Notes under the pieces: generated by a model
What the model saw: only the letters and a program-made list of their open reading frames with translations
Told to the model about the DNA's origin: nothing
The model's database searches: none
Position numbers and translations under genes: made by a program
In this document: positions 1-64,000 of the stretch, one piece after another
How the letters are laid out: every line of letters begins with the position of its first letter
How positions within the stretch are numbered: position 1 is the stretch's first letter
DNA from: Longitalea arenae
GTDB taxonomy: Bacteria > Bacteroidota > Bacteroidia > Chitinophagales > Chitinophagaceae
DNA length: 64,000 nt
NCBI RefSeq assembly: GCF_016924755.1
Contig: NZ_JAFFJX010000009.1
Coordinates: 62,001-126,000 of the forward strand
Reading direction: 5' to 3'

Positions 1-1016
1 GATGGAAGGGCAAGTATGACGTAAAAACCTTACCGCTGCATTTTGGCCAAACACTGGATGACATTGGAAAAATAACACCACGGAAACTGCTTCACCTGGT
101 GGGTTTTATTTTCCGGCTCTGCCGGATCCTGATCACCTACAGGCCATCCCTGGTATATTTTACGATCGTTCCCACCGGAAAGATCTTTTACCGCGATGCG
201 CTGTTCACGGCGATCATTAAGTTATTTTGCCGCCGCATCATTTTCCACCTGCATAAAAAAGGTATTGAGGAGATGGCTGCCGGTTCCCGCTATAAAAGAT
301 GGCTCTTGCGCAAGACCTTTAAGGGCATAAAGGTGATCTGTTTGTCAGAGAAACTAACGGCAGATATCCGTTCGATATATGATCCGAAACCTTTTATTCT
401 TCCCAATGGTATTGAGATCATGCAAAAACGCATTATGGAACATGATAATGCGCGGCCAAGGATCCTGTACCTCTCGAATCTTGTAATTGGCAAGGGCATA
501 GAAGTTTTCCTGCAAAGCCTGGTAGAACTGCATAAGCAGGGCTGCCCTTTTCATGCAAGGGTAGTAGGTGCACCGGTTGATTACAGTATTGAGCAGGCAA
601 AAGCATATTGTGCAGCCGGTGGTATAACACACCTGGTTGATGTGGTGGGCCCGCGATTTGGCGCCGACAAATTCGAAGAACTGGAAAGGGCGGATATTTT
701 TGTGCTGCCCTCATTTTCTGAATGCGTTCCATTATCCATCCTTGAAGCCATGCAGTTTGGCGTACCCGTGGTTGCTACCTGTGTAGGCGGTATTCCGGAT
801 ATTTTACAGGATGGTGTAAATGGCCTGCTGGTTCCGCCCGGCAGTGTAAAGGACCTGACCAACCGGTTGAAACAATTATTGTCAAATAAAAATGCCCGCC
901 TGCAAATGGGTTATAGTGCCCGCGAGCGGTTTATGCAGAAATATACCCTGTCGAAATTCTATGACGGACTGACCGGTATTTTTGAACAGGTGCTGCACGA
1001 TAAGAAAAGGAACTAA
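1..1016 (+). CDS. Glycosyltransferase family 4 protein, 5' end outside window
   Basis: The reading frame is open from the first full codon at position 3, so the gene starts before the window and the internal GTG at 99 is not a real start. About 337 residues are visible. The C-terminal half is a typical GT-B fold GT4 domain: a donor-site stretch with '[25 protein letters not shown]' character (the E-x7-E type region near residue 250), followed by a '[19 protein letters not shown]' type loop. The family transfers a sugar from a nucleotide-sugar to a glycan or lipid acceptor, usually at the inner face of the cytoplasmic membrane during polysaccharide synthesis. The acceptor cannot be told. The preceding genes, probably an exopolysaccharide cluster, are out of view. 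Confidence 0.88.
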
Positions 1017-1077
1017 GCGATGCTTCATCGGTGATATTCTTTATATTAGTGTTGGGGAACAAAAACCTCAACATACC

Positions 1078-1932
1078 ATGAAGCTATACAAAACAGGCAA
1101 AGGGATCTTATTACAGTTTAAAGAGGAATTTTATGTGTTGCAGCACGATTGGGATACACTGATCAACCGGGATAATTTATACGCTTTTTTGCTGGAAGAG
1201 TATCTGAATGGAAAAAAAGTTAGCACTGAGCAGGCTGAAGAATGGCACCGTGCGTATTTACTGCCGCCTATTGGTTCGCAGGAAGTGTGGGCTGCAGGTG
1301 TTACTTATTTGCGAAGTCGGGACGCGCGGATGGAAGAGTCAAAAGACACAGGCGGGGCCGACTGTTATTCACGCGTGTACGAAGCAGAGCGTCCCGAATT
1401 ATTTTTTAAAGCATTGCCCCACCGCGTATCGGGCCACCAGCAAACCGTTTACATTCGAAAAGATTCAAGCTGGAATGTGCCCGAGCCGGAACTGGCTCTG
1501 TACATCAACGCCGCCGGTGTCATTCAGGGCTACACCATTGGCAACGATATGAGCTCCAGAAGTATCGAGGGCGAAAATCCATTGTATCTTCCACAAGCCA
1601 AAGTATACGAAAAAAGCGCCGGGCTCGGGCCCTGCCTCTATGTTCCTGAACAGCCTATCAATGGGGAAACGGGTATTTATATGACCATACATCGCAATGA
1701 AGCGAAAATGTATGAAGGCAGCACTACCATCAGCCGCATGAAGCGAACATTAACCGAGCTCGTATCTTATCTCTATCGGGAATGCGATTTTCCCACCGGC
1801 TGTTTCCTGATGACCGGTACCTGCCTGGTGCCGCCGACAGACTTTACTTTACAAGCCCGTGATCGCGTTACGATTAGCATCGATGGTATTGGTACCCTCG
1901 TGAATTTTATAGATGTAAAGGGCGGGATCTAA
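1078..1932 (+). CDS. Fumarylacetoacetate hydrolase (FAH) family protein, 2-keto-3-deoxy-sugar-acid dehydratase-like
   Basis: 284 residues from the ATG at 1078. An upstream in-frame ATG at 982 lies inside the preceding gene and is rejected. The FAH fold is shown by 'PEPELALYI' (metal-binding Glu pair), '[19 protein letters not shown]' and a C-terminal 'GTCLVPP' strand. That middle motif is the form I associate with 2-keto-3-deoxy-D-arabinonate/xylonate dehydratases rather than with fumarylacetoacetase, so a role in oxidative pentose degradation is the best guess. The substrate is not proven. No sugar dehydrogenase genes are adjacent. The stop codon overlaps the convergent DoxX-like gene by 4 bp. 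Confidence 0.8.
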
Positions 1933-2369
1933 CGCAGGCAGAAATACCAGACCCATGCCATATATAGGGGTTGAAAGAACAGGCGTGATATATTGTAGAG
2001 AGTAGGTTTCGCTGTGGACACATATATATTTGCCGGAAACACGGCTACTAATAAGAGCAGGAGGCCATAGGCGGCCAGTGTGCGCGTAGGGCCGAACAAC
2101 AAGAGAATGCCCAGGATGATCTCAGCAGCGCCGCTGAGATAATTCATGGCTTCCCGGTATGGCCAGTGGGGTGGGATCATGGCGAGCAGTTTTTCCGGCT
2201 TTAGAAAATGACTGATGCCTACCAGCACAAACATGGCTGATAACGCAAATGCGCCTTTATCGGCTAAAGTAGATAACCAACTACCGCCCGAGGCCAGGCT
2301 GATCAAAAAGCCGATGCCAAAAAATGCTATTAGTCCGATCATGAATGCCATACAACCAAATTTTATCAT
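1929..2369 (-). CDS. DoxX-like small membrane protein
   Basis: About 146 residues with four hydrophobic segments. There is a central '[28 protein letters not shown]' type region (phenylalanine-histidine after TM2, then a Pro-Pro loop) and '[16 protein letters not shown]', as in DoxX/DoxD-like quinone-associated membrane proteins. I start at the ATG at 2369. A longer frame reaches 2438, and the ATG at 2351 is also possible. It lies 72 bp downstream of the Crp/Fnr gene on the same strand, so the two probably form one unit. The family function is poorly defined (redox or stress linked). Confidence 0.75.
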
Positions 2370-2441
2370 ACAAAATTGGCAATAGCTGTTTGCAATACCA
2401 TTAACCTGCGTTAAAAAGCCCGGGCCCTTCATTAACATAGG

Positions 2442-3032
2442 TTAACCGCGGGCCGATCGCGCGGCGAGTTTATTTCTTATACGGCTGAGGCTGGGGGCCT
2501 GAATGCCGAGGTAAGATGCGATATAATGTTGTGGCAGCCTTTCCAGGATCTGCGGCTGCGTTTCTAACAATTCAAGATATCTTTCTTCAGCAGTTTTCAG
2601 TAATAAAGACTTATAAGAATTCATGGCCACCAGGTACACATATTCTGCAATAAGGCGGCCGAAGCGTTCATACTGTGCGCCCATACTATACAATTGCTGC
2701 ATGTTGTTATAGGACAAACAAAATACCTCACTATCTTCCAGTGCTTCTACATTGTTGGCGGCCGGTTTCCGGGTCAGAAAGCTTTCATAATCGCCGATCC
2801 ACTGCCCTTCGAACATAAAATGGCCGGTCTGTTCCCGCTCCTGGTAAGTAAAATACAATCTGAATGCTCCTTTATGCACAACGGCCATCTCATGGGCTAC
2901 CTGGCCTTCCTTTACAAAAAAATCATGTTTGGCTATGGTGCGGTGTTCCAGCTTGCTGATAAAAAATACCATTTCCTCCTCGGTGATCGAGGGCATGATG
3001 CGTTGTAGAGATTGTTTGATGATCGTAAACAT
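2442..3032 (-). CDS. Crp/Fnr family transcriptional regulator
   Basis: 196 residues. An N-terminal cyclic-nucleotide-binding-like beta-roll (about 20-115, with 'GAFRLYF' and 'FEGQWIGDYESFL') is followed by a helical linker and a C-terminal winged helix with 'YIASYLGIQAPSLSRIRNKL' near residues 166-186. This is the usual architecture of the many small Bacteroidota Crp-like regulators. Iron-sulfur cysteines of Fnr are absent, and cAMP-contact residues are not evident, so the ligand is unknown. The downstream DoxX-like gene is the obvious candidate target. The 5' end faces a repeat array and the divergent BNR gene. Confidence 0.87.
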   Translation of the reverse strand: MFTIIKQSLQRIMPSITEEEMVFFISKLEHRTIAKHDFFVKEGQVAHEMAVVHKGAFRLYFTYQEREQTGHFMFEGQWIGDYESFLTRKPAANNVEALEDSEVFCLSYNNMQQLYSMGAQYERFGRLIAEYVYLVAMNSYKSLLLKTAEERYLELLETQPQILERLPQHYIASYLGIQAPSLSRIRNKLAARSARG

Positions 3033-3053
3033 GACTTGCTGTTTCTGCTTGCA

Positions 3054-3193
3054 AGTTACAGGTTTCGGGGGAGCAGTCGGTTACCGGTTGCAGGTCGCCA
3101 GTTACCGGTTGCCAGTTGCCGGTTACGGGTACCGGTCGCCAGTTACCAGTTGCCGTCGCCAGTTACCGGTTACCAGTTGCCGGTCGTCAGTTC
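3054..3193. repeat. GTTRCCR heptanucleotide array
   Basis: Degenerate tandem copies of a 7-bp unit, GTTACCG/GTTGCCA/GTTGCCG, fill most of the space between the divergent Crp and BNR genes. The same unit in reverse complement (YGGYAAC) makes the arrays near 5.9 and 7.9 kb. It has no coding role: the frames through it give meaningless LPV/YRL repeats. Confidence 0.9.
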
Positions 3194-3246
3194 AAATGCG
3201 ACCGGTTCTGTTTCAACCTTATGAAGTTTTCGATTATCTTGGCGTT

Positions 3247-4548
3247 ATGTACAAATTATTCACCGCGCTCTTATTAATAGGGAGTGCAGCAACGATTGCC
3301 CAAACAAAGGTGCGCATTACAACCGCCGGAAAAGGCTGGGCCGCCAATTCCGTCAATGCCGTTATTTTCCGCCACAATTCCCTCACCAGCTTTAACAATA
3401 CCCAGTACATCGCATATTATGATTCCGCCCAACGCCTGGTGATCGGCCAACGGGCAATCGGTTCATCACGGTGGACCTTGCAAACCTCCCCCTATACCGG
3501 CAAGGCCACCGATGCGCATAATACCATCAGCATTATTGCCGACGGCGAAGGTTACCTGCATGTATCGTGGGATCACCATAACAATGAATTACGATATGCC
3601 CGCAGTGTGCGTGCCGGCTCTTTGGAGCTGACAAATAAACTGCCTATGACCGGCAGTAAAGAGACCAAGGTCACCTACCCCGAGTTTTACCGTTTACCCA
3701 ATGGCAATCTTCTGTTCCTGTATCGCGATGGCGGCAGTGGCAATGGCAACCTCATGCTGAACCATTATGACACCAAAACCAAAAAATGGACCCAACTGCA
3801 GGATGGCTGGATCAATGGCGAAGGCCAGCGTAGTCCGTACTGGCAAATGGCAATAGATAAAGCAGGCACCATACATATCTCCTGGGTATGGCGCGAGAGC
3901 CCCGATGTAGCATCCAATCATGATATGATGTATGCCCGGTCGAAAGATGGCGGCCGCAGCTGGGAAAAAAGTACGGGGGAGAAATATGCTTTACCCATTA
4001 CGGCGGCTACCGCAGAATATGCCTGCCGCATCCCGCAGCACAGTGAATTGATCAACTCAACCTCTATGAGCACGGATGATGCCGGTCATCCCTATATCGC
4101 CAGCTACTGGCGCGATTCAACCAGTACCATTCCGCAGTACCGGCTGGTATATCACGACGGACAGCAATGGCGCACGCAACAAATATCGCAGCGCAGGACG
4201 CCCTTTTCCTTATCGGGCGGCGGCACGAAACGCATTCCGATATCACGCCCGCAGATCCTGGTTGCCAGTAAAAAGGGCCTTGTACAGGGCCTGCTCGTAT
4301 ACCGGGATATTGAGCGGAAAGAAAAAGCAAGTGTGGCCTATTGTGCTGATATAACGAAAGGGCAATGGCAGGTAAAAGATCTCACCACTTTCCCTGTTGG
4401 CTTATGGGAGCCCAGTTATGACAAAGAGATCTGGCAAAAGCGGCAGGTCTTGCATTTATTCATTGAGCGGGTGGAACAGGGTGATGGAGAAACCACCAGG
4501 GCTATTCCACCGCAGCCTGTGCAGGTGCTGGAATGGTCAATGAGATAA
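3247..4548 (+). CDS. Secreted BNR-repeat (BNR_4 type) protein
   Basis: 433 residues from ATG 3247. The frame stays open upstream through the repeat array, but that extension is nonsense, whereas this ATG opens a signal peptide 'MYKLFTALLLIGSAATIAQ'. The mature part is a predicted beta-propeller rich in 'SxDxGxxW' style turns ('ARSKDGGRSWEKS', 'SWDHHNNELRYARS', 'SWVWRESPDVASNHDMMYARS'). BNR_4 proteins are often attached to polysaccharide lyase or sialidase-like enzymes, so a carbohydrate-active exoenzyme or lectin is likely. The substrate is unknown and no SusCD pair is near. The stop codon lies at the edge of a TGATAATK array. Confidence 0.8.
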   Translation: MYKLFTALLLIGSAATIAQTKVRITTAGKGWAANSVNAVIFRHNSLTSFNNTQYIAYYDSAQRLVIGQRAIGSSRWTLQTSPYTGKATDAHNTISIIADGEGYLHVSWDHHNNELRYARSVRAGSLELTNKLPMTGSKETKVTYPEFYRLPNGNLLFLYRDGGSGNGNLMLNHYDTKTKKWTQLQDGWINGEGQRSPYWQMAIDKAGTIHISWVWRESPDVASNHDMMYARSKDGGRSWEKSTGEKYALPITAATAEYACRIPQHSELINSTSMSTDDAGHPYIASYWRDSTSTIPQYRLVYHDGQQWRTQQISQRRTPFSLSGGGTKRIPISRPQILVASKKGLVQGLLVYRDIERKEKASVAYCADITKGQWQVKDLTTFPVGLWEPSYDKEIWQKRQVLHLFIERVEQGDGETTRAIPPQPVQVLEWSMR

Positions 4549-4696
4549 TGTGATAATTTGATAATGTGATAATTTGATAATGTGATAATGAAATGTAATG
4601 TGATAATGAAATGCAATGGGTTAATTTATCAATGTGATAATTGGGACAAGTTTTGAAATGAAACGCAATGTGATAATCGGGGTAAGTTGTGATAAT
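4546..4696 (+). repeat. TGATAATK octamer array
   Basis: About a dozen copies of TGATAATG/TGATAATT, with drifted copies such as AAATGCAATG, begin at the TAA of the BNR gene and continue for about 150 bp. The unit recurs near 40.1, 40.2 and 42.9 kb. An 8-bp period containing TGA and TAA puts stops in every forward frame. Confidence 0.88.
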
Positions 4697-4823
4697 ACAG
4701 GTTCCCGGGTGGCTGGCTTGGTTTAATCCATTAATTGTAGCGTTGGTTCAGGGTATCTATGTAGTTCTTATTGTTTGAGCATGAGCAGGACAATGAAGAT
4801 AAGAGCTGCTTCGTTAATTGGCC

Positions 4824-5084
4824 ATGATCGAACGCCTTACATCATTATTCAAAAATTACCTGTGGGAATTTCATTGCTGGTCGACCCAGGTGCCCATGGA
4901 TACAAGTTTGGAAGAAATTAAAAGGCAATTGCCTGCATATATTTCTGTTGACTGGCAGCGCCCCGAACAGTTCGGACAAGGATTATTATACCCGGTGACG
5001 CGGATAAAAGGCCACAGGATGAAGCGCAGGCAATATATAGGTTTTGTTGAAGGCGCCTATTGCGGCTGCACATTGATGAGCTGA
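4824..5084 (+). CDS. Small hypothetical protein, 86 aa
   Basis: Frame from ATG 4824 (a TTG six bases upstream is also in frame). Not recognised. It has an amphipathic start ('MIERLTSLFKNYLWEFHCW'), a basic stretch 'KGHRMKRRQYIGF' and two cysteines near the C terminus. It ends in 'TLMS', not Gly-Gly, so it is not the sulfur-carrier partner expected for the downstream E1-like protein. A strong terminator 110 bp downstream supports its being transcribed. Codon use looks ordinary for the window. Confidence 0.45.
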   Translation: MIERLTSLFKNYLWEFHCWSTQVPMDTSLEEIKRQLPAYISVDWQRPEQFGQGLLYPVTRIKGHRMKRRQYIGFVEGAYCGCTLMS

Positions 5085-5196
5085 CCGCTAACGGGTTACC
5101 ACTCATTTGCTTACACGTGCAGTTTAGGTGCTAAGAATGCCCTGTTCGTTTAACCGTTTTTTCTCCGTACATTTAATATACATACCATACATAGTT

Positions 5197-5226
5197 AAAG
5201 CTCCCCATGAAACGGGGAGCTTTTTT
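5197..5226 (+). terminator. Intrinsic terminator
   Basis: AAAGCTCCCC / GGGGAGCTTT, a 10-bp perfect stem with a 7-nt loop, is followed by six T. It ends the small-ORF transcript just before the M67 gene. Confidence 0.88.
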
Positions 5227-5280
5227 AATGTACCTTATCAGGCAGAGCAGCAGGCATATCAACAGATAAAATATTGTAAC

Positions 5281-5706
5281 ATGATCGTACTTGATAACGA
5301 TGCGCAAAAAGTTATTGTACAGGAGGCCGTCAATGCCTATCCAAACGAATGTTGCGGATTTTTATATGGGCATGAAGACAGCAATGGCCGCCGGATCATT
5401 ACCCTGGCGCGCGAAGCAAAGAACGTGATAGAAGGTGATCAACGGCGGCGTTTCGAGATCTCACCGCACGACTATCTCGAAGCGGAAAAATATGCAGAAG
5501 AAAAAGACCTTGAACTACTGGGTGTGTATCATTCTCATCCCAATTACCCCGCTATACCTTCGGAATTTGACCGCGCCGCCGCACAACCTTTCTTTTCATA
5601 CCTCATCATTTCCGTGAATGAAAAGGAGCCCGGGCCTATCCGCTCCTGGCGTTTAAATGACGACTGGCAGTTTGAAGAGGAGAACAATCATTTGATCGCT
5701 TACTGA
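5281..5706 (+). CDS. M67 family (JAMM/MPN) metallopeptidase, Mec+-like
   Basis: 141 residues from ATG 5281. An open extension to 5128 crosses the terminator and is rejected. The JAMM zinc site is complete: Glu23 in 'NECCG', His84 and His86 in 'YHSHP', then Ser94 and Asp97 in 'PSEFD'. Small stand-alone bacterial JAMM proteins remove cysteine or other groups from the C terminus of ubiquitin-like sulfur carriers, as Mec+ does for CysO-Cys. The next gene encodes an E1-like/rhodanese protein, which fits that pathway. No sulfur-carrier gene is visible here, so the physiological substrate is open. Confidence 0.85.
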   Translation: MIVLDNDAQKVIVQEAVNAYPNECCGFLYGHEDSNGRRIITLAREAKNVIEGDQRRRFEISPHDYLEAEKYAEEKDLELLGVYHSHPNYPAIPSEFDRAAAQPFFSYLIISVNEKEPGPIRSWRLNDDWQFEEENNHLIAY

Positions 5707-5810
5707 TAAGTTGACAGCTTGATAGAGTTGACAGCTTGCTGCTGTTCACAGGTTGAAAAAGTTGACAGGCTGGTAGAGTTGCTAGGTTGATAAAGTGGCG
5801 GGTTGATTTT
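5704..5810 (+). repeat. GTTGACAG-type degenerate array
   Basis: Drifted copies of 'GTTGACAGCTTGATAGA' begin at the M67 stop codon. They run into a short unique stretch (5811-5873) and then the YGGYAAC heptamer array. Confidence 0.65.
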
Positions 5811-5874
5811 GATTGGAATTGACGACATTCGCAGAGGGCAATTGAGGCCATTGAGCACTACAATAAACAGAGTG

Positions 5875-6097
5875 AACCGGCACCCGGCACCCGGTAACCG
5901 GCACCCGGTAACTGGCAACCGATGACTGGTAACTGGTGACTGGTAAACGGCAACCGGCACCCGGTAACCGGCAACTGGCAACGGGAATCTGGCACCCGGC
6001 AACCGGCACCCGGTAACCGGCAACTGGCAACGGGAATCTGGCACCCGGCAACCGGCACCCGGTAACTGGTAACCGGCAACTGGCAACCGGTCAACCG
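5875..6097 (+). repeat. YGGYAMC heptamer array with exact 49-bp duplication
   Basis: About thirty heptamers of the form CGGTAAC, TGGTAAC, CGGCAAC and CGGCACC. A 49-bp block (seven units) at 5951-5999 is repeated exactly at 6000-6048, with a third partial start at 6049, which indicates recent higher-order expansion. It separates the M67 and MoeB-like genes. Confidence 0.93.
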
Positions 6098-6124
6098 CAG
6101 CCCTGCAACTTTAACAGATCAAGC

Positions 6125-7282
6125 ATGAGTACGCAAATAAGTTTTTCCAAAGAAGAACTCGCCCGGTATAACCGGCACATTATAATACCCGAATTCGGAC
6201 TGGCCGCACAGGAAAAATTAAAAGCAGCCAAAGTGCTGGTAGTTGGTTCAGGCGGCCTGGGCAGTCCGGTCTTATTGTACCTGGCTGCCGCCGGTATTGG
6301 CACCATTGGCATTGTTGACTTCGATGTGGTAGACGATAGCAACCTGCAACGCCAGGTATTGTTTGGCGTACATGAGATCGGAAAACCAAAAGTGGAAGCG
6401 GCCAAAGCACGGCTGCAGGCACTGAACCCGCACATAGAGTTTATACTGTATAACACCCAACTCACTTCTCAAAACGCCCTGGACATTATAAAAGACTATG
6501 ATGTGGTGGCCGATGGCACCGATAATTTCCCCACCCGTTACCTAGTGAATGATGCCTGTGTGCTGTTGGGCAAGCCGAATATTTATGCTTCCATTTTCCA
6601 GTTCGAAGGGCAGGTGGCAGTATTTAACTACCGTTACGCCAACGGCGATATAGGGCCGAATTACCGCGATCTGTACCCAACGCCGCCACCACCCGGACTG
6701 GTGCCCAGTTGCGCCGAGGGGGGCGTATTGGGCGTATTGCCGGGCATCATCGGCAGTCTGCAGGCGCTGGAGGTCATTAAAGTGATCACCGGGGTAGGAG
6801 AGCCCCTGGCCGGTCGTTTTTATATTTTTGACGCCTTGCGTTTCGAAAGCCGCACTTTTAATATTTCCCGCCGCGATGATAATCCGCTGAATGGAAAAAA
6901 TCCAACCATCACCCAACTGATCGATTATGAACAGTTCTGCGGTGTTAAAGCAGTAGAAAAACCTGTGAAAGAGATCACACCCCGTGAGCTGACCGAATTA
7001 CAGGAGAAAGGCGTTAGTTACCAGCTGATCGATGTTCGTGAACCCTATGAGTACGACATCGTGAACATCGGCGCCGAACTGATACCGCTGGCCAGCGTGG
7101 CCGAACAGGTGGATAAGATCAATAAAAATATCCCCGTGATCCTGCATTGTAAAATGGGCGGCCGCAGCGCCAAAGCGATCCGCGAGCTTGAAGAGAAATT
7201 CGGCTTCAACAATCTCTTCAATTTAAAAGGCGGCATTCTGGCCTACATTGAAGAAGTGCAGCCGGAGTTGACAAAGTATTGA
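6125..7282 (+). CDS. E1-like adenylyltransferase/sulfurtransferase (HesA/MoeB/ThiF domain + rhodanese)
   Basis: 385 residues. The N-terminal E1-like domain carries the ATP loop GSGGLG at 41-46, 'DDSNLQRQ' and a 'PPPPGLVPSCAEGGVLGVLPG' stretch. The C-terminal rhodanese domain (about 280-380) has the active-site loop 'CKMGGRS' with Cys342. This MoeZ-like architecture activates the C-terminal Gly-Gly of a ubiquitin-like sulfur carrier and then thiocarboxylates it, for cysteine, molybdopterin or thiamine synthesis. Both zinc CxxC pairs of classical MoeB are replaced ('NYRDLYP', 'DDNPLNG'), which I believe is common in this phylum. The M67 gene upstream is the natural partner. Confidence 0.88.
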   Translation: MSTQISFSKEELARYNRHIIIPEFGLAAQEKLKAAKVLVVGSGGLGSPVLLYLAAAGIGTIGIVDFDVVDDSNLQRQVLFGVHEIGKPKVEAAKARLQALNPHIEFILYNTQLTSQNALDIIKDYDVVADGTDNFPTRYLVNDACVLLGKPNIYASIFQFEGQVAVFNYRYANGDIGPNYRDLYPTPPPPGLVPSCAEGGVLGVLPGIIGSLQALEVIKVITGVGEPLAGRFYIFDALRFESRTFNISRRDDNPLNGKNPTITQLIDYEQFCGVKAVEKPVKEITPRELTELQEKGVSYQLIDVREPYEYDIVNIGAELIPLASVAEQVDKINKNIPVILHCKMGGRSAKAIRELEEKFGFNNLFNLKGGILAYIEEVQPELTKY

Positions 7283-7350
7283 ATGGGCAATGGTGAATGG
7301 TCAATGGTGAATGCCCGCCCAACTGAACGTCGTTCGGGCCGGGTGAATGG
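7283..7350 (+). repeat. AATGGTSA/ATTGACC-family array
   Basis: Units such as AATGGTG, AATGGTC and AATGGGC run on directly from the moeB-like stop codon. The reverse complement (ATTGACC, ATTCACC, ATTGCCC) recurs near 12.9, 21.8, 33.4 and 33.5 kb. Confidence 0.85.
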
Positions 7351-7414
7351 GCAATACTGCGAGATCGTTTGCTAAACGAAGTTTCCTCATTTCATATCTG
7401 AAATGCGCATAAGT

Positions 7415-7800
7415 CGGCTTGCAATGGATCGTTTTGGGCTGTATTCCAACCTGACAAGCTGTATGATATCGTTGCAGGCTGTTTTTCCGTTAAAACGGAT
7501 AACTATAACCTCTTAACAGCTTGTTATCCCGCCATGGCAGGCTGCTTTGCTCTCCAGGTAGGTGATCACCGGAAGAAAACAGCTTTCAGCGGGGTAAAAA
7601 CAAGCTGCAACGGTCAGCATACACGCAGAAACGATCTGAAGTCAGGTTGAAATGGCAAAAATCCAGCTGTTTTGTGTCCATGGCAGCTTGAAATGGTAGA
7701 AAGTCAGCCTGAAATGATAGCAAATCAGCCAGCATGGCTGCATTACAGCTTGTTATTGTAGGAAAACCGCCTGCAATGGCAGAAATGCAAGCAGTTACAA
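7415..7800. repeat. Degenerate ~21-bp repeat region
   Basis: There is no credible gene. Successive segments begin AGCTTG/AGCCTG/GGCTG and continue with AAATGGYAGAAA-like text, e.g. near 7685-7735, with a spacing of about 20-22 bp. Copies are heavily drifted. The 21-bp spacing is three times the 7-bp unit used elsewhere, which may or may not be meaningful. Confidence 0.6.
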
Positions 7801-7839
7801 CGGTATTCCCGCGTGCAAGGCCTGGAAACAAGCAACCAG

Positions 7840-8032
7840 CGACTGATAACCGGCGACTGGTAACCCACACCCGAAACCGGCAACCGGCAACCGGCAACCG
7901 GTAACCGGTAACTGGTAACCGGGTAACCGGTAACCGGCAACTGGGAAACCGGTAACCGGTAACTGGTACCCGGCAACCGGGTAACCGGTAACCGGAAACT
8001 GGTAACCGGTAACTGGTACCCGGCAACCGGTT
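7840..8032 (+). repeat. YGGYAAC heptamer array with 50-bp-spaced block
   Basis: About 25 copies of CGGTAAC/TGGTAAC/CGGCAAC with occasional 8-bp units. A 30-bp block at 7951-7980 recurs exactly at 8001-8030. The array ends one base before the stop codon of the minus-strand gene starting at 9596. Confidence 0.92.
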
Positions 8033-8033
8033 A

Positions 8034-9596
8034 CTACGAACTCTGAACCCGTTTCATCCTGCTCAGGAACTTTTTCCTGATGACAATTTCGGTGGCGGGA
8101 ATATTTTCCATTTTACTTTCCAGCCAGCTGATGATATCGAGGTAGGCGAAGGCGCGGGTCTCAAAGCGGTTTGCCTGAAATTGTTTTAACTGTTCCAGCA
8201 GCCTGGCGAATTCGGGCCTTAGCTGGCGGGGCGACAAATGGAAAGTCCGGCGCAAAAAGCGAAAGATCTCTTCTTCCACCACACTCAGGTTGCCCATTTT
8301 CGCCATAAAGCGGTACACCGATTTAAACAGGTATTCCAGCAATTGATAATTTCCCAGCTCATAGTGCGCTATTAAGTGCAGCAGGCGGCTGTAACACTGC
8401 AGGTCGGTACGCAGGTCAACCTTCCAGTTGATGATCTTATTGAGGTAGTCGATCGCCTGCTCATAATGGCCGCTGCCAAAGTACAGGGAAGCGATCTTAT
8501 AGTAAAACACCAGGATGCGGTGCCGGTCGAGGTAGATCTCGTATTCCTTGAGCTTCTCTTCAATATAAGGTACGAGCTGCAAGCCTTCCGTAAAGGTTCC
8601 CTCCATAAAATGCTTGTTGATCTTGCTCAACTGCAGGTATACAAAGGTCTGGATGCGATTGTTGTGGTTATTCACCACCAGTTCGCTGTTTGAAAAAGCT
8701 TCGAAGGTGTCGAGCGACTCTTTGAGTTTGTTATAATTCTGCAGATCGAAATGGGCGCCCATGAGATTGTGCATGCCTTTGATATAATGGGCCGTCTCCA
8801 CTTCAATCATAAATGGTTCTTTTTCAAATAATTCCACCCATTTTTGGGTATAGCGGTAGTACATGAGGAAGTCTTGACGGATGAACGCATGCCAGCAATG
8901 GCACTGGTAGCGGTAGAGGCGTTCGTAAAAACCCTTGGCCTCGTCGGCCCCGGCGGGGTAATGCTGGTTAAAGAACTGTTGCACTTCCTTTTCGTCGTTC
9001 TCGTCGCGGGCATGGCCATGTTTGATATACCAGCTGTAGAGCAGGAGCGAGAGGTTGCTAAGTTTACTTACCATTACCAGGCGGCGGTTGGTTTCATCCA
9101 CATCGCAGGTCAGCTGCTCAGCCCGGTCGGTCATACTGCGTGTAATGTGCAGAGCCTCAATCTTTTTCTCGAAAAAAAGCACCTGTAACAGATAGGTGAT
9201 CTGGTTATTGGCGCGGGCCATGTCCTTCATGCGGTCGAGCATCTTGAGGCTTTGTAGGTAGAGCCCCTTGTTGTATAAGATCCGCGCATGGTCCATCATC
9301 TCATGCAGTTGGATATCGATGTTGTTTTCGTTCTTTATAAGTCGTAAACTGCTGAGGATCTGTTTATAAAGATGGGCTTTTATATTTGAAAGCTGTTGCT
9401 TTTTCAGGTCTTTATACCGGCTCAATAGTAAATTCTCGTCGTAAGAATCCATTTTATCGAGGGCGTCAAATAGCTGCACGATCTTCAGGTTTTCACTTGA
9501 AGAATTACGTTGAACATACAGCTTGAAATTGCGTTTTTCTGACTTTTCCAGGGACTTAATCAGCTGGAACAAGGCATCTGTAGAACGGTTGGGCAT
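8034..9596 (-). CDS. Hypothetical helical-repeat (TPR-like) protein, 520 aa
   Basis: No named family is recognised. It is all helical with TPR-like spacing ('KIASLYFGSGHYEQAIDYLNKII', 'LYNKGLYLQSLKMLDRMKDMARANNQITYLL'), no signal peptide and no membrane segment, so it is probably cytoplasmic. The N terminus 'NRSTDALFQLIKSLEKSEKRNFKLYV' is a pattern I associate with conserved Chitinophagaceae proteins of unknown role. It is divergent from leuA. A perfect-looking hairpin (9614-9638) lies in its 5' leader, and a heptamer array abuts its stop. Confidence 0.82.
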   Translation of the reverse strand: MPNRSTDALFQLIKSLEKSEKRNFKLYVQRNSSSENLKIVQLFDALDKMDSYDENLLLSRYKDLKKQQLSNIKAHLYKQILSSLRLIKNENNIDIQLHEMMDHARILYNKGLYLQSLKMLDRMKDMARANNQITYLLQVLFFEKKIEALHITRSMTDRAEQLTCDVDETNRRLVMVSKLSNLSLLLYSWYIKHGHARDENDEKEVQQFFNQHYPAGADEAKGFYERLYRYQCHCWHAFIRQDFLMYYRYTQKWVELFEKEPFMIEVETAHYIKGMHNLMGAHFDLQNYNKLKESLDTFEAFSNSELVVNNHNNRIQTFVYLQLSKINKHFMEGTFTEGLQLVPYIEEKLKEYEIYLDRHRILVFYYKIASLYFGSGHYEQAIDYLNKIINWKVDLRTDLQCYSRLLHLIAHYELGNYQLLEYLFKSVYRFMAKMGNLSVVEEEIFRFLRRTFHLSPRQLRPEFARLLEQLKQFQANRFETRAFAYLDIISWLESKMENIPATEIVIRKKFLSRMKRVQSS

Positions 9597-9613
9597 CGTA
9601 ATCGAAAATCATT

Positions 9614-9638
9614 AAAATCCTTGACCAACAAGGGTTTT
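9614..9638. other. Hairpin between divergent genes
   Basis: AAAATCCTTG / CAAGGGTTTT, a 10-bp stem (one G-U) with a 5-nt loop, flanked by A and T runs in either orientation. It lies 18 bp upstream of the minus-strand ORF start. It could be a terminator-like leader element or a regulator site; nothing decides between them. Confidence 0.5.
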
Positions 9639-9685
9639 AGCCAGGTTGGTACTGGTTAAGTAATGTAAATTAGGTACAAATTTGG

Positions 9686-9717
9686 TTTTTGCGCTTAAAT
9701 AAACAGGAATAATTTCG
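9686..9717 (+). promoter_or_regulatory. leuA promoter, Bacteroidota type
   Basis: TTTTTG (9686-9691), an 18-bp spacer and TAATTTCG (9710-9717) match the TTTG-N19-TAnnTTTG consensus with one change. Transcription would start near 9723, at the base of the leader hairpin. Confidence 0.65.
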
Positions 9718-9721
9718 GATC

Positions 9722-9780
9722 AGCAGGTTGTTTTTCACATTTATAGCAAGCAACACAAAATCGAACAGCCTGCTTTTTTT
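9722..9780 (+). terminator. Leader terminator/attenuator before leuA
   Basis: AGCAGGTTGTT (9722-9732) pairs with AACAGCCTGCT (9764-9774), 11 bp with one G-U, and is followed by seven T. The loop is 31 nt. It lies wholly inside the leuA leader, so it must be bypassed to express leuA, which implies attenuation. No leucine-rich leader ORF is present. Confidence 0.72.
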
Positions 9781-9809
9781 AAATAAAATCCTACTTTATA
9801 GAGATACCT

Positions 9810-10973
9810 ATGCCAAAGAACAAAGTCTATATTTTCGACACAACATTGCGTGACGGCGAGCAAGTGCCAGGCTGTAAATTAAACACTAAAGAGAAGATAG
9901 AAATTGCTTTGGCCCTGGAAGAACTGGGTGTAGACATTATTGAAGCTGGTTTCCCCATTTCCTCACCCGGTGATTTCAAAAGCGTGAGTGAAATAGGTTC
10001 AGTGATCAAAAATGCAGTGATCTGCGGTTTAAGCCGGGCCGTGCAGAAAGATATCGAAGTGGCTGCAGAAGCACTGAAAACGGCCAAAAGGCGCCGGATC
10101 CATACTGGAATCGGAACTTCTGATTTTCACATTAAGTCGAAGTTCAATTCAACCCGCGAAGAGATTATTCAACGGGCAATCCAGGCGGTTAAATGGGCGC
10201 GCAACTTTACCGACGATGTTGAATTTTATGCCGAGGATGCCGGCCGTACCGATAATGATTACCTGGCCCGCGTAGTAGAAGCAGTGATCGCTGCCGGTGC
10301 TACCACGGTAAATATACCCGATACGACAGGTTATTGCCTGCCGCATCAATATGGCGAAAAGATCGCTTACCTGATCAACAATGTACCCAATATCGACAAA
10401 GCAGTGATCAGCTGTCATTGTCATAACGACCTGGGACTGGCGACAGCCAATTCAATTGCCGGTGCCATGAACGGCGCCCGCCAGATCGAGTGTACGATAA
10501 ACGGATTGGGTGAAAGAGCAGGTAATACCTCGCTCGAAGAAGTGGTAATGGTCATTCAGCAACACCATACCCTCGGTTTTTATACCGATATCAAAACACA
10601 ACAACTGAACCCGTTGAGCAGACTGGTTTCCGACACCATGCGGATGCCGGTGCAACCAAATAAAGCCATTGTAGGCGCCAATGCATTCTCTCATTCATCC
10701 GGTATTCACCAGGATGGGTTCCTGAAAGATGCACAAACCTACGAGATCATCAACCCCGAACAGGTGGGGGCAGATGGCAGTAAAATTGTACTAACAGCGC
10801 GCAGCGGCCGTAGCGCTTTAGCCCATCGCTTTCAGAAACTGGGTTTCCAGTTCAACCGGAACGACATCGATGTATTGTACGAACAGTTCCTGAAAGTAGC
10901 TGATAGAAAGAAAGAAGTTGAGGATGAGGATCTGAAGGTTCTGGCAAATCAGTATCAGGCCGCCACAGTGTAG
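9810..10973 (+). CDS. leuA: 2-isopropylmalate synthase, short form lacking regulatory domain
   Basis: 387 residues, a single HMGL-like TIM barrel. The N-terminal '[12 protein letters not shown]' carries the catalytic Arg/Asp, '[14 protein letters not shown]' holds the metal-binding HxH, and '[14 protein letters not shown]' and '[14 protein letters not shown]' are characteristic of LeuA. It condenses 2-ketoisovalerate with acetyl-CoA as the first step to leucine. LeuA proteins such as that of E. coli are over 500 residues and end in an allosteric leucine-binding domain; here that domain is missing, so leucine feedback may be absent or delegated to the leader terminator upstream. Citramalate or homocitrate synthase activity cannot be excluded. 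leuC and leuD are not adjacent. Confidence 0.88.
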
Positions 10974-11011
10974 TGAGCAGTATTTTCTCATAATCATGTA
11001 GTTTTTGTTAC

Positions 11012-11039
11012 GCGTGGTGCGTCTGCACCACGCTTTTTT
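11012..11039 (+). terminator. leuA terminator
   Basis: GCGTGGTGC / GCACCACGC, a 9-bp stem with a GTCT loop and six T, makes leuA monocistronic. Confidence 0.92.
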
Positions 11040-11116
11040 CCCTGACCCCAGGAGGGGAAAAAGAAAAAGAGAAAAGAATGAAGGAGAAAAGAAAAAAAGA
11101 TTCAAACGATACCGGA

Positions 11117-11311
11117 ATGAACGGTAAGTTTTTGTACGCTCCGCCAGCCGGCGGACCGGGGGGCAACACTTCTACGTATTATCAACAATTACCTATAAAC
11201 GTTATTTTATCGCGCCTGCAGGTGCAACCATTGATTGAAAAAGACAGCCCGGAACCACATGTGCCGGATATTATTTTTCAAAGCAAACGGTTAGCGCGCT
11301 TGCAGCAATAG
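11117..11311 (+). CDS. Possible small ORF, 64 aa
   Basis: A weak candidate between the leuA terminator and leuB, starting at ATG 11117 (an earlier in-frame ATG at 11078 sits in an A/G-rich tract). The product has a Gly/Pro-rich start ('APPAGGPGG') and a more protein-like second half ('LPINVILSRLQVQPLIEKD'). It is not recognised. The gap to leuB is 50 bp. It may be non-coding. Confidence 0.3.
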   Translation: MNGKFLYAPPAGGPGGNTSTYYQQLPINVILSRLQVQPLIEKDSPEPHVPDIIFQSKRLARLQQ

Positions 11312-11361
11312 TGTATGCATGACAAGCGGGACTGGTGAGTCGGTGTTTTGAAACTACATTT

Positions 11362-12477
11362 ATGGAAAAAAATATTGTTGTTATAGAAGGTGATGGCATA
11401 GGGCCTGAGGTAACCCGGCAGGCAGTGAAAGTATTGAATGCCATTGCCGAGCAATTCGGGCATGAATTCAACTACCGGTATTGCTTAATGGGCGCCGATG
11501 CCATTGATAAAACCGGCAGCCCCCTGCCCGACGAAACGATTGAAGCCTGCCTTAACAGTGATGGAATCTTATTTGGCGCTATTGGCCATCCTAAATACGA
11601 TAACGATCCTTCCGCCAAAGTACGCCCCGAGCAGGGCCTGCTCAAATTGCGGAAAAGCTTACAATTGTTTGCCAACATTCGTCCTGTAATCACGTACCCC
11701 TCTTTGCAACATCTGTCTCCTTTAAAAGCGCAGCAGCTCGAAGGAGTTGATTTCATAATTTTCAGGGAATTGACCGGTGGTATTTATTTCGGGAAGAAAG
11801 AGTTGAGTGAAGACGGAACCCGTGCTGCTGACGACTGCGTATATACGCGCCCGGAAATTGAACGCATCACGCACCTGGCATTTCAGTATGCCGGGAAGCG
11901 CCGCAAGAAACTGACTTTGGTTGATAAGGCCAATGTACTGGAAACATCGCGCCTGTGGCGTAAGGTTGTGCAGGAAATAGCTTCACAATATCCAGAGGTC
12001 AAGGTCGATTTCCTGTTCGTAGATAATGCCGCTATGCAGATCATCCTGAACCCCAAACAATTTGATGTGATACTCACAGAAAATATGTTCGGCGATATCA
12101 TCAGTGATGAAGCCAGTGTGATCAGCGGATCGCTGGGCCTGCTGCCATCGGCATCTATCGGGGCCGGAGTGGCGCTGTTTGAACCTATCCATGGTTCATA
12201 TCCGCAGGCAGCCGGTAAAGACATTGCCAACCCGCTGGGATGTATTCTATCAGCCGCCATGTTACTCGACCATTTTGGACTGGCCAAAGAAGCGGAAGCT
12301 GTACGGCTGGGTGTTGAGTGGACCCTGGTGAATGGTTTTGTAACGAAAGATATTGATCCGATCAATTTTTATTTCACATCAACCATTGGTGAGCTGGTAA
12401 GCGACTTTGTGGCGAACCGCATACCGGGTGGCGTGAATAAGGCGAATATAGAATTGAGAAAAAGCACGATCATTTAG
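11362..12477 (+). CDS. leuB: 3-isopropylmalate dehydrogenase
   Basis: 371 residues from ATG 11362. The frame reaches 11335, but 'MEKNIVVIEGDGIGPEV' is the normal start. It has the beta-decarboxylating dehydrogenase signature 'NMFGDIISDEASVISGSLGLLPSAS', the substrate-binding 'RPEQGLLKLRKSLQLFANIRP' helix, Lys/Asp catalytic residues in 'TLVDKANVLETSRLWR', and the NAD loop 'PIHGSYPQAAGKDIANP'. It oxidises and decarboxylates 3-isopropylmalate to 2-ketoisocaproate. The stop runs straight into a GATTTTGA array and the ilv leader follows. Confidence 0.95.
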   Translation: MEKNIVVIEGDGIGPEVTRQAVKVLNAIAEQFGHEFNYRYCLMGADAIDKTGSPLPDETIEACLNSDGILFGAIGHPKYDNDPSAKVRPEQGLLKLRKSLQLFANIRPVITYPSLQHLSPLKAQQLEGVDFIIFRELTGGIYFGKKELSEDGTRAADDCVYTRPEIERITHLAFQYAGKRRKKLTLVDKANVLETSRLWRKVVQEIASQYPEVKVDFLFVDNAAMQIILNPKQFDVILTENMFGDIISDEASVISGSLGLLPSASIGAGVALFEPIHGSYPQAAGKDIANPLGCILSAAMLLDHFGLAKEAEAVRLGVEWTLVNGFVTKDIDPINFYFTSTIGELVSDFVANRIPGGVNKANIELRKSTII

Positions 12478-12609
12478 ATTTATGATTTTGAGATTTCTGA
12501 TTTCGAGATTTTGAGATTTCTGATTTTGAGATTTTGAGATTTGGGGATTTTGAGATTTATCAGATGGTCGCCCGAAAGAAATCAGAAATCCCGCAATCAG
12601 AAATCAGAG
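12478..12609 (+). repeat. GATTTTGA/GATTTCT array
   Basis: Alternating 8-bp GATTTTGA and 7-bp GATTTCT units start immediately after the leuB stop and run to about 12556. After a short gap come reverse-complement copies (AGAAATC, TCAGAAATC) at 12578-12608, giving the region potential to fold back. Confidence 0.88.
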
Positions 12610-12650
12610 GATCCGGTTGGTCGGGGGAACAAAATTTTTTAAAGAAGCTC

Positions 12651-12680
12651 TTTATAATTGAACCGGCGGGTGTATATTTG
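12651..12680 (+). promoter_or_regulatory. ilv leader promoter
   Basis: A perfect -7 box TATATTTG (12673-12680) with TTTA about 18 bp upstream. It places the start of the leader RNA just before the leader peptide. Confidence 0.75.
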
Positions 12681-12700
12681 TGACAACACGAAGTCCTCTT

Positions 12701-12802
12701 ATGCAAAAAAGCAGCTTTAATAACATCATCTCTGTGGTTTCTGCAATAATTATTATTGTGGTGGTGGTGATTATTCCTGCAACGCATGGAGGTGGTGCTT
12801 AA
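12701..12802 (+). CDS. ilvL: ilv operon leader peptide, 33 aa, Ile/Val-rich
   Basis: The ATG at 12701 opens a 33-codon frame ending TAA at 12800. Fourteen codons are Ile or Val, including an unbroken run at residues 16-25 (four Ile, four Val, two Ile), with none for Leu. It sits 20 bp after a consensus promoter and 20 bp before a perfect terminator, upstream of ilvE-ilvD-ilvB-ilvN-ilvC. This is the layout of ribosome-mediated attenuation: stalling for charged Ile/Val tRNA would leave the downstream Gly codons free to form the antiterminator. The symbol is by analogy with enterobacterial leaders; the sequence is not homologous. Confidence 0.88.
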   Translation: MQKSSFNNIISVVSAIIIIVVVVIIPATHGGGA

Positions 12803-12856
12803 CGTATAATAATATCAGCATAAAGACCCGCCTCCAACGAGGCGGGTCTTTTTTTT
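12788..12856 (+). promoter_or_regulatory. ilv attenuator: antiterminator and terminator
   Basis: Terminator: AAGACCCGCCTC (12823-12834), CAAC loop, GAGGCGGGTCTT (12839-12850) and a T run to 12856. Antiterminator: GGAGGTGG (12788-12795, inside the last leader codons) is complementary, with one G-U, to CCGCCTCC (12828-12835), so it competes with the terminator's 5' arm. A ribosome reaching the leader stop covers GGAGGTGG and lets the terminator form; a ribosome stalled on the Ile/Val run does not. Confidence 0.88.
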
Positions 12857-12935
12857 ACCCGTGACATGGTTCAGCGGAACAGTAAATGGCAATGGCAACA
12901 CCAGTTGTCTGAGATCTGTAGATGAGTTTAAAATT

Positions 12936-12981
12936 TTATTGACCATTGCCCATTGCCCATTCACCATTGACCATTCACGAT
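12936..12981 (+). repeat. ATTGACC heptamer array
   Basis: Six clean heptamers, ATTGACC/ATTGCCC/ATTCACC, lie between the attenuator and ilvE. They are therefore inside the ilv mRNA leader. Confidence 0.9.
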
Positions 12982-13010
12982 TACAATAACCTTATTCTAA
13001 AAAATGTATA

Positions 13011-13904
13011 ATGGCTTACTATCATAACAATACGATCATTTATCTCAACGGCGTTTTTGTAAAAGCGGCCGAAGCTACGACTGACTTCTACAGCCAGTCA
13101 CTGCACTACGGCTATGCGGTGTTTGAAGGCATCAGGTCATACCGCACTGTTACCGGCGAAACAAAGATCTTCAAGGCCACCGAGCACTACGATCGACTGA
13201 AAAATTCAGCACTTGCCCTGAATATGCCTTATAGCTGGGATAGCAATGAACTCATTGAGGCTACCTACGAGGTATTGGAACGTAATAAGCTGCAGAACGC
13301 TTATATCAGGCCGGTAGTGTATGCTCCTGCCAACATGAGCTTCAATCCCAACAATGAATCATATATACTGATCGCCGCCTGGGAAATGGGTTTATTCCTG
13401 GGAGAAAAATTACTGCGCGTAATGACCTCTTCCTTTCAGCGCCCGAATCCCAAAGGCTTTCGCATTGAAGCCAAAGCCAGCGGCCATTATGTGAATTCGA
13501 TCCTGGCCAGCCAGGAAGCCAAAGCTAAGGGATACGATGAAGCCCTGCTTACCGATATGAACGGGTATGTAGCGGAAGGTCCCGGCGCCAATGTATTCTT
13601 TGAAAAGAACGGCAAACTGGTAACGCCACCTGCCGGTAATATCCTGCCGGGCATCACCAGGGCAACGGTAATAGAGATTTGTCAGGTACTGAATATCCCT
13701 GTGGAAGAGCGCCTGTTCACGACCGATGAATTAAAACAGGCCGATGCCGCTTTCTTTTGTGGCACCGCAGCAGAAGTGATCGGCTGGCAGTCGTACGATG
13801 AAGTGACATTCCCCGCAAAGTGGGAAAACACCATCGGCCGCCGGATACAACTGGCGTATAAGGACCGGGTTACGGAAGCTATTAAAGGAGAATTGGTTGA
13901 CTAA
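13011..13904 (+). CDS. ilvE: Branched-chain amino-acid aminotransferase
   Basis: 297 residues, fold-type IV PLP enzyme. 'HYGYAVFEGIRSY' is at the N terminus. The PLP lysine lies in 'EAKASGHYVNSILASQEA', followed by 'GYDEALLTD' and 'AEGPGANVFF'. The C-terminal 'LPGITRATVIEI' and 'FFCGTAAEV' bind the cofactor phosphate. It carries out the last, reversible transamination giving Ile, Val and Leu from their keto acids, with glutamate as donor. It is the first structural gene behind the Ile/Val attenuator and reads on into ilvD after 142 bp. Confidence 0.94.
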   Translation: MAYYHNNTIIYLNGVFVKAAEATTDFYSQSLHYGYAVFEGIRSYRTVTGETKIFKATEHYDRLKNSALALNMPYSWDSNELIEATYEVLERNKLQNAYIRPVVYAPANMSFNPNNESYILIAAWEMGLFLGEKLLRVMTSSFQRPNPKGFRIEAKASGHYVNSILASQEAKAKGYDEALLTDMNGYVAEGPGANVFFEKNGKLVTPPAGNILPGITRATVIEICQVLNIPVEERLFTTDELKQADAAFFCGTAAEVIGWQSYDEVTFPAKWENTIGRRIQLAYKDRVTEAIKGELVD

Positions 13905-13968
13905 ATGGTTGGCCCTCTAACACGCGCGAAGTACAAAGTATAGCAGGAGTTTGAAGGCTCAGATAACG

Positions 13969-13998
13969 ACAAACCACAAACCATAAACCACAAACCGA
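13969..13998 (+). repeat. ACAAACC heptamer mini-array
   Basis: Four units, ACAAACC, ACAAACC, ATAAACC, ACAAACC, between ilvE and ilvD. Another sequence with the same 7-bp period. Confidence 0.8.
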
Positions 13999-14046
13999 AT
14001 AATAGGTTGTAAGAAAAATAAAACACTGATCGATTAAAGTAAAGCG

Positions 14047-15732
14047 ATGGTTGAATTAAACAAATATTCAAAGACACTTACGCAGGATGAAACCCAGCCT
14101 GCCGCACAGGCCATGTTGTATGGCATTGGATTAACAGATGAAGATCTGAAAAAAGCACAGGTAGGCATTGCCAGCATGGGGTACGATGGCAACACCTGTA
14201 ACATGCACCTGAACGACCTGGCTAAGATCGTAAAGGACGGCGTTTGGAGCAACGACCTGGTAGGTTTGATCTTTAATACCATTGGTGTAAGCGACGGTAT
14301 GTCGAACGGAACTGATGGTATGCGCTATTCACTGGTTAGCCGCGATATCATCGCCGACTCCATAGAAGCGGTTTGCGGCGCACAATATTATGATGCATTG
14401 ATTGCTATCCCTGGTTGCGATAAAAATATGCCGGGTTCTGTAATGGCCATGGGCCGTTTGAACCGCCCTGCCATCATGGTATATGGTGGAACTATTGCAC
14501 CAGGTCATTATAAAGGACAGGACCTGAATATCGTTTCTTCCTTTGAAGCATTGGGACAAAAAATTGCCGGCCAGTTGAGCGATGCCGATTTCAAAGGCAT
14601 TGTAATGAACAGCTGTCCGGGTGCCGGCGCCTGCGGCGGCATGTACACCGCCAACACCATGGCCTCGGCCATTGAAGCGCTGGGAATGAGCCTGCCTTAT
14701 TCCTCTTCAAACCCGGCCCTGAGTGAAGAAAAGAAAAAGGAATGCCTGGAAGCGGGCAGGGCAGTGCGTAACCTGATGGAAAAAGATATCAAGCCCCGCG
14801 ATATCATGACCCGCAAAGCCTTCGAGAACGCCATTACAACGATCATGGTACTGGGTGGAAGCACCAATGCTGTTTTACACATGATCGCCATCGCCAAAAG
14901 TGTAGACGTTCCCCTGACCCAGGACGATTTCCAGGCGATCAGCAACAAAGTGCCCATGCTGGCCGACTTCAAACCCAGCGGTAAATACCTGATGCAGGAC
15001 CTGCACGAACATGGTGGATTACCCTCCGTAATGAAATACCTGTTACAAAAAGGACTGCTGCACGGGGATTGCCTCACCGTTACGGGAAAAACACTGGCCG
15101 AAAACCTGGCCGGCGTGCCCGACCTCGACTTCAACAAACAAAAAATTATTCTCCCGCTCGAAAATCCCATAAAAGCTACCGGTCACCTGCAGATCCTCTA
15201 TGGTAACCTGGCTGAAAAAGGCAGTGTGGCCAAGATCACGGGTAAAGAAGGCGAGCGCTTTGAAGGCCCCGCCCGTGTTTTCGACGGTGAGTTTGAACTG
15301 ATAGCTGGTATCCAGAACAAAAGAGTACAACCCGGCGATGTGGTGGTGATCCGCTACGTGGGCCCCAAAGGTGCGCCCGGGATGCCTGAAATGCTGAAAC
15401 CTACTTCTGCATTGATCGGCGCAGGCCTCGGTAAAAGCGTAGCCCTTATCACCGATGGCCGCTTCAGTGGCGGTACCCATGGTTTTGTGGTAGGGCACGT
15501 TACACCCGAAGCATTTGATGGCGGGGTGATCGCCCTGGTTAAAGATAATGATATCATTGAGCTGGATGCCGTGAAGAATATCATCAATTTGAAAATAAGT
15601 CCCGAAGAACTGGCAAAACGCAAAGCGGCCTGGAAACAGCCGCCGTTAAAAGCGAAAAAAGGACTTCTATATAAATATGCGAAGCAGGTAAAAGATGCTT
15701 CAGAGGGTTGTGTAACCGATGAGGCGGAATAA
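14047..15732 (+). CDS. ilvD: Dihydroxy-acid dehydratase
   Basis: 561 residues, the usual length. Iron-sulfur/Mg site motifs '[16 protein letters not shown]' and '[19 protein letters not shown]' are both intact, with the C-terminal '[21 protein letters not shown]' signature. It dehydrates 2,3-dihydroxy-isovalerate and 2,3-dihydroxy-3-methylvalerate to the keto acids that IlvE aminates. It is second in the ilv operon, 68 bp before ilvB. Confidence 0.96.
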
Positions 15733-15800
15733 ACGATGCCGCTTAACCGGACAACATTAGAACAGGAACTAAACGACAATTGAATCACAAAAAAAAGTTT

Positions 15801-17546
15801 ATGAGTACAATCGAAAAGGCACCTGCCAAAGGAAAGACGGAAAAAAAGCCAGCAGTACAAAGTATCAGTGGCTCGGTCGCAGTGTTGGAGGCATTCCTGG
15901 CAGAAGGTGTCAGTACCATCTTTGGGTATCCGGGTGGCGCGATCATGCCTATCTATGATGCGCTGTATGATTACCAGGAAAAACTGCGTCATATACTTGT
16001 GCGCCACGAACAGGGTGGTATACATGCCGCCCAGGGATATGCGCGCTCATCAGGCGAAGTGGGTGTCGTATTTGCCACCAGTGGTCCGGGCGCCACCAAC
16101 CTGGTAACCGGTTTGGCAGATGCCATGATAGATAGTACGCCCCTGGTATGCGTAACCGGCCAGGTGTTTGCACACCTGCTGGGTACAGATGCTTTCCAGG
16201 AAACGGATGTGATCAATATAACCACTCCGGTTACCAAATGGAACTACCAGGTAACGGATGCTACTGAAATACCTGCGGTAATGGCAAAAGCCTTTTACAT
16301 TGCCCGCAGCGGCCGTCCAGGTCCGGTGTTGATCGATATCACCAAGAATGCCCAGCTGCAGAAATTCGATTATGAGGGGTATACAAAATGCGACCATGTA
16401 CGCAGTTACCGGCCGGCTCCCATTGTGCGCAAAGAGTACATTACAGAAGCCGCCAAGCTTATTAACGAAGCAGAAAGGCCATTTGTAATATTTGGCCAGG
16501 GCGTAATTCTGGGTAAAGCAGAAAAAGAATTTAAAGCCTTCATAGAAAAAGCAGGCATCCCTGCTGCATGGACCATCATGGGCCTGAGTGCATTGCCTTC
16601 AGATCATCCGCTGAATGTAGGTATGCTGGGTATGCATGGCAATTATGGGCCCAATGTATTGACCAATGAATGTGATGTATTGATTGCTATCGGGATGCGT
16701 TTCGATGACCGCGTTACCGGCCGTTTGGATAAATACGCCAAACAGGCAAAAGTGATCCACCTCGATATAGATCCCGCCGAAGTTGATAAGAACGTAAAAA
16801 CCGCCGTTCCCGTTTGGGGCGACTGTAAAGAAACCCTGCCCCTGCTCACAGCGCTGGTAGAACAGAAAGTGTATCCCAGCTGGTTGCAGAAGTTCAAGGA
16901 TATGATGAAGCAGGAAGAAGAAGCCTGTATCATCCCCGAGCTGAACCCTACTACCGAACAAATGACCATGGGTGAAGTGATAAAAGTGCTGAATGAATTG
17001 ACCGGCGGTGATGCAGTGATCGTTACAGACGTAGGGCAGCACCAGATGGTAGCCTGCCGTTATGCGAAGTTCACCCAGTCGAAAAGCAATATTACCTCAG
17101 GGGGTTTGGGCACCATGGGTTATGCCTTACCCGCCGCCATAGGCGCCAAAGTGGGTGCGCCAAACAGGCAGGTAGTAGCCATCATTGGCGATGGTGGTTT
17201 CCAAATGACCATTCAGGAGCTGGGAACTATTATGCAATCAGAGATCGATGTAAAGATCCTGATCCTGAACAACCAGTTCCTGGGGATGGTGCGCCAGTGG
17301 CAACAACTGTTCCATGACAAGCGCTATTCGTTCGTGGATATTGCCAGCCCCGATTTTGTGCAGGTGGCCAAAGGATACAATATTCCCGGTAAGAGCATTT
17401 CAAAAAGAGAAGAACTGAAGAAAGCGCTGACTGAGATGTTGAACACAAAAGGCGCTTACCTGCTCGAAGTGATGGTTGGAAAGGAGAACAACGTGTTCCC
17501 AATGGTACCGCAGGGTTGCAGCGTAGCAGAAATCCGTTTAAAATAA
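15801..17546 (+). CDS. ilvB: Acetolactate synthase, large (catalytic) subunit
   Basis: 581 residues from ATG 15801 (a TTG at 15780 is in frame but less likely). This is a ThDP enzyme: catalytic Glu in the N-terminal 'VRHEQGGIHAAQGYAR', 'SGPGATNLVTGLADAMIDSTPLV', and the ThDP/Mg motif 'IIGDGGFQMTIQELGTIMQ' ending in the Asn of 'LNNQFLGMVRQWQ'. The variable N-terminal tail is Lys-rich. It makes 2-acetolactate or 2-aceto-2-hydroxybutyrate from pyruvate (plus 2-oxobutyrate from IlvA). Its regulatory subunit gene ilvN is separated from it by a methyltransferase gene. Confidence 0.95.
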   Translation: MSTIEKAPAKGKTEKKPAVQSISGSVAVLEAFLAEGVSTIFGYPGGAIMPIYDALYDYQEKLRHILVRHEQGGIHAAQGYARSSGEVGVVFATSGPGATNLVTGLADAMIDSTPLVCVTGQVFAHLLGTDAFQETDVINITTPVTKWNYQVTDATEIPAVMAKAFYIARSGRPGPVLIDITKNAQLQKFDYEGYTKCDHVRSYRPAPIVRKEYITEAAKLINEAERPFVIFGQGVILGKAEKEFKAFIEKAGIPAAWTIMGLSALPSDHPLNVGMLGMHGNYGPNVLTNECDVLIAIGMRFDDRVTGRLDKYAKQAKVIHLDIDPAEVDKNVKTAVPVWGDCKETLPLLTALVEQKVYPSWLQKFKDMMKQEEEACIIPELNPTTEQMTMGEVIKVLNELTGGDAVIVTDVGQHQMVACRYAKFTQSKSNITSGGLGTMGYALPAAIGAKVGAPNRQVVAIIGDGGFQMTIQELGTIMQSEIDVKILILNNQFLGMVRQWQQLFHDKRYSFVDIASPDFVQVAKGYNIPGKSISKREELKKALTEMLNTKGAYLLEVMVGKENNVFPMVPQGCSVAEIRLK

Positions 17547-17560
17547 AAAGGTAACAGCGA

Positions 17561-18337
17561 ATGGCTATCACAGAAAATAATACCTGGAATACCGCCCTGT
17601 ACGATAAAAAACATGATTTTGTTTTTAAGTACGGCGAATACCTGGTGCAGCTGCTTACCCCCAAGGAAGGCGAGCGCATTCTGGATGTAGGCTGTGGCAC
17701 CGGTTATTTGACCAACCTGATAGCCGCTTCCGGGGCTATGGTCACCGGCATGGATAATTCGATAGACATGATCGCGAAAGCCAGAAGCGAATATCCGCAC
17801 CTGCCTTTCAGGCTGGCCTCGGTAACGGATTTCAAATTCGAGGAGCCATTCGATGCTTTGTTCTCCAATGCCGTACTGCACTGGGTAACCGAGAAAGAGC
17901 AGGCCATTCAAAGCATGTACAACAACCTGAAACCCGGGGGCCGACTGGTGTTGGAAATGGGTGGAAAAGGAAATGTGCAGATGATCATCAATGCCTTGAA
18001 GAAAGCCCTGGTAAACCATGGCTACCGGTCGAATGCCGCCCGTGAAATATGGTATTTCCCTTCCTTGAGTGAGTACACCGGCTTGCTCGAAAAACAGGGA
18101 TTCCGGGTCACCTATGCCGCCCATTATAACCGGGAGACCGAACTGAAAGATACCCAGCATGGAATTAAGGACTGGGTACAGATGTTTGGCGGTGCTTTCC
18201 TGGAAGGTGTTGAAGCCGCAGCGAAAGATAATATTTTGGAAGAAGTAGAGGAAACATTGCGGCAGACCCAGTTCAGAAACCAGAAATGGTATGCCGATTA
18301 TAAAAGGTTACGCGTAGTGGCCATTAAAGAAAACTAA
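17561..18337 (+). CDS. SAM-dependent methyltransferase, trans-aconitate methyltransferase-like
   Basis: 258 residues, class I Rossmann methyltransferase: motif I 'ILDVGCGTGYLT' near residue 46, acidic post-II 'GMDNSIDMIAKAR', motif IV-like 'FDALFSNAVLHWVTEKEQAI' and 'LKPGGRLVLEMGGKGN'. The 'FSNAVLHWV' segment and the 'IKDWVQM' C-terminal helix match the Tam (trans-aconitate 2-methyltransferase) family. It starts 14 bp after ilvB and lies 69 bp before ilvN, so it is in the ilv transcript. The yeast relative Tmt1 methylates 3-isopropylmalate as well as trans-aconitate, so an acid of this pathway is a plausible substrate. This is inference. Confidence 0.85.
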   Translation: MAITENNTWNTALYDKKHDFVFKYGEYLVQLLTPKEGERILDVGCGTGYLTNLIAASGAMVTGMDNSIDMIAKARSEYPHLPFRLASVTDFKFEEPFDALFSNAVLHWVTEKEQAIQSMYNNLKPGGRLVLEMGGKGNVQMIINALKKALVNHGYRSNAAREIWYFPSLSEYTGLLEKQGFRVTYAAHYNRETELKDTQHGIKDWVQMFGGAFLEGVEAAAKDNILEEVEETLRQTQFRNQKWYADYKRLRVVAIKEN

Positions 18338-18406
18338 AATTGTTATTCATCATTGGAAACCAAGTCACGGTTCAACACCGCGGCCAGGTTGATAACAAGT
18401 TAAATT

Positions 18407-18994
18407 ATGAAACAGGAATTCACCGTTACGGTATATACAGAAAATCAGATCGGGTTGCTGAACCGGATCGCCATCATGTTCTCGCGCCGTAAGATCAATA
18501 TCGAAAGTTTGAATACCTCGCCTTCTGAAATCGAAGGCATCCACCGGTTTACCATTGTGATCAATGAACTGGAAGAAGTGGTGAAAAAGCTGGTGCGCCA
18601 GATAGAAAAACAGGTAGAAGTATTGAAAGCCTACTACAATACCAACGACGAGATCGTTTGGCAGGAGCTGGCACTGTACAAAGTACCTACAGATGTAATT
18701 GCAGAAAAGGTAAAAGTGGAAAGATTACTGCGCGAGTACGGCGCCCGTGCCGTAGTGATCAGAAAAGATTACACCGTGTTTGAAACAACCGGTCAGCGCG
18801 AAGAGATCAACAAACTGATAACGGTGCTGGAACCATACGGCTTGATTGAATTCGTACGCAGCGCCCGGGTGGCCATCATAAAAGCCAGCAAAGGCTTCCA
18901 TGACAAACTGAAAGAGTTTGAAAAGAAAGAGCCCAGTGAAGAAGTGATAGAGAACGAATACCTGGGCCAGGGCGACCAGGTGTTTACGATGTAA
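18407..18994 (+). CDS. ilvN: Acetolactate synthase, small (regulatory) subunit
   Basis: 195 residues. The N-terminal ACT domain 'FTVTVYTENQIGLLNRIAIMFSRRKINIESLNTSPSE' binds the feedback amino acid. A second ACT-like half (about 90-170) contains 'TGQREEINKLITVLEPYGLIEFVRSARVAI', the form of the longer IlvH-type subunits. The charged C-terminal tail (about 170-195) is longer than in E. coli. It activates IlvB and confers valine sensitivity. An AACGC array begins at the stop codon. Confidence 0.92.
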   Translation: MKQEFTVTVYTENQIGLLNRIAIMFSRRKINIESLNTSPSEIEGIHRFTIVINELEEVVKKLVRQIEKQVEVLKAYYNTNDEIVWQELALYKVPTDVIAEKVKVERLLREYGARAVVIRKDYTVFETTGQREEINKLITVLEPYGLIEFVRSARVAIIKASKGFHDKLKEFEKKEPSEEVIENEYLGQGDQVFTM

Positions 18995-19026
18995 ACGTGA
19001 AACGCTTAACGCAGAACGCAAAAAAG
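18993..19026 (+). repeat. AACGCTT/AACGCAG array
   Basis: Short run of AACGCTT, AACGCAG and AACGCAA units beginning at the ilvN stop. The same words reappear after ilvC. Confidence 0.7.
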
Positions 19027-19106
19027 CTCGTTAAAAACCAATTATACAGGTGAATGGCATTCACCGGACCAAAACAAAAAACCAATAACAATAAACATTC
19101 TCAACA

Positions 19107-20174
19107 ATGGCAAAATTAAATTTCGGCGGGGTGGAAGAAAATGTAGTAACTCGTGAAGAGTTCCCACTTGCCAAAGCGCAACAGGTATTGAAAAATGAAA
19201 CGGTAGCTGTTATCGGCTATGGTGTTCAGGGACCCGGCCAGGCGCTGAACCAGAAAGACAACGGTATCAATGTTATAGTTGGTCAACGGAAAAATTCAAA
19301 AACCTGGGATAAAGCGGTGAAAGATGGATTTGTACCCGGCGAAACATTGTTCGAAATCGAAGAAGCATTACAACGTGGTACCATCATTTGCTACCTGTTG
19401 AGCGATGCCGCACAAATTCAATTATGGCCTACTGTTAAAAAGCACCTCACTCCTGGTAAAGCATTATATTTCTCTCATGGTTTCGGTATCACCTTCAATG
19501 AGCAAACAGGCATCGTTCCTCCCAAGGATGTAGACGTATTCCTGGTTGCCCCCAAAGGTTCCGGTACTTCTTTACGCCGCATGTTCCTGCAGGGTCGTGG
19601 CCTGAACAGCAGCTATGCTATTTACCAGGATGCTACCGGTAAAGCAAAAGAAAGAGTTGTTGCATTAGGTATAGCTGTAGGTAGCGGTTACCTCTTCGAA
19701 ACTGATTTCAAAAAAGAAGTATACAGCGACTTAACCGGCGAAAGAGGCACCCTGATGGGCGCTATCCAGGGCATCTTCGCTGCTCAATACCAGGTATTGC
19801 GCAGTAAAGGCCATACACCTTCAGAAGCATTCAACGAAACGGTTGAAGAACTGACCCAGTCATTGATGCCACTGGTTGCAGAAAATGGTATGGATTGGAT
19901 GTATGCCAACTGTAGCACTACTGCACAACGCGGTGCCTTGGATTGGTGGAAAAAATTCCGCGATGCAACATTACCTGTATTCAACGAATTATATGAAAGC
20001 GTTGCTACCGGTAAAGAATCTCAACGTTCTATCGACAGCAACAGCCAGGCCGACTACCGCGAGAAACTGGAAGCTGAATTGAAAGAACTGCGTGAAAGCG
20101 AAATGTGGCAAGCTGGTAAAGTAGTACGCAGCCTTCGTCCAGAGAATCAAAAACCGGCTGAAATAACAGCTTAA
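19107..20174 (+). CDS. ilvC: Ketol-acid reductoisomerase
   Basis: 355 residues, class I size. The dinucleotide loop is 'VIGYGVQGPGQALNQKDNG', with Arg and Ser in 'VGQRKNSKTWDKA' suggesting NADPH preference. The catalytic half carries 'ETDFKKEVYSDLTGERGTLMGAIQG' with acidic Mg ligands and 'EELTQSLMPLVAENGMDWMYANCSTTAQRGALDW'. It isomerises and reduces acetolactate. Codon use is somewhat more regular than in neighbouring genes (GGT/GCA/TTA), consistent with high expression. Its downstream flank carries a repeat-filled terminator before ilvA. Confidence 0.95.
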   Translation: MAKLNFGGVEENVVTREEFPLAKAQQVLKNETVAVIGYGVQGPGQALNQKDNGINVIVGQRKNSKTWDKAVKDGFVPGETLFEIEEALQRGTIICYLLSDAAQIQLWPTVKKHLTPGKALYFSHGFGITFNEQTGIVPPKDVDVFLVAPKGSGTSLRRMFLQGRGLNSSYAIYQDATGKAKERVVALGIAVGSGYLFETDFKKEVYSDLTGERGTLMGAIQGIFAAQYQVLRSKGHTPSEAFNETVEELTQSLMPLVAENGMDWMYANCSTTAQRGALDWWKKFRDATLPVFNELYESVATGKESQRSIDSNSQADYREKLEAELKELRESEMWQAGKVVRSLRPENQKPAEITA

Positions 20175-20240
20175 TAAAGCAAAACGCTGAACGCTTAAGG
20201 CCGGTCTCATTGGATCTGGCATTAAGCGCTTAAGCGAAAA
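20170..20240 (+). repeat. AACGCTGA/TTAAGCG array after ilvC
   Basis: Units AACGCTGA, AACGCTTA, TTAAGCGC and TTAAGCGA start at the ilvC stop codon. The same text continues at 20284-20312 inside the loop of the following hairpin. Confidence 0.75.
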
Positions 20241-20243
20241 GAT

Positions 20244-20350
20244 ATTAGCCACCGTTCACAAAAAGCATTTGCGTTTACATTGTTCGCGTTAAGCGTTCGG
20301 CGTTAAGCAGCGTTTTTTGATAACTAAAACAACGGTGGCTAATTTTTTTT
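20244..20350 (+). terminator. Terminator/attenuator between ilvC and ilvA with repeat-filled loop
   Basis: ATTAGCCACCGTT (20244-20256) is perfectly complementary to AACGGTGGCTAAT (20331-20343), 13 bp, followed by eight T. The 74-nt loop contains GCGTTAAGCGTTCGGCGTTAAG-type repeat text. It would separate ilvA from the ilv operon or attenuate read-through. Confidence 0.8.
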
Positions 20351-20364
20351 TAACAGGAAATAAT

Positions 20365-21621
20365 ATGAGCACATTCACACATACCAGACCTGAACTGGAG
20401 TTTCATAAAGCAGCGCTGCGGTTGAAGAAAGTGGTGACGAAAACACCGCTGATGTACAACCACAACCTGTCGAAGAAATACCAGTGCAGTGTGTATTTGA
20501 AGCGGGAAGATCTGCAGGTGGTACGGTCGTACAAACTGCGCGGTGCGTATAACATGATGAGCAGTTTACCGCTCGAGCAGTTACAGCGCGGCGTGGTATG
20601 TGCGAGTGCAGGCAATCATGCACAGGGTTTTGCCTACTCCTGTAAAAAGCTGCATGTAAAAGGCGTGGTATTCATGCCGATCATTACACCCAGGCAAAAG
20701 GTGAATCAAACCAGCATGTTTGGCGAAGATACGATCGAGATCAGGCTGGTGGGTGATACCTTCGATGACTGCGCCATAGCGGCAAAACAGTTCACCGAAG
20801 AAAACGGGATGACATTCATTCCGCCCTTTGATGATTACCGGATCATTGAAGGACAGGGAACGGTTGGTGTAGAAATTCTGGAAGAGCAAACGGATATCGA
20901 TTACTTATTTGTGCCTGTGGGCGGCGGCGGTTTAAGCGCCGGCGTAGGATCTTACTTGAAGACCTATTCGCCCAGGACAAAGATCATTGGGCTGGAGCCG
21001 GAAGGTGCTCCCAGCATGTCTGAAGCATTGAAAGCCGGGGCGCCGGTAACACTGAGCGACATCGATCGTTTTGTGGATGGCGCGGCGGTGAAAAGAGTAG
21101 GGGATATAACTTTTTCTATTTGTAAAGAGGTGTTGGATGAGATGCACCTGGTTCCGGAAGGAAAGGCCTGTTCTACCATTTTGAGATTGTACAATGAAGA
21201 TGCGATCGTAGTGGAGCCTGCCGGTGCTTTATCAATTGCAGCGTTGGATGATTATGCCGCTGAGATAAAAGGGAAGACGGTTGTTTGCATTATCAGTGGC
21301 AGCAACAATGATATCGATCGCATGCAGGAGATCAAGGAAAGAAGCCTGCAGTATGAAGGGTTGAAACATTATTTCCTGGTACGGTTTGCACAAAGGCCAG
21401 GCGCCCTGAAAGAGTTTGTGAACCATGTATTGGGACCCAATGATGATATTACCAGGTTTGAATACATGCAAAAGCACAACAAAGAAACCGGTCCGGCTTT
21501 GGTCGGTATCGAGTTAAAGAAAAAAGAAGACTACGATATACTGTTGCAAAACATGCAACGTTATAATATAGACTATACAGCGTTGAATAAGAATGATACG
21601 CTGTTTGGGTATTTGGTATAA
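20365..21621 (+). CDS. ilvA: Threonine ammonia-lyase (threonine dehydratase), short biosynthetic form
   Basis: 418 residues from ATG 20365. A longer frame to 20317 would start within the terminator stem. Fold-type II PLP enzyme: the PLP lysine is in 'VRSYKLRGAYNMM', 'ASAGNHAQGFAYSCKKL' is the phosphate/substrate loop and 'VPVGGGGLSAGVG' the cofactor glycine loop. The C-terminal 80 residues ('FLVRFAQRPGALKEFVNHVLGPNDDI') form a single ACT-like domain, as in the B. subtilis enzyme, not the double domain of E. coli. It deaminates threonine to 2-oxobutyrate for isoleucine. Confidence 0.93.
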   Translation: MSTFTHTRPELEFHKAALRLKKVVTKTPLMYNHNLSKKYQCSVYLKREDLQVVRSYKLRGAYNMMSSLPLEQLQRGVVCASAGNHAQGFAYSCKKLHVKGVVFMPIITPRQKVNQTSMFGEDTIEIRLVGDTFDDCAIAAKQFTEENGMTFIPPFDDYRIIEGQGTVGVEILEEQTDIDYLFVPVGGGGLSAGVGSYLKTYSPRTKIIGLEPEGAPSMSEALKAGAPVTLSDIDRFVDGAAVKRVGDITFSICKEVLDEMHLVPEGKACSTILRLYNEDAIVVEPAGALSIAALDDYAAEIKGKTVVCIISGSNNDIDRMQEIKERSLQYEGLKHYFLVRFAQRPGALKEFVNHVLGPNDDITRFEYMQKHNKETGPALVGIELKKKEDYDILLQNMQRYNIDYTALNKNDTLFGYLV

Positions 21622-21646
21622 ACATATGTTTCTGTTTTTAAGTGGT

Positions 21647-21674
21647 AGCCCCAACGGTAACGTCGGGGCTTTTT
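21647..21674 (+). terminator. ilvA terminator
   Basis: AGCCCC-A-ACG / CGT-C-GGGGCT with a GTAA loop and five T, 25 bp after the stop. Confidence 0.82.
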
Positions 21675-21676
21675 AT

Positions 21677-21765
21677 GCTTGCTGAATGCTGAAGGCTGAA
21701 CGCTAACATGCAACACCGAATGCTGAAGGCTGAACGTGCAACGCTTAATTCAATGCAAAACGCTG
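21677..21765 (+). repeat. GCTGAAC/GCTGAAT/GCTGAAG array
   Basis: Two clusters of 7-bp units (GCTGAAT, GCTGAAG, GCTGAAC) with intervening TGCAAC words follow the ilvA terminator. Confidence 0.82.
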
Positions 21766-21817
21766 GATCGAAAGTCATCGGAATGCAGAGCGTCTGGGCT
21801 TTATGTAATAATGCGAG

Positions 21818-21886
21818 CATTGACCATTGCCAGTGCCTATTGCTCATTGCCTATTGCTTATTGCCCATTGCCCATGGCCTTCATTG
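21818..21886 (+). repeat. ATTGACC/ATTGCCC array
   Basis: Seven or more units of ATTGACC, ATTGCCC and ATTGCTC, the same family as at 12.9 kb. Confidence 0.8.
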
Positions 21887-21917
21887 TCATTTAAGCTATT
21901 TATCAAATTATCACATT

Positions 21918-21947
21918 AAAAAAGCCCCCCAATGAATGGGAGGCTTT
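21918..21947. terminator. Hairpin, possible terminator
   Basis: AAAGCC-C-CCCA / TGGG-A-GGCTTT with an A-run before and a weak T-run after. No gene on either strand obviously uses it. Confidence 0.4.
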
Positions 21948-22015
21948 GTAAATAAATCCGACGGACGGTTTTCGAACCAAGGATACTGGATTACGGAAGA
22001 GTTGCTACTGTTGCA

Positions 22016-22440
22016 TGATATGGTCTTTTCATCGATATTGGACACCGTCAATGTTTGCCAGGGAACGGATCAAACATTTATGGATCTATCTGGACAAATA
22101 AAAAGTTGATTGTCCTCATAGATATCGGATTGGTTTTCCCGGATATTGGAACTAACAGGTTAAAATAGTGCACAGGCCGCTGATATTGGATCTTATACAT
22201 GCTTTGGCTTTTCCCGGATATTGAACGGATCGTGTAAAAATGTACACGGGACGTTGATATTGGATAGTTGCATGTAATGGCTTTTCCCGGATATTGAAAT
22301 ACAGGGATTGGTCTTTCTTGGATTTTAAAATAATAGGCATACACAGTGCACATGGACTGATATTGGATTATACGTGAACCGGTTTTCCATGGATAATGGA
22401 AGGCCGACCCCGGTTTCCCGGGATTCTGATAACAATATTT
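22016..22440. repeat. GATATTGGAT ... TTTTCCCGGATATTG imperfect long-unit repeats
   Basis: Five or six irregularly spaced copies of a two-part core: GATATTGGAT (clear at 22121, 22182, 22256, 22359), then after 6-16 bp GGYTTTTCCCGGATATTG (clear at 22132, 22206, 22279). GTGCAC/GTACAC words precede several copies. Spacing is 61, 74 and 103 bp. It is non-coding in all frames. Confidence 0.8.
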
Positions 22441-23460
22441 TTAGCTGATAAAATTTAATGGCTGAGCATTGTTAGGAGCGCGCGTTGCTGATCTATTGAC
22501 ATGAAACTAAAACCTAAAGAAATGAAACTTGGCTATGGCTGTTAAACAACAATGGTTAGAATATTTCGAAGAGTATTTGCTTGTATTGCTAGCTAGAAAT
22601 ATTGGATTTTGCGCTGCAAAGTTACGCCGTTATAGCGCAGCCAACAAATGTGTTTGGTAAAACTTATCAACATTTATAACCCTTATTCACAAACGAATAA
22701 CGAACGTTATTTAGAACACTGGTGAGCGTTAGTGGCTGTATGATAACGATTTAACAAGTGTATTGCGATCGCCCGCAACAGGCTATTGAACAAACTGCGT
22801 TTATCATAGTGGTTTAGTCACCGGGCCTTTGAACGGCTGAAATGAAATTCACCGGAAGCGTTTAGGAAATGTTAAAATGAATGGGATGGTTCCCAAGGTT
22901 TGAAATTGCTGGCATGCAGGAAAGGGCGCTCATGATGGGAGGCCGTTTTGACATATACAGTAAGCCGGGGAAGGCACTTCCATCCTGGTTGCTGCTACGC
23001 TGCCTTTGCAGTATCAGGAAGTGCAGCGGTGGCGCACGTTAAAACTGTGCACACCTGGCATATGTCACTCCCGGAAGGCTCTTTGAAGGTCTGCCAAACC
23101 TGGAAGCAATCAGAGCTGTCCGGCTCCAACCTCGGCTTGCCACCTCGGACTTTCGGCCTTCGACCTCGGTTTCCGGCTTCTGAATTCCGGCCTTCCAGCC
23201 TCCGGTTTACGTCGTTAAACAATACTAATACTTGTTTGTCATACATTTTAAAAGTTTACTGCAGGAAACAAGGCGGGAAATATTGCGCAGATCATAAAAA
23301 ACACTAAATACATATCGCTATTTTGTCAAAAAAATTGCACAAAACACCTGTAAATACCCGTTTTTTTTCGTAATTTCAATCGCTTGCTTGCTATGTAATT
23401 AAACGATTTTTACTGATTTTTACTATTTATTGAATATTTTTCAAAAAACTATGCATTTCC
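22441..23460. other. Long non-coding region upstream of gltB
   Basis: About 1 kb with no credible gene. It holds a degenerate CCTCGG/TTCCGG run at 23120-23215 (about 7-bp spacing) and AT-rich DNA from 23300 to the gltB start. I see no riboswitch or leader peptide, and the gltB promoter cannot be placed with confidence. Confidence 0.5.
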
Positions 23461-26400
23461 ATGGCAAGTAACCAGGGTTTATACCATCCTTCGTTTGAGC
23501 GTGACGCCTGCGGCATTGGATTCGTAGCCAACATTAAGGGGCATAAAAGCCACCAAAACATCAGCGATGCATTAACCATATTGGAAAATATGGAACATCG
23601 CGGAGCCTGCGGTTGTGAGAATAATACGGGCGATGGCGCCGGTATTATGATCCAAACTCCCCACGAATTTTTCTTTGACGAGTGCATTAAGCTGGGCGTG
23701 CATCTGCCTGCTTTCGGCCGCTACGGTGTTGGGGTGATCTTCTTCCCCCGCGAGATCCGTTTGCGGGAGGAGTGCCGCGATATCTTCAATCGCGCTGCTG
23801 AAAAATTAGGACTGGAGATCCTCGTTTACCGGAAGGTGCCCGTGAATCCGGATGGCATTGGCCCCTCAGCATTGAGTGTTGAGCCTGAGATGGAACAGGT
23901 TTTCATTGCCTGCCCCGACCACATCAATAACCCCGATGACTTTGAACGCAAATTATTTGTGCTGCGTAACTACGCCAGCCACACCATCAATAACACCGTA
24001 AAGAAAGATGCGATCGGTTTTTACATTGCATCGCTTTCTTACAAAACAGTCGTTTACAAAGGGCAGCTCACCAGTAACCAGGTGCGTCCTTACTTCAACG
24101 ACCTCACCAACAAAAGAATGGTTTCTGCTTTTGGTTTGGTGCACTCCCGCTTCGCTACCAATACTTTCCCCAGCTGGAAACTGGCGCAGCCATTCCGCTT
24201 CATTGCACACAATGGTGAGATCAATACGCTGCAGGGTAACCTCAACTGGTTAAAGACCAGCGAACACGGTTTCACATCGCCATACTTCACCAACCAGGAA
24301 ATGGAAATGCTGCTGCCGATCGTAACCGCCAATCAAAGCGACTCTGCCTGTTTGGATAATATGATCGAGCTGCTGGCACTGACCGGCCGTTCATTACCAC
24401 ATGTAATGATGATGCTGATCCCCGAAGCATGGGATGGTAATGATCAAATGGATCCACTGAAGAAAGCGTTCTACGAATACCACGCTTCTATCATGGAACC
24501 CTGGGATGGTCCCGCTTCTATTTCTTTCACCGATGGAAAGATCATTGGCGCTACGCTCGACAGGAACGGTCTGCGCCCTTCAAGATATTGTGTTACCAAT
24601 GACGATCGCGTGATCATGGCTTCTGAGACCGGCGCCTTACCGGTTGATCCTGCCATCATCATTGAGAAAGGCCGCTTGCAACCCGGTAAAATGTTCGTGG
24701 TAGATATGGAACAGGGCCGCATCATCAGCGATGAGGAACTGAAAAATGATATCTGCTCACGCAAACCTTATGGCGACTGGTTGAATCAATACAAGATCCG
24801 TTTGGAAGAACTGGATGAACCCCGTGTTGCATTCACCCACCTTTCAGATTCTTCGATCCTGAAATACCAGAAAGCGTTCGGTTATTCAACGGAAGACATC
24901 GATGATATCATATCGCCCATGGCTGTTGACGGCAAAGAGCCGATCGGTTCAATGGGTACCGATACGCCGCTGGCTGTATTGAGCGATCAGCCGCAGCATA
25001 TCTCTTCTTACTTCAAACAATTATTCGCACAGGTAACCAACCCGCCCATCGATCCCATTCGCGAACGCATGGTAATGAGCCTGGCTACCTTTGTTGGAAA
25101 TAACGACAACTTATTACTCGAAGATCCCAAACATTGCCATACCGTGGCATTGAAACATCCGATACTTACCAGCACGGAACTGGAGAAGCTGCGCAGTATC
25201 GATACCGGGATCTTCCAGGCAAAAACATTGCAGACCTACTTCAGGGCCGATGGTAAACCAGGCTCGCTGAAGAAAGGGCTCGACAGGCTTTGCCGCTACG
25301 CAGAAGACGCCGTACACGACGGATTCGAAGTGTTGATCCTTTGCGACCGCGCAGTGGATTCTGATCACGCCGCCATCCCTTCCTTACTGGCCACGGCCGC
25401 TGTACATCACTATCTTATCCGCAAAGGCCTGCGTGGTAAAGTGGGTATCGTGGTAGAAGCCGGCGATGTATGGGAAGTACATCACTTTGCCTGTTTGCTG
25501 GGCTTTGGCGCCACAGCCATCAATCCATACCTGGCGCTGGCTACCATCCGCAACATGAAAGTGAACAACACGCTGCAAACAGAACTTACCTGGGATCAGC
25601 TGCGTAAGAATTATATCAAAGCAGTTTGTGACGGTTTGCTGAAAGTGTTCTCAAAAATGGGGATCTCTACCCTGCAATCGTACCAGGGCGCCCAGATCTT
25701 CGAAATACTTGGTTTAAATAAAGACCTCGTTGATAAATGTTTCACCGGCGCCGTTAGCCGTATCGAAGGCATCGGCCTCGATGAACTGGCAAAAGAAGCG
25801 CTGGCCAAACATTGGTTTGCCTTCAGCCGCAAGGATATACCTGTAGAGCGTTTACCCGTTGGTGGTGTTTACCAATGGAAACGCAAAGGGGAGTATCACC
25901 TGTTCAATCCAACCACCATTCACCTGTTGCAGTATGCAACCCGGATGAATGATTACAATACGTATAAGAAATATGCTAAAGCGGTAAACGAGCAGGCAGA
26001 GAAAGCGGCTACCCTGCGCGGCATGTTCCAGTTCAAAGTGAACCGGCCTGCCATTTCTATCGATGAGGTAGAACCGGCTGAAAGCATTTTGAAACGTTTT
26101 GCTACCGGCGCCATGAGCTTTGGTTCTATTTCATGGGAAGCCCATACTACACTGGCCATTGCTATGAACCGCATAGGCGCCAAGAGCAATACCGGTGAAG
26201 GGGGTGAAGATGAAATTCGTTATACGCCATTGCCTAACGGCGACAGTATGCGCAGCGCCATTAAACAGGTCGCCAGCGCCCGCTTTGGTGTAACAAGCTA
26301 TTATTTAACAGAAGCGGAAGAGCTGCAGATCAAAATGGCACAGGGTGCTAAACCTGGTGAAGGTGGTCAGTTGCCTGGCCATAAAGTAGATGAGTGGATC

Positions 26401-27984
26401 GGTAAGACCCGTCACTCTACACCAGGTGTAGGTTTGATCTCGCCGCCACCGCACCACGATATTTATTCTATTGAAGACCTGGCCCAGCTGATCTTCGACC
26501 TGAAGAACTCGAACCGCGCAGCCCGCATCAACGTAAAGCTGGTATCTAAAGCCGGTGTGGGTACTATTGCAGCCGGTGTGGCGAAAGCCAAAGCCGATGT
26601 GATCCTGATCTCAGGTCATGATGGTGGTACAGGTGCTTCACCGATCAGTTCTATTAAACACGCCGGTTTGCCATGGGAGTTAGGTTTGGCCGAATCTCAT
26701 CAAACCCTCGTGAAAAATAAATTACGCAGCCGCGTGGTCGTACAGGCCGACGGTCAAATGAAAACAGGCCGCGATATCGCTATCGCTACCCTGTTGGGTG
26801 CTGAAGAGTGGGGTGTTGCAACCGCAGCGCTCGTAGTGGAAGGTTGTATCATGATGCGTAAATGTCACCTGAACACCTGCCCGGTTGGGGTAGCTACCCA
26901 GGATCCTGAACTGCGCAAACGTTTCGCAGGAAACGCCGATCACGTGGTGAATTTCTTCAAATTCCTTGTACAGGACCTGCGTGAGATCATGGCTGAACTG
27001 GGCTTCCGCACCATTAATGAAATGGTTGGACAAGCCGATTGCCTGGAAGTACGCGAAGGCATTACTCACTGGAAAACCAGCAAGCTCGATCTGTCGCCCA
27101 TCTTATATAAAGAGCCGGCTGCTGCTTACACTGGTCTGTATAAAATGGAAGAGCAGGATCACGGTATTGCTGATGTGCTTGACTGGAAACTGCTGGCTGC
27201 TGCAAAACCAGCGCTGGAAAAGCAGGAACGCATTTCCGCTTCCTTCCCAGTGAAGAATACCGACAGAACCATCGGTACCATCTTATCGAACGAGATCTCA
27301 AAGAAATATAAAGCCGAAGGATTACCGGATGATACCATTCACTTCAACTTTAATGGTACGGCCGGACAAAGCTTTGGGGCTTTCAATACCAAAGGCGTGA
27401 CCCTTGAACTGGAAGGTGATGCCAATGACTATTTTGGTAAAGGATTGAGCGGCGCGAAGCTGATCGTATATCCGCCCAAGCAGTCGAGCTATGTACCTGA
27501 AGAGAACATCATCATCGGTAACGTAGCTTTCTATGGCGCTACCTCCGGTGAAGCTTATATCAGGGGTAAGGCCGGTGAACGTTTTGGCGTTCGTAATTCA
27601 GGCGCCCAGGTAGTTGTAGAAGGAGTAGGCGATCACGGTTGTGAATACATGACCGGGGGCCGTGTGGTGATCCTGGGAGCTACAGGCCGCAACTTTGCAG
27701 CCGGTATGAGTGGCGGTATTGCTTATATCTATGATGTGAAGGGGCAATTTGCTTCTTTGTGCAACCAGGAAATGGTTGACCTCGATCCGTTGGATGCGGA
27801 AGATGCGCAAGCGCTGAATGATATGATCACCCGCCATTACGCATATACCGGTAGTACCGTTGCCCGTTTTGTGTTGGATGATTTCGAGAACCAGTTGAAG
27901 AACTTCATCAAAGTGTTCCCGAAAGATTACAAGAAGGCATTGCAGGATAAAGCAAAAGTTAAACAGGGAGCCAAAAAGAAATAA
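23461..27984 (+). CDS. gltB: Glutamate synthase (NADPH), large subunit
   Basis: 1507 residues, full length. A 16-residue propeptide precedes Cys17 of 'ACGIGF', the N-terminal nucleophile of the glutaminase domain. The central domain is followed by the FMN-binding synthase domain ('GEGGEDEIRYTPLPNGDSMRSAIKQVASARFGV', 'HDGGTGASP'). The 3Fe-4S cysteines are in 'GCIMMRKCHLNTCPVG', and the C-terminal GXGXG beta-helix contains 'GKGLSGAKLIVYPP', 'RNSGAQVVVEGVGDHGCEYMTGG'. With GltD it makes two glutamates from glutamine and 2-oxoglutarate. gltD follows after 122 bp. Confidence 0.97.
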   Translation: MASNQGLYHPSFERDACGIGFVANIKGHKSHQNISDALTILENMEHRGACGCENNTGDGAGIMIQTPHEFFFDECIKLGVHLPAFGRYGVGVIFFPREIRLREECRDIFNRAAEKLGLEILVYRKVPVNPDGIGPSALSVEPEMEQVFIACPDHINNPDDFERKLFVLRNYASHTINNTVKKDAIGFYIASLSYKTVVYKGQLTSNQVRPYFNDLTNKRMVSAFGLVHSRFATNTFPSWKLAQPFRFIAHNGEINTLQGNLNWLKTSEHGFTSPYFTNQEMEMLLPIVTANQSDSACLDNMIELLALTGRSLPHVMMMLIPEAWDGNDQMDPLKKAFYEYHASIMEPWDGPASISFTDGKIIGATLDRNGLRPSRYCVTNDDRVIMASETGALPVDPAIIIEKGRLQPGKMFVVDMEQGRIISDEELKNDICSRKPYGDWLNQYKIRLEELDEPRVAFTHLSDSSILKYQKAFGYSTEDIDDIISPMAVDGKEPIGSMGTDTPLAVLSDQPQHISSYFKQLFAQVTNPPIDPIRERMVMSLATFVGNNDNLLLEDPKHCHTVALKHPILTSTELEKLRSIDTGIFQAKTLQTYFRADGKPGSLKKGLDRLCRYAEDAVHDGFEVLILCDRAVDSDHAAIPSLLATAAVHHYLIRKGLRGKVGIVVEAGDVWEVHHFACLLGFGATAINPYLALATIRNMKVNNTLQTELTWDQLRKNYIKAVCDGLLKVFSKMGISTLQSYQGAQIFEILGLNKDLVDKCFTGAVSRIEGIGLDELAKEALAKHWFAFSRKDIPVERLPVGGVYQWKRKGEYHLFNPTTIHLLQYATRMNDYNTYKKYAKAVNEQAEKAATLRGMFQFKVNRPAISIDEVEPAESILKRFATGAMSFGSISWEAHTTLAIAMNRIGAKSNTGEGGEDEIRYTPLPNGDSMRSAIKQVASARFGVTSYYLTEAEELQIKMAQGAKPGEGGQLPGHKVDEWIGKTRHSTPGVGLISPPPHHDIYSIEDLAQLIFDLKNSNRAARINVKLVSKAGVGTIAAGVAKAKADVILISGHDGGTGASPISSIKHAGLPWELGLAESHQTLVKNKLRSRVVVQADGQMKTGRDIAIATLLGAEEWGVATAALVVEGCIMMRKCHLNTCPVGVATQDPELRKRFAGNADHVVNFFKFLVQDLREIMAELGFRTINEMVGQADCLEVREGITHWKTSKLDLSPILYKEPAAAYTGLYKMEEQDHGIADVLDWKLLAAAKPALEKQERISASFPVKNTDRTIGTILSNEISKKYKAEGLPDDTIHFNFNGTAGQSFGAFNTKGVTLELEGDANDYFGKGLSGAKLIVYPPKQSSYVPEENIIIGNVAFYGATSGEAYIRGKAGERFGVRNSGAQVVVEGVGDHGCEYMTGGRVVILGATGRNFAAGMSGGIAYIYDVKGQFASLCNQEMVDLDPLDAEDAQALNDMITRHYAYTGSTVARFVLDDFENQLKNFIKVFPKDYKKALQDKAKVKQGAKKK

Positions 27985-28106
27985 TTGGCAATAGCTGCGC
28001 AGTGATGAAGGCCCTGAAGTGAGTGACACAAGTAAAGCTGAGAGTAGCACAGCAGCTGGTAACAAACAACATTAACAAACACAAAACGATAAACTGTTAA
28101 TAGAAA

Positions 28107-29612
28107 ATGGGTAAGCCAACGGGTTTTTTAGAATTTACCAGGGAATTGCCCGGTAAAAAACCAGTAGAGGAAAGGTTGAAAAATTACAACGAATTCATTG
28201 AGCGGTACAGCGATGAAAAGCTCAACCAGCAATCGGCACGTTGTATGAATTGTGGCGTTCCTTTCTGCCATAGCGGTTGCCCGCTGGGTAATATCATACC
28301 TGAATTTAACGATGCGGTGTACCGCAAGAGCTGGCAGGAAGCGTATGAGATACTGGCTTCTACCAATAATTTTCCGGAGTTCACCGGCCGTATTTGCCCG
28401 GCGCCCTGCGAAAGCGCCTGCGTACTGGGCATTAACCAACCGGCGATCACGATCGAGGAAATTGAAAAACATATTATAGAAATAGCTTTTGAAAAAGGAT
28501 TTGTGAAGCCCCGGAAGCCACATGTGCGTACCGGCAAGAAAGTAGCAGTGGTAGGCTCTGGTCCGGCTGGTTTGGCTGCTGCAGCGCAGTTGAACTATGC
28601 AGGTCACTCGGTTACCGTGTTTGAGCGGGACGATCAGCCAGGCGGTTTATTGCGCTATGGCATACCCGATTTCAAACTGGAGAAATGGGTGATCGACAGA
28701 AGGATCAAACTCATGGAAGAGGAAGGGGTTACTTTCCGCTGTCATGCCAATGTGGGTGAAAATGTGCGCATCAACGACCTGTTGCGTGAATACCACGCCA
28801 TTGTACTGGCAGGCGGTTCTACGGTTCCCCGTGATCTCAAGATCCCCGGCCGCGACCTGAAAGGCGTGTATTATGCCATGCAGTTCCTGAAACAGCAGAA
28901 CAAACGCAATGCCGGCATCGATCCGCTGGCCCACGCGAATATTGAAAGCAATATTTTCAGTGAAAATTTATTAGCTACGAATAAGAATGTAGTGGTAATT
29001 GGTGGTGGTGATACCGGCAGCGACTGCGTGGGCACCAGCAACCGGCATAAAGCCAAATCGGTAACGCAGTTTGAGCTGTTGCCCAAACCGCCGGAAGGCC
29101 GTAATGATTTTATGCCCTGGCCAACTTACCCTATGATCTTAAAGACCTCTACTTCCCATGAGGAAGGCGCTAACCGCCACTGGGCCATTGCCACCAAAGA
29201 ATTTATTGGCGATAAAAAGGGCAACCTGAAAGCGCTGAAGGTGGTTGACCTGGAGTGGCAGGTGACGGAAGATGGCAGACCTTCGCAGTTTGTAGAGAAA
29301 GCCGGCTCAGAACGCGAGATCCCCTGTGAACTGGCACTGCTGGCCATGGGTTTTGTGCATCCGCAGCATGAAGGTCTGTTGAACGAACTGGGCGTTGATC
29401 TCGATAGCAGAGGCAATGTTCGGGCTACTGAAAAAGAATACAAGACAAGCATCAACAAAGTGTTTGTGGCCGGTGATATGCGCCGGGGTCAAAGCCTGGT
29501 GGTTTGGGCCATCAGCGAAGGCCGCGAATGTGCCCGCAAAGTGGATGAATTTTTGAATGAAGGGGTATCATATTTAGAAAGCAAGGATCAGAATATTGTA
29601 TTAGCGATATAA
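28107..29612 (+). CDS. gltD: Glutamate synthase (NADPH), small subunit
   Basis: 501 residues. The N-terminal cysteine clusters 'CMNCGVPFCHSGCPLGN' and 'CPAPCESACVLG' hold the 4Fe-4S centres. The FAD loop is 'VAVVGSGPAGLAAAAQL' with 'FERDDQPGGLLRYGIP', and the NADPH loop is 'VVVIGGGDTGSDCVGTSNRH'. The C terminus 'KVFVAGDMRRGQSLVVWAI' completes the FAD site. It passes electrons from NADPH to GltB. Confidence 0.96.
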   Translation: MGKPTGFLEFTRELPGKKPVEERLKNYNEFIERYSDEKLNQQSARCMNCGVPFCHSGCPLGNIIPEFNDAVYRKSWQEAYEILASTNNFPEFTGRICPAPCESACVLGINQPAITIEEIEKHIIEIAFEKGFVKPRKPHVRTGKKVAVVGSGPAGLAAAAQLNYAGHSVTVFERDDQPGGLLRYGIPDFKLEKWVIDRRIKLMEEEGVTFRCHANVGENVRINDLLREYHAIVLAGGSTVPRDLKIPGRDLKGVYYAMQFLKQQNKRNAGIDPLAHANIESNIFSENLLATNKNVVVIGGGDTGSDCVGTSNRHKAKSVTQFELLPKPPEGRNDFMPWPTYPMILKTSTSHEEGANRHWAIATKEFIGDKKGNLKALKVVDLEWQVTEDGRPSQFVEKAGSEREIPCELALLAMGFVHPQHEGLLNELGVDLDSRGNVRATEKEYKTSINKVFVAGDMRRGQSLVVWAISEGRECARKVDEFLNEGVSYLESKDQNIVLAI

Positions 29613-29634
29613 GCTTAAACGGCCGTTTTTGAAG

Positions 29635-29665
29635 AAGCCACTTCGCGTTTGCGGGTGGCTTTTTT
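29635..29665 (+). terminator. gltBD terminator
   Basis: AAGCCAC ... GTGGCTT with an inner CGC/GCG pair and six T, 22 bp after the gltD stop. Confidence 0.85.
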
Positions 29666-29944
29666 CATTATGATCAAGGGAATAAGGGAAGAAGAATCAA
29701 TACATTAGTATAAATTATATATGTGTTCGGCGGGCAGGATGATCAGGATTTATGGAGATTTGGTGTTCAATAATACACCTAGTACCGGAAGCGGCTTTAA
29801 AAATCACCCCAAAATGGTCAAAAAAGTTCCCGAAGGACGCCTGGCATAAAAAAATGTGCGCAAGACATAAAAAAATGCAGTTTTAGCAATTCGAGGTAAA
29901 ACGACGGTTAATTTTTGAAGCCATCCAAAAAGGATGGCTTTTTT
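29666..29944 (+). other. Gene-free interval ending in an orphan terminator
   Basis: No ORF of note. At 29918-29944 there is a perfect 9-bp stem AAGCCATCC / GGATGGCTT with a five-A loop and six T, about 200 bp before amt. Either a small RNA ends here or it is an attenuator for a long amt leader. Confidence 0.5.
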
Positions 29945-30148
29945 AATTTCAAAACAATCGTTTATTTAAAGAATGGGCCAGCAAGCAGTTATAACGGATA
30001 AGCAAGATAAATGAGATACATATAGTGATTTATAAAATCTAAATTATTTATGATGTGTTATCTTAAAAAATTAATATTTTCGAATAGATAATATTAGATA
30101 GTAATAATTACTAATATCATTTCATCTAAACTAAAACAACGGAAAAAA

Positions 30149-31549
30149 ATGAAACTGTCATTCAAATCGGTTATGCCGTTCCTGGTATTGGTAGTACTGG
30201 CCCTGGCTGCCATGTTTGTTACACCTGAAGCGGATTATGTTCCGGGCGCAAACGAAACCCAGTATAGTGCAGCAGATATTGCATGGGTACTGGTTTCAAC
30301 GGCACTGGTCTTTTTAATGACACCTGGTCTGGCCTTCTTTTACGGCGGTATGGTGCATCGTAAAAACGTTATCTCCACAATGATCAAGAGTGTGGTTGCT
30401 GCCGGTGTGGTAGGCGTATTATGGGTTGTTGTAGGGTTTAGCATGAGCTTTGGTGAGTCTATCGGCGGTTTTATCGGTAATCCCGGCACCTTCCTGTTTT
30501 TCAAGGGGGTGAAAGCCGGCGCTGCCTGGCCTGCTGCCACCACTATTCCCCTGGGTCTGTTTGCCATCTTCCAGATGATGTTCGCTATCATCACCCCCGG
30601 CCTCGTGGTAGGTGCTGTAGCTGAACGTATCCGGTTCACTTCTTATATCTTATTCATCGTATTGTTCAGCTTGCTGGTATACGCTCCTGTAGCGCACTGG
30701 TCATGGCATCCGAACGGCTTCCTCGCCAAAATGGGTGTATGGGACTTCGCAGGTGGTACCGTAGTGCATATTACAGCCGGTTGTGCTGCGCTTGCAGGCG
30801 CCCTGGTGCTGAAACGCAGAAAAGTACACATTGCACAAAAAGAAACCCCTGCGGCCAACGTGCCTTATGTATTGATCGGTACCGGTTTACTGTGGTTCGG
30901 CTGGTTTGGTTTTAACGCAGGTTCTGCTGTTGGTGCTTCCGGCCTGGCCGTAAACGCTTTCGGAACGACCAATACTGCAGCTGCTGCCGCTGGTTTGGCC
31001 TGGATGTTCTTTGATGTGGTAAAAGGCAAAAAACCTTCCGTATTAGGTTTCTGTATCGGTGCTGTGGTCGGTCTGGTGGCCATCACGCCAGCTGCCGGTT
31101 TTGTTGGAATTCCCCAAAGTATCATTATAGGTGTTGTAGGTGCCATTATTTCGAATATCGCGGTAAGTATTAAACAAAGGTCTACCCTCGACGATACGCT
31201 CGATGTATTCCCCTGCCATGGTTTAGGCGGTATCGTAGGTATGTTGCTGACCGGTGTATTTGCCAACGAACTGGCGCATGGCATTAAAGGCGGCCCGCAA
31301 GGTTTGTTCTACGGTAATCCTTCTTTCTTCTTTACCCAGTTCAAAGCAATGGCTATCGTGGTTTTATACAGCTTCACTGTTTCTTTCCTCATATTCAAAT
31401 TCATCAACTTCATTCTGCCTTTACGTGTTACTGAAGAAGAAGAAGAGCTCGGTCTGGATGAAACTCAACACAATGAGAAGTATTTACAAGGCACTTTGCT
31501 GGTAAATGGTGAGAATGGTAAACTGGTTGAGAAACCTGTAGAGTTCTAA
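30149..31549 (+). CDS. amt: Ammonium transporter
   Basis: 466 residues, about eleven transmembrane segments preceded by an extra N-terminal hydrophobic segment that may be a cleaved signal. Family motifs: 'FYGGMVHRKNVISTMI' near residue 65, 'DFAGGTVVHITAGCAAL', 'LLWFGWFGFNAGSA' and 'DVFPCHGLGGIVGMLLTGVFA' with the channel His pair. It moves ammonium or ammonia into the cytoplasm for the adjacent GOGAT. There is no glnK next door, which is unusual outside this phylum. A barrel gene follows. The last 20 codons and 3' flank are duplicated just downstream. Confidence 0.95.
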   Translation: MKLSFKSVMPFLVLVVLALAAMFVTPEADYVPGANETQYSAADIAWVLVSTALVFLMTPGLAFFYGGMVHRKNVISTMIKSVVAAGVVGVLWVVVGFSMSFGESIGGFIGNPGTFLFFKGVKAGAAWPAATTIPLGLFAIFQMMFAIITPGLVVGAVAERIRFTSYILFIVLFSLLVYAPVAHWSWHPNGFLAKMGVWDFAGGTVVHITAGCAALAGALVLKRRKVHIAQKETPAANVPYVLIGTGLLWFGWFGFNAGSAVGASGLAVNAFGTTNTAAAAAGLAWMFFDVVKGKKPSVLGFCIGAVVGLVAITPAAGFVGIPQSIIIGVVGAIISNIAVSIKQRSTLDDTLDVFPCHGLGGIVGMLLTGVFANELAHGIKGGPQGLFYGNPSFFFTQFKAMAIVVLYSFTVSFLIFKFINFILPLRVTEEEEELGLDETQHNEKYLQGTLLVNGENGKLVEKPVEF

Positions 31550-31746
31550 AAAGTAAAAAAGGTACAGCTTTAAAGAAAGATCGACGCTTCTGACACAAGT
31601 CCGGTCTTTGCATAAGAAAGTATCCACAAGGTAATTTCCCTAAACGGTGAGAAGGAACTGGTTGAAAAAACCGGTAGGAGTTCTACAAAAGAAAAAGGTA
31701 CAGCTTTAATAAAAGATCGAAGCTTCTGACACAAGCCCGATCCTTA
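31478..31746 (+). repeat. 140-bp direct duplication of amt 3' end
   Basis: Copy 1 (31478 to about 31608) covers the last amt codons, its stop and a hairpin. Copy 2 (31618-31746) repeats it at about 80% identity with small indels that destroy the frame. Both share GGTACAGCTTTAA and GCTTCTGACACAAG, and each retains an AAAGATCG-based hairpin. Confidence 0.85.
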
Positions 31747-31786
31747 TCACCGTACCCTTTTCATTAACACTTAAAATCTAACTGCA

Positions 31787-32863
31787 ATGTTAAGAAAAAT
31801 TTCTTCATTGGCCATCTTTAGCGTGGCCCTGGGTTCCTATGTACACGCACAAGATTCTACGAAAAAAGCAGCTCTGAATATTACTGGTTCTGTTGACGCA
31901 TATTATCGCTATAATTTTCATAATGCCAAAGATTCCGGCTATCTGAATAATCTTACCAGTTTTACCAACTCGCACAACTCGTTCGAGCTGGGGATGGCAT
32001 CGGTAAAAGCCGAGTATACTACTGGTAAAGTTACCGGGGTTGTTGACCTGGGTTTTGGCAGAAGGGCAGAGGAGTTTTCCTATAATGAAAAAGGAAATGG
32101 CCTGGGTACCGCCATCAAACAGGCCTATATCTCGGTAGCAGCTTCTGATAAATTGAAGTTCACCATGGGTAAGTGGGCTACGCATGTGGGTTACGAGCTG
32201 GTAGATGCCTATCTGAACCGAAACTACAGTATGTCGTATATGTTCTCATTCGGTCCCTTCTTTCATACCGGTTTGAAGGCGGAGTATACGGCAGGAAATT
32301 TTGGTTTTATGCTGGGTGTGGCCAACCCCACAGACAATGTAACCGCCAGTTTCGCCAAGAAAATGGTGCTGGGCCAGGTTAGCGCCACCGGCAGCGACGG
32401 TAAAATAAAAGCCTACCTGAATTATGTAGGTGGCAAAGACATGGGTGAGAATAACATTAACCAGGTTGACCTCACCGTTACCGGAACCATCAGCGATAAA
32501 TTCAGCATTGGTTATAATGGCACCATGCAGTCGGTAAAAGCGGTTGGTAAAAGCAGTGGTGACTCCTGGTGGGGATCTGCTGTTTACCTGAACGTAGATC
32601 CTTCCAAAGTGTTCGGGTTGACTTTGCGTGGTGAATATTTCGATGATAAGAATGGGGTGTCCGGATTAGCGACGGAGGATTATGCAGGTATGGCTACGAG
32701 TGTATTTGCCGCTACTTTATCGGGTAATATCCGCATCGATAACCTCACGATCATCCCTGAGTTCAGGTTAGATAATTCGAAAGAGGCCATCTTCATGAAG
32801 AATCCAAATGAAGGCGTAAAAAGCACAGGTACTTTCCTGCTCGCAGCAACCTGGCATTTTTAA
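31787..32863 (+). CDS. Outer-membrane beta-barrel (porin-like) protein
   Basis: 358 residues: signal peptide (to about 'YVHAQ'), then alternating amphipathic strands with aromatic girdles and a final 'FLLAATWHF' ending in Phe, as in outer-membrane barrels. The early 'ITGSVDAYYRYNFHN' start resembles the BBP2-like porin group. Its position 237 bp after amt suggests that it lets ammonium or small amines across the outer membrane, though this is inferred only from context. A strong terminator follows. Confidence 0.82.
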   Translation: MLRKISSLAIFSVALGSYVHAQDSTKKAALNITGSVDAYYRYNFHNAKDSGYLNNLTSFTNSHNSFELGMASVKAEYTTGKVTGVVDLGFGRRAEEFSYNEKGNGLGTAIKQAYISVAASDKLKFTMGKWATHVGYELVDAYLNRNYSMSYMFSFGPFFHTGLKAEYTAGNFGFMLGVANPTDNVTASFAKKMVLGQVSATGSDGKIKAYLNYVGGKDMGENNINQVDLTVTGTISDKFSIGYNGTMQSVKAVGKSSGDSWWGSAVYLNVDPSKVFGLTLRGEYFDDKNGVSGLATEDYAGMATSVFAATLSGNIRIDNLTIIPEFRLDNSKEAIFMKNPNEGVKSTGTFLLAATWHF

Positions 32864-32942
32864 CTGCTGATAAGAAGAATACAATTTTTTACAGTCCATA
32901 CAAGGGCCGTGACCCAAACCAGCCAGCTTATTGATTAAATGG

Positions 32943-32980
32943 AAAGAGGATATTTCCTGCTGTGGAAATATCCTCTTTTG
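32943..32980 (+). terminator. Terminator of the amt/porin unit
   Basis: Perfect 15-bp stem AAAGAGGATATTTCC / GGAAATATCCTCTTT with a 6-nt loop and T run. The inverted arms also give an A-rich 5' side, so it may work in both directions. Confidence 0.93.
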
Positions 32981-33394
32981 TTAGCCGGAGAGCAGAACAA
33001 TTTCAGCAGAATGATTGTATTATATATAATATTATATATTTCATAATTGCCATGATGACGCCAAAAAATGGTACTTTTGACAATAATCGATTGGTATTTT
33101 AATTATCTAATGGCAATATTTGATGTGGTAGTTTAAAATAACAATACATTGCATTTTTCATAATGTATGAGTTGGAATCCGGAAGAAGCAGGCGATGGCA
33201 TATGAAAAAGGCAGAAGACTAAAAAGAGAAGACGGTTGACACTTTTATATATTGATCACGATTGTTTGCCGAACGCCGTTGACAGACGATGGTGTTTATA
33301 TTCAAGTATGACCAAAACTAACTAAGCGCTGTGCGGTAATATGTGAAATAGTATTTAATGCTTTTTTTCATTACCGTTGTTTTAGTTATCAGAA
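32981..33394. other. AT-rich gene-free interval
   Basis: No gene seen. It includes an alternating AT stretch (about 33017-33045) and ends in the terminator at 33395. Confidence 0.4.
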
Positions 33395-33427
33395 AACGCA
33401 TCCGTTTCGCCGGGTGCGTTTATTTTT
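33395..33427 (+). terminator. Intrinsic terminator
   Basis: AACGCATCCG / CGGGTGCGTT (10 bp, one G-U) then TATTTTTT. No plus-strand gene lies between it and the previous terminator. The four A before the stem may let it serve the minus-strand ppc gene. Confidence 0.7.
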
Positions 33428-33460
33428 TGGGTCAATGGCGAATGGCCAATGGTCAATATG
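33428..33460 (-). repeat. ATTGACC array, minus orientation
   Basis: Units GTCAATG, GCGAATG, GCCAATG and GTCAATA, i.e. ATTGACC family read on the ppc strand. Confidence 0.75.
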
Positions 33461-33485
33461 CTCGCGTAGCTTTTCGCATAACAAG

Positions 33486-33520
33486 AACGGGCAACCCCGT
33501 GCTGTGGTTACCCGTTTTTT
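33486..33520 (+). terminator. Intrinsic terminator
   Basis: AACGGG-c-AACC / GGTT-a-CCCGTT with six T. It lies between two ATTGACC mini-arrays and has no obvious plus-strand gene. Confidence 0.65.
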
Positions 33521-33542
33521 GTGAGCTGAGGGGCCTCGGTAA

Positions 33543-33570
33543 ATTATTGACCATTCACCATTGACCATGC
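33543..33570. repeat. ATTGACC array next to ppc stop
   Basis: ATTGACC, ATTCACC, ATTGACC, six bases from the ppc stop codon. Confidence 0.8.
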
Positions 33571-33575
33571 AGGAC

Positions 33576-36155
33576 CTAAGCCGAATTCCTGCCGGCATTG
33601 ATAATGCCAAACGAACTGCGGATGACCAGCTTCTCAAAAGTTTCTTTATGTTGTGGAGGTGCATTTTGTTCTTCCATCTGGCGGATACGCGCCATAGCGT
33701 ATTGCTGAATCGTGGTCAGCGGTAATACGATGCGTTCGCGCATTTGGATCGACAACTGCTCAACCGGATAATCGGCCATCAATTCGCTTTTGCCGGAGAT
33801 CAGGAAGATATATCGTTGCGTTAGTTCATATTCTTTATAGATCAGGTTCCAGATCTCGCCGTAGCGCGGGTCTTGCGCCAGGTATTCCGTTAAGGGGAAA
33901 AAGCATTTCTTCATCGCCATTTCGCAATTATCGATCAGCGTTTTAAAGAACAGCGAGTGGCGGTATACTTTCTTGATTTCGTTCAATTTGCCTTTTTTCT
34001 CCATGGCCTGCAAAGCAGTGCCCACGCCGTAATATCCGGTAACGTTTTGTTTTAACTGGCTCCAGGCGCCAACAAATGGAATGGCCCGCAGATCCTTTAA
34101 CGACAGCTTCGAGGAAGAACCGCGTTTAGCCGGCCGGCTGCCGATATTGGTTTGGCTGTAAAATTTGAGCGGACTGATATGTGCCAGATATTCTAAAAAG
34201 TCTGGATTGTTCTTCAGTTCATTATAGGCTTTCAATCCTTCGGCCGCCAGCTCGCCTAGTATCACTTCTTCTTCTTTGGTAAGCGTTTTATCATTATCGG
34301 CAAACACATCATTCGAAATACCGGCATTCAATAACTGCTCGATATTGTACTGGGCAGAATCAATGGTGCCGAAATTGGAACTTACGGTTTGGCCCTGGAT
34401 GGTCAATTGAATTTCTTTGTTGGAAATGTTCTTGCCCATGGAGGCATAGAACTTATGCGTTTTACCGCCACCACGGGCCGGAGGACCGCCGCGGCCATCG
34501 AAGAATACGACATCGATGCCATATTTTGCCGAAATGCTGGTGAGCTTTTCTTTGGCTTTGTAAATGCTCCAGTTGGCCATCAGGTAACCGCCGTCTTTGG
34601 TGCCATCAGAAAAACCAAGCATGATGGTCTGGCGGTCTTTCCGTTTTTGCAGGTGCTTGCGATAGGTTTCGTTCTCATACAATTCCTGCATAATATCGGC
34701 TGCTTCCTGCAGGTCGTCGATGGTTTCAAACAGGGGCACAATATCAATGGTAAGCTCATCACTTTTCCAGCCGCAGAGTTTGAACAGTCCGTATACCTCC
34801 AGCATATTCAATGCGCTGTTGCACTGGCTGATGATATAGCGGCTGCAGCCTTCAATGCCATTGTATTGTTGAATTTCTTTGATGGTCTTAATGGAAAGCA
34901 GGGTGTCTTTTTCAAGGCCGTCTTCGAATACATGTCCGCCAATATCACCGCTGGCTTTTGAAAGCAGCTTTTTCTTTTCGTCGGCGGAAAGCGTTGCATA
35001 GTTACGGGGAAGGATATCTGTTTTTTCAGCGATAGCTTCCAGTACTTTATTGTGAACGCTGCTGTCCTGCCGGATATCGAGGGAGGCGAAGTGCAGGCCA
35101 AATACATGCACTTTATTGATCAGGCTGTCTACCAGGTGCTGGAATAATCCATTATGCTGGTAGATCAGGATCTCTCTTATTTTTTGTAATGCATCGAGTA
35201 TGCCCTCTTTGCTTAAGAAGGTGCGCTGACCGGGAATGAAAATATTTTCGTATAACTGTTTTTCCAGGTCGGCCAGAATGGTGTCGATACCCTTAAACGT
35301 GAGCCTTCTTTTCAGGCGGCGTACTTCGAGGTAATAACATTTTATAATGCTGCCACGCAGGGCATCGGCTACTTTAAGGGTGGTATCAACGGTTACGTTG
35401 GGATTGCCGTCGCGGTCGCCACCCGGCCAGAAACCCATGGTGATCACCGGGTTGGTGTCGGGGATCATTTGCGGGAACTGGTTATTCAGGAAGGTGAGGA
35501 TACGGCCGGCCGCATTGTAGAATACGTTTTCGAGGTACCAGATAAGGCTGATGGCCTCATCGTATGGTGTTGGTTTTTGTTTTTTGAAGAAAGGCGTTTT
35601 ACCCAGCTGTTGCAAGTACATGTTGATCTGGTTGGTATTGTTTTCAGCCAGCGCTTTCGACAGGTCGTTTATGATACCCAGGACCGGACCGGGGTAGAAC
35701 TGGGTAGGGTGGGCGGTTAGCACCAACCGGATGGAAAAGTCTTCCAGCTTTTTAGCCAGTGCTTCCTGTTTGCCTTCCTGTATAACATCAGATGCCAGGT
35801 ATTTAAGCGTACCAATGCCATTGAGGTCATTGATCTCCCTGAAAGAAGCATCTTCCAGGGCGTCGAATAAAACTACCTGCCGCTCAACGTATTGAATGAA
35901 GCGGAACAACAGGTCGAGTTTATCCTGTTCCTTCGTATAGGATGTATGTTTTTCAAAGAATTCCTCAATGATCTGCGTAGGGCTCTGCTTCTTTTTATAC
36001 CCTTCTTCACAATTGTTTAAAAGCAGGGAAAGAAGAATACCGGTCTTTTCAATCCGGTGGAACGGGAGCGAGGTAAACAGGCTGTTGTAGAGCTGAAATT
36101 TTATGCCTACGTGGTTTTTAAATTGCTGCAGTCCTCTTGATGACTGGTGGTCCAT
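33576..36155 (-). CDS. ppc: Phosphoenolpyruvate carboxylase
   Basis: 859 residues. The catalytic motifs are present in order: 'LVLTAHPTQFYPG' (His near 142), 'GFWPGGDRDGNPNVT', 'FGLHFASLDIRQDS', 'IMLGFSDGTKDGGYLMANW' (Lys and Asp of the active site), 'FFDGRGGPPARGGGKTH' (Gly-rich loop) and the C-terminal 'GIINAGRNSA' replacing the usual asparagine-glycine end. It converts PEP and bicarbonate to oxaloacetate, feeding aspartate and so the thr/met genes alongside. Start at ATG 36155. Divergent from the thr operon. Confidence 0.95.
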   Translation of the reverse strand: MDHQSSRGLQQFKNHVGIKFQLYNSLFTSLPFHRIEKTGILLSLLLNNCEEGYKKKQSPTQIIEEFFEKHTSYTKEQDKLDLLFRFIQYVERQVVLFDALEDASFREINDLNGIGTLKYLASDVIQEGKQEALAKKLEDFSIRLVLTAHPTQFYPGPVLGIINDLSKALAENNTNQINMYLQQLGKTPFFKKQKPTPYDEAISLIWYLENVFYNAAGRILTFLNNQFPQMIPDTNPVITMGFWPGGDRDGNPNVTVDTTLKVADALRGSIIKCYYLEVRRLKRRLTFKGIDTILADLEKQLYENIFIPGQRTFLSKEGILDALQKIREILIYQHNGLFQHLVDSLINKVHVFGLHFASLDIRQDSSVHNKVLEAIAEKTDILPRNYATLSADEKKKLLSKASGDIGGHVFEDGLEKDTLLSIKTIKEIQQYNGIEGCSRYIISQCNSALNMLEVYGLFKLCGWKSDELTIDIVPLFETIDDLQEAADIMQELYENETYRKHLQKRKDRQTIMLGFSDGTKDGGYLMANWSIYKAKEKLTSISAKYGIDVVFFDGRGGPPARGGGKTHKFYASMGKNISNKEIQLTIQGQTVSSNFGTIDSAQYNIEQLLNAGISNDVFADNDKTLTKEEEVILGELAAEGLKAYNELKNNPDFLEYLAHISPLKFYSQTNIGSRPAKRGSSSKLSLKDLRAIPFVGAWSQLKQNVTGYYGVGTALQAMEKKGKLNEIKKVYRHSLFFKTLIDNCEMAMKKCFFPLTEYLAQDPRYGEIWNLIYKEYELTQRYIFLISGKSELMADYPVEQLSIQMRERIVLPLTTIQQYAMARIRQMEEQNAPPQHKETFEKLVIRSSFGIINAGRNSA

Positions 36156-36373
36156 GTAATTTCGAGTTTATGGCATTAATGCAAAAATATAGCAAGCAGC
36201 AAAGAAAATCGGGGAATGAAAGTACGTTGAAAAAATTAAATAGGAGCAGGTTACATTGATTTGTTTTTAATAATGCCATAAAACCCTTGTATTTACTGGG
36301 TTTCAGGCAACCCGGAAATAGCGGAGTGGTCAAAAAAAATTAAAAACTAACAAATGTTATAGACTTTTGGTGT

Positions 36374-36381
36374 TATCTTTG
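36374..36381 (+). promoter_or_regulatory. thr operon promoter -7 box
   Basis: TATCTTTG, a perfect TAnnTTTG box. The expected start (about 36387) lies just upstream of the Thr-rich leader frame. The -33 region is not well conserved. Confidence 0.6.
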
Positions 36382-36399
36382 GTTATATCCAAACACAAA

Positions 36400-36483
36400 G
36401 TGGTACAATTTCAACATATCATTCTTTCATCCAGCACAGTAGCTTCCACAGCTACAACTACCACTATTACAACAACCCGTTAA
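36400..36483 (+). CDS. thrL: thr operon leader peptide, 27 aa, Thr-rich
   Basis: Frame from GTG 36400 to TAA 36481. Of 27 residues nine are Thr and three Ile, with seven of the last nine being Thr (residues 19-22 and 24-26). Threonine and isoleucine are the amino acids sensed by the enterobacterial thr leader. There is no in-frame ATG, so the GTG start is tentative. The stop codon sits in the loop of hairpin 36472-36490, and thrA begins 118 bp downstream. The symbol is by analogy only. Confidence 0.75.
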   Translation: MVQFQHIILSSSTVASTATTTTITTTR

Positions 36484-36543
36484 GGGTTGTACATTTCCAT
36501 ATTACCAACTGGGGTTTCACCTACCTTCATCCCGCAAAGCGGG
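36472..36543 (+). promoter_or_regulatory. thr leader hairpins
   Basis: Hairpin A: ACAACCC / GGGTTGT (36472-36490) encloses the leader stop. AACCC can alternatively pair with GGGGTT at 36511-36516. Hairpin B: CCCGC / GCGGG (36531-36543) is followed by AAATAAG, not a T-tract. Alternative pairings exist, but a classical intrinsic terminator is not evident, so the mechanism is open. Confidence 0.55.
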
Positions 36544-36601
36544 AAATAAGATCACGAAAGCAAGGTATTCAACTAATTTCAAATCAATTTAATTTCAGGT
36601 T

Positions 36602-39052
36602 ATGCAGGTTTTAAAGTTCGGCGGTACTTCAGTAGCAAATGCCGAGAACATGAATAAGGTAAGCGGTATTGTTCAACAGGCTTTAGTACGTTTGCCCCAG
36701 GGTAAAACGATTGTTGTAGTATCAGCTTTAGGTGGTGTAACTGATGTATTATTACAAAGTGGTGGTATGGCTGCTGCCGGTGATGAAAGTTATAAAGAGC
36801 TGTTGCAGAAAGTGGAACAACGCCACCTGGAAGCGGTAAAAGCGCTGATACCAGTAACCCAGCAAAGCAGTGTACTAAGCTGGGTAAAGCAACGCTGTAA
36901 TGAAATAGAAGATATTTGCAATGGTGTGTTCTTACTCGGCGAATTAAGCGCCCGCACCAAAGACCGCATTGTAAGTTTTGGCGAATTGCTTTCCTCTAAA
37001 ATAATTGCCGCCCATTTAAATGCACAGGGCGTTGAAAATACCTGGGTCGACTCCCGTGAGATCATTCGTACCGATACGCATTATGGAAGCGCTGCCGTAG
37101 ACTTTGCGATTACCAATTCCCTCTGTCATGATTTCTTTTCGGCCGCAGCTGCCCGTTTGTTCATTGTACCGGGCTTTGTAGCTGCTGATGCCAAAGGCAA
37201 TACCACTACCCTGGGCCGCGGCGGCAGCGATTATACAGCCGCAATCATTGCCGGCGCCATGAATGCATTAACCCTCGAAATATGGACTGATGTAAGCGGT
37301 ATGATGACGGCCGATCCGCGCTTGGTGCCAAATGCCCGGATATTACCGCATATTTCCTACCAGGAAGCCATGGAACTGTCGCATTTTGGCGCCAAAGTAA
37401 TTTATCCGCCTACCATTCAACCGGTAATGAGTAAGAACATTCCGGTATGGATCAAGAATACCTTTGCTCCCGAAGATCATGGAACTGTGATCGAGAACGA
37501 TGTGCATAAAAACGGCAATAACATCCGCGGCATTTCCAGCATCAATAAAATTGCCTTGCTGAGCCTTGAAGGAAGCGGCATGGTAGGCATTCCCGGTTTC
37601 TCCCGCCGTTTATTTGAATCCCTGGCCAATGACCTTATCAATGTGATCCTCATTACTCAGGGATCTTCAGAGCATTCTATCTGTGTAGGTATCGACGAAG
37701 CCCTGGCCGATAAAGCTAAGCTGGCGGTTGACAGAACATTTGCCTATGAAATAGAAACCGGCCGTGTTGAACCTTTACGGGTTGAAAAAGGACTGGCCAT
37801 TGTAGCCCTTGTTGGCGATAATATGAAAAGCCACCCGGGCATCAGCGGAAAAATGTTTGGCGCTATTGGCCGCAATGGGGTGAATGTACGTGCTATCGCC
37901 CAGGGTTCTTCGGAAAGAAATATCTCCGCCGTGATCGCAGCTGCTGATGTTAAAAAAGCCATTAACGTATTACACGAAGATTTTTTTGAAACTACCTATA
38001 AACAAATTAACCTGTTTGTGGCCGGTACCGGTAATGTGGGCAGTAAACTGCTGGCGCAACTCAAACAACAGCAACAGTACCTGCAACAAAATATGCGTTT
38101 ACAGGTACGCATAGTAGGTATGGCCAACAGTAAAAAAATGGTGTTCAGTGATGAAGGCATTGAGCTGGATAACTGGCGCGATCATTTGCAGAAGGGGGAG
38201 GCCAGCGACCTGGCCAAATTTGTAGAAACCGTGCGCTCGAAAAATCTGCGCAACTCGGTATTCGTTGATGTTACTGCCAATGAAATGGTGGCCCAGGTCT
38301 ATGACCAGCTGCTGGCAAAAAGTATTTCGGTTGTAGCCTGTAATAAAGTAGCCTGTTCTTCTGCATATGTTTATTATAAAAAGCTGAAAGACCTGGCCCG
38401 TGAATACAATGCCTTCTTCCTCTTTGAGACGAACGTGGGGGCAGGTTTACCGGTGATAGGCACCCTGAATGACCTCTTGCGCAGCGGCGATGTGGTTACC
38501 CGTATAGAGGCGGTGCTGAGCGGAACCCTGAACTTTGTATTTAACAATTATGATGGCACCCGCAGTTTTGCGCAGGTGGTAAAACAGGCCCAGGATGAAG
38601 GTTATACCGAGCCTGATCCCCGCTTAGACCTGAGTGGAACCGATGTTATGCGTAAGATCATGATCCTGGCCCGGGAAGCCGGTGAGCACCTGGAAATGGA
38701 AGACATCAGCAACAACAGCTTTATGCCCGCTTCGTGTATGGTAGGCAGTGTGGATGATTTTTATAAGGAAATGGAAAAGCAGGAAAAGCATTTTAAAGAG
38801 ATCTACCAGCAGGCAGCTTCAGCGGGTAAGAAACTGAAGTTTGTTGCGAAATACGAAGGCGGAAAGGCTTCGGTGGGTTTGCAGCATGTTGATTCGCAGT
38901 CTGATTTTTACCATTTGTATGGGAAGGATAATGTGGTACTGTTCTATACCAACCGTTACCCCGATCAGCCTTTGGTGGTAAAAGGGGCAGGGGCTGGCGC
39001 GGAAGTAACCGCATCCGGTGTGTTTGCAGATATTATCCGGGCAGCGCACTAA
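36602..39052 (+). CDS. thrA: Bifunctional aspartokinase / homoserine dehydrogenase
   Basis: 816 residues. Aspartokinase: 'MQVLKFGGTSVANAENM' and 'TTLGRGGSDYTAAIIAGAM' (to about residue 290), then two ACT domains ('LITQGSSEHSICVGI', 'AIAQGSSERNISAVIAA'). Homoserine dehydrogenase from about residue 465: 'NLFVAGTGNVGSKLL', 'NKVACSSAYVYYKKL', 'FETNVGAGLPVIGTLNDLLRSGD' and 'LSGTDVMRKIMILARE'. It catalyses steps one and three of threonine synthesis, normally feedback-inhibited by Thr. First structural gene after the Thr-rich leader. A TGCTGATG array starts 6 bp past its stop. Confidence 0.96.
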   Translation: MQVLKFGGTSVANAENMNKVSGIVQQALVRLPQGKTIVVVSALGGVTDVLLQSGGMAAAGDESYKELLQKVEQRHLEAVKALIPVTQQSSVLSWVKQRCNEIEDICNGVFLLGELSARTKDRIVSFGELLSSKIIAAHLNAQGVENTWVDSREIIRTDTHYGSAAVDFAITNSLCHDFFSAAAARLFIVPGFVAADAKGNTTTLGRGGSDYTAAIIAGAMNALTLEIWTDVSGMMTADPRLVPNARILPHISYQEAMELSHFGAKVIYPPTIQPVMSKNIPVWIKNTFAPEDHGTVIENDVHKNGNNIRGISSINKIALLSLEGSGMVGIPGFSRRLFESLANDLINVILITQGSSEHSICVGIDEALADKAKLAVDRTFAYEIETGRVEPLRVEKGLAIVALVGDNMKSHPGISGKMFGAIGRNGVNVRAIAQGSSERNISAVIAAADVKKAINVLHEDFFETTYKQINLFVAGTGNVGSKLLAQLKQQQQYLQQNMRLQVRIVGMANSKKMVFSDEGIELDNWRDHLQKGEASDLAKFVETVRSKNLRNSVFVDVTANEMVAQVYDQLLAKSISVVACNKVACSSAYVYYKKLKDLAREYNAFFLFETNVGAGLPVIGTLNDLLRSGDVVTRIEAVLSGTLNFVFNNYDGTRSFAQVVKQAQDEGYTEPDPRLDLSGTDVMRKIMILAREAGEHLEMEDISNNSFMPASCMVGSVDDFYKEMEKQEKHFKEIYQQAASAGKKLKFVAKYEGGKASVGLQHVDSQSDFYHLYGKDNVVLFYTNRYPDQPLVVKGAGAGAEVTASGVFADIIRAAH

Positions 39053-39057
39053 ATACA

Positions 39058-39105
39058 AATGTGCTGATGTGCTGATGTGCTAATGTGCTGATATGCTAGT
39101 GTGCA
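39058..39105 (+). repeat. TGCTGATG/TGCTAATG octamer array
   Basis: Five or six copies of an 8-bp unit TGCTGATG, TGCTAATG, TGCTAGTG between thrA and thrB. Confidence 0.88.
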
Positions 39106-39162
39106 AAGGACCACAATCAAATACAGAAAGGACAAACGAGTCAAACAAGTTAAACGAATAAA

Positions 39163-40095
39163 ATGGCAAATGAAATAAAAGGCGTGCAGGTTTTTGCACC
39201 GGCAACTGTAGCCAACCTGGTTTGTGGATTTGATGTATTGGGAATGGCACTGCAGGAACCGCAGGATGTAATGACCGTACGGCTGCGTGAACAACCCGGT
39301 ATCGCCATACAACATGCCGACGGTTATGATCTGCCGGTAGAACCGGAAAAGAATGTAGCTGGCGCTTCCCTGCTGGCTTTGATGGACGAATGGAAAGAGA
39401 AAGTAGGTTTTGAAGTGATCATTGATAAACGCATTAAACCCGGCAGCGGCCTGGGGTCCAGTGCCGCCAGCTCGGCCGGGGCAGTGGTTGCTGCCAATCA
39501 TTTGCTGGGAAATCCGTTCAGCAAGGAAGACCTGGTAAGGTTTGCCATGAATGGCGAGAAAGTAGCATCAGGTGTAAAACATGCCGATAATATCGCCCCC
39601 TGTATCTATGGCGGTATAACGCTTATCCGTTCAATTTTTCCGTTGGATATCGTACAACTGACTGCACCGCCCATGTATGTAACCGTGGTGCACCCGCAGA
39701 TAGAAGTGCGCACGTCCGATGCCCGGCAGATCCTGCGGAAAGAAGTACAGTTGAAAGCCGCGATCAAACAATGGGGCAATATCGCCGGCCTGGTAGCGGG
39801 TTTCATGAAGAATGATTATGCGCTGATCGGCCGCTCATTGGAAGATGTGATCATTGAACCTGTACGCAGCATCCTCATTCCCGGCTTCGATGACGTTAAA
39901 AAGAAAAGCAAGGAGGCAGGTGCATTGGGCGGCGGCATTTCCGGTTCAGGCCCTTCTGTATTTATGCTTAGCAAAGAGGAGGCGGTGGCCAAAGGCGTTG
40001 AAAACATCATGACAGATGTTTATACGCGGCTCGGCATAGAGTTCAAGACCTATGTAACGAATATCAATTATAACGGAGCGAAAGTAATTAGCTAA
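39163..40095 (+). CDS. thrB: Homoserine kinase
   Basis: 310 residues, GHMP kinase fold: N-terminal 'VFAPATVANLVCGFDVLGMAL', ATP loop 'KPGSGLGSSAASSAGAVVAANHLLG' and C-terminal 'GALGGGISGSGPSVFML'. It phosphorylates homoserine for ThrC. Second gene of the thr operon. Its last codons merge into an AGCTAATT repeat that continues past the stop. Confidence 0.95.
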   Translation: MANEIKGVQVFAPATVANLVCGFDVLGMALQEPQDVMTVRLREQPGIAIQHADGYDLPVEPEKNVAGASLLALMDEWKEKVGFEVIIDKRIKPGSGLGSSAASSAGAVVAANHLLGNPFSKEDLVRFAMNGEKVASGVKHADNIAPCIYGGITLIRSIFPLDIVQLTAPPMYVTVVHPQIEVRTSDARQILRKEVQLKAAIKQWGNIAGLVAGFMKNDYALIGRSLEDVIIEPVRSILIPGFDDVKKKSKEAGALGGGISGSGPSVFMLSKEEAVAKGVENIMTDVYTRLGIEFKTYVTNINYNGAKVIS

Positions 40096-40249
40096 TTAGC
40101 TAATGTGCTGATGTGATAATGGAAAGGCAAAGCCGAAATTGGCTATCAACACAGAAATATCAGTTTGTATTTTCATTAGCATATTAGCAACTGATCACAA
40201 CTTGTCCCGCTCTGGGGATTATCGAATTATCACATTATCACATTGACCA
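40088..40249 (+). repeat. AGCTAATT / TGATAATG / TTATCACA arrays
   Basis: The thrB stop lies inside AGCTAATTAGCTAATG. TGCTGATG and TGATAATG follow, and the inverse forms ATTAGCA (40177-40193) and ATTATCACA (40221-40241) come just before thrC. Forward and reverse copies flank the spacer, so the mRNA could fold across it. Confidence 0.8.
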
Positions 40250-41551
40250 ATGAAGTATTACAGTTTAAATAAACAATCGCCGGATGTAGATTTCAAGGAA
40301 GCAACCATCAAAGGGCAGGCGCCTGACAAAGGCTTGTATTTTCCGCAAACTATTCCGGTACACGACCCGGCTTTTTTTGAGAACAGCTGGGAGTATAGCA
40401 ATGAAGAAATTGCTTTCCGCCTGATCCGGCCATATATTGGCGGAACCATTCCGGATGAGGCACTCCATGGCATTGTAAAAGAAACCATCAACTTTCCCAT
40501 TCCCCTGGTGCCGGTCAGTGACCGCATATTTTCGTTGGAATTGTTTCACGGGCCCACGCTGGCGTTTAAAGATGTTGGCGCCCGTTTCATGAGCCGTTGC
40601 CTGGGTTATTTTGCCCATGAGCGCAGCGAGAAAGTGGTGGTGCTGGTAGCTACTTCGGGCGACACCGGCGGCGCCGTTGCACATGGTTTTTATGATGTGC
40701 CCGGCGTGGAAGTGGTGATCCTGTATCCCTCCGGAAAAGTAAGCTCGGTACAGGAAAAACAGCTGACCACATTAGGTAAAAATATTCATGCGCTGGAAGT
40801 AACCGGTACATTTGACGATTGCCAGCAAATGGTAAAGCAGGCATTTGCCGATGAAGCGCTCAACAAAAAGATATTTGTCACTTCAGCCAATTCCATTAAT
40901 GTAGCCCGCTGGTTGCCCCAGCAGTTCTATTACGCATTTGCCTGGAAGCAATGGGCAGATAAGGAGAATCCCCCGGTCATATCGGTACCCAGCGGCAATT
41001 TTGGAAATATCTGTGCCGGCTTACTGGCACATGTTTCCGGTTTACCGGTGAAACATTTTATTGCTGCCTGCAACGCGAATGCCGTAGTCCCTTCCTTCCT
41101 GGCCAGCGGTGATTATCAACCGAAAAAAGCCGTTGCTACCATTTCCAACGCGATGGATGTGGGTAACCCAAGCAATTTTGTGCGAATACTTGAACTATTC
41201 CACCACAAACTGGGTGATCTGCGTAATGTATTGACCGGCTACAGCATTTCAGATGATGAAACAAGAGTGGTGATGAAGGACGTATATCAGCAATTCAGGT
41301 ACCTGCCCGATCCGCATGGCGCCGTTGGCTACCTGGCACTGGAACGTTATTTACAGGAACATGCCGGCGATAAGGGAATCTTCCTCGAAACAGCGCACCC
41401 GGTGAAGTTTTATGATGTGGTAGAGCCCGTTATAGGCGAACAGGTGCCGGTGCCTGCAAGCATCGAGGATCAATTGAAGCTGAGTAAAAAGAGCCATGTT
41501 ATGCCGCCTGAGTATGCTGCTTTAAAAGAGGCCTTGTTAGCGAAATATTAA
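40250..41551 (+). CDS. thrC: Threonine synthase
   Basis: 433 residues, fold-type II PLP enzyme of the long ThrC class: N-terminal 'KGLYFPQTIP', PLP lysine in 'FHGPTLAFKDVGARFMSR', 'VATSGDTGGAVAHGFY' and 'VPSGNFGNICAGLLA' as phosphate loop. It converts O-phosphohomoserine to threonine. Last gene of the thr operon, followed by a terminator. Confidence 0.96.
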   Translation: MKYYSLNKQSPDVDFKEATIKGQAPDKGLYFPQTIPVHDPAFFENSWEYSNEEIAFRLIRPYIGGTIPDEALHGIVKETINFPIPLVPVSDRIFSLELFHGPTLAFKDVGARFMSRCLGYFAHERSEKVVVLVATSGDTGGAVAHGFYDVPGVEVVILYPSGKVSSVQEKQLTTLGKNIHALEVTGTFDDCQQMVKQAFADEALNKKIFVTSANSINVARWLPQQFYYAFAWKQWADKENPPVISVPSGNFGNICAGLLAHVSGLPVKHFIAACNANAVVPSFLASGDYQPKKAVATISNAMDVGNPSNFVRILELFHHKLGDLRNVLTGYSISDDETRVVMKDVYQQFRYLPDPHGAVGYLALERYLQEHAGDKGIFLETAHPVKFYDVVEPVIGEQVPVPASIEDQLKLSKKSHVMPPEYAALKEALLAKY

Positions 41552-41570
41552 AATACCTCTATAGATAAAG

Positions 41571-41605
41571 AAAGGTAGGGCTTTTTGCATCGGCCCTACC
41601 TTTTT
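41571..41605. terminator. Shared terminator of thrC and hom
   Basis: AAAGGTAGGGC / GCCCTACCTTT, 11-bp perfect stem, T run on the plus side and A-rich before the stem, between convergent thrC and hom. It can serve both. Confidence 0.9.
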
Positions 41606-41630
41606 AATATAAAAGAATAATGAAGGTTTA

Positions 41631-42887
41631 TTAAACGATCCCCGCCAGCTCGAGGCTTTTCTTTTTCAGTTTCCGCACTTCCACATCTTCAATGACGGCT
41701 TCCGGCGACAGGATCAGCGAAGTTTTGTTTTCGCGCCACCAGCTGTTTTGCGCCAGTTCATTAAAGTGAAGCACACCTACCAGGTATTTACGGTCGGTTT
41801 CTGCATGCCATTCTTCAATCCATTCAAATTTCTCTTTCGGAATAAATTTCCAGTCATCAAAGCTCACATACACGCGTACATAGAAATCATTGGTGAGCTC
41901 ATTGGGCGTATGGTGATACAATTTCTTGTACTCATATTTATATTGATAGCGCAGGGCAGAGAGGTCGCTTAATACGGCAGAAGCGGTAGGGAAACTGCCG
42001 GCGCCTTTGCCATAGAAAAATTGTTTATCGGCGAAACCACTTTCTATCACAACGCCATTGTATTCATTTTTTACAAAGGCGAGGTGATCATCCTGCTTTA
42101 CAAATTGAGGTAATACAAATGCTGCTACTTTTCCATTTTCGAGTTTCTTCGCCTGGGCTACCAGTTTAATATCGTAATGTTTTTCGGTGGCAACCAGCGC
42201 ATCGTTTTGATGAATATTCTGAATGCCGTTAAATACCACTGCGTCGGGTGATACTACAATGCCATAAGCATGGGTGAGCAGGAAATTCCATTTGTTGGCT
42301 GCATCAAATCCTTCCACATCGAGGGTAGGGTCGCTTTCAGCAAAACCCAGCTGTTGGGCCAGTAACAATGCTTGTTGAAAGTCGAGCTTGTCTTCAAACA
42401 TCTTGGTAAGAATGAAATTGGTAGAGCCGTTGACGATCGCCTTGATGGAGTGTAAGAGATCATTATCGTAGTATTCTTCAAGATTGCGGATGACCGGGAT
42501 GGAAGCGCAGGCGGCAGATTCATAGAGGAAGGAGCGGCCGGTTAATTTTTGCAGGCCCAGTAATTCTGGTAAATGCTCTGCGATCATCTTCTTACTGGCG
42601 CTTACGACATCTTTTCCATGCTTCAATGCCGTAGAAACGATCTCGAAAGCGGGTTCCGATTCGTTGATCACTTCCACGATCACATTGATCTCAGGATCAT
42701 TGAGCAATTCATCTTTATCGGTGGTGAACAATGTATCCGGGGCATTGCGTTTTTTTCCGGGGTTCTTTATACAGACCTTTTTAATAGTGGCTTTCAGCGA
42801 AGGTGTTTGTTGTAATACTTTATACAAACCTTCTCCTACTACACCAAAACCAAATAAACCGATTGTTAATGACTTGTGTGCGTCCAT
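41631..42887 (-). CDS. hom: Homoserine dehydrogenase, monofunctional
   Basis: 418 residues. NAD(P) loop 'IGLFGFGVVGEGLYKVL' at the N terminus, 'ASKKMIAEHLPELLGL' with the catalytic region, 'YESAACASIPVIRNLEEYY', 'VNGSTNFILTKMFE' and 'DVEGFDAANKWNFLLTHAYG'. A C-terminal extension of about 90 residues is present where ACT domains occur in other Hom proteins, but I cannot confirm its fold. It is a second homoserine dehydrogenase besides ThrA, and as third gene after the SAM riboswitch it probably serves methionine synthesis. Confidence 0.93.
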   Translation of the reverse strand: MDAHKSLTIGLFGFGVVGEGLYKVLQQTPSLKATIKKVCIKNPGKKRNAPDTLFTTDKDELLNDPEINVIVEVINESEPAFEIVSTALKHGKDVVSASKKMIAEHLPELLGLQKLTGRSFLYESAACASIPVIRNLEEYYDNDLLHSIKAIVNGSTNFILTKMFEDKLDFQQALLLAQQLGFAESDPTLDVEGFDAANKWNFLLTHAYGIVVSPDAVVFNGIQNIHQNDALVATEKHYDIKLVAQAKKLENGKVAAFVLPQFVKQDDHLAFVKNEYNGVVIESGFADKQFFYGKGAGSFPTASAVLSDLSALRYQYKYEYKKLYHHTPNELTNDFYVRVYVSFDDWKFIPKEKFEWIEEWHAETDRKYLVGVLHFNELAQNSWWRENKTSLILSPEAVIEDVEVRKLKKKSLELAGIV

Positions 42888-42894
42888 ATGATAA

Positions 42895-42935
42895 ACTGAT
42901 TTGCTAATTTGATAATTTGCTAATGTGCTAATTTG
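42895..42935. repeat. TTTGCTAAT/TTTGATAAT array
   Basis: Five units of 8-9 bp, TTTGCTAA, TTTGATAA, TGTGCTAA, in the gap between the queF-like gene and hom. Confidence 0.8.
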
Positions 42936-42994
42936 AATGAGATATAATCCGCGATGTTTTGGCCTTTAGTTTTTTCCTTCAGCGTTATGCCTTC

Positions 42995-43447
42995 TTACAT
43001 TTCTACCGACCATTCATCTTCCACGATCTGCCAGTCGTTGAACTGTTCTTTACCGCCGCGGATCTTCCAGTCAGAATCGATGGTTAATTTTGAGCTGATG
43101 CCACCGCGTGGATTGCAAACCATCACCAGCCGTAAGCGGGCAGGTTCATATACAGCGATCAGATCATCATAAATGATGTTGATCAGTCTCTCGTAAGACA
43201 CCACGATGTTGCGCAGCTGGAAAACATAATGTTTCAGCGATTTCAATTCAATGATCTTCTTACCGGGATAGAAAGTGCAGTAGATCACTGCAAAATCAGG
43301 TTGCTCCTTAACACCCAGAAAAGTGAACTCAGGTATTTTGATCTTGATCTCATACGCCTGGCCAGTGGGGTTAGGGATCGGTTTTAAGATACTACGGTCT
43401 ATATCCTTGTAGGTTTTAACAGGTTCCCGGGTAATTTGTTCAGACAT
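42995..43447 (-). CDS. QueF-like (T-fold) protein lacking the catalytic cysteine
   Basis: 150 residues, close to unimodular QueF (NADPH-dependent preQ0 reductase). Shared features: 'PEFTFLGVKEQPDFA' (39-53), the QueF signature 'ELKSLKHYVFQLRN' (67-80), a 'NIIYDDL' helix and 'NPRGGISS'. In true QueF the first motif reads LCP-x-TGQPDF and the Cys forms the thioimide with preQ0. Here that position is Gly45, and the His before the substrate-binding Glu (Glu86) is Tyr85, while Asp51 is kept. Preq0 reduction by the known mechanism therefore looks impossible. It lies between metB and hom in a SAM-riboswitch operon. Function unknown. Confidence 0.82.
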   Translation of the reverse strand: MSEQITREPVKTYKDIDRSILKPIPNPTGQAYEIKIKIPEFTFLGVKEQPDFAVIYCTFYPGKKIIELKSLKHYVFQLRNIVVSYERLINIIYDDLIAVYEPARLRLVMVCNPRGGISSKLTIDSDWKIRGGKEQFNDWQIVEDEWSVEM

Positions 43448-43495
43448 GTTTTTTGCTGTTTAAAAAATACGGTAATGGCTATACTTTCCCTTTTG

Positions 43496-44680
43496 TTAAC
43501 AAGGCACTGCCTTGTCTGCAGCTGCTGTGATCACTGCGTTGGTCTTTTCCAATGCCTGTTGCAGATCCTGTAACAGATCGCCGGCATCTTCCAGGCCGAT
43601 ACTTAAGCGAATGAGGCTGTCGGTAACACCGGCTGCGCGGCGTTTTTCTGCCGGAATGGTTTTGTGCGTCATGCTGGCTGGATGGCTTACCAGGCTTTTA
43701 ATGCCCCCCAGGCTTTCGGCCAGTTTGAATAAGCTGGTGCTGGTGACAAAAGCGGTGGCTGCTTCCGCCGTATCTTCCTTCAGCGAAAAAGAAACGATGC
43801 CGCCAAAACCCCTGCTTTGCTTTTTGGCAATGGCATGATTATGATGATCCTTCAAGCCGGGATAATATACTTTATCAACGGCCGGGTGTTGCTGCAGGAA
43901 TTCGGCTACTTCCTGTGCGCTTCGGCAATGTTGTTGAATGCGCAGGTGCAGGGTTTCAATGCCGCGGATCACCAGCCAGCTGTCGAAGGGAGCCAGGATG
44001 GCGCCACAGGCATTTTGATAGAATTTGATTGTATCGCCCAGTTCCTTGTCTTTCGTCACTACCAGGCCGGCAATGAGGTCGCTGTGACCGCCCAGGTATT
44101 TGGTGGCAGAATGCACTACAATATCAGCTCCCAGCGAAATAGGTTGTTGTAATGCCGGTGAAGCAAAAGTGTTATCCACGCAAAGTAAACAGCGGTTGGC
44201 TTTGGCGATCTGTGCGATGGCTTCTATATCAGAGATCTTTAACGTTGGATTGGTAGGTGTTTCGAGCCAGATGAGTTTGGTGTTCGGTGTAATGGCGTTG
44301 AACACTTTTTCAGGATCGGTAGTATCAACAAAGTGTATGGTAACCCCATATTGCTGGTACACCTGGGTGAATAACCGGTATGCCCCTCCGTAGATATCGT
44401 CTACAGCTACAATTTCATCGCCGGGCTTTAACAGTTTGGCAATGGCGTCAATAGCCGCCAGTCCGCTGGAGAAGGCAAGTCCCACCTGGCCACCTTCCAG
44501 TTGAGCGATCAGCGTTTCGAGCGTAGCTCTGGTAGGGTTATTGGTTCTTGCATAATCAAACCCTTTATTAACGCCAGGCGCTTCCTGTACGAAGGTGGAG
44601 GTTTGATAAATAGGTACCGATACGGCGCCGGTCAGTGCATCTACAGGGATGCTGTGAATGAGTTGTGTTGTCGCTTGCAT
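43496..44680 (-). CDS. metB: Cystathionine gamma-synthase/lyase family enzyme
   Basis: 394 residues from ATG 44680 (an in-frame ATG three codons upstream at 44689 is possible). Cys/Met-metabolism PLP family: 'YARTNNPTRATLETLIAQLEGG' (PLP phosphate and Tyr), 'ETPTNPTLKISDI', 'VDNTFASPALQQP', PLP lysine in 'HSATKYLGGHSDLIAG', and 'SLGGIKSLVSHPASMTH' at the active site. Members act as cystathionine gamma-synthase, gamma-lyase or O-acylhomoserine sulfhydrylase and sequence alone does not separate them well; the SAM riboswitch in front favours methionine synthesis. It heads an operon with the QueF-like gene (48-bp gap) and hom. Confidence 0.9.
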   Translation of the reverse strand: MQATTQLIHSIPVDALTGAVSVPIYQTSTFVQEAPGVNKGFDYARTNNPTRATLETLIAQLEGGQVGLAFSSGLAAIDAIAKLLKPGDEIVAVDDIYGGAYRLFTQVYQQYGVTIHFVDTTDPEKVFNAITPNTKLIWLETPTNPTLKISDIEAIAQIAKANRCLLCVDNTFASPALQQPISLGADIVVHSATKYLGGHSDLIAGLVVTKDKELGDTIKFYQNACGAILAPFDSWLVIRGIETLHLRIQQHCRSAQEVAEFLQQHPAVDKVYYPGLKDHHNHAIAKKQSRGFGGIVSFSLKEDTAEAATAFVTSTSLFKLAESLGGIKSLVSHPASMTHKTIPAEKRRAAGVTDSLIRLSIGLEDAGDLLQDLQQALEKTNAVITAAADKAVPC

Positions 44681-44922
44681 GATAAACATTTTTTTGCTTC
44701 CATCCCTTTGCGTTAGGAAGTGGAAATGATAAATTGATTAAACAGTTGTACGTTGGCCAGTCATGTTATATCGACTATGCATTGTACATGTTCGCGACAG
44801 CACTTATCAAGAGTGTTCTTACAGGAGGAGTGTATTTTATTGTGAGCAGATCTTTTTGGGTTGATCTGGATCTTGCGATTCGTCCGTTACCTTCGCCCCC
44901 TGGCGGCTTTGGCGGATACAAT

Positions 44923-44953
44923 AAAAAAAGCTCTTCCGTAAGTCAGAAGAGCC
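44923..44953 (-). terminator. Riboswitch expression-platform terminator
   Basis: On the minus strand GCTCTTC (44952-44946) pairs with GAAGAGC (44936-44930), followed by seven T (44929-44923). The loop carries TCTGACTTA, the antiterminator partner. Confidence 0.9.
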
Positions 44954-44996
44954 TTTCAATATGTTGTAATTCAGTATTGTAGAAGCTTTTATCTGA

Positions 44997-45113
44997 CTTA
45001 TCTGTCCCGCCTTCCGCGGGATGGAGTTGGCACCTTACAGCGGTTCTATGGAGAACCAGCGTGCAGGTTGTCAAGGCTTCATCGGGCCATTTCCCTCAGC
45101 CTTTCTTGATAAG
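44997..45113 (-). promoter_or_regulatory. SAM-I (S-box) riboswitch
   Basis: Minus strand, 117 nt. P1 CTTATC (45113-45108) / GATAAG (45002-44997). The conserved core is visible in order: AGAAAGGCTGAGGGA, GGCCC, TGAAGCC, GACAACC, then after a variable stem AAGGTGCCAACTCC, followed by a GC-rich P4 hairpin (CCCGCGGAAGGCGGG). The 3' strand of P1 continues into TAAGTCAGA (45000-44992), exactly complementary to TCTGACTTA (44947-44939) in the terminator loop, giving a nine-pair antiterminator. With SAM bound, P1 forms and the terminator stops transcription of metB. Confidence 0.95.
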
Positions 45114-45133
45114 CGATGTGTAAAGAACTGGTG

Positions 45134-45164
45134 CAAAGATAATCACCGTTTCTAAATTGTCAAA
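45134..45164 (-). promoter_or_regulatory. met operon promoter
   Basis: On the minus strand TTTG (45164-45161), exactly 19 bp, TATCTTTG (45141-45134): a perfect Bacteroidota consensus. The RNA would start about 15 nt before riboswitch P1. Confidence 0.92.
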
Positions 45165-45205
45165 TTTCTTTTTAATATGACTGTCTAACCGGTTAAAACA
45201 GGTAA

Positions 45206-45241
45206 CAAAAAAAATCCTCCCGACAGGTCGTTCGGGAGGAT
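45206..45241 (-). terminator. Terminator of the 45304-45966 barrel gene
   Basis: Minus strand: ATCCTCCCGA / TCGGGAGGAT, 10-bp perfect stem followed by eight T (A run at 45207-45214). Confidence 0.92.
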
Positions 45242-45303
45242 CCTTTAATGTATCCATTTAAGAATTTGCAAGGGCTATATGCGAGCCAGTTGGGTAGAGT
45301 TCA

Positions 45304-45966
45304 TTAGAAGCGGTAGCCAACTGAAATGCCAAAACCGGTATTTTTGATTTTGGTGTTATCAACCTTTTCGCCATCAATTTTAGGGAACAGGTTAGACATA
45401 CCAAGTTGAGCGTTCAACTGGAAAGACAGTTTGCTGCTCAATTCATAACCAGCTGTCAAGTTACCACCAAAGTCTAAGCCTTTCATGTACCAGGCATCAC
45501 CGTTGGCAAACTCTGTGGCTTCTTTTTGATCCAGATCATTGCTGAATTTGATATCTACATCTTCACCGTCGCCTTTAATTTTTCCGCCGATACCGAAACC
45601 AACGTAGGGACCAACACCCAGGATCAGTTTACCTGCTCCTAATGTAGGTTTGTAAATAAAGCTAACTGGCACTTCAATGTAAGAAAGGTTGAACTTACCG
45701 TCGCCTTCTTCAGCTTTAGCACCTTTTGTGCTGAATAATAAACCAGGTTGGAGATAAAAGTCGGTGGCAACTGGGATCTCAGCATTTGCACCGATATGAA
45801 AACCTGTTTTCATTTTGAATTCGAGATCTTCACCACCCAGTTCACCATTCAGGTTCTGGAAGTTAACGCCGGCGCGGATACCAAAGGTCGTTTTAGCATC
45901 CTGGGCTTTAGAGGTTAAAGCAAATGCAGTGGTTGCCAAAGCAAGCAACAAAACTTTTGATTTCAT
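45304..45966 (-). CDS. Outer-membrane beta-barrel protein, PorT-like family (paralogue 1)
   Basis: 220 residues. Signal peptide 'MKSKVLLLALATTAFALTSKAQ', then an eight-stranded-type small barrel: 'TFGIRAGVNFQNLNGE', 'FHIGANAEIPVATDFYLQPGLLFSTKGAKAEEGDG', 'YIEVPVSFIYKPTLGAGKLILGVGPYVGFGIGGKI', final 'FGISVGYRF' ending in Phe. This is the common OMP_b-brl_2/PorT-like family. Its role is unknown. It is about 60% similar to the next gene along, a tandem duplicate. Confidence 0.88.
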   Translation of the reverse strand: MKSKVLLLALATTAFALTSKAQDAKTTFGIRAGVNFQNLNGELGGEDLEFKMKTGFHIGANAEIPVATDFYLQPGLLFSTKGAKAEEGDGKFNLSYIEVPVSFIYKPTLGAGKLILGVGPYVGFGIGGKIKGDGEDVDIKFSNDLDQKEATEFANGDAWYMKGLDFGGNLTAGYELSSKLSFQLNAQLGMSNLFPKIDGEKVDNTKIKNTGFGISVGYRF

Positions 45967-46118
45967 AACTAATTGATAGGGTTTTTTAATTGTTAATTAG
46001 GAAATGGATTTTTAACGGGATACATTTAAGCTTAAGGCTTGCTAATAAACGCATGATAAACGTTTAAATTGCGTAGGTGTTTACCCCTAACCTGAAAAAC
46101 CTTTGTTTATTTTAAAAC

Positions 46119-46150
46119 AAAAGCCGTCCCGATATACCGGAACGGCTTTA
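46119..46150 (-). terminator. Terminator of the 46216-46869 barrel gene
   Basis: Minus strand: AAAGCCGT ... ACGGCTTT with inner CCGG/TCGG pairing and a T-rich tail (TTTTGTTTT). Confidence 0.85.
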
Positions 46151-46215
46151 TTGTGTTTCTTATACGATTATTCGTTTACCTGGCTCAGGAAATTTTCCAT
46201 CACCGAGCCCAATCC

Positions 46216-46869
46216 TTAAAAGCGATATCCCAAAGAGATGCCAAAACCAGTGTTCTTCCATTTGGTATCGTCGGAGACGCCAGTAACTTTAGGATTGATC
46301 TTTACCATGCCTAATTGCGCATTCAACTGGGCAGAGAACTTACTGGTGAATTCATAACCAACCAGGAAGTTGCCACCAGCATCAAACCGCTTAAGATAGG
46401 GGGTAGCACTATTCCACTGTGCACTAGTTACCTCTTTTTCGAACTCAATATCAGTATCATCTCCATTTGTGTCAGAGATTTTACCTCCCACAGCAAATGC
46501 AACGTAGGGTCCTATGCCGAGCAATAATTTGCCTGCGCCCAACGCGGGTTTGTACAGAAAATTGATGGGTACTTCTACATACGATAATTTCACCTTGACA
46601 TCATCGTCTACATCACTTTTTGCTCCTTTGGTTGAGAACAAAACACCGGGCTGTACGTAAAAATCGGTGGCTACCGGTATTTCTGCATTTACACCAACAT
46701 GAAACCCGGTTTTGATCTTGTTATCAAGGTCGGCGCCGCCTGCATTCTCCCCGTTAATGTTCTGAAAGTTAACGCCAGCACGTAGTCCAAACGTAGTTTT
46801 GTCCTGCGCTTTGGTGCCAACTGCAAGTGCTGTAGTTGCCAGTGCAAACAAAATGGCTTTTGTTTTCAT
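46216..46869 (-). CDS. Outer-membrane beta-barrel protein, PorT-like family (paralogue 2)
   Basis: 217 residues from the ATG at 46869. The frame runs on to 46905, but the signal peptide 'MKTKAILFALATTALAVGTKAQ' starts here. It has the same strand pattern and motifs as the neighbour ('TFGLRAGVNFQNINGE', 'FHVGVNAEIPVATDFYVQPGVLFSTKGAK', 'FGISLGYRF'). Each copy has its own terminator, so they are separately transcribed. The main differences are in acidic surface loops ('DTNGDDTDIEFEKE'). Confidence 0.88.
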   Translation of the reverse strand: MKTKAILFALATTALAVGTKAQDKTTFGLRAGVNFQNINGENAGGADLDNKIKTGFHVGVNAEIPVATDFYVQPGVLFSTKGAKSDVDDDVKVKLSYVEVPINFLYKPALGAGKLLLGIGPYVAFAVGGKISDTNGDDTDIEFEKEVTSAQWNSATPYLKRFDAGGNFLVGYEFTSKFSAQLNAQLGMVKINPKVTGVSDDTKWKNTGFGISLGYRF

Positions 46870-46933
46870 AACTAATAGTGTTGAAGGTTTTTGAAAAAAA
46901 TTCAAATGATGGTATTTCTAATTAATATAGCAA

Positions 46934-47605
46934 TTATTGACCAGCTTCTTTCTTCGCATCTGCCTTCATCTTTTCATTGGCAGTGATCAAAAAGTCTACA
47001 CGGCGGTTTTGTGAACGTCCATCTTCTGTATCGTTGGTAGCTACCGGTGCAGTTTCTCCAAAGCCTTTAATTCTGATACGGCCGCTGGCAACGCCTTTGT
47101 TCCGTAAGAAAGCGGCTACAGATGAAGCTCTTTTTTCAGAAAGGGTCTGGTTGTATTCATCCGAACCTTTGCTGTCGGTATGCCCCTGGATCTCGATATC
47201 GGTATCAGGATAAGCTTTTAATACTTCAACCAGTTTGTTCAGGTTGGTAGAAGCGCCTGAAGAAAGATCAGAGCTATTGAAGGCGAATAAGATCTTGTCG
47301 CTGAATTCAACAACGATACCTTCACCAACACGCTCAACTTTGGCACCAGGTACTTTGTTCTCGATCTCTTTTGCTTGTTTGTCCATTTTTTTACCGATAA
47401 CAGCACCTGTAACACCACCTACAGTTGCCCCAATGATGGCGCCTAATGCCGTATTACCAGCTGCTTTTCCTATTACTGCACCAACGGCGCCGCCGCCTGC
47501 TGTTCCAATAATAGCTCCTTTGGTTGTTTTGTTCATGCTTTTACAGCCACCGAGAATAATAGCTACGGCGGCGATACTTGTCAGGGTTTTTTGGATTGAT
47601 CTCAT
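46934..47605 (-). CDS. OmpA family lipoprotein with glycine-zipper domain
   Basis: 223 residues. Signal with lipobox 'IILGGC' (Cys21), so it is anchored as a lipoprotein. A glycine-zipper segment (about 29-70, 'GAIIGTAGGGAVGAVIGKAAG', 'GAIIGATVGGVTGAVIGKKM') is followed by a C-terminal OmpA peptidoglycan-binding domain: 'ILFAFNSSDL', 'EIQGHTDSKGSDEYNQTLSEKRASSVAAFL' and 'GFGETAPVATNDTEDGRSQNRRVDFLI'. It probably ties the outer membrane to peptidoglycan. Resembles YiaD/Pal-type proteins common in Bacteroidota. Confidence 0.92.
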   Translation of the reverse strand: MRSIQKTLTSIAAVAIILGGCKSMNKTTKGAIIGTAGGGAVGAVIGKAAGNTALGAIIGATVGGVTGAVIGKKMDKQAKEIENKVPGAKVERVGEGIVVEFSDKILFAFNSSDLSSGASTNLNKLVEVLKAYPDTDIEIQGHTDSKGSDEYNQTLSEKRASSVAAFLRNKGVASGRIRIKGFGETAPVATNDTEDGRSQNRRVDFLITANEKMKADAKKEAGQ

Positions 47606-47750
47606 ATTATATTGTTTTAGTAAAGACTACGTTATGACCGTCCAAGAGCTTTCAAATTATATACCACAATATGGATTTAAAGCTACAGGGTTGATTATGA
47701 GGCGCAAATATCTTAAAGGATTATCAACATTCCTACTGTTTTTTTGTTCT

Positions 47751-47758
47751 TATCTTTG
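47751..47758 (+). promoter_or_regulatory. uvrA promoter -7 box
   Basis: TATCTTTG, a perfect TAnnTTTG match, about 66 bp before the uvrA ATG. The -33 element is not obvious. No SOS-box-like palindrome was noticed. Confidence 0.55.
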
Positions 47759-47824
47759 ACAAATTATTTAGTAAAATCAACCGGGTTGGTGTAATTTCCC
47801 ACAAAATAAAAGGCGTACGTTTTT

Positions 47825-50752
47825 ATGGCAGATGTGAAAGCTAAAAAACCGGCTCCATTAAAGAGCGAACAAAAAGCCGGTGCCGAAACCGATGAGGCTA
47901 TTCATGTTTTTGGAGCGCGGGTTCACAATCTTAAGAATATCGATATCAGTATTCCCAAAAATAAACTGGTTGTAATAACAGGTATCAGCGGCAGTGGAAA
48001 ATCATCACTGGCCTTCGATACGATATATGCGGAGGGGCAACGCCGTTATATGGAAAGTTTTGGCGCCTATGCGCGTCAGTTCATTGGTGATATGGAGCGG
48101 CCTGATGTAGATAAGATCACAGGCCTCTCGCCGGTCATTTCCATTGAACAGAAGACCACTAACAAGAACCCACGTTCAACTGTTGGAACGATCACAGAAG
48201 TGTATGATTTTCTGCGATTATTGTTTGCCCGCGTTGGGGAGGCTTATAGTTACAATACGGGGAAAAAAATGGTCAAGTTCAGTGAAGAAGAGATCGTTGA
48301 TAACATCTATAAAAAGTTCAAGGGAAAGAAGATAACATTACTCGCTCCATTGGTGCGCGGACGTAAAGGACATTATCGCGAACTGTTTGAAGATATTCGC
48401 AAAAAAGGTTATCTCAAAGTGCGCGTTGATGGGGAAGTGCAAGATCTTGTTCCCAAAATGCAGGTCGACCGTTATAAGATCCATGACATTGAAGTGGTGA
48501 TCGATCGAATGGCAGTTGCAGATGATATGAAAGTGCGGTTAAGCCAGAGCGTTCAGAAGACCTTGCAAATGGGTAAGGAACTCATGTTCCTGCTGGTGCA
48601 TGATGCCGGTGCTGCCAATGGAAAAAATGGTAAAACACCTGCGGAGCTGCTGGTGCAATATTCCCGTCAGCTAATGTGCGAAGACACCGGCATCAGCTAT
48701 GAAGAACCATCTCCCAACAGTTTTTCATTTAACAGTCCATACGGCGCTTGCCCGGTCTGTAAGGGCCTTGGTAATGTTTACCAGATAAGTATGGAAGCAG
48801 TGATCCCTGATCTTTCATTATCCATTAATGAAGGCGGCATAACACCACTGGGCGAAGAAAGAGATAACTATGTGTTCAGCCAGGTGCAACGGCTTGCAAA
48901 GAAACACAAGTTCAGTCTCGATGTGCCTTTGAAAGAGATGCCCAAGAAAGCCCTCAACCTGGTCTTGTATGGCAATGAAGCCGGTGATCATGAAGAGCTG
49001 CTCGATTTTGATGCTATTAATCCTGAAGCAAATATATATACCGAAGAGTTCGAAGGAGTAGTACCACAATTAAAAAGGTGGTTCGCTGCCAGCTCAAGTG
49101 ATTCTGTTCGTCAATGGACGGAACAGTTCATGGAATTAAAGACCTGTACAAGCTGTGGCGGCGCACGATTAAAAAAAGAAAGTTTGTGGTTCAAGGTGGA
49201 CGAAAGAAATATTGCCGAGCTCAGCGAACTGAATCTTGATAAACTGATGCAATGGTTCAAAGGTATCGAGAAAAGATTATCTACCAAGCAAAATACCATT
49301 GCCAAAGATGTGTTGAAAGAGATCAGGGAACGCTTACAGTTCCTGCTCGATGTTGGTTTGAACTATCTCACCCTTAACCGCTCATCGCGAACGCTCAGCG
49401 GTGGTGAGTCGCAACGCATCCGGCTCGCTACACAGATCGGCTCGCAATTACAGGGCATCACCTATATTCTGGATGAACCAAGCATCGGGTTACATCAACG
49501 CGATAACCACCGCTTAATTGAAGCGTTGAAGAACCTGCGTAACATTGGTAACAGCGTGCTCGTGGTAGAACACGATAAAGATATTATGATGGCGGCCGAT
49601 CACCTCGTTGATATCGGTCCCAAAGCCGGTTTTCATGGAGGCAGGGTAGTGGCGCAGGGAGAACCCGCTGCTTTATTGAAATTGGATACCCTCACATCTG
49701 CTTATCTGAATGGCATTCGCGAAATAGCAGTGCCTAAGGAAAGGAGAAAGGGCAATGGAAAGGTGCTGGAATTAATTGGCGCCAATGGCAATAACCTGCA
49801 AAAGGTTAATGCTAAATTCCCCCTGGGAAAGTTGATCGTGGCCACTGGCGTGAGCGGCAGTGGAAAATCAACCCTCATCATTGAGACCTTGTATCCCATA
49901 TTAAGCAAACATGCCTATAACTCGCGGATGACGCCGCTTGAATATAAAAATGTCAAAGGACTCGAACATATAGATAAGGTAATTGAGATCGATCAGTCGC
50001 CGATCGGCCGTACACCAAGAAGCAATCCGGCAACCTATTGCGGCTTTTTTACGGATATCCGAACCTTGTTTGCTTCTGTGCCCGAAGCCAAGATCCGCGG
50101 TTACAATGCCGGGCGCTTCTCCTTCAATGTAAAAAGCGGCCGTTGCGATGTGTGTGAAGGCGGTGGTATGCGGGTGATCGAAATGAACTTTTTACCTGAT
50201 GTATACGTACACTGCGAAAAATGCCAGGGTAAACGGTATAACCGCGAAACCCTTGAGATCAGGTATAAGGGTAAAAGCATCAGCGATGTACTGGATATGA
50301 CGGTGGATGATGCCGTTGAATTCTTTCAGAATGTGCCTTATTTATACCGGAAGATAAAAGTGTTACAGGAAGTTGGACTGGGATACATTACCCTGGGACA
50401 AAGCGCCGTCACTTTAAGCGGGGGAGAAGCGCAACGCGTGAAACTCGCTACTGAACTGTCGAAAAAAGATACCGGTAAAACATTTTACATCCTCGATGAA
50501 CCAACTACCGGATTGCATTTCGAAGATATCCAGCATTTGCTGGATGTATTAAATAAGCTGGTTGACCGCGGCAATACAGTGCTGGTGATAGAACATAACA
50601 TGGATGTTATAAAAGTGGCCGATCATATTATTGACCTGGGGCCTGAAGGCGGTGACGGGGGCGGACAGATCCTTTTTGAAGGAACTCCGGAAGAGCTGCT
50701 GAAAGTTAAAACCAGTCACACCGCTAAATTTTTAAAAGAAGAATTAAAATAA
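47825..50752 (+). CDS. uvrA: Excinuclease ABC subunit A
   Basis: 975 residues, slightly longer than the usual 940 because of an N-terminal Lys/Ala-rich tail. Two ABC modules: Walker A 'GISGSGKSSLAFDTIYAEGQRRY' and 'GVSGSGKSTLIIETLYP'; signatures 'LSGGESQRIRLATQIGS' and 'LSGGEAQRVKLATELSK'. Zinc sites include 'CPVCKGLG'/'CTSCGGARL' and 'CDVCEGGGMRVIEMNFLPDVYVHCEKCQG'. It recognises DNA lesions in nucleotide excision repair with UvrB. The start ATG follows a good promoter. It is co-transcribed with the nucleotidase gene 8 bp downstream. Confidence 0.97.
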   Translation: MADVKAKKPAPLKSEQKAGAETDEAIHVFGARVHNLKNIDISIPKNKLVVITGISGSGKSSLAFDTIYAEGQRRYMESFGAYARQFIGDMERPDVDKITGLSPVISIEQKTTNKNPRSTVGTITEVYDFLRLLFARVGEAYSYNTGKKMVKFSEEEIVDNIYKKFKGKKITLLAPLVRGRKGHYRELFEDIRKKGYLKVRVDGEVQDLVPKMQVDRYKIHDIEVVIDRMAVADDMKVRLSQSVQKTLQMGKELMFLLVHDAGAANGKNGKTPAELLVQYSRQLMCEDTGISYEEPSPNSFSFNSPYGACPVCKGLGNVYQISMEAVIPDLSLSINEGGITPLGEERDNYVFSQVQRLAKKHKFSLDVPLKEMPKKALNLVLYGNEAGDHEELLDFDAINPEANIYTEEFEGVVPQLKRWFAASSSDSVRQWTEQFMELKTCTSCGGARLKKESLWFKVDERNIAELSELNLDKLMQWFKGIEKRLSTKQNTIAKDVLKEIRERLQFLLDVGLNYLTLNRSSRTLSGGESQRIRLATQIGSQLQGITYILDEPSIGLHQRDNHRLIEALKNLRNIGNSVLVVEHDKDIMMAADHLVDIGPKAGFHGGRVVAQGEPAALLKLDTLTSAYLNGIREIAVPKERRKGNGKVLELIGANGNNLQKVNAKFPLGKLIVATGVSGSGKSTLIIETLYPILSKHAYNSRMTPLEYKNVKGLEHIDKVIEIDQSPIGRTPRSNPATYCGFFTDIRTLFASVPEAKIRGYNAGRFSFNVKSGRCDVCEGGGMRVIEMNFLPDVYVHCEKCQGKRYNRETLEIRYKGKSISDVLDMTVDDAVEFFQNVPYLYRKIKVLQEVGLGYITLGQSAVTLSGGEAQRVKLATELSKKDTGKTFYILDEPTTGLHFEDIQHLLDVLNKLVDRGNTVLVIEHNMDVIKVADHIIDLGPEGGDGGGQILFEGTPEELLKVKTSHTAKFLKEELK

Positions 50753-50760
50753 ACCTGTCA

Positions 50761-51285
50761 ATGGAAAGAGTAATAATAGATATGGATGAGGTCATTGCCG
50801 ATCCTATGGGGGCAATGATAGCCTGGTATGAAAAGGAATATGGATTGCCGGTTGATCATAGTAAAATGAAAGGGTCCTGGTTGTTCGGCTTTCCCGAGCA
50901 ACACCAGGTGCTGGTGCGTGAGCGTTTATATGAACCCGGTTTCTTCCGCAACCTGCCGGTAATGAAAGACAGTGTGGAGGTATTGAAGGAAATGAATAAG
51001 CGTTATGAGATCTTTATTGTATCTGCAGCTACCGAGTTCCCCAATTCATTAAAAGAAAAGCTCGACTGGTTATTAGAGCATTTCCCGTATTTCACCTGGA
51101 AGCAGTTAGTGCTTTGCGGTGAGAAGCGCATGGTATATGGCGATCATATGATCGATGATCATGTACGGCACCTGCAGCATTTCAATGGAAAAAAGCACCT
51201 TTTTACGGCTGCCCACAACAAAGATGTAACCGGTTACGACCGCATCAATAACTGGCAAGAAGCGGCCGGTATATTCTTAAAATAA
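50761..51285 (+). CDS. 5'(3')-deoxyribonucleotidase family HAD phosphatase
   Basis: 174 residues. HAD motif I 'IIDMDEVIADPMGAM' (two catalytic Asp), motif II Ser/Thr in 'FIVSAATEFPNSL', Lys in the 'LKEKLDWLL' helix region, and motif IV 'YGDHMIDDH'. It matches the NT5C/YorS-like family that dephosphorylates dNMPs or similar nucleotides. It is only 8 bp from uvrA, so a nucleotide-salvage or sanitising job linked to repair is a reasonable guess. Substrate not established. Confidence 0.88.
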   Translation: MERVIIDMDEVIADPMGAMIAWYEKEYGLPVDHSKMKGSWLFGFPEQHQVLVRERLYEPGFFRNLPVMKDSVEVLKEMNKRYEIFIVSAATEFPNSLKEKLDWLLEHFPYFTWKQLVLCGEKRMVYGDHMIDDHVRHLQHFNGKKHLFTAAHNKDVTGYDRINNWQEAAGIFLK

Positions 51286-51308
51286 ATGCACTGAAATAGT
51301 CAATAGAT

Positions 51309-51340
51309 GGGGTGTCCGCCGCGGCGGATGCCCTTTTTTT
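51309..51340 (+). terminator. uvrA operon terminator
   Basis: GGGTGTCCGCC / GGCGGATGCCC with a 2-nt loop core and seven T. Confidence 0.85.
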
Positions 51341-51375
51341 ATGGCCCGGGCCCTTACAGGCTGCACCCTTGGCCT

Positions 51376-51413
51376 AAAAAACAAGTAGCCGGCAATTATT
51401 CATCGCCGGCTAC
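51376..51413 (-). terminator. Terminator of the T9SS-tail gene
   Basis: Minus strand: GTAGCCGGC / GCCGGCTAC, 9-bp perfect stem with an 11-nt loop, then CTTGTTTTTTA. It lies about 220 bp beyond the stop of the minus-strand gene; the interval between holds no gene. Confidence 0.75.
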
Positions 51414-51636
51414 TGAGGATACTGGCATTAACCAGAAGAAGTTTGTGGTCCAATAAGCAGGTGCAGGGAGTGATTAATAAAATCTTTGTGTTTCAGGGTA
51501 CTTAAAAATAGGGAACGGATCAGGTTTTGACTCAACCGGATATATGGATTTTACTAATTTCCCTGCAGCTTATTGGATTATAAGTTGTGGTAGCAAAGAG
51601 CTTTTTGTGTTGCCTGTACGGCAACCGCAAACTGAT

Positions 51637-52044
51637 TTATCGTATGATCACCTGTCCATTTTCTATACGCTCATCATCATTGAACACTTCGAACAGGTAA
51701 TTGCCTTTTTCAATGTTGTCAATAACAGTGGTTTGCCTGCCTTTGATGATTGCCTGTTTAACAAGGTTCCCGGCAACATCAAATAAAAAGAACTGGTATA
51801 TTTTGTCCTCTGAACCGCGCACACTAAAGAATAGAACATCCTGCTCAGCGTTCGGATACAACTTTATTCTATGCTTTTTACTGGTAACCTGTTTTTGTAC
51901 CAGGATGGTGTCATTTGAATAAGTAGGTACTGATAATGGATAAGCGAAAGAGGCTTGCGTGGCTATGCACAATAATATTATTGTAAACAGCGCGGGAATA
52001 GTACGGATAATAAAACGCCTTCCTACGGTTTCGCTTGTGTTCAT
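51637..52044 (-). CDS. Small secreted protein made mostly of a T9SS type A sorting domain
   Basis: 135 residues. After a basic start comes a hydrophobic signal segment (about 14-35, 'TIPALFTIILLCIATQASFA'), a short linker, and then a C-terminal domain with the Por_Secre_tail pattern: 'LYPNAEQDVLFFSV', 'YQFFLFDVAGNLVKQ', 'VIDNIEKGNYLFEVFND' and the final 'ENGQVIIR'. That domain normally directs large exoproteins through the type IX secretion system. Here almost no cargo precedes it. It lies 86 bp downstream of the PorG-like barrel gene on the same strand. Confidence 0.8.
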   Translation of the reverse strand: MNTSETVGRRFIIRTIPALFTIILLCIATQASFAYPLSVPTYSNDTILVQKQVTSKKHRIKLYPNAEQDVLFFSVRGSEDKIYQFFLFDVAGNLVKQAIIKGRQTTVIDNIEKGNYLFEVFNDDERIENGQVIIR

Positions 52045-52130
52045 GGGTTCGGGTTAGCCGCCTCGTTAGAGGCCAAAAGTTTTCAAAAAGGGTACGGATC
52101 AACAATATCTTGATACGGAAATTGTAACCA

Positions 52131-53081
52131 TTAGAATCTTACCGGGCAACGGGTTGAGCTCATGCTGTTGTTTCCCTGGCCTAATCTGAAACCTAATTTC
52201 AGGTTTAAAGAGAAATAAGCGTCGTTATTCGTTGACGTTCCTCTTTTCATACCTGCGGTATACGGTGCTGCAATGGTACCACTCTTATTAGCCATTCTTG
52301 CAGCCAGCGCAGCTTGCGGAGCAGGCATCGTTGCGTAAAAAGCGCCTGGATCGATATAAGAAGTGCTTACATCATCTATATAATCGGTATTGGTAGTCCG
52401 GTGTAATAACTCAAGACTAACATTTACTTTTTCGCTGATAAAGTACTTAGCGCCTGCACCCAGGGAATAATTGAATGCGGTTAATTTATATTCTTTGCGG
52501 CCGGGATACAACGACATGCCCTGTCCTTCGGTACGTAAAGGTTTCAGATCAACATATTCACCAGTGAGGGGGTCAGTACCCTGTGGGTTGAATTTAAAGA
52601 AACCGATTCCACCCAGTACATAAGGTCTGATCCTGCCCACTACATCAGATGGATCTCCTTCAAGAAAAACAGTTGGATATACTTCAGCCAGCAATAAACC
52701 TTCGGTTATGCGGGTGCGAACGTCTGAGTTACGGTTTTTGCGTGCTTCTTCCAGGCCACCTTTACCTCTGATCAACGCATCGTCGCCTGCCAGCGTACCT
52801 CTGTTTAATGCCAGTCTGAAACCCAGCCAATCATTGGGATAATAGGCGAGATAAGCACCAAAAATAAGTTTGGTTGTTGGAAAGTTGTTGTCTTTGATAA
52901 ATTTGGTACCCTTTCCGGCGTTACCTCCGAGGTCACTCAGAAGGTTGGTGGGTCCCAGGCTAATGCCTAGTTCAAAAGAGGATGAACTTTCTGTGTACTG
53001 GCCAAACGAAGTGATGCAAGTGCTTGCACCAACCAGTAATAACATGCCACACTTCCATACAGAGTGTAAAAACTGTTTCAT
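52131..53081 (-). CDS. Outer-membrane beta-barrel protein, PorG/DUF6089-like
   Basis: 316 residues, signal peptide ending near 'ITSFGQ'. The start 'SSSFELGISLGPTNLLSDLGGNAGKGTKFIKDNN' and 'GAYLAYYPNDWLGFRLALNRG' are typical of DUF6089 barrels, the family of PorG, an outer-membrane part of the type IX secretion machinery. The last residues (after 'LKLGFRLGQ') extend beyond the expected terminal strand with a Ser/Cys tail. Whether it is PorG itself or a paralogue cannot be settled. The T9SS-tail gene is immediately downstream. Confidence 0.8.
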   Translation of the reverse strand: MKQFLHSVWKCGMLLLVGASTCITSFGQYTESSSSFELGISLGPTNLLSDLGGNAGKGTKFIKDNNFPTTKLIFGAYLAYYPNDWLGFRLALNRGTLAGDDALIRGKGGLEEARKNRNSDVRTRITEGLLLAEVYPTVFLEGDPSDVVGRIRPYVLGGIGFFKFNPQGTDPLTGEYVDLKPLRTEGQGMSLYPGRKEYKLTAFNYSLGAGAKYFISEKVNVSLELLHRTTNTDYIDDVSTSYIDPGAFYATMPAPQAALAARMANKSGTIAAPYTAGMKRGTSTNNDAYFSLNLKLGFRLGQGNNSMSSTRCPVRF

Positions 53082-53232
53082 GAGAATATCAGATTTAGTT
53101 TTCAGACGGTCAGAGAAAATCTGGTGCTAAAAAATAACAACACCAGCTACACAGACTATAAACGCAGAATTGTCTGTTTTTTGTGTGCAGCTTTTAAAAA
53201 AATATCCAAATAAGTGTTTTGTTCTAGCGTTT

Positions 53233-53694
53233 TCAACCGGTAACCGGTAGAAACATCCTAATGTGTTGAATGCCATCTTCAAGATAGATGTCACTACACT
53301 GTTGAAACCCTAGTGAATTGTAGAAATTACGGAGGTAAAATTGCGCACCGATAGTGATCGTAGTTTTCCCCCAGAGCGCGTATGATGTACGAATAGAATA
53401 TTCCATTAGTAGTTTTCCTATTCCGGCATGCCTTAGTTTCGGCGAAGTTACAACACGGCCAATAGAAGGTTCATCATAGGATATACCGGCGGGGACTAAC
53501 CGTGTATATCCTGCTAAAAGGTTGTTATGCCAGCCCATTACATGTACAGAGACCTGGTCTTTATTATCTGCATCCTGGAAAACACAGTTCTGTTCAACCA
53601 CAAATACTTCATTGCGTAACTGCAGAATAGCATACAGTTCGTGTGGCGTAAGTTCGTTAAATGACTTATGTATAAATGTTAGGTTAGTAACCAT
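53233..53694 (-). CDS. elaA: ElaA-like GNAT N-acetyltransferase
   Basis: 153 residues. GNAT fold with 'LYAILQLRNEVFVVEQNCVFQDAD' at the N terminus, which is characteristic of ElaA, the acetyl-CoA loop 'RVVTSPKLRHAGIGKLLMEYSI' and 'FYNSLGFQQCSDIYLEDGIQHI'. The substrate is unknown. Its start overlaps the end of rarA by 11 bp, implying translational coupling. The last four codons and stop are built from YGGYAAC repeat text (reading Pro-Val-Thr-Gly-stop), an intrusion of the intergenic heptamer. Confidence 0.88.
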   Translation of the reverse strand: MVTNLTFIHKSFNELTPHELYAILQLRNEVFVVEQNCVFQDADNKDQVSVHVMGWHNNLLAGYTRLVPAGISYDEPSIGRVVTSPKLRHAGIGKLLMEYSIRTSYALWGKTTITIGAQFYLRNFYNSLGFQQCSDIYLEDGIQHIRMFLPVTG

Positions 53695-54943
53695 ATTTGT
53701 CTTTCCAGAGATTTTTGAGATACCTTCTCAGTTCTTCTTCCCGGGCGTTTTGACCGGGGTTGTAAAATTTGCGGCCCGTGAGCGGTGGCGGCAAATATTC
53801 CTGGCTGGAAAAATTGCCTTCAAAATCATGCGCATATTTATAGCCTTTGCTGTAATCGAGTTTTTTCATGAGGTTGGTGGGTGCATTGCGAATATGCAGG
53901 GGCACCGGCAGATCGCCATGTTCCCGAACCGCTGCCATTGCATCATTGATGGCCACATACGACGCATTGCTTTTGGCGGAAGTGGCCAGGTAGATGGCGC
54001 ATTGCGATAAAATAATGCGGGCCTCGGGATTGCCGATCTTGTTCACAGCTTCGAATGTAGCATTGGCGAGCACCAATGCCGTAGGGTTTGCATTCCCAAT
54101 GTCTTCACTGGCCAGTATAAGCATCCGGCGGGCTATGAACTTTACATCTTCTCCTCCTTCGATCATTCGGGCCAGCCAGTACACGGCACCGTTGGGATCG
54201 CTGCCACGCATACTTTTTATAAAGGCAGATATGATGTCATAATGTTGTTCGCCGCTTTTATCATACAAAGCGATCCGTTGCTGTGCAATGTCCATTACCG
54301 CCTGGTCTGTGATAATGGCTGTTTCGCCCAGGGTGTTTACTACCAATTCCAGCAGGTTCAATAATTTGCGGGCATCGCCGCCCGAGATCGTGATGAGGGC
54401 AGCTGTTTCCTGCAGCTCAATATGTTTTTTCTGCAGGTGTCCGTCTTTGGTAATAGCCTGCTGCAACAATTTGATAAGACTTTCTTCCTGCAGCGGTCTT
54501 AATACATACACCTGGCAACGGCTCAGCAGGGCGCTGTTCACTTCAAAAGAAGGATTTTCGGTGGTTGCGCCTATAAGGGTAACGATCCCTTTTTCTACCG
54601 CGCCCAGCAGGGCATCCTGTTGGCCTTTATTGAAACGGTGTATTTCATCGATAAATAAAACAGCCCGCGCTTTTTCTTTAGCTTCTGCAATCACTTCCCG
54701 CACTTCCTTAACGCCTGCGCTGATGGCGCTGAGCGTATAAAAGGGAACCTGTAACGTATGCGCTATGATATTGGCAATAGTGGTTTTACCGGTACCGGGC
54801 GGGCCCCAAAGGATCATGGAAGGCACTTTTCCCTGTTCAATAGCGGTACGCAAAATGCTACCTTTTCCGGTAAGGTGCTCCTGACCTGCCAGCTCATCTA
54901 ATGTAGTCGGACGTAACCTTTCTGCAAGTGGTGTTGCTTCCAT
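53684..54943 (-). CDS. rarA: Replication-associated recombination protein A (AAA+ ATPase)
   Basis: 419 residues. '[22 protein letters not shown]' start, Walker A '[14 protein letters not shown]', Walker B '[20 protein letters not shown]', sensor '[23 protein letters not shown]', arginine-rich '[15 protein letters not shown]' and the C-terminal tetramerisation region with '[29 protein letters not shown]'-like text. RarA/MgsA acts at stalled forks with SSB and resembles clamp-loader subunits. It precedes elaA in one operon. Confidence 0.96.
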
Positions 54944-55008
54944 ATTTATGGGAAGAAAAATAGCTCCTCAAGTTAGTGAAATTTTGCCTCATGGCTGGGC
55001 TGTCGGGT

Positions 55009-55518
55009 TTACGGTTGCTGATCAAACTGTTCATACCAGGTATTGATCGTGTTTTCATGGATAGACCTGCGCAAGCGGAACATGCCGGCGAGAAAGATAA
55101 GATGTATTATAAAAATGACCCATGAAATGATGAGGTGCGCAGTGATGGTAAACCAGTATCGTTTAAATCCCTGGTAGGTTTCTATATTGAATATAAACCT
55201 CAACATCCACCAGCTGTTCACTACCTGGGCAAACAGAAAAGCGATCAGGATGAAATTCAGGATGTATAAAATGTTGAACCAACGCTTTTGCCTGGGCGCC
55301 AGCGGAACATCGGGATAATTGTAATTCAACATGGATAAACCGTGATAAACAAAAACAAACTGCAGTCCATAAGCGATGATATTCACCAAACCCACCAGGG
55401 CATTTCCCTGGAACAAGACCTGGCCGAATGACATCATGGCTTTGAACGCTACCAGGATCAGTTGTACGATACAAACGGATCTGAATATTTTCCAGGAGGT
55501 GGTAAGGCCTTTCATCAT
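55009..55518 (-). CDS. Hypothetical membrane protein, four TM segments
   Basis: 169 residues from ATG 55518. The frame continues to 55569, but that part overlaps the aspS terminator stem, so the ATG-ATG at 55518/55515 is the better start. Four hydrophobic segments are evident ('ICIVQLILVAFKAMMSF' region, 'LVGLVNIIAYGLQFVFVYHGL', 'FNILYILNFILIAFLFAQVV', 'ITAHLIISWVIFIIHLIFLAGMF'), with a short polar C-tail. No family recognised. Confidence 0.7.
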   Translation of the reverse strand: MMKGLTTSWKIFRSVCIVQLILVAFKAMMSFGQVLFQGNALVGLVNIIAYGLQFVFVYHGLSMLNYNYPDVPLAPRQKRWFNILYILNFILIAFLFAQVVNSWWMLRFIFNIETYQGFKRYWFTITAHLIISWVIFIIHLIFLAGMFRLRRSIHENTINTWYEQFDQQP

Positions 55519-55542
55519 TTCTTTATTTAACCTTGCTGCATT

Positions 55543-55573
55543 AAAAACCCCATGTCGTTTTAGCGGCATGGGG
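55543..55573 (-). terminator. aspS terminator
   Basis: Minus strand: CCCCATGCCG / CGACATGGGG (10 bp, one G-U), 6-nt loop, then five T. About 40 bp past the aspS stop. Confidence 0.88.
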
Positions 55574-55615
55574 CGTTATATCAAATAGCGGGTAGTTGTA
55601 CTACTATCACTCGCT

Positions 55616-57442
55616 TTATTGCAAATTCAATTTTATCTGAAGTTCTTCGAACTGCTTTTGATCGATGGCGCTGGGCGCATCGAGCATAACGTCGCGGCCG
55701 CTGTTGTTTTTAGGGAAGGCAATAAAATCGCGAATGCTTTCGCTGCCGCCCAGAATAGCACACAAGCGGTCGAAGCCATAGGCTATACCACCATGGGGCG
55801 GCGCACCATATTCGAAAGCGCCCAACAGGAAGCCGAACTTGTGCATGGCCTCTTCCTGGCTCATGCCAAGGGCCGCAAACATCTTTTCCTGCAGGTCGCG
55901 CTGGAAGATACGGATAGAACCACCGCCGATTTCATTCCCATTCAACACCATATCATACGCATTGGCCTTGATGTTAGCATAGGGATGTTTCAGGTATTCG
56001 GCCGCATTTTCAATAACGGGACTGTTTTTGATCATGATCTCAATATGATCGGGCTTGGGCGAAGTGAACGGATGGTGACGGGCAACCCAACGGTTGTCTT
56101 CTTCGCTGTATTCAAACAACGGAAAGTCGAGCACCCACAATAATTTAAATTCGTCTTTTTTGCGCAGGCCCAGCCTTTCGCCCATTTCCAGGCGCAGTTC
56201 GCTCATCGCTTTGCGGGTGCGCTCTTCGGCGCCTGCCAGTATCAGCACCAGGTCGCCGGCTTTGGCGCCTGCCGCTTCGGCAATGGCTTTCAGTTTTTCT
56301 TCCGTAAAGAATTTATCTACGCTGCTTTTATAGGTACCATCGGCATTACACTTGATGAACACCAGGCCCTGCATGCCTATTTGCGGGCGTTTTACCCAAT
56401 CCGTGAGCTCATCGGTTTGTTTGCGGGTATATTCGGCACAACCTGGTACGGCAATGGCCAGTACGGTTTCTGCGTCGTTGAACACTTTAAACTCCGTGCC
56501 GGCGATCAGTTCCCCGGTAGCCGGGAGTTTGCCGTCTTTGGTAAAAGCTGATTTTATGTTCAGCAGCTGCATGCCAAAACGAATGTCGGGTTTGTCGTTC
56601 CCGTATTGCCACATAGCGTCTTCCCAGGTCATGCGTTGCACTTTCTCAGTGATCTCAAGGCCCTTTACCGCTTTGAAAATATGTTTGATCATGCCTTCAA
56701 ACATGTTCAGGATATCTTCCTGCTCAACAAAGCACATTTCACAGTCGATCTGAGTGAACTCAGGCTGGCGGTCGGCACGCAGGTCCTCATCGCGAAAACA
56801 TTTCACTACCTGGTAATAGCGGTCGTAACCGCTTACCATCAATAGTTGTTTGAAGGTTTGAGGCGATTGGGGTAAAGCGTAGAACTGCCCCGGATTCATC
56901 CGCGACGGCACCACAAAATCGCGCGCCCCTTCCGGTGTAGACTTAATCAGGAAAGGGGTTTCTATATCCATGAAATGGTTATCGTGCAGGTAATTGCGGG
57001 CGGCGCGGTTAACCGCATAGCGCAGCTCGAGGTTCTTCTTCACCAGGTTCCGGCGCAGATCGAGATAGCGGTATTTCATGCGCAGGTCATCGCCGCCATC
57101 GGTATCATCCTGGATGGTGAAAGGCGGTGTTGCCGATTTATTAAGAATTACAAAGGAAGAGATCTTGATTTCAATATCGCCGGTTGGTATATTGGGGTTT
57201 TTATTACTCCGTTCGCTCACCACACCTGTAGCCTGCAGCACAAATTCCCGGCCCAGGGGCTGCTGGTCGAGTTGATCATTCAGTTCTTCCCCCAGTAACA
57301 ACTGGGTAATGCCATAGCGGTCTCTAAGGTCAATAAAGGTGATGCTGCCAAACTTTCTGATGGTTTGTACCCAGCCGGCAAGCGTTACCTGTTGCCCGGC
57401 TTGTGCCATCCTTAATTCTCCACAGGTATGAGTTCTGTACAT
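55616..57442 (-). CDS. aspS: Aspartyl-tRNA synthetase
   Basis: 608 residues, bacterial-type. N-terminal OB fold '[42 protein letters not shown]', class II motif 2 '[22 protein letters not shown]', an inserted GAD domain (about 300-415) and motif 3 '[34 protein letters not shown]'. Start at ATG 57442 matches the family N terminus. Charges tRNA-Asp. Confidence 0.97.
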
Positions 57443-57846
57443 TCTAAATATTTTAAATAATCTGATAAACGGTTAACGATCCGGAAACCCCGTCTCCGGA
57501 ACCAAATTCACCATCCCAAACGCAAATAGCAGCTTTGCAAGCTGTTGATTGGGATTTGGAATTTGCGGCCAAAGGTAATTCAAAACGGTATGCTTTTCAT
57601 TCGTTCGGGCAATGGCAGTGATCATTTTCGCGGGACTGGATTTTCAGTTCCGTCAAAATATGCTGTTTTTTTGCTATTTAAGGGGGAAAGCGGTTTTGAA
57701 TTGTCTAACAGCCAGGTTCCTGTGTTGGGTAATTTTTATTATTTTTCGCCCCTGGATGCTATTGTTTTGCAATGCCAGAACAGGATAAAGGGAATTATTG
57801 AACAGACCGGTAACAAAAACAACAGCTCAATTACCAATATCATACA
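57443..57846. other. Gene-free spacer between aspS and mtfA-like gene
   Basis: A 110-codon frame (57545-57877) exists here but has no family-like features and overlaps the next gene. I see only probable promoters of the two divergent genes. Confidence 0.4.
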
Positions 57847-58668
57847 ATGGAGTCGGGAATTATCTTTATACTGTTAGTAGTGGTTATAGGCGGTTTCGCT
57901 TTTGCCCGGTATTTACGTACCCAGTATCTCGCACAAAGGGTAAAAGAACAGTATGAAAAGAAACACAAAAGCTACGACGCCATTCTTCAGGAATATATTC
58001 CCTATTACCGCAAACTGGATGCTTCCCTGCGCGACCGGTTCCTGAAAAGGACCCTTATTTTCCGGGCTACCAAACATTTTGAGTTCGTAGAAATGGAAGA
58101 AGAGGAACATATGTCGCTGCTGATCAGTGCAGCTGCCATACAGCTCACGTTTGGACTGGAGCATTATTTAATGGATCATTTCCACAAGATCTATATCATG
58201 AAGCGCGATTACCATTATGGTTTGTTCAATATACCCTTCCAGGGCCATGTGAGCGATGATGGGATCTATCTTTCGTGGAATAATTTTTTAAAGTCTTATG
58301 CTAATTACACCGACGGCGATAATGTGGGGTTGCATGAAATGGCGCATGCCCTCGCGTATATAAATTTTCCCGAGCATGAGCACGAAGGGGAAGATGAAGG
58401 CTTTCAGTACCGGTGGTTAAAAACTTTTACCAATACCGGCAGAGCCGTTTTCAGCCGCATGCAGGCGGGAGAAACGAACTTCCTGGGGCATTATGCAGCC
58501 ACCAATTACCAGGAATTCTGGGCGGTTTGTGTGGAGAACTTTTTTGAAAGGCCTGAAGTGTTCAAAATACAACTGCCTGACTTATATGACGCTATATGTA
58601 AATTACTCAACCAGGATATGTTAAAGCCGGGTATATTATTGCATCCTGTTTTTGAAGAATATGCGTAG
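57847..58668 (+). CDS. Membrane-anchored MtfA-like zinc peptidase (paralogue 1)
   Basis: 273 residues. One N-terminal transmembrane segment ('IIFILLVVVIGGFAFARYL'), then a soluble domain with the zinc motif HEMAH (His163, Glu164, His167) in 'NVGLHEMAHALAY' and 'NYQEFWAVCVENFFERP' supplying the third ligand. It also has 'LISAAAIQLTFGLEHYLMDHF', as in the MtfA (DUF980) family. E. coli MtfA is a cytosolic aminopeptidase-like regulator of glucose uptake via Mlc; here it is membrane-tethered, and the substrate is unknown. Confidence 0.85.
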   Translation: MESGIIFILLVVVIGGFAFARYLRTQYLAQRVKEQYEKKHKSYDAILQEYIPYYRKLDASLRDRFLKRTLIFRATKHFEFVEMEEEEHMSLLISAAAIQLTFGLEHYLMDHFHKIYIMKRDYHYGLFNIPFQGHVSDDGIYLSWNNFLKSYANYTDGDNVGLHEMAHALAYINFPEHEHEGEDEGFQYRWLKTFTNTGRAVFSRMQAGETNFLGHYAATNYQEFWAVCVENFFERPEVFKIQLPDLYDAICKLLNQDMLKPGILLHPVFEEYA

Positions 58669-58903
58669 TTAATAAACTTCTAATCACACGATACTAACAG
58701 ATATCCTAAATTTGCAGAGGGTACTTTCTTTTTTAAATATTTCTTTATACTTTGTACCCAGATAGAACCCTCTAATGATCACCACCCTTTAATTTGCCAT
58801 ATCTCCCCAAGGATCCCTGAAAACCGTTAGTAGATCCATCTTCTCTATTTGAAAACCACGTCGTTGATCTGATCCCCGAGTCATTTACGAAAAATAGAGC
58901 ATT

Positions 58904-59704
58904 ATGGAGATTTTGATCATTTTTCTGGTGGTCTTCGGTATCATTCTTCTACAGGGTCCTGTAATAAGGTGCTATAACTACCTGTACGAAAAGAGGCAGT
59001 ATAAACAATTTCTTACCCAGGAAACTTTTTATCACGCCATTGTTTCACAGAACCTGAAGTATTATAACCGGTTGAACACCGTTAACCAACACAAATTCCT
59101 GTTCAGAACTTACCTGTTCAAAAAAGCCAAAAAGTTCCATTACATAGAGGTGGAAGAATGCGCCGAAATGCCCATCCTTATCAGTGCAACGGCTGTGCAG
59201 TTGACTTTCGGATTGGATAAGTACCAGTTTAATTTTTTCAGGGATATCTATGTGCTGAAGCACGATTATCATTACGGCTTCTATTCCCGGCCTTTTGAAG
59301 GGCATGTTGACCACAGCGGCATTTATTTATCCTGGGACAAATTCATCAAAGGATTGAAAGGCCTTACGCCGAACTGCAATATGGGTTTGCACGAAATGGG
59401 GCATGCACTGGCTTATGTAAACTTCATTTCTCAAACGGAGGAAGACAAACATTTCAAAAAAGAATGGATGAATTTCTCCAAAGTGGCCCGTCCCATTTTT
59501 GAAAGCATGCGGCAGGGCGCCAAGAATTTACTCGATGAATATGCCGGCACCAATTACCAGGAGTTCTGGGCTGTAAGTGTGGAAGTATTCTTTGAGAACC
59601 CGGTTCGCATGCGGCATGATATGCCTGACCTCTACAATGCCATGATCGCTTTATTGCGGCAGGACCCGATTGGAATGTTAAACATCAATAAACTGGCTGC
59701 CTAG
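58904..59704 (+). CDS. Membrane-anchored MtfA-like zinc peptidase (paralogue 2)
   Basis: 266 residues and co-linear with the preceding gene: the same N-terminal membrane segment ('LIIFLVVFGIILLQGPV'), HEMGH with His163 and His167 at the same positions, 'NYQEFWAVSVEVFFENP', and 'LISATAVQLTFGLDKYQ'. About half of the residues match its neighbour, so this is a tandem duplication that has diverged. The 235-bp gap suggests separate promoters. All zinc ligands are kept, so both copies should be active. Confidence 0.85.
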   Translation: MEILIIFLVVFGIILLQGPVIRCYNYLYEKRQYKQFLTQETFYHAIVSQNLKYYNRLNTVNQHKFLFRTYLFKKAKKFHYIEVEECAEMPILISATAVQLTFGLDKYQFNFFRDIYVLKHDYHYGFYSRPFEGHVDHSGIYLSWDKFIKGLKGLTPNCNMGLHEMGHALAYVNFISQTEEDKHFKKEWMNFSKVARPIFESMRQGAKNLLDEYAGTNYQEFWAVSVEVFFENPVRMRHDMPDLYNAMIALLRQDPIGMLNINKLAA

Positions 59705-59816
59705 CGCACTATTTTACTTTTAGCCTGCCATTGAGGATTGTGTTTTCTATGTCGGATATTTCCCCGCCGGGGACCTATTCGACATTTTTTTGCGCAGTTT
59801 GGCCAGGCGCCCTGTA

Positions 59817-60233
59817 TCAGGAAACTTCTTCTACCGCTACTGCCTGTGGTGCTGCAGCCGTTTCTTTTTTTCTTTTTAGAGGCGAATAAATGAGGTAGTA
59901 ATAGAACAATACTACCAAACCGAGGCAAAAGGGAATAAGGCAATAGGGTTTTACCTGTTCGTCTACCTCCAGGAACTCGGCGATCATCCACATGGAGTTA
60001 GCGCTTATCCATAAGGTGATGGCTATATTATGCGTTAGCTCTGCCATTATATGCCGGGTGCGCCAGGCAATATAAATAGCAATGATGAGGGTGGGAAAGA
60101 TCATGGCAATCCCCAGCGGCTTAAGGATCAAACACCAGCAGATGTCTTTTACGAGCCAGAACAGGATATGCAAATTTTCCAGTTTGCGGAATTTGGCTGG
60201 TATAACGTACAGTTCTTTTGATTCCTGCCCCAC
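59817..60233 (-). CDS. Hypothetical membrane protein, 138 aa
   Basis: Three or four hydrophobic segments: 'NLHILFWLVKDICWCLILKPLGIAMIFPTLIIAIYIAW', 'NIAITLWISANSMWMIAEFLEV' and 'YCLIPFCLGLVVLFYYYLIY', with a basic/Ala-rich cytosolic tail. This looks like a small integral membrane protein conserved in Bacteroidota. No function recognised. It is 44 bp downstream of the FAD oxidoreductase on the same strand. Confidence 0.75.
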   Translation of the reverse strand: MGQESKELYVIPAKFRKLENLHILFWLVKDICWCLILKPLGIAMIFPTLIIAIYIAWRTRHIMAELTHNIAITLWISANSMWMIAEFLEVDEQVKPYCLIPFCLGLVVLFYYYLIYSPLKRKKETAAAPQAVAVEEVS

Positions 60234-60277
60234 TGTTTATGATTTGAGTTTTGATAATAGAAGGTGCAAAAATAAAA

Positions 60278-61333
60278 TTATTTCGATAATACGCGTTTGA
60301 ATCGCTGAATATCGGCTTCGGGTAGCAGTGGCGACTGATGCTGAAGATGTTGCACCAGTTGTGGTGCAAAAAATGGCGCCAGGGAACAGCCTTTGGTGCC
60401 CATACCGTTGAAAATGCCAATGGCCGGTTGCGTGGGATGGAAGCCGATGAATGGACGCCGTTCAATGGTGGCGGGCCGTACTGCAGCGGTATGCTCCAGC
60501 AGGCGCACCGGTGCTTTTATCCAGTGTTTTAAGGCAGCCAGGGTTTTCTCCCGGAATAATGCTGTTGGAGCATCGCTGGTAAAATCCCATTCGTAGGAAG
60601 AGCCCACCCAAAAAATATTATCCCGCCAGGGCACCCAGTTAATGCCTTTTTTAAAGATGTGCTGCCCAGGCATGTCGCCCGTTTCTACCAGTAACACCTC
60701 GCCTTTATTAGGAGCAAAGGGCAGGTTGGCAAACCAGGGATTGTTAAAGGAACCAATGCCATCGCAGAAGATGATCCGCTGGGCTGTAATGCCTTTGTAG
60801 TGGATGGTATCGGCAAGCACCTGTAATTGCGTATGATCGAATTTTTCTTCGAGCAGGTTATTACCAGCCATCAACAAGCGGCGGTATGCAGGCAGCAATT
60901 CCGGCAGGTTTACCAGGTAACAGGGGGAAATAATGCCGTAGCCAAAATCATAATTGAAATAGGTGCTCCACGCATCCGGGTCATTTGGCAGCGAGATGTA
61001 TTGGGTATCTTCTGCATAGCGTTTCTCATAGGCCAGCTTCATTTGCGGGGTTGGAAAAAAATCGATGATGTCTTTTTGCTGGATTGCCGTTAGCTGCAAC
61101 CGGCTGCCGAGTTCGGTGTATTGCTGCCAGGCAAAGGGCATCACCTCATCTATCATCCACGTTTTTACAATACGTCTGCCGGTGACCGGGTTAATAATGC
61201 CGGCGGCTACCCTGGAAGCTGTTCCCGGCCGGTTATCATCGATCACCAGGAAAGAAAAACCTGCTTTTTGTAATTCCCAGCTGAGGAATGTACCGCAGAT
61301 CCCCTGGCCGATCACTAAAAAATCAAAATGCAT
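60278..61333 (-). CDS. FAD-dependent oxidoreductase, DAO (glycine/D-amino-acid oxidase) family
   Basis: 351 residues. N-terminal FAD loop 'FLVIGQGICGTFLSWELQKAGFSFLVIDD' with 'TASRVAAGIINPVTGRRIVKTW'. The middle holds the substrate-binding sheet ('YISLPNDPDAWSTYF', 'NKGEVLLVETGDMPGQ'), and the C-terminal 'VRPATIERRPFIGFHPTQPAIGIFNGMGTKGCSLAPFFA' closes the FAD site. DAO enzymes oxidise secondary or primary amines, or modify tRNA (MnmC C-domain-like). The exact substrate is not clear. Confidence 0.85.
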   Translation of the reverse strand: MHFDFLVIGQGICGTFLSWELQKAGFSFLVIDDNRPGTASRVAAGIINPVTGRRIVKTWMIDEVMPFAWQQYTELGSRLQLTAIQQKDIIDFFPTPQMKLAYEKRYAEDTQYISLPNDPDAWSTYFNYDFGYGIISPCYLVNLPELLPAYRRLLMAGNNLLEEKFDHTQLQVLADTIHYKGITAQRIIFCDGIGSFNNPWFANLPFAPNKGEVLLVETGDMPGQHIFKKGINWVPWRDNIFWVGSSYEWDFTSDAPTALFREKTLAALKHWIKAPVRLLEHTAAVRPATIERRPFIGFHPTQPAIGIFNGMGTKGCSLAPFFAPQLVQHLQHQSPLLPEADIQRFKRVLSK

Positions 61334-61409
61334 GACGCAAATGTAAGGGAGAAGATCTATAATGACGGCTTACGCAAGGTTGAACGTTCATAGTGTAAAG
61401 CAGGGGATT

Positions 61410-61530
61410 GCAAGTTCCTGGTTGCAGGTTGCAGGGTAAAAGGTCCAGTCTCTCAGCTACAGGCTCAAAGTAATAACAGGCGCCTGAAACAAACGCACTT
61501 GTAACCTGTACCTTGTAACCTGTAACGCAT
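61410..61530. repeat. GGTTGCAG and TGTAACC heptamer copies
   Basis: GGTTGCA, GGTTGCA near 61429 and TGTAACC, TGTACCT, TGTAACC, TGTAACG at 61501-61527, separated by about 60 bp of non-repetitive DNA. Confidence 0.75.
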
Positions 61531-61534
61531 TAAT

Positions 61535-61568
61535 AAAAAAAAGTGAGCTACCCATTTGGATAACCCAC
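61535..61568 (-). terminator. Terminator of the alpha-2-macroglobulin gene
   Basis: Minus strand: GTGGGTTATCC / GGGTAGCTCAC (11 bp with three G-U), 4-nt loop, eight T. Confidence 0.85.
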
Positions 61569-61590
61569 CTTTATCATTAGAATGATTTCC

Positions 61591-64000
61591 TTACTCTACT
61601 TTCACCGTCACACCTTCACTGTGGCTGGTAAACTCAGGGGCATACATACATTGAATGGTGGTAATGCCATTGCTGAATGTACCGGTGTGCGTAACAAACA
61701 AAGGATACTCGAATACGTAAGTGCCTTTCGGCAGCTGGCCGAAGAAGAAATTGGTGCTGGCGTCCTTGGTTGATTCGTAATAACCGAGTCCGCCCTGCCA
61801 TTTATACTGGCTGATCACATTCACAGGTTCCAGGCAGGCTGCACGCATATCTTTCATGTGCACATATTCCATATTGCGGTCAACGCGCAGCTCCATACGT
61901 ACTTTCACCTTGTCGCCTACTTTCATTACATCGCCTTCTTTGACCGGTTCTAATACCGGGCCACGGGCAGTATTCTTTTCCACAAATAATTGCTTGGTCA
62001 ATTGTAAAGGTGTGGCCGCAGGGGTGATCTTGTTCAGGTCTTCGAAATACTGCCAGTAAACGGCGCCCCAGGCGGCAGCTTCCCGGCCTGCGCCAGTGGC
62101 AGAAGAGATCTTCGACACAGTAACTTTGATATTCCCCATTTCCGGTTTTACCTGTTTTTCATCGAGCACTTTTTTGAAATAACCGGTGCCGGCTTCCTGC
62201 TGCTGGTCTTTACTGCTAATAGCGGTATTGCCAAGATCGATGGTAATATCCGGTGCGTTCGTCAGCAGATCAGTTCCCTGTAAAAGCAGCGCATAACAGG
62301 CATCTGCGGTGGCTTTGGTGGTTCTCCAGTGCTGCGTTTGTTTTTGTTTCAGTAACCATAATTTCATATCGTTCACGGCGGCTGTATCCTGTGTTACTTC
62401 GGTAAAGGTCTCGATCATCAGGGACTGGCTTTCAACAGGTGATTGATACCAGTAATAACCCGCTGAGAAATCTTTCCAGTACATGCCCATTTCTTCATTA
62501 ATGAGAGCGTTCTCTTTTAATGACTTTACAATATTGCGGGCGGTTTGTACATCGCCGGTGCGGAAGAGCGACAAGGCGATCATGCCCTGCATGTATTTGC
62601 TTTGTTTCACCCAGGCTTTTTGGGATTGCGAACGGTAATAGTTATAGGCTTTGAACACATTACCGGGCACGCCATTTTCAGGGAAGAAGCTCCGCATGTA
62701 TAAATACTGAATATGCAGCGGACTGATATATTCCGTTTCCGGCAGCTTTTTGCGCTGCTTCAACATGTTGTTGTAGTCTTCCTGCAGGCGGGCATCCAGA
62801 TAAGGGAGCGCTTTTTTGATAATGGCATCCAGTAGATCGTTCGATGGTAAGGCTTTCAGCTTTTTCAGGTGGCCGATACCGGTGAGAATGTATTGGGTAA
62901 TATAACGATCGTCCGGACCGCCCTTGAACCATACAAAACCACCATTGGGGCTTTGCAGTTCCTGCAGTTTGCTAATGTTCTTTGTAAGCTCGCCGCTCAT
63001 GCGCACCAGGTCGAACAGTAAGGCGATGTTCTTTTTTTGTTGCGCTTCATTTTTTGCCTGTAATACCCAGGGAGTTTCCTGCAACAGCACTGATTTCAAC
63101 TCTTCGTTCTTTTGCAAATTGCTGAGCAGCGCCGAAGAATCGGCAGTTTTCCAACGTTCGAAGATCTGTTTGATCTTCGGGGAAGCATTGGCAATGGTGC
63201 TGGCCAGGGCATTGGCATAATAACGGTTGAAGACCTGTTCAGCGCAATCGTAGGGATATTCCATTAAGTAAGGCAGGGCCTGTACCGCATACCAGGCGGG
63301 ATTGGTAGTGAATTCAACGGTTAGTGCATGATGGTTCAGGCTTTCGCTGTTACCGCTTTTAACCAGCTTTTCAAAAGTAAAGCTTTTGGTTCCATTACCA
63401 CGAACGGGCAGCGGTACGCTTTCTGTAACCAGCATGCGGTTGCTTACCACCGGTAGCATGGCTTCTTCGCCGTCACTGGTATTGCCGGCCCGGGCAACCA
63501 GCCGGTAAGTGACCGGTTTATTGTACTGGTAAGGGATCTCGAGGCTGAAGCTGACGGGAACGCTTTGTTTGGCCGGAACGGTAAAATACTGACTGGGGAT
63601 CACATTGCGGAACCAGCCATCCACAGCCTGGTTGGTAGTGGCATCGATCAGTTGTAATTGTACCTGTCCGGTTATTTCCTTATCGGTAAGGTTGGCGATC
63701 TTGCCGCTGAAATTCATGCGGTCGCCTTCCCGCAAAAAGCGGGGGGCATTGGGTTGCACCATCAGGTCTTTTTGGGTAACGATGGTTTTTTCATCGTAGC
63801 CAAATGACAGGTCTTTGGTATGTGCCAGGCTCATCCACTTCCATTGTGTGACTGCTTCCGGCATAGTGAAGGAGAATTCGATATTCCCATCGGCATCGGT
63901 ATGCAGGTCGGGGAAGAAGAAGGCCGTTTCATTAAAGTTCTTACGTACCTGAACCGCCGCTGTTCCGGGGGCGGCAGGTTTTTCTGCGGCGTCAGCCTCA
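61591..64000 (-). CDS. Alpha-2-macroglobulin family protein, N-terminal part outside window
   Basis: About 803 C-terminal residues. The frame stays open to the window edge, so the ATG at 63864 is internal. Visible order: the end of the A2M domain ('FFFPDLHTDADGNIEFSFTMPEAVTQWKWM'), the 'GYDEKTIVTQKDLMVQPNAPRFLREGDRM' macroglobulin domain, the thioester region 'YPYDCAEQVFNRYYA' with an intact C-x-E-Q, the helical complement-like domain, and C-terminal receptor-binding-like strands. Bacterial A2Ms trap attacking proteases covalently in the periplasm or at the surface. The penicillin-binding PbpC partner often found beside it is not in view. Confidence 0.92.
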   Translation of the reverse strand, partial: EADAAEKPAAPGTAAVQVRKNFNETAFFFPDLHTDADGNIEFSFTMPEAVTQWKWMSLAHTKDLSFGYDEKTIVTQKDLMVQPNAPRFLREGDRMNFSGKIANLTDKEITGQVQLQLIDATTNQAVDGWFRNVIPSQYFTVPAKQSVPVSFSLEIPYQYNKPVTYRLVARAGNTSDGEEAMLPVVSNRMLVTESVPLPVRGNGTKSFTFEKLVKSGNSESLNHHALTVEFTTNPAWYAVQALPYLMEYPYDCAEQVFNRYYANALASTIANASPKIKQIFERWKTADSSALLSNLQKNEELKSVLLQETPWVLQAKNEAQQKKNIALLFDLVRMSGELTKNISKLQELQSPNGGFVWFKGGPDDRYITQYILTGIGHLKKLKALPSNDLLDAIIKKALPYLDARLQEDYNNMLKQRKKLPETEYISPLHIQYLYMRSFFPENGVPGNVFKAYNYYRSQSQKAWVKQSKYMQGMIALSLFRTGDVQTARNIVKSLKENALINEEMGMYWKDFSAGYYWYQSPVESQSLMIETFTEVTQDTAAVNDMKLWLLKQKQTQHWRTTKATADACYALLLQGTDLLTNAPDITIDLGNTAISSKDQQQEAGTGYFKKVLDEKQVKPEMGNIKVTVSKISSATGAGREAAAWGAVYWQYFEDLNKITPAATPLQLTKQLFVEKNTARGPVLEPVKEGDVMKVGDKVKVRMELRVDRNMEYVHMKDMRAACLEPVNVISQYKWQGGLGYYESTKDASTNFFFGQLPKGTYVFEYPLFVTHTGTFSNGITTIQCMYAPEFTSHSEGVTVKVE

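Follow-up and report, generated by a model that had tools for sequence, protein, structure and literature searches.

Cyanobacteria carry heptameric arrays known as STRRs, and REP/BIME and MITE sequences are dispersed extragenic palindromes that are scarce between divergent genes and differ in copy number among relatives. That heptamer repeats are overabundant in bacteria has been recognized since 2007, with a polymerase footprint as the sole hypothesis (cited in PMC4692102). Rehm et al. 2015 (PMC4692102) describe GGGAATC heptamers in Xanthomonas and GGGGA(C/T)T heptamers in Nostoc, a single G-quadruplex-forming unit type whose degenerate 7-bp copies are intergenic and dispersed, are scarce between divergent genes, and vary strongly in length and sequence among relatives. 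Convergent close pairs number 70 and 75 in two Xanthomonas genomes, from which we infer a G-rich 5' arm, and few paired repeats are reported for Nostoc (PMC4692102). MacGregor 2015 (PMC4679880) describes TAACTGA heptamers in Beggiatoaceae, Cyanobacteria, and five Bacteroidetes, again intergenic, with extra heptamer families in some Bacteroidetes and strain-specific differences at matching positions. In the Beggiatoa genome as described there, direct copies lie mostly in groups of two to six close to start codons, one indirect repeat is given, and the treatment of repeat distribution and predicted products mentions no palindromic element. Heptamer arrays, those of Bacteroidetes included, and the convergent pairs of Xanthomonas are thus already published.

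The arrays analyzed here share with the Xanthomonas and Nostoc repeats the degenerate intergenic units, the dispersal, the scarcity between divergent genes, and the strong variation among relatives, and with the Xanthomonas pairs the probable G-rich 5' arm. Unlike those repeats, they comprise about ten families with both 7- and 8-bp units, and cores were shown for two of these, C and D. They resemble REP/BIME and MITE sequences as dispersed palindromes of variable copy number that are scarce between divergent genes, and differ from both in that the arms are made of reiterated 7- or 8-bp boxes; unlike REP sequences, the 84-column family D consensus has neither a GTAG nor a CGTC tag. A 250-kb sample of Trichormus variabilis plasmid A held seven period-7 arrays and one period-8 array. 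Two of these eight form a heptamer hairpin with a G-rich 5' arm (L297:43073-43135), the only hairpin in that sample, unlike the situation here.

The window, meaning the whole 64,000-nucleotide stretch that was analyzed, contains the arrays listed in the table, which were located by TRF, direct reading, or a period scan. Those named in the original prediction were confirmed by TRF or direct reading. The AACGCTT array at 19.0 kb has about three units and was missed by TRF, and the left arm at 20.2 kb, read directly, was also recovered as the inverted partner of a TRF array at 20282. The array at 13965 is probably half a hairpin, since it has one arm where the L. luteola hairpin has both. An Rfam scan of the window returned a SAM riboswitch and nothing else.

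Table. Arrays and hairpins in the window (family letters as used in the text)
Position	Strand	Feature	Located by
3078..3192	-	Family A (YGGYAAC / GTTRCCR) array; flanking genes divergent	TRF, period scan
4539..4625	+	Family C (TGATAATG/TGATAATT, 8 bp) array, then GAAATG; overlaps stop codon of upstream gene (gene end 4548)	
5704..5807	+	GTTGACAG/GTTGATAA array (8 bp; 17-bp compound period); starts at stop codon	
5875..6097	+	Family A array, 7-bp unit in 31.7 copies; seven units form a 49-bp higher-order repeat at 5940-6080	TRF
7280..7313	+	Family B array, 5'-arm sense (GGTSAAT); starts at stop codon	
7847..8031	+	Family A array with 50-bp higher-order repeat	TRF
12496..12608	+	Family D hairpin: 5' arm GATTTTGA, loop, 3' arm AAATC-type	
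12938..12982	+	Family B array, lone, 3'-arm sense (ATTSMCC)	TRF
13965..13996	+	Family E (AYAAACC) array, resembles 3' arm of two-armed L. luteola hairpin	
19001..19020	+	Family F (AACGCTT) short array	Direct reading, period scan
20183..20304	+	Family F hairpin (AACGCTGAACGCTTAAGGC ... GCGTTAAGCGTTCGGCGTT); 3' arm inside loop of TTAGCCACCGTT/AACGGTGGCTAA-T9 terminator	
21680..21734	+	GCTGAAC array, 3' of a terminator	
21818..21880	+	Family B array, 3'-arm sense	TRF
33430..33566	+	Family B hairpin enclosing terminator-like hairpin; flanking genes convergent	
39058..39104	+	Family C array, 5'-arm sense, starts 6 bases past stop codon	
40102..40244	+	Family C hairpin	
42899..42935	+	Family C array	TRF
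61408..61526	+	TTGCAGG array paired imperfectly with inverted TGTAACC array, by eye; outside the list of 68 elements	

The 7- to 8-bp register claimed for this region holds, more sharply than first described, across many unit families and several contigs. A census of 784 kb of the Niastella/Longitalea-type genome covered 525 intergenic regions (121 kb), whose edges are approximate because gene boundaries came from our own open reading frame scoring. Basic periods in this DNA were nearly restricted to 7 (86 segments) and 8 (65 segments). Period 11 gave ten segments, period 9 four, period 3 two, and periods 5 and 10 one each, with none at 4, 6, 12, or 13. Ten dinucleotide shuffles gave means of 0.0 at period 7 and 0.6 at period 8, and at most 0.6 at every basic period listed. 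Longer intergenic periods were mostly multiples (14, 16, 21, 24, and 28), along with 11 segments at period 22 and nine at period 18. An equal amount of coding DNA gave three segments at period 7 and none at period 8, so that tandem 7-bp units are confined to noncoding DNA in the manner of SSR/STRR sequences, and the 65 8-bp arrays go beyond that heptameric definition. The signal also extends beyond the window: autocorrelation maxima at lags of 7, 8, 14, 15, 21, and 22 were restricted to intergenic DNA, both inside the window and over 400 kb sampled from other parts of the genome. An assembly artifact is an unlikely source of the arrays because separate congener assemblies, including a single-contig genome of 9,033,684 bases, show the same architecture.

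Array density in the window was 1.88 per kb of intergenic DNA. Outside it, density was uneven, ranging from 0 in one 80-kb piece to 4.5 per kb; the stretches with 2.75 and 4.5 arrays per kb (C1 and C8, respectively) had been picked after pattern hits there, and pieces of C11 ranged from 0 to 2.7. By gene orientation, density was 2.48 per kb between convergent genes, 1.7 between tandem genes, and 0.73 between divergent genes.

The units fall into about ten recurring families. A loose relatedness threshold gave weak contrast with shuffled controls (0.97 versus 0.81 to 0.87), and relatedness was then scored more strictly: of 188 arrays, 61% are closely related to an array in some other intergenic region, compared to 8 to 17% in four shuffled controls. 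The original description, a shared period with unrelated units, is right only in part, since the units fall into these families and some neighboring arrays are inverted copies of each other. Three tandem copies of YGGYAAC gave 534 genome hits, and the reversed control gave eight. The exact sequence TTAAGGGCCTGG occurred in only three of 30 fetched family A loci, and a plasmid BLAST search with a family A array as the query, run with the low-complexity filter on, gave no match. Between tandem genes, the 5'-arm word showed no orientation bias in families C (12 sense to 13 antisense) and D (5 to 6), and in families A, B, and E it was more often the 3'-arm word that read in sense (8:3, 8:4, and 7:3).

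Many arrays are paired. An inverted partner lies near 50 of the 188 arrays, against 9.3 expected, and these 50 occupy 31 of the 117 regions that bear arrays; at the threshold used, the remaining 138 have none. Direct partners are likewise overrepresented (38 versus 10.2 expected). We detected 68 hairpin elements of 43 to 280 bp (median, 109 bp), all with terminal inverted repeats like those of MITEs. Within a family, the strand of the unit in the 5' arm was the same in all 171 related pairs and opposite in none, and nine clusters, which hold 59 of the elements, are each consistent in polarity. The 5' arm has more G than C in 56 elements, more C than G in nine, and equal amounts in three; 215 nonarray hairpins divided 86 to 96 between G-rich and C-rich 5' arms, with 33 equal. 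The opposite polarity was seen for a AGTTATTC-type unit in one hairpin from another genus (L084). Comparison of all 68 loops with each other gave few matches, chiefly among D-type elements, and most loops have no recognizable homology. The loop motif GMTCGCGAATTTC was rejected as a common core, with 19 genome hits at up to one mismatch against nine in the control. TTTT after or AAAA before the hairpin was found in only 11 of the 68, which as a group therefore do not qualify as intrinsic terminators. Individual hairpins do end with T runs, as in intergenic region 25. Stop-codon density was mildly enriched in the 5' arms (0.087 per trinucleotide versus 0.068 after shuffling) and as expected in the 3' arms; stop codons in all frames are a candidate reason for a nontriplet period.

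With their conserved cores, families C and D have the look of dispersed palindromic elements, and both are dispersed extragenic palindromes in many copies, as REP sequences are. Family D gave 110 BLAST matches in the genome, counting partial and two-strand matches. Of 26 fetched loci, 15, selected and oriented by a recognizable core, align with a mean column identity of 81%, an unpaired core of about 20 nucleotides included. In family C, RAATA or AATAC follows 31 of 86 arms, a count that a looser pattern raises to 43, and adjacency to the core was found five times, with 0.02 expected. Dependence of the three variable unit positions of family C on unit index was strong at one (p = 8e-5), with p = 0.007 and p = 0.91 at the others. 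The earlier view that this is not one mobile family stands, the families numbering about ten, and needs amending in that at least C and D have the appearance of dispersed elements.

Arrays differ between related species, as the original prediction held: among 148 species-pair slots with arrays in both, 86 have unrelated units. By eye, the slot of 12496..12608 is occupied by family D in three congeners (L. luteola, N. populi, and genome G003) and by family K in three others (G009, G004, and G001); all six congeners shown for the slot of 33430..33566 have a B or B' (GTGAGTG) array there. At the slot orthologous to 40102..40244, other species have CAATCGG, GTTGACAG/GTGAGTG, or ATTSACC arrays. The 42899 slot is array-free in six of eight congeners, three of which carry the word CTAATTTG. 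A model of family D matched all ten genomes of the genus (2 to 115 matches each) and one of 29 outside it. Around thrA-type genes in 80 Chitinophagales loci, we counted 77 period-7 and 23 period-8 arrays and at most eight at any other period from 4 to 13; this set was collected without the low-complexity filter and includes four loci of the genus itself (L031 to L033 and L101), and the count may overstate the trait. With the filter on, 27 kb from 12 loci in other genera of the same family contained two period-7 arrays, and no period stood out; seven loci from other families gave one array in 10 kb, with one 144-base stretch dropped. Outside the genus, the distribution is therefore patchy.

We favor, at a probability of roughly 0.58, several families of REP- or MITE-like palindromes with 7- or 8-bp boxes in their arms, together with unit expansion and half-element remnants. 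An element would have the form [U]n - loop/core - [rcU]n, each U being a box in which some positions are conserved and others free, and many arrays would be element arms or leftover half-arms. An enzyme reading the reiterated boxes would mobilize copies in trans at the DNA level, and the 7- to 8-bp register would be the spacing of its recognition boxes. Copies would come to rest past stop codons, where insertion is tolerated; loss of one arm would leave a lone array, and recombination or slippage may lengthen arms in steps of whole units, which would account for the long arrays and the 49- and 50-bp higher-order repeats. This reading is favored because the period spectrum is confined to 7 and 8, the 13965 array matches one arm of the L. 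luteola hairpin, families recur, inverted pairing is in excess, polarity is fixed, the C and D cores are conserved, C units depend on position, density is higher away from divergent promoters, and slots hold different families by species. It is weakened by the nonhomology of most loops, the 138 unpaired arrays, the excess of direct partners, the 42899 array, which looks grown from a resident word, and the reversed L084 hairpin. Also counting against it, no transposase was identified for the elements, and comparison of a few orthologous sites showed no target-site duplication; one clean insertion examined starts at a resident GTTGA. The genome has two matches to PF01797 (Y1_Tnp), one of which, scanned further, reached 77.2 of 80 bits as REP_Tyr_transpos, a REP-associated transposase, and so fell below the cutoff. 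Local conversion, instead of insertion, could also explain why one slot holds different families.

Replication slippage alone, with arrays arising independently wherever a seed exists and the 7- to 8-bp preference set by the DNA polymerase footprint (a hypothesis from the 2007 survey, as reported in PMC4692102), would account for the sharp period spectrum, the higher GC content of 7-bp (44.5%) than of 8-bp (32.5%) arrays, as a stability threshold would give, the whole-unit and 49/50-bp higher-order repeats, and possible growth out of the resident CTAATTTG at 42899. Random seeds do not predict recurring unit families, inverted pairing with strict polarity, conserved cores, units set by arm position, or the steep drop from period 8 to period 9. 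The independent origin by slippage that was originally proposed is already contradicted as a sole cause, and we regard it as improbable. Selected RNA hairpins, that is, 3'-UTR stems that stabilize messages or end transcription and whose sequence drifts while the arms pair, so that families swap at a slot, would fit the density peak between convergent genes and the 148 species pairs with arrays in both, against 70 if independent, of which 86 are unrelated (a count uncorrected for region length, with a few AT-rich arrays included). Yet none of 14 predicted family D pairs showed two-sided change among 15 sequences, and arm coevolution within pairs was rejected, an element's own arm matching no better than arms drawn from the rest of the family (56.5% of comparisons; p = 0.15). 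With flanking T or A runs also rare, we hold RNA selection to be quite improbable.

The fixed polarity and the G excess of the 5' arm would also suit the head-to-head fusion geometry expected if a telomerase-like templating enzyme with a 7- to 8-nucleotide register extended 3' ends at breaks and end joining then placed the G-rich strands toward the junction. A bacterial reverse transcriptase that makes tandem-repeat cDNA, DRT10, does exist, with 9-nucleotide repeats in the system described (PMC12632851). Against such an origin, the conserved unpaired core of D and the position-dependent units of C suggest copying of whole elements, and units within single arrays are heterogeneous. Moreover, the five reverse transcriptases above the Pfam cutoff resemble group II intron enzymes (three, one of them above the NCBIfam cutoff), a type XIII retron enzyme, and Drt8; none is listed as DRT10, and the model listings include no DRT10-named model. 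We consider templating very improbable. It is decidedly doubtful, if a little less so, that one strand-polar process with a fixed 7- to 8-nucleotide register makes or recognizes all of these families as well as the Xanthomonas and cyanobacterial heptamer pairs, through a trans-acting enzyme (an HUH-type recombinase, a repeat-adding polymerase, or similar) that leaves the G-rich strand, as a rule, 5' of the junction.

The palindromic families that we favor bring many kinds side by side into one genus, with one element at 2 to 115 matches over ten genomes. Because families co-occur in the genus and copy number varies, the mechanism is testable there. These hairpin elements are a little-studied kind of bacterial repeat, and they alter the 3' ends of genes between species.

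The tandem arrays that the original prediction placed between genes of the window were recovered with TRF. Autocorrelation of noncoding DNA peaked at lags 7, 8, 14, 15, 21, and 22, both within the window and across 400 kb of other contigs, and coding DNA showed a 3-base rhythm alone. A scan of 784 kb, comprising 525 intergenic regions and 121,472 intergenic bases as delimited by our own ORF scoring, yielded 86 intergenic segments with period 7 and 65 with period 8 (score of at least 12). Period 11 gave 10 segments, period 9 gave 4, period 3 gave 2, and periods 5 and 10 gave 1 each; periods 4, 6, 12, and 13 gave none at this threshold. Ten dinucleotide shuffles produced a mean of at most 0.6 segments for each of these periods, and an equal amount of coding DNA contained 3 segments at period 7 and 0 at period 8. 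The mean GC content was 44.5% for period-7 arrays and 32.5% for period-8 arrays. In this 7.28-Mb genome of 40 contigs, array density per kb was 1.88 in the window (bases 62001 to 126000 of contig 39), 0 to 2.7 in pieces of contig C11, 2.75 in C1, and 4.5 in C8, the last two being stretches (80 kb) picked following pattern hits on those contigs.

The units recur across the genome. A close unit match in another intergenic region was found for 61% of 188 arrays, versus 8 to 17% with units shuffled (four shuffles; cutoff, score 20 of 24). The main units, in 5'-arm sense, are GTTRCCR (family A), GGTSAAT (B), TGMTRATK (C), GATTTTGA (D), GTTTRTG (E), AACGCTK/AAGGCTG (F), AGTTATTA (H), CAATAGG (I), GAAGTAR (K), and ATRTTGA. 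An exact triple of the family A unit occurs 534 times in the genome, and the family is present in 9/10 genus genomes and 1/29 others. Two family A arrays have a higher-order organization, pointing to recent block duplication.

Many arrays face an inverted partner. Within 250 bases in the same intergenic region, 50 of the 188 arrays, in 31 of 117 array-bearing regions, had one, versus 9.3 expected when the same arrays were compared with other array-bearing regions. Direct partners were likewise in excess (38 versus 10.2), in part because arrays are interrupted. The genome and eight congeners supplied 68 nonoverlapping hairpins (30 ++, 24 +-, 9 --, and 5 -+). Among related hairpin pairs, the 5' arms matched one another in 171 and the opposite arrangement occurred in 0, these pairs being nonindependent because orthologous copies were counted; all 9 hairpin clusters, comprising 59 of the 68, were consistent in polarity. 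The 5' arm had more G than C in 56 hairpins, less in 9, and equal amounts in 3, and in 215 ordinary perfect hairpins from the same regions the control counts were 86, 96, and 33. For 23 hairpins of this construction from other genera, the corresponding counts were 19, 3, and 1; one of them, at locus L084, has a polarity opposite to that of the genus for its unit.

Side-by-side reading of 26 fetched family D loci showed that many have in common an unpaired segment, about 20 bases long (GCTCAGGTTTGAACTTTCCGAT), located between the arms. A family D hairpin used as the query had 110 matches in the genome, including partial and two-strand matches. Mean column identity was 81% over 15 of the 26 loci, which were picked and oriented via a recognizable core, a selection that favors conservation of the core; 18 loci aligned earlier in mixed orientation gave 67%. 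In the 15-locus alignment, GATTT boxes are spaced at 8-base intervals, with linkers of 3 variable bases. The model from the 15 loci was present in 10/10 genus genomes and 1/29 others, with 112, 115, 54, 114, 19, 21, 98, 110, 4, and 2 matches in G000 to G009 among the candidates scored (at most 116), where palindromes may score on both strands and the G008 assembly is 61% complete. In family C, RAATA or AATAC follows 31 of 86 arms, and a looser pattern follows 43. Across those 43, three positions were compared between the core-adjacent unit and the next unit: one differed (A:G, 32:11 versus 12:31; p=8e-5), another did so less clearly (p=0.007), and the remaining one did not (p=0.91). By eye, 30 fetched family A loci included 3 with an exact TTAAGGGCCTGG next to the 3' arm and a further 3 with an approximate one. 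For families C and D, the simplest account is that whole elements are copied; the claim is weaker for the other families, whose loops are mostly unrelated. A triple half element on C11 (locus L227 and neighbors) suggests recombination between half elements.

The closest named relatives of the aspartokinase/homoserine dehydrogenase are from Longitalea luteola (97% identity), Niastella sp. OAS944 (94%), and N. populi (93%), which places the genome in the Chitinophagaceae. Gene order in eight congeners aligned to the window was mostly conserved (28 to 41 orthologues each), so orthologous intergenic regions could be compared. Arrays were present in both members of 148 species pairs at shared slots, in one member of 189, and in neither of 513; under independence, a raw expectation that ignores region length, 70 pairs would have arrays in both. 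The units were related in 62 of the 148 and unrelated in 86, and random slots gave 14.5% related. By eye, four species have D arrays in the slot after the isopropylmalate/isocitrate-dehydrogenase-type gene, three have K, and two have C-type words, one species carrying C and K together. In an unpolarized comparison, L. luteola has a two-armed hairpin whose 3' arm matches the lone ACAAACC array, and N. populi retains the 5' arm. The terminator ahead of the threonine dehydratase gene is also present in congeners; depending on the species, its loop either holds an AACGCTT-type array or lacks an array.

Positions of individual features (window coordinates unless a contig is named)
Position	Strand	Feature
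5940-6080; 7875-8031		Higher-order repeats of 49 and 50 bp inside family A arrays, each block comprising about seven 7-bp units
12477		Stop codon, isopropylmalate/isocitrate-dehydrogenase-type gene; compared slot lies 3'
12700-12870		Leader peptide with Ile and Val codon runs (about IIIIVVVVII), then GACCCGCCTC/GAGGCGGGTC terminator (by eye)
13965		Lone ACAAACC array
20245-20351		Terminator, TTAGCCACCGTT ... AACGGTGGCTAA-T9
22134-22298		73-bp repeat (TTTTCCCGGATATTGAA...), slightly over two copies
36410-36490		Short Thr-rich frame (ACA/ACT/ACC run, end CGTTAA; by eye)
44995-45115	-	SAM riboswitch RF00162, 73.7 bits
C11, ~944065-944228		Half element (family C array plus AAATACAG) in three direct copies

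The leader and terminator upstream of the class IV aminotransferase gene, also seen by eye in the seven congeners compared, likely form an attenuator, and the Thr-rich frame 5' of the aspartokinase-homoserine dehydrogenase gene is likely a thr attenuator leader. Words resembling the 73-bp repeat lie close to a putative IS200-type transposase at locus L034 (by eye).

According to a 2015 study (PMC4692102), heptamer arrays are documented in Xanthomonas and Nostoc and are scarce between divergent genes, with close convergent pairs in Xanthomonas and few in Nostoc; the same study cites a 2007 survey for a heptamer excess and a polymerase-footprint idea. TAACTGA arrays are known from five Bacteroidetes, as reported by MacGregor 2015 (PMC4679880). 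Among the matches listed for intergenic heptamers, Niastella repeats, REP/RAYT in Bacteroidetes, and heptamer hairpins, we found no description of these elements. What appears to be new is how many families coexist, the class of 8-bp units, a polarity that is strict within each family, and the cores.

As possible candidates for the enzyme, the genome has two Y1 transposase matches and five reverse transcriptases that resemble group II, retron, and Drt8 types. Arrays per kb numbered 2.48 between convergent genes, 1.7 between tandem genes, and 0.73 between divergent genes. Of 116 arrays in tandem regions, 31 begin no more than 15 bases from the stop codon of the gene upstream, and 13 end equally close to the start of the gene downstream. 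An RNA function of the hairpins is not favored, because family D showed no compensatory change in 14 pairs (15 sequences), the two arms of a hairpin have no special match to each other, and T or A tracts adjoin only 11 of the 68. We favor the view that the arrays are dispersed DNA elements tolerated at the 3' ends of genes.
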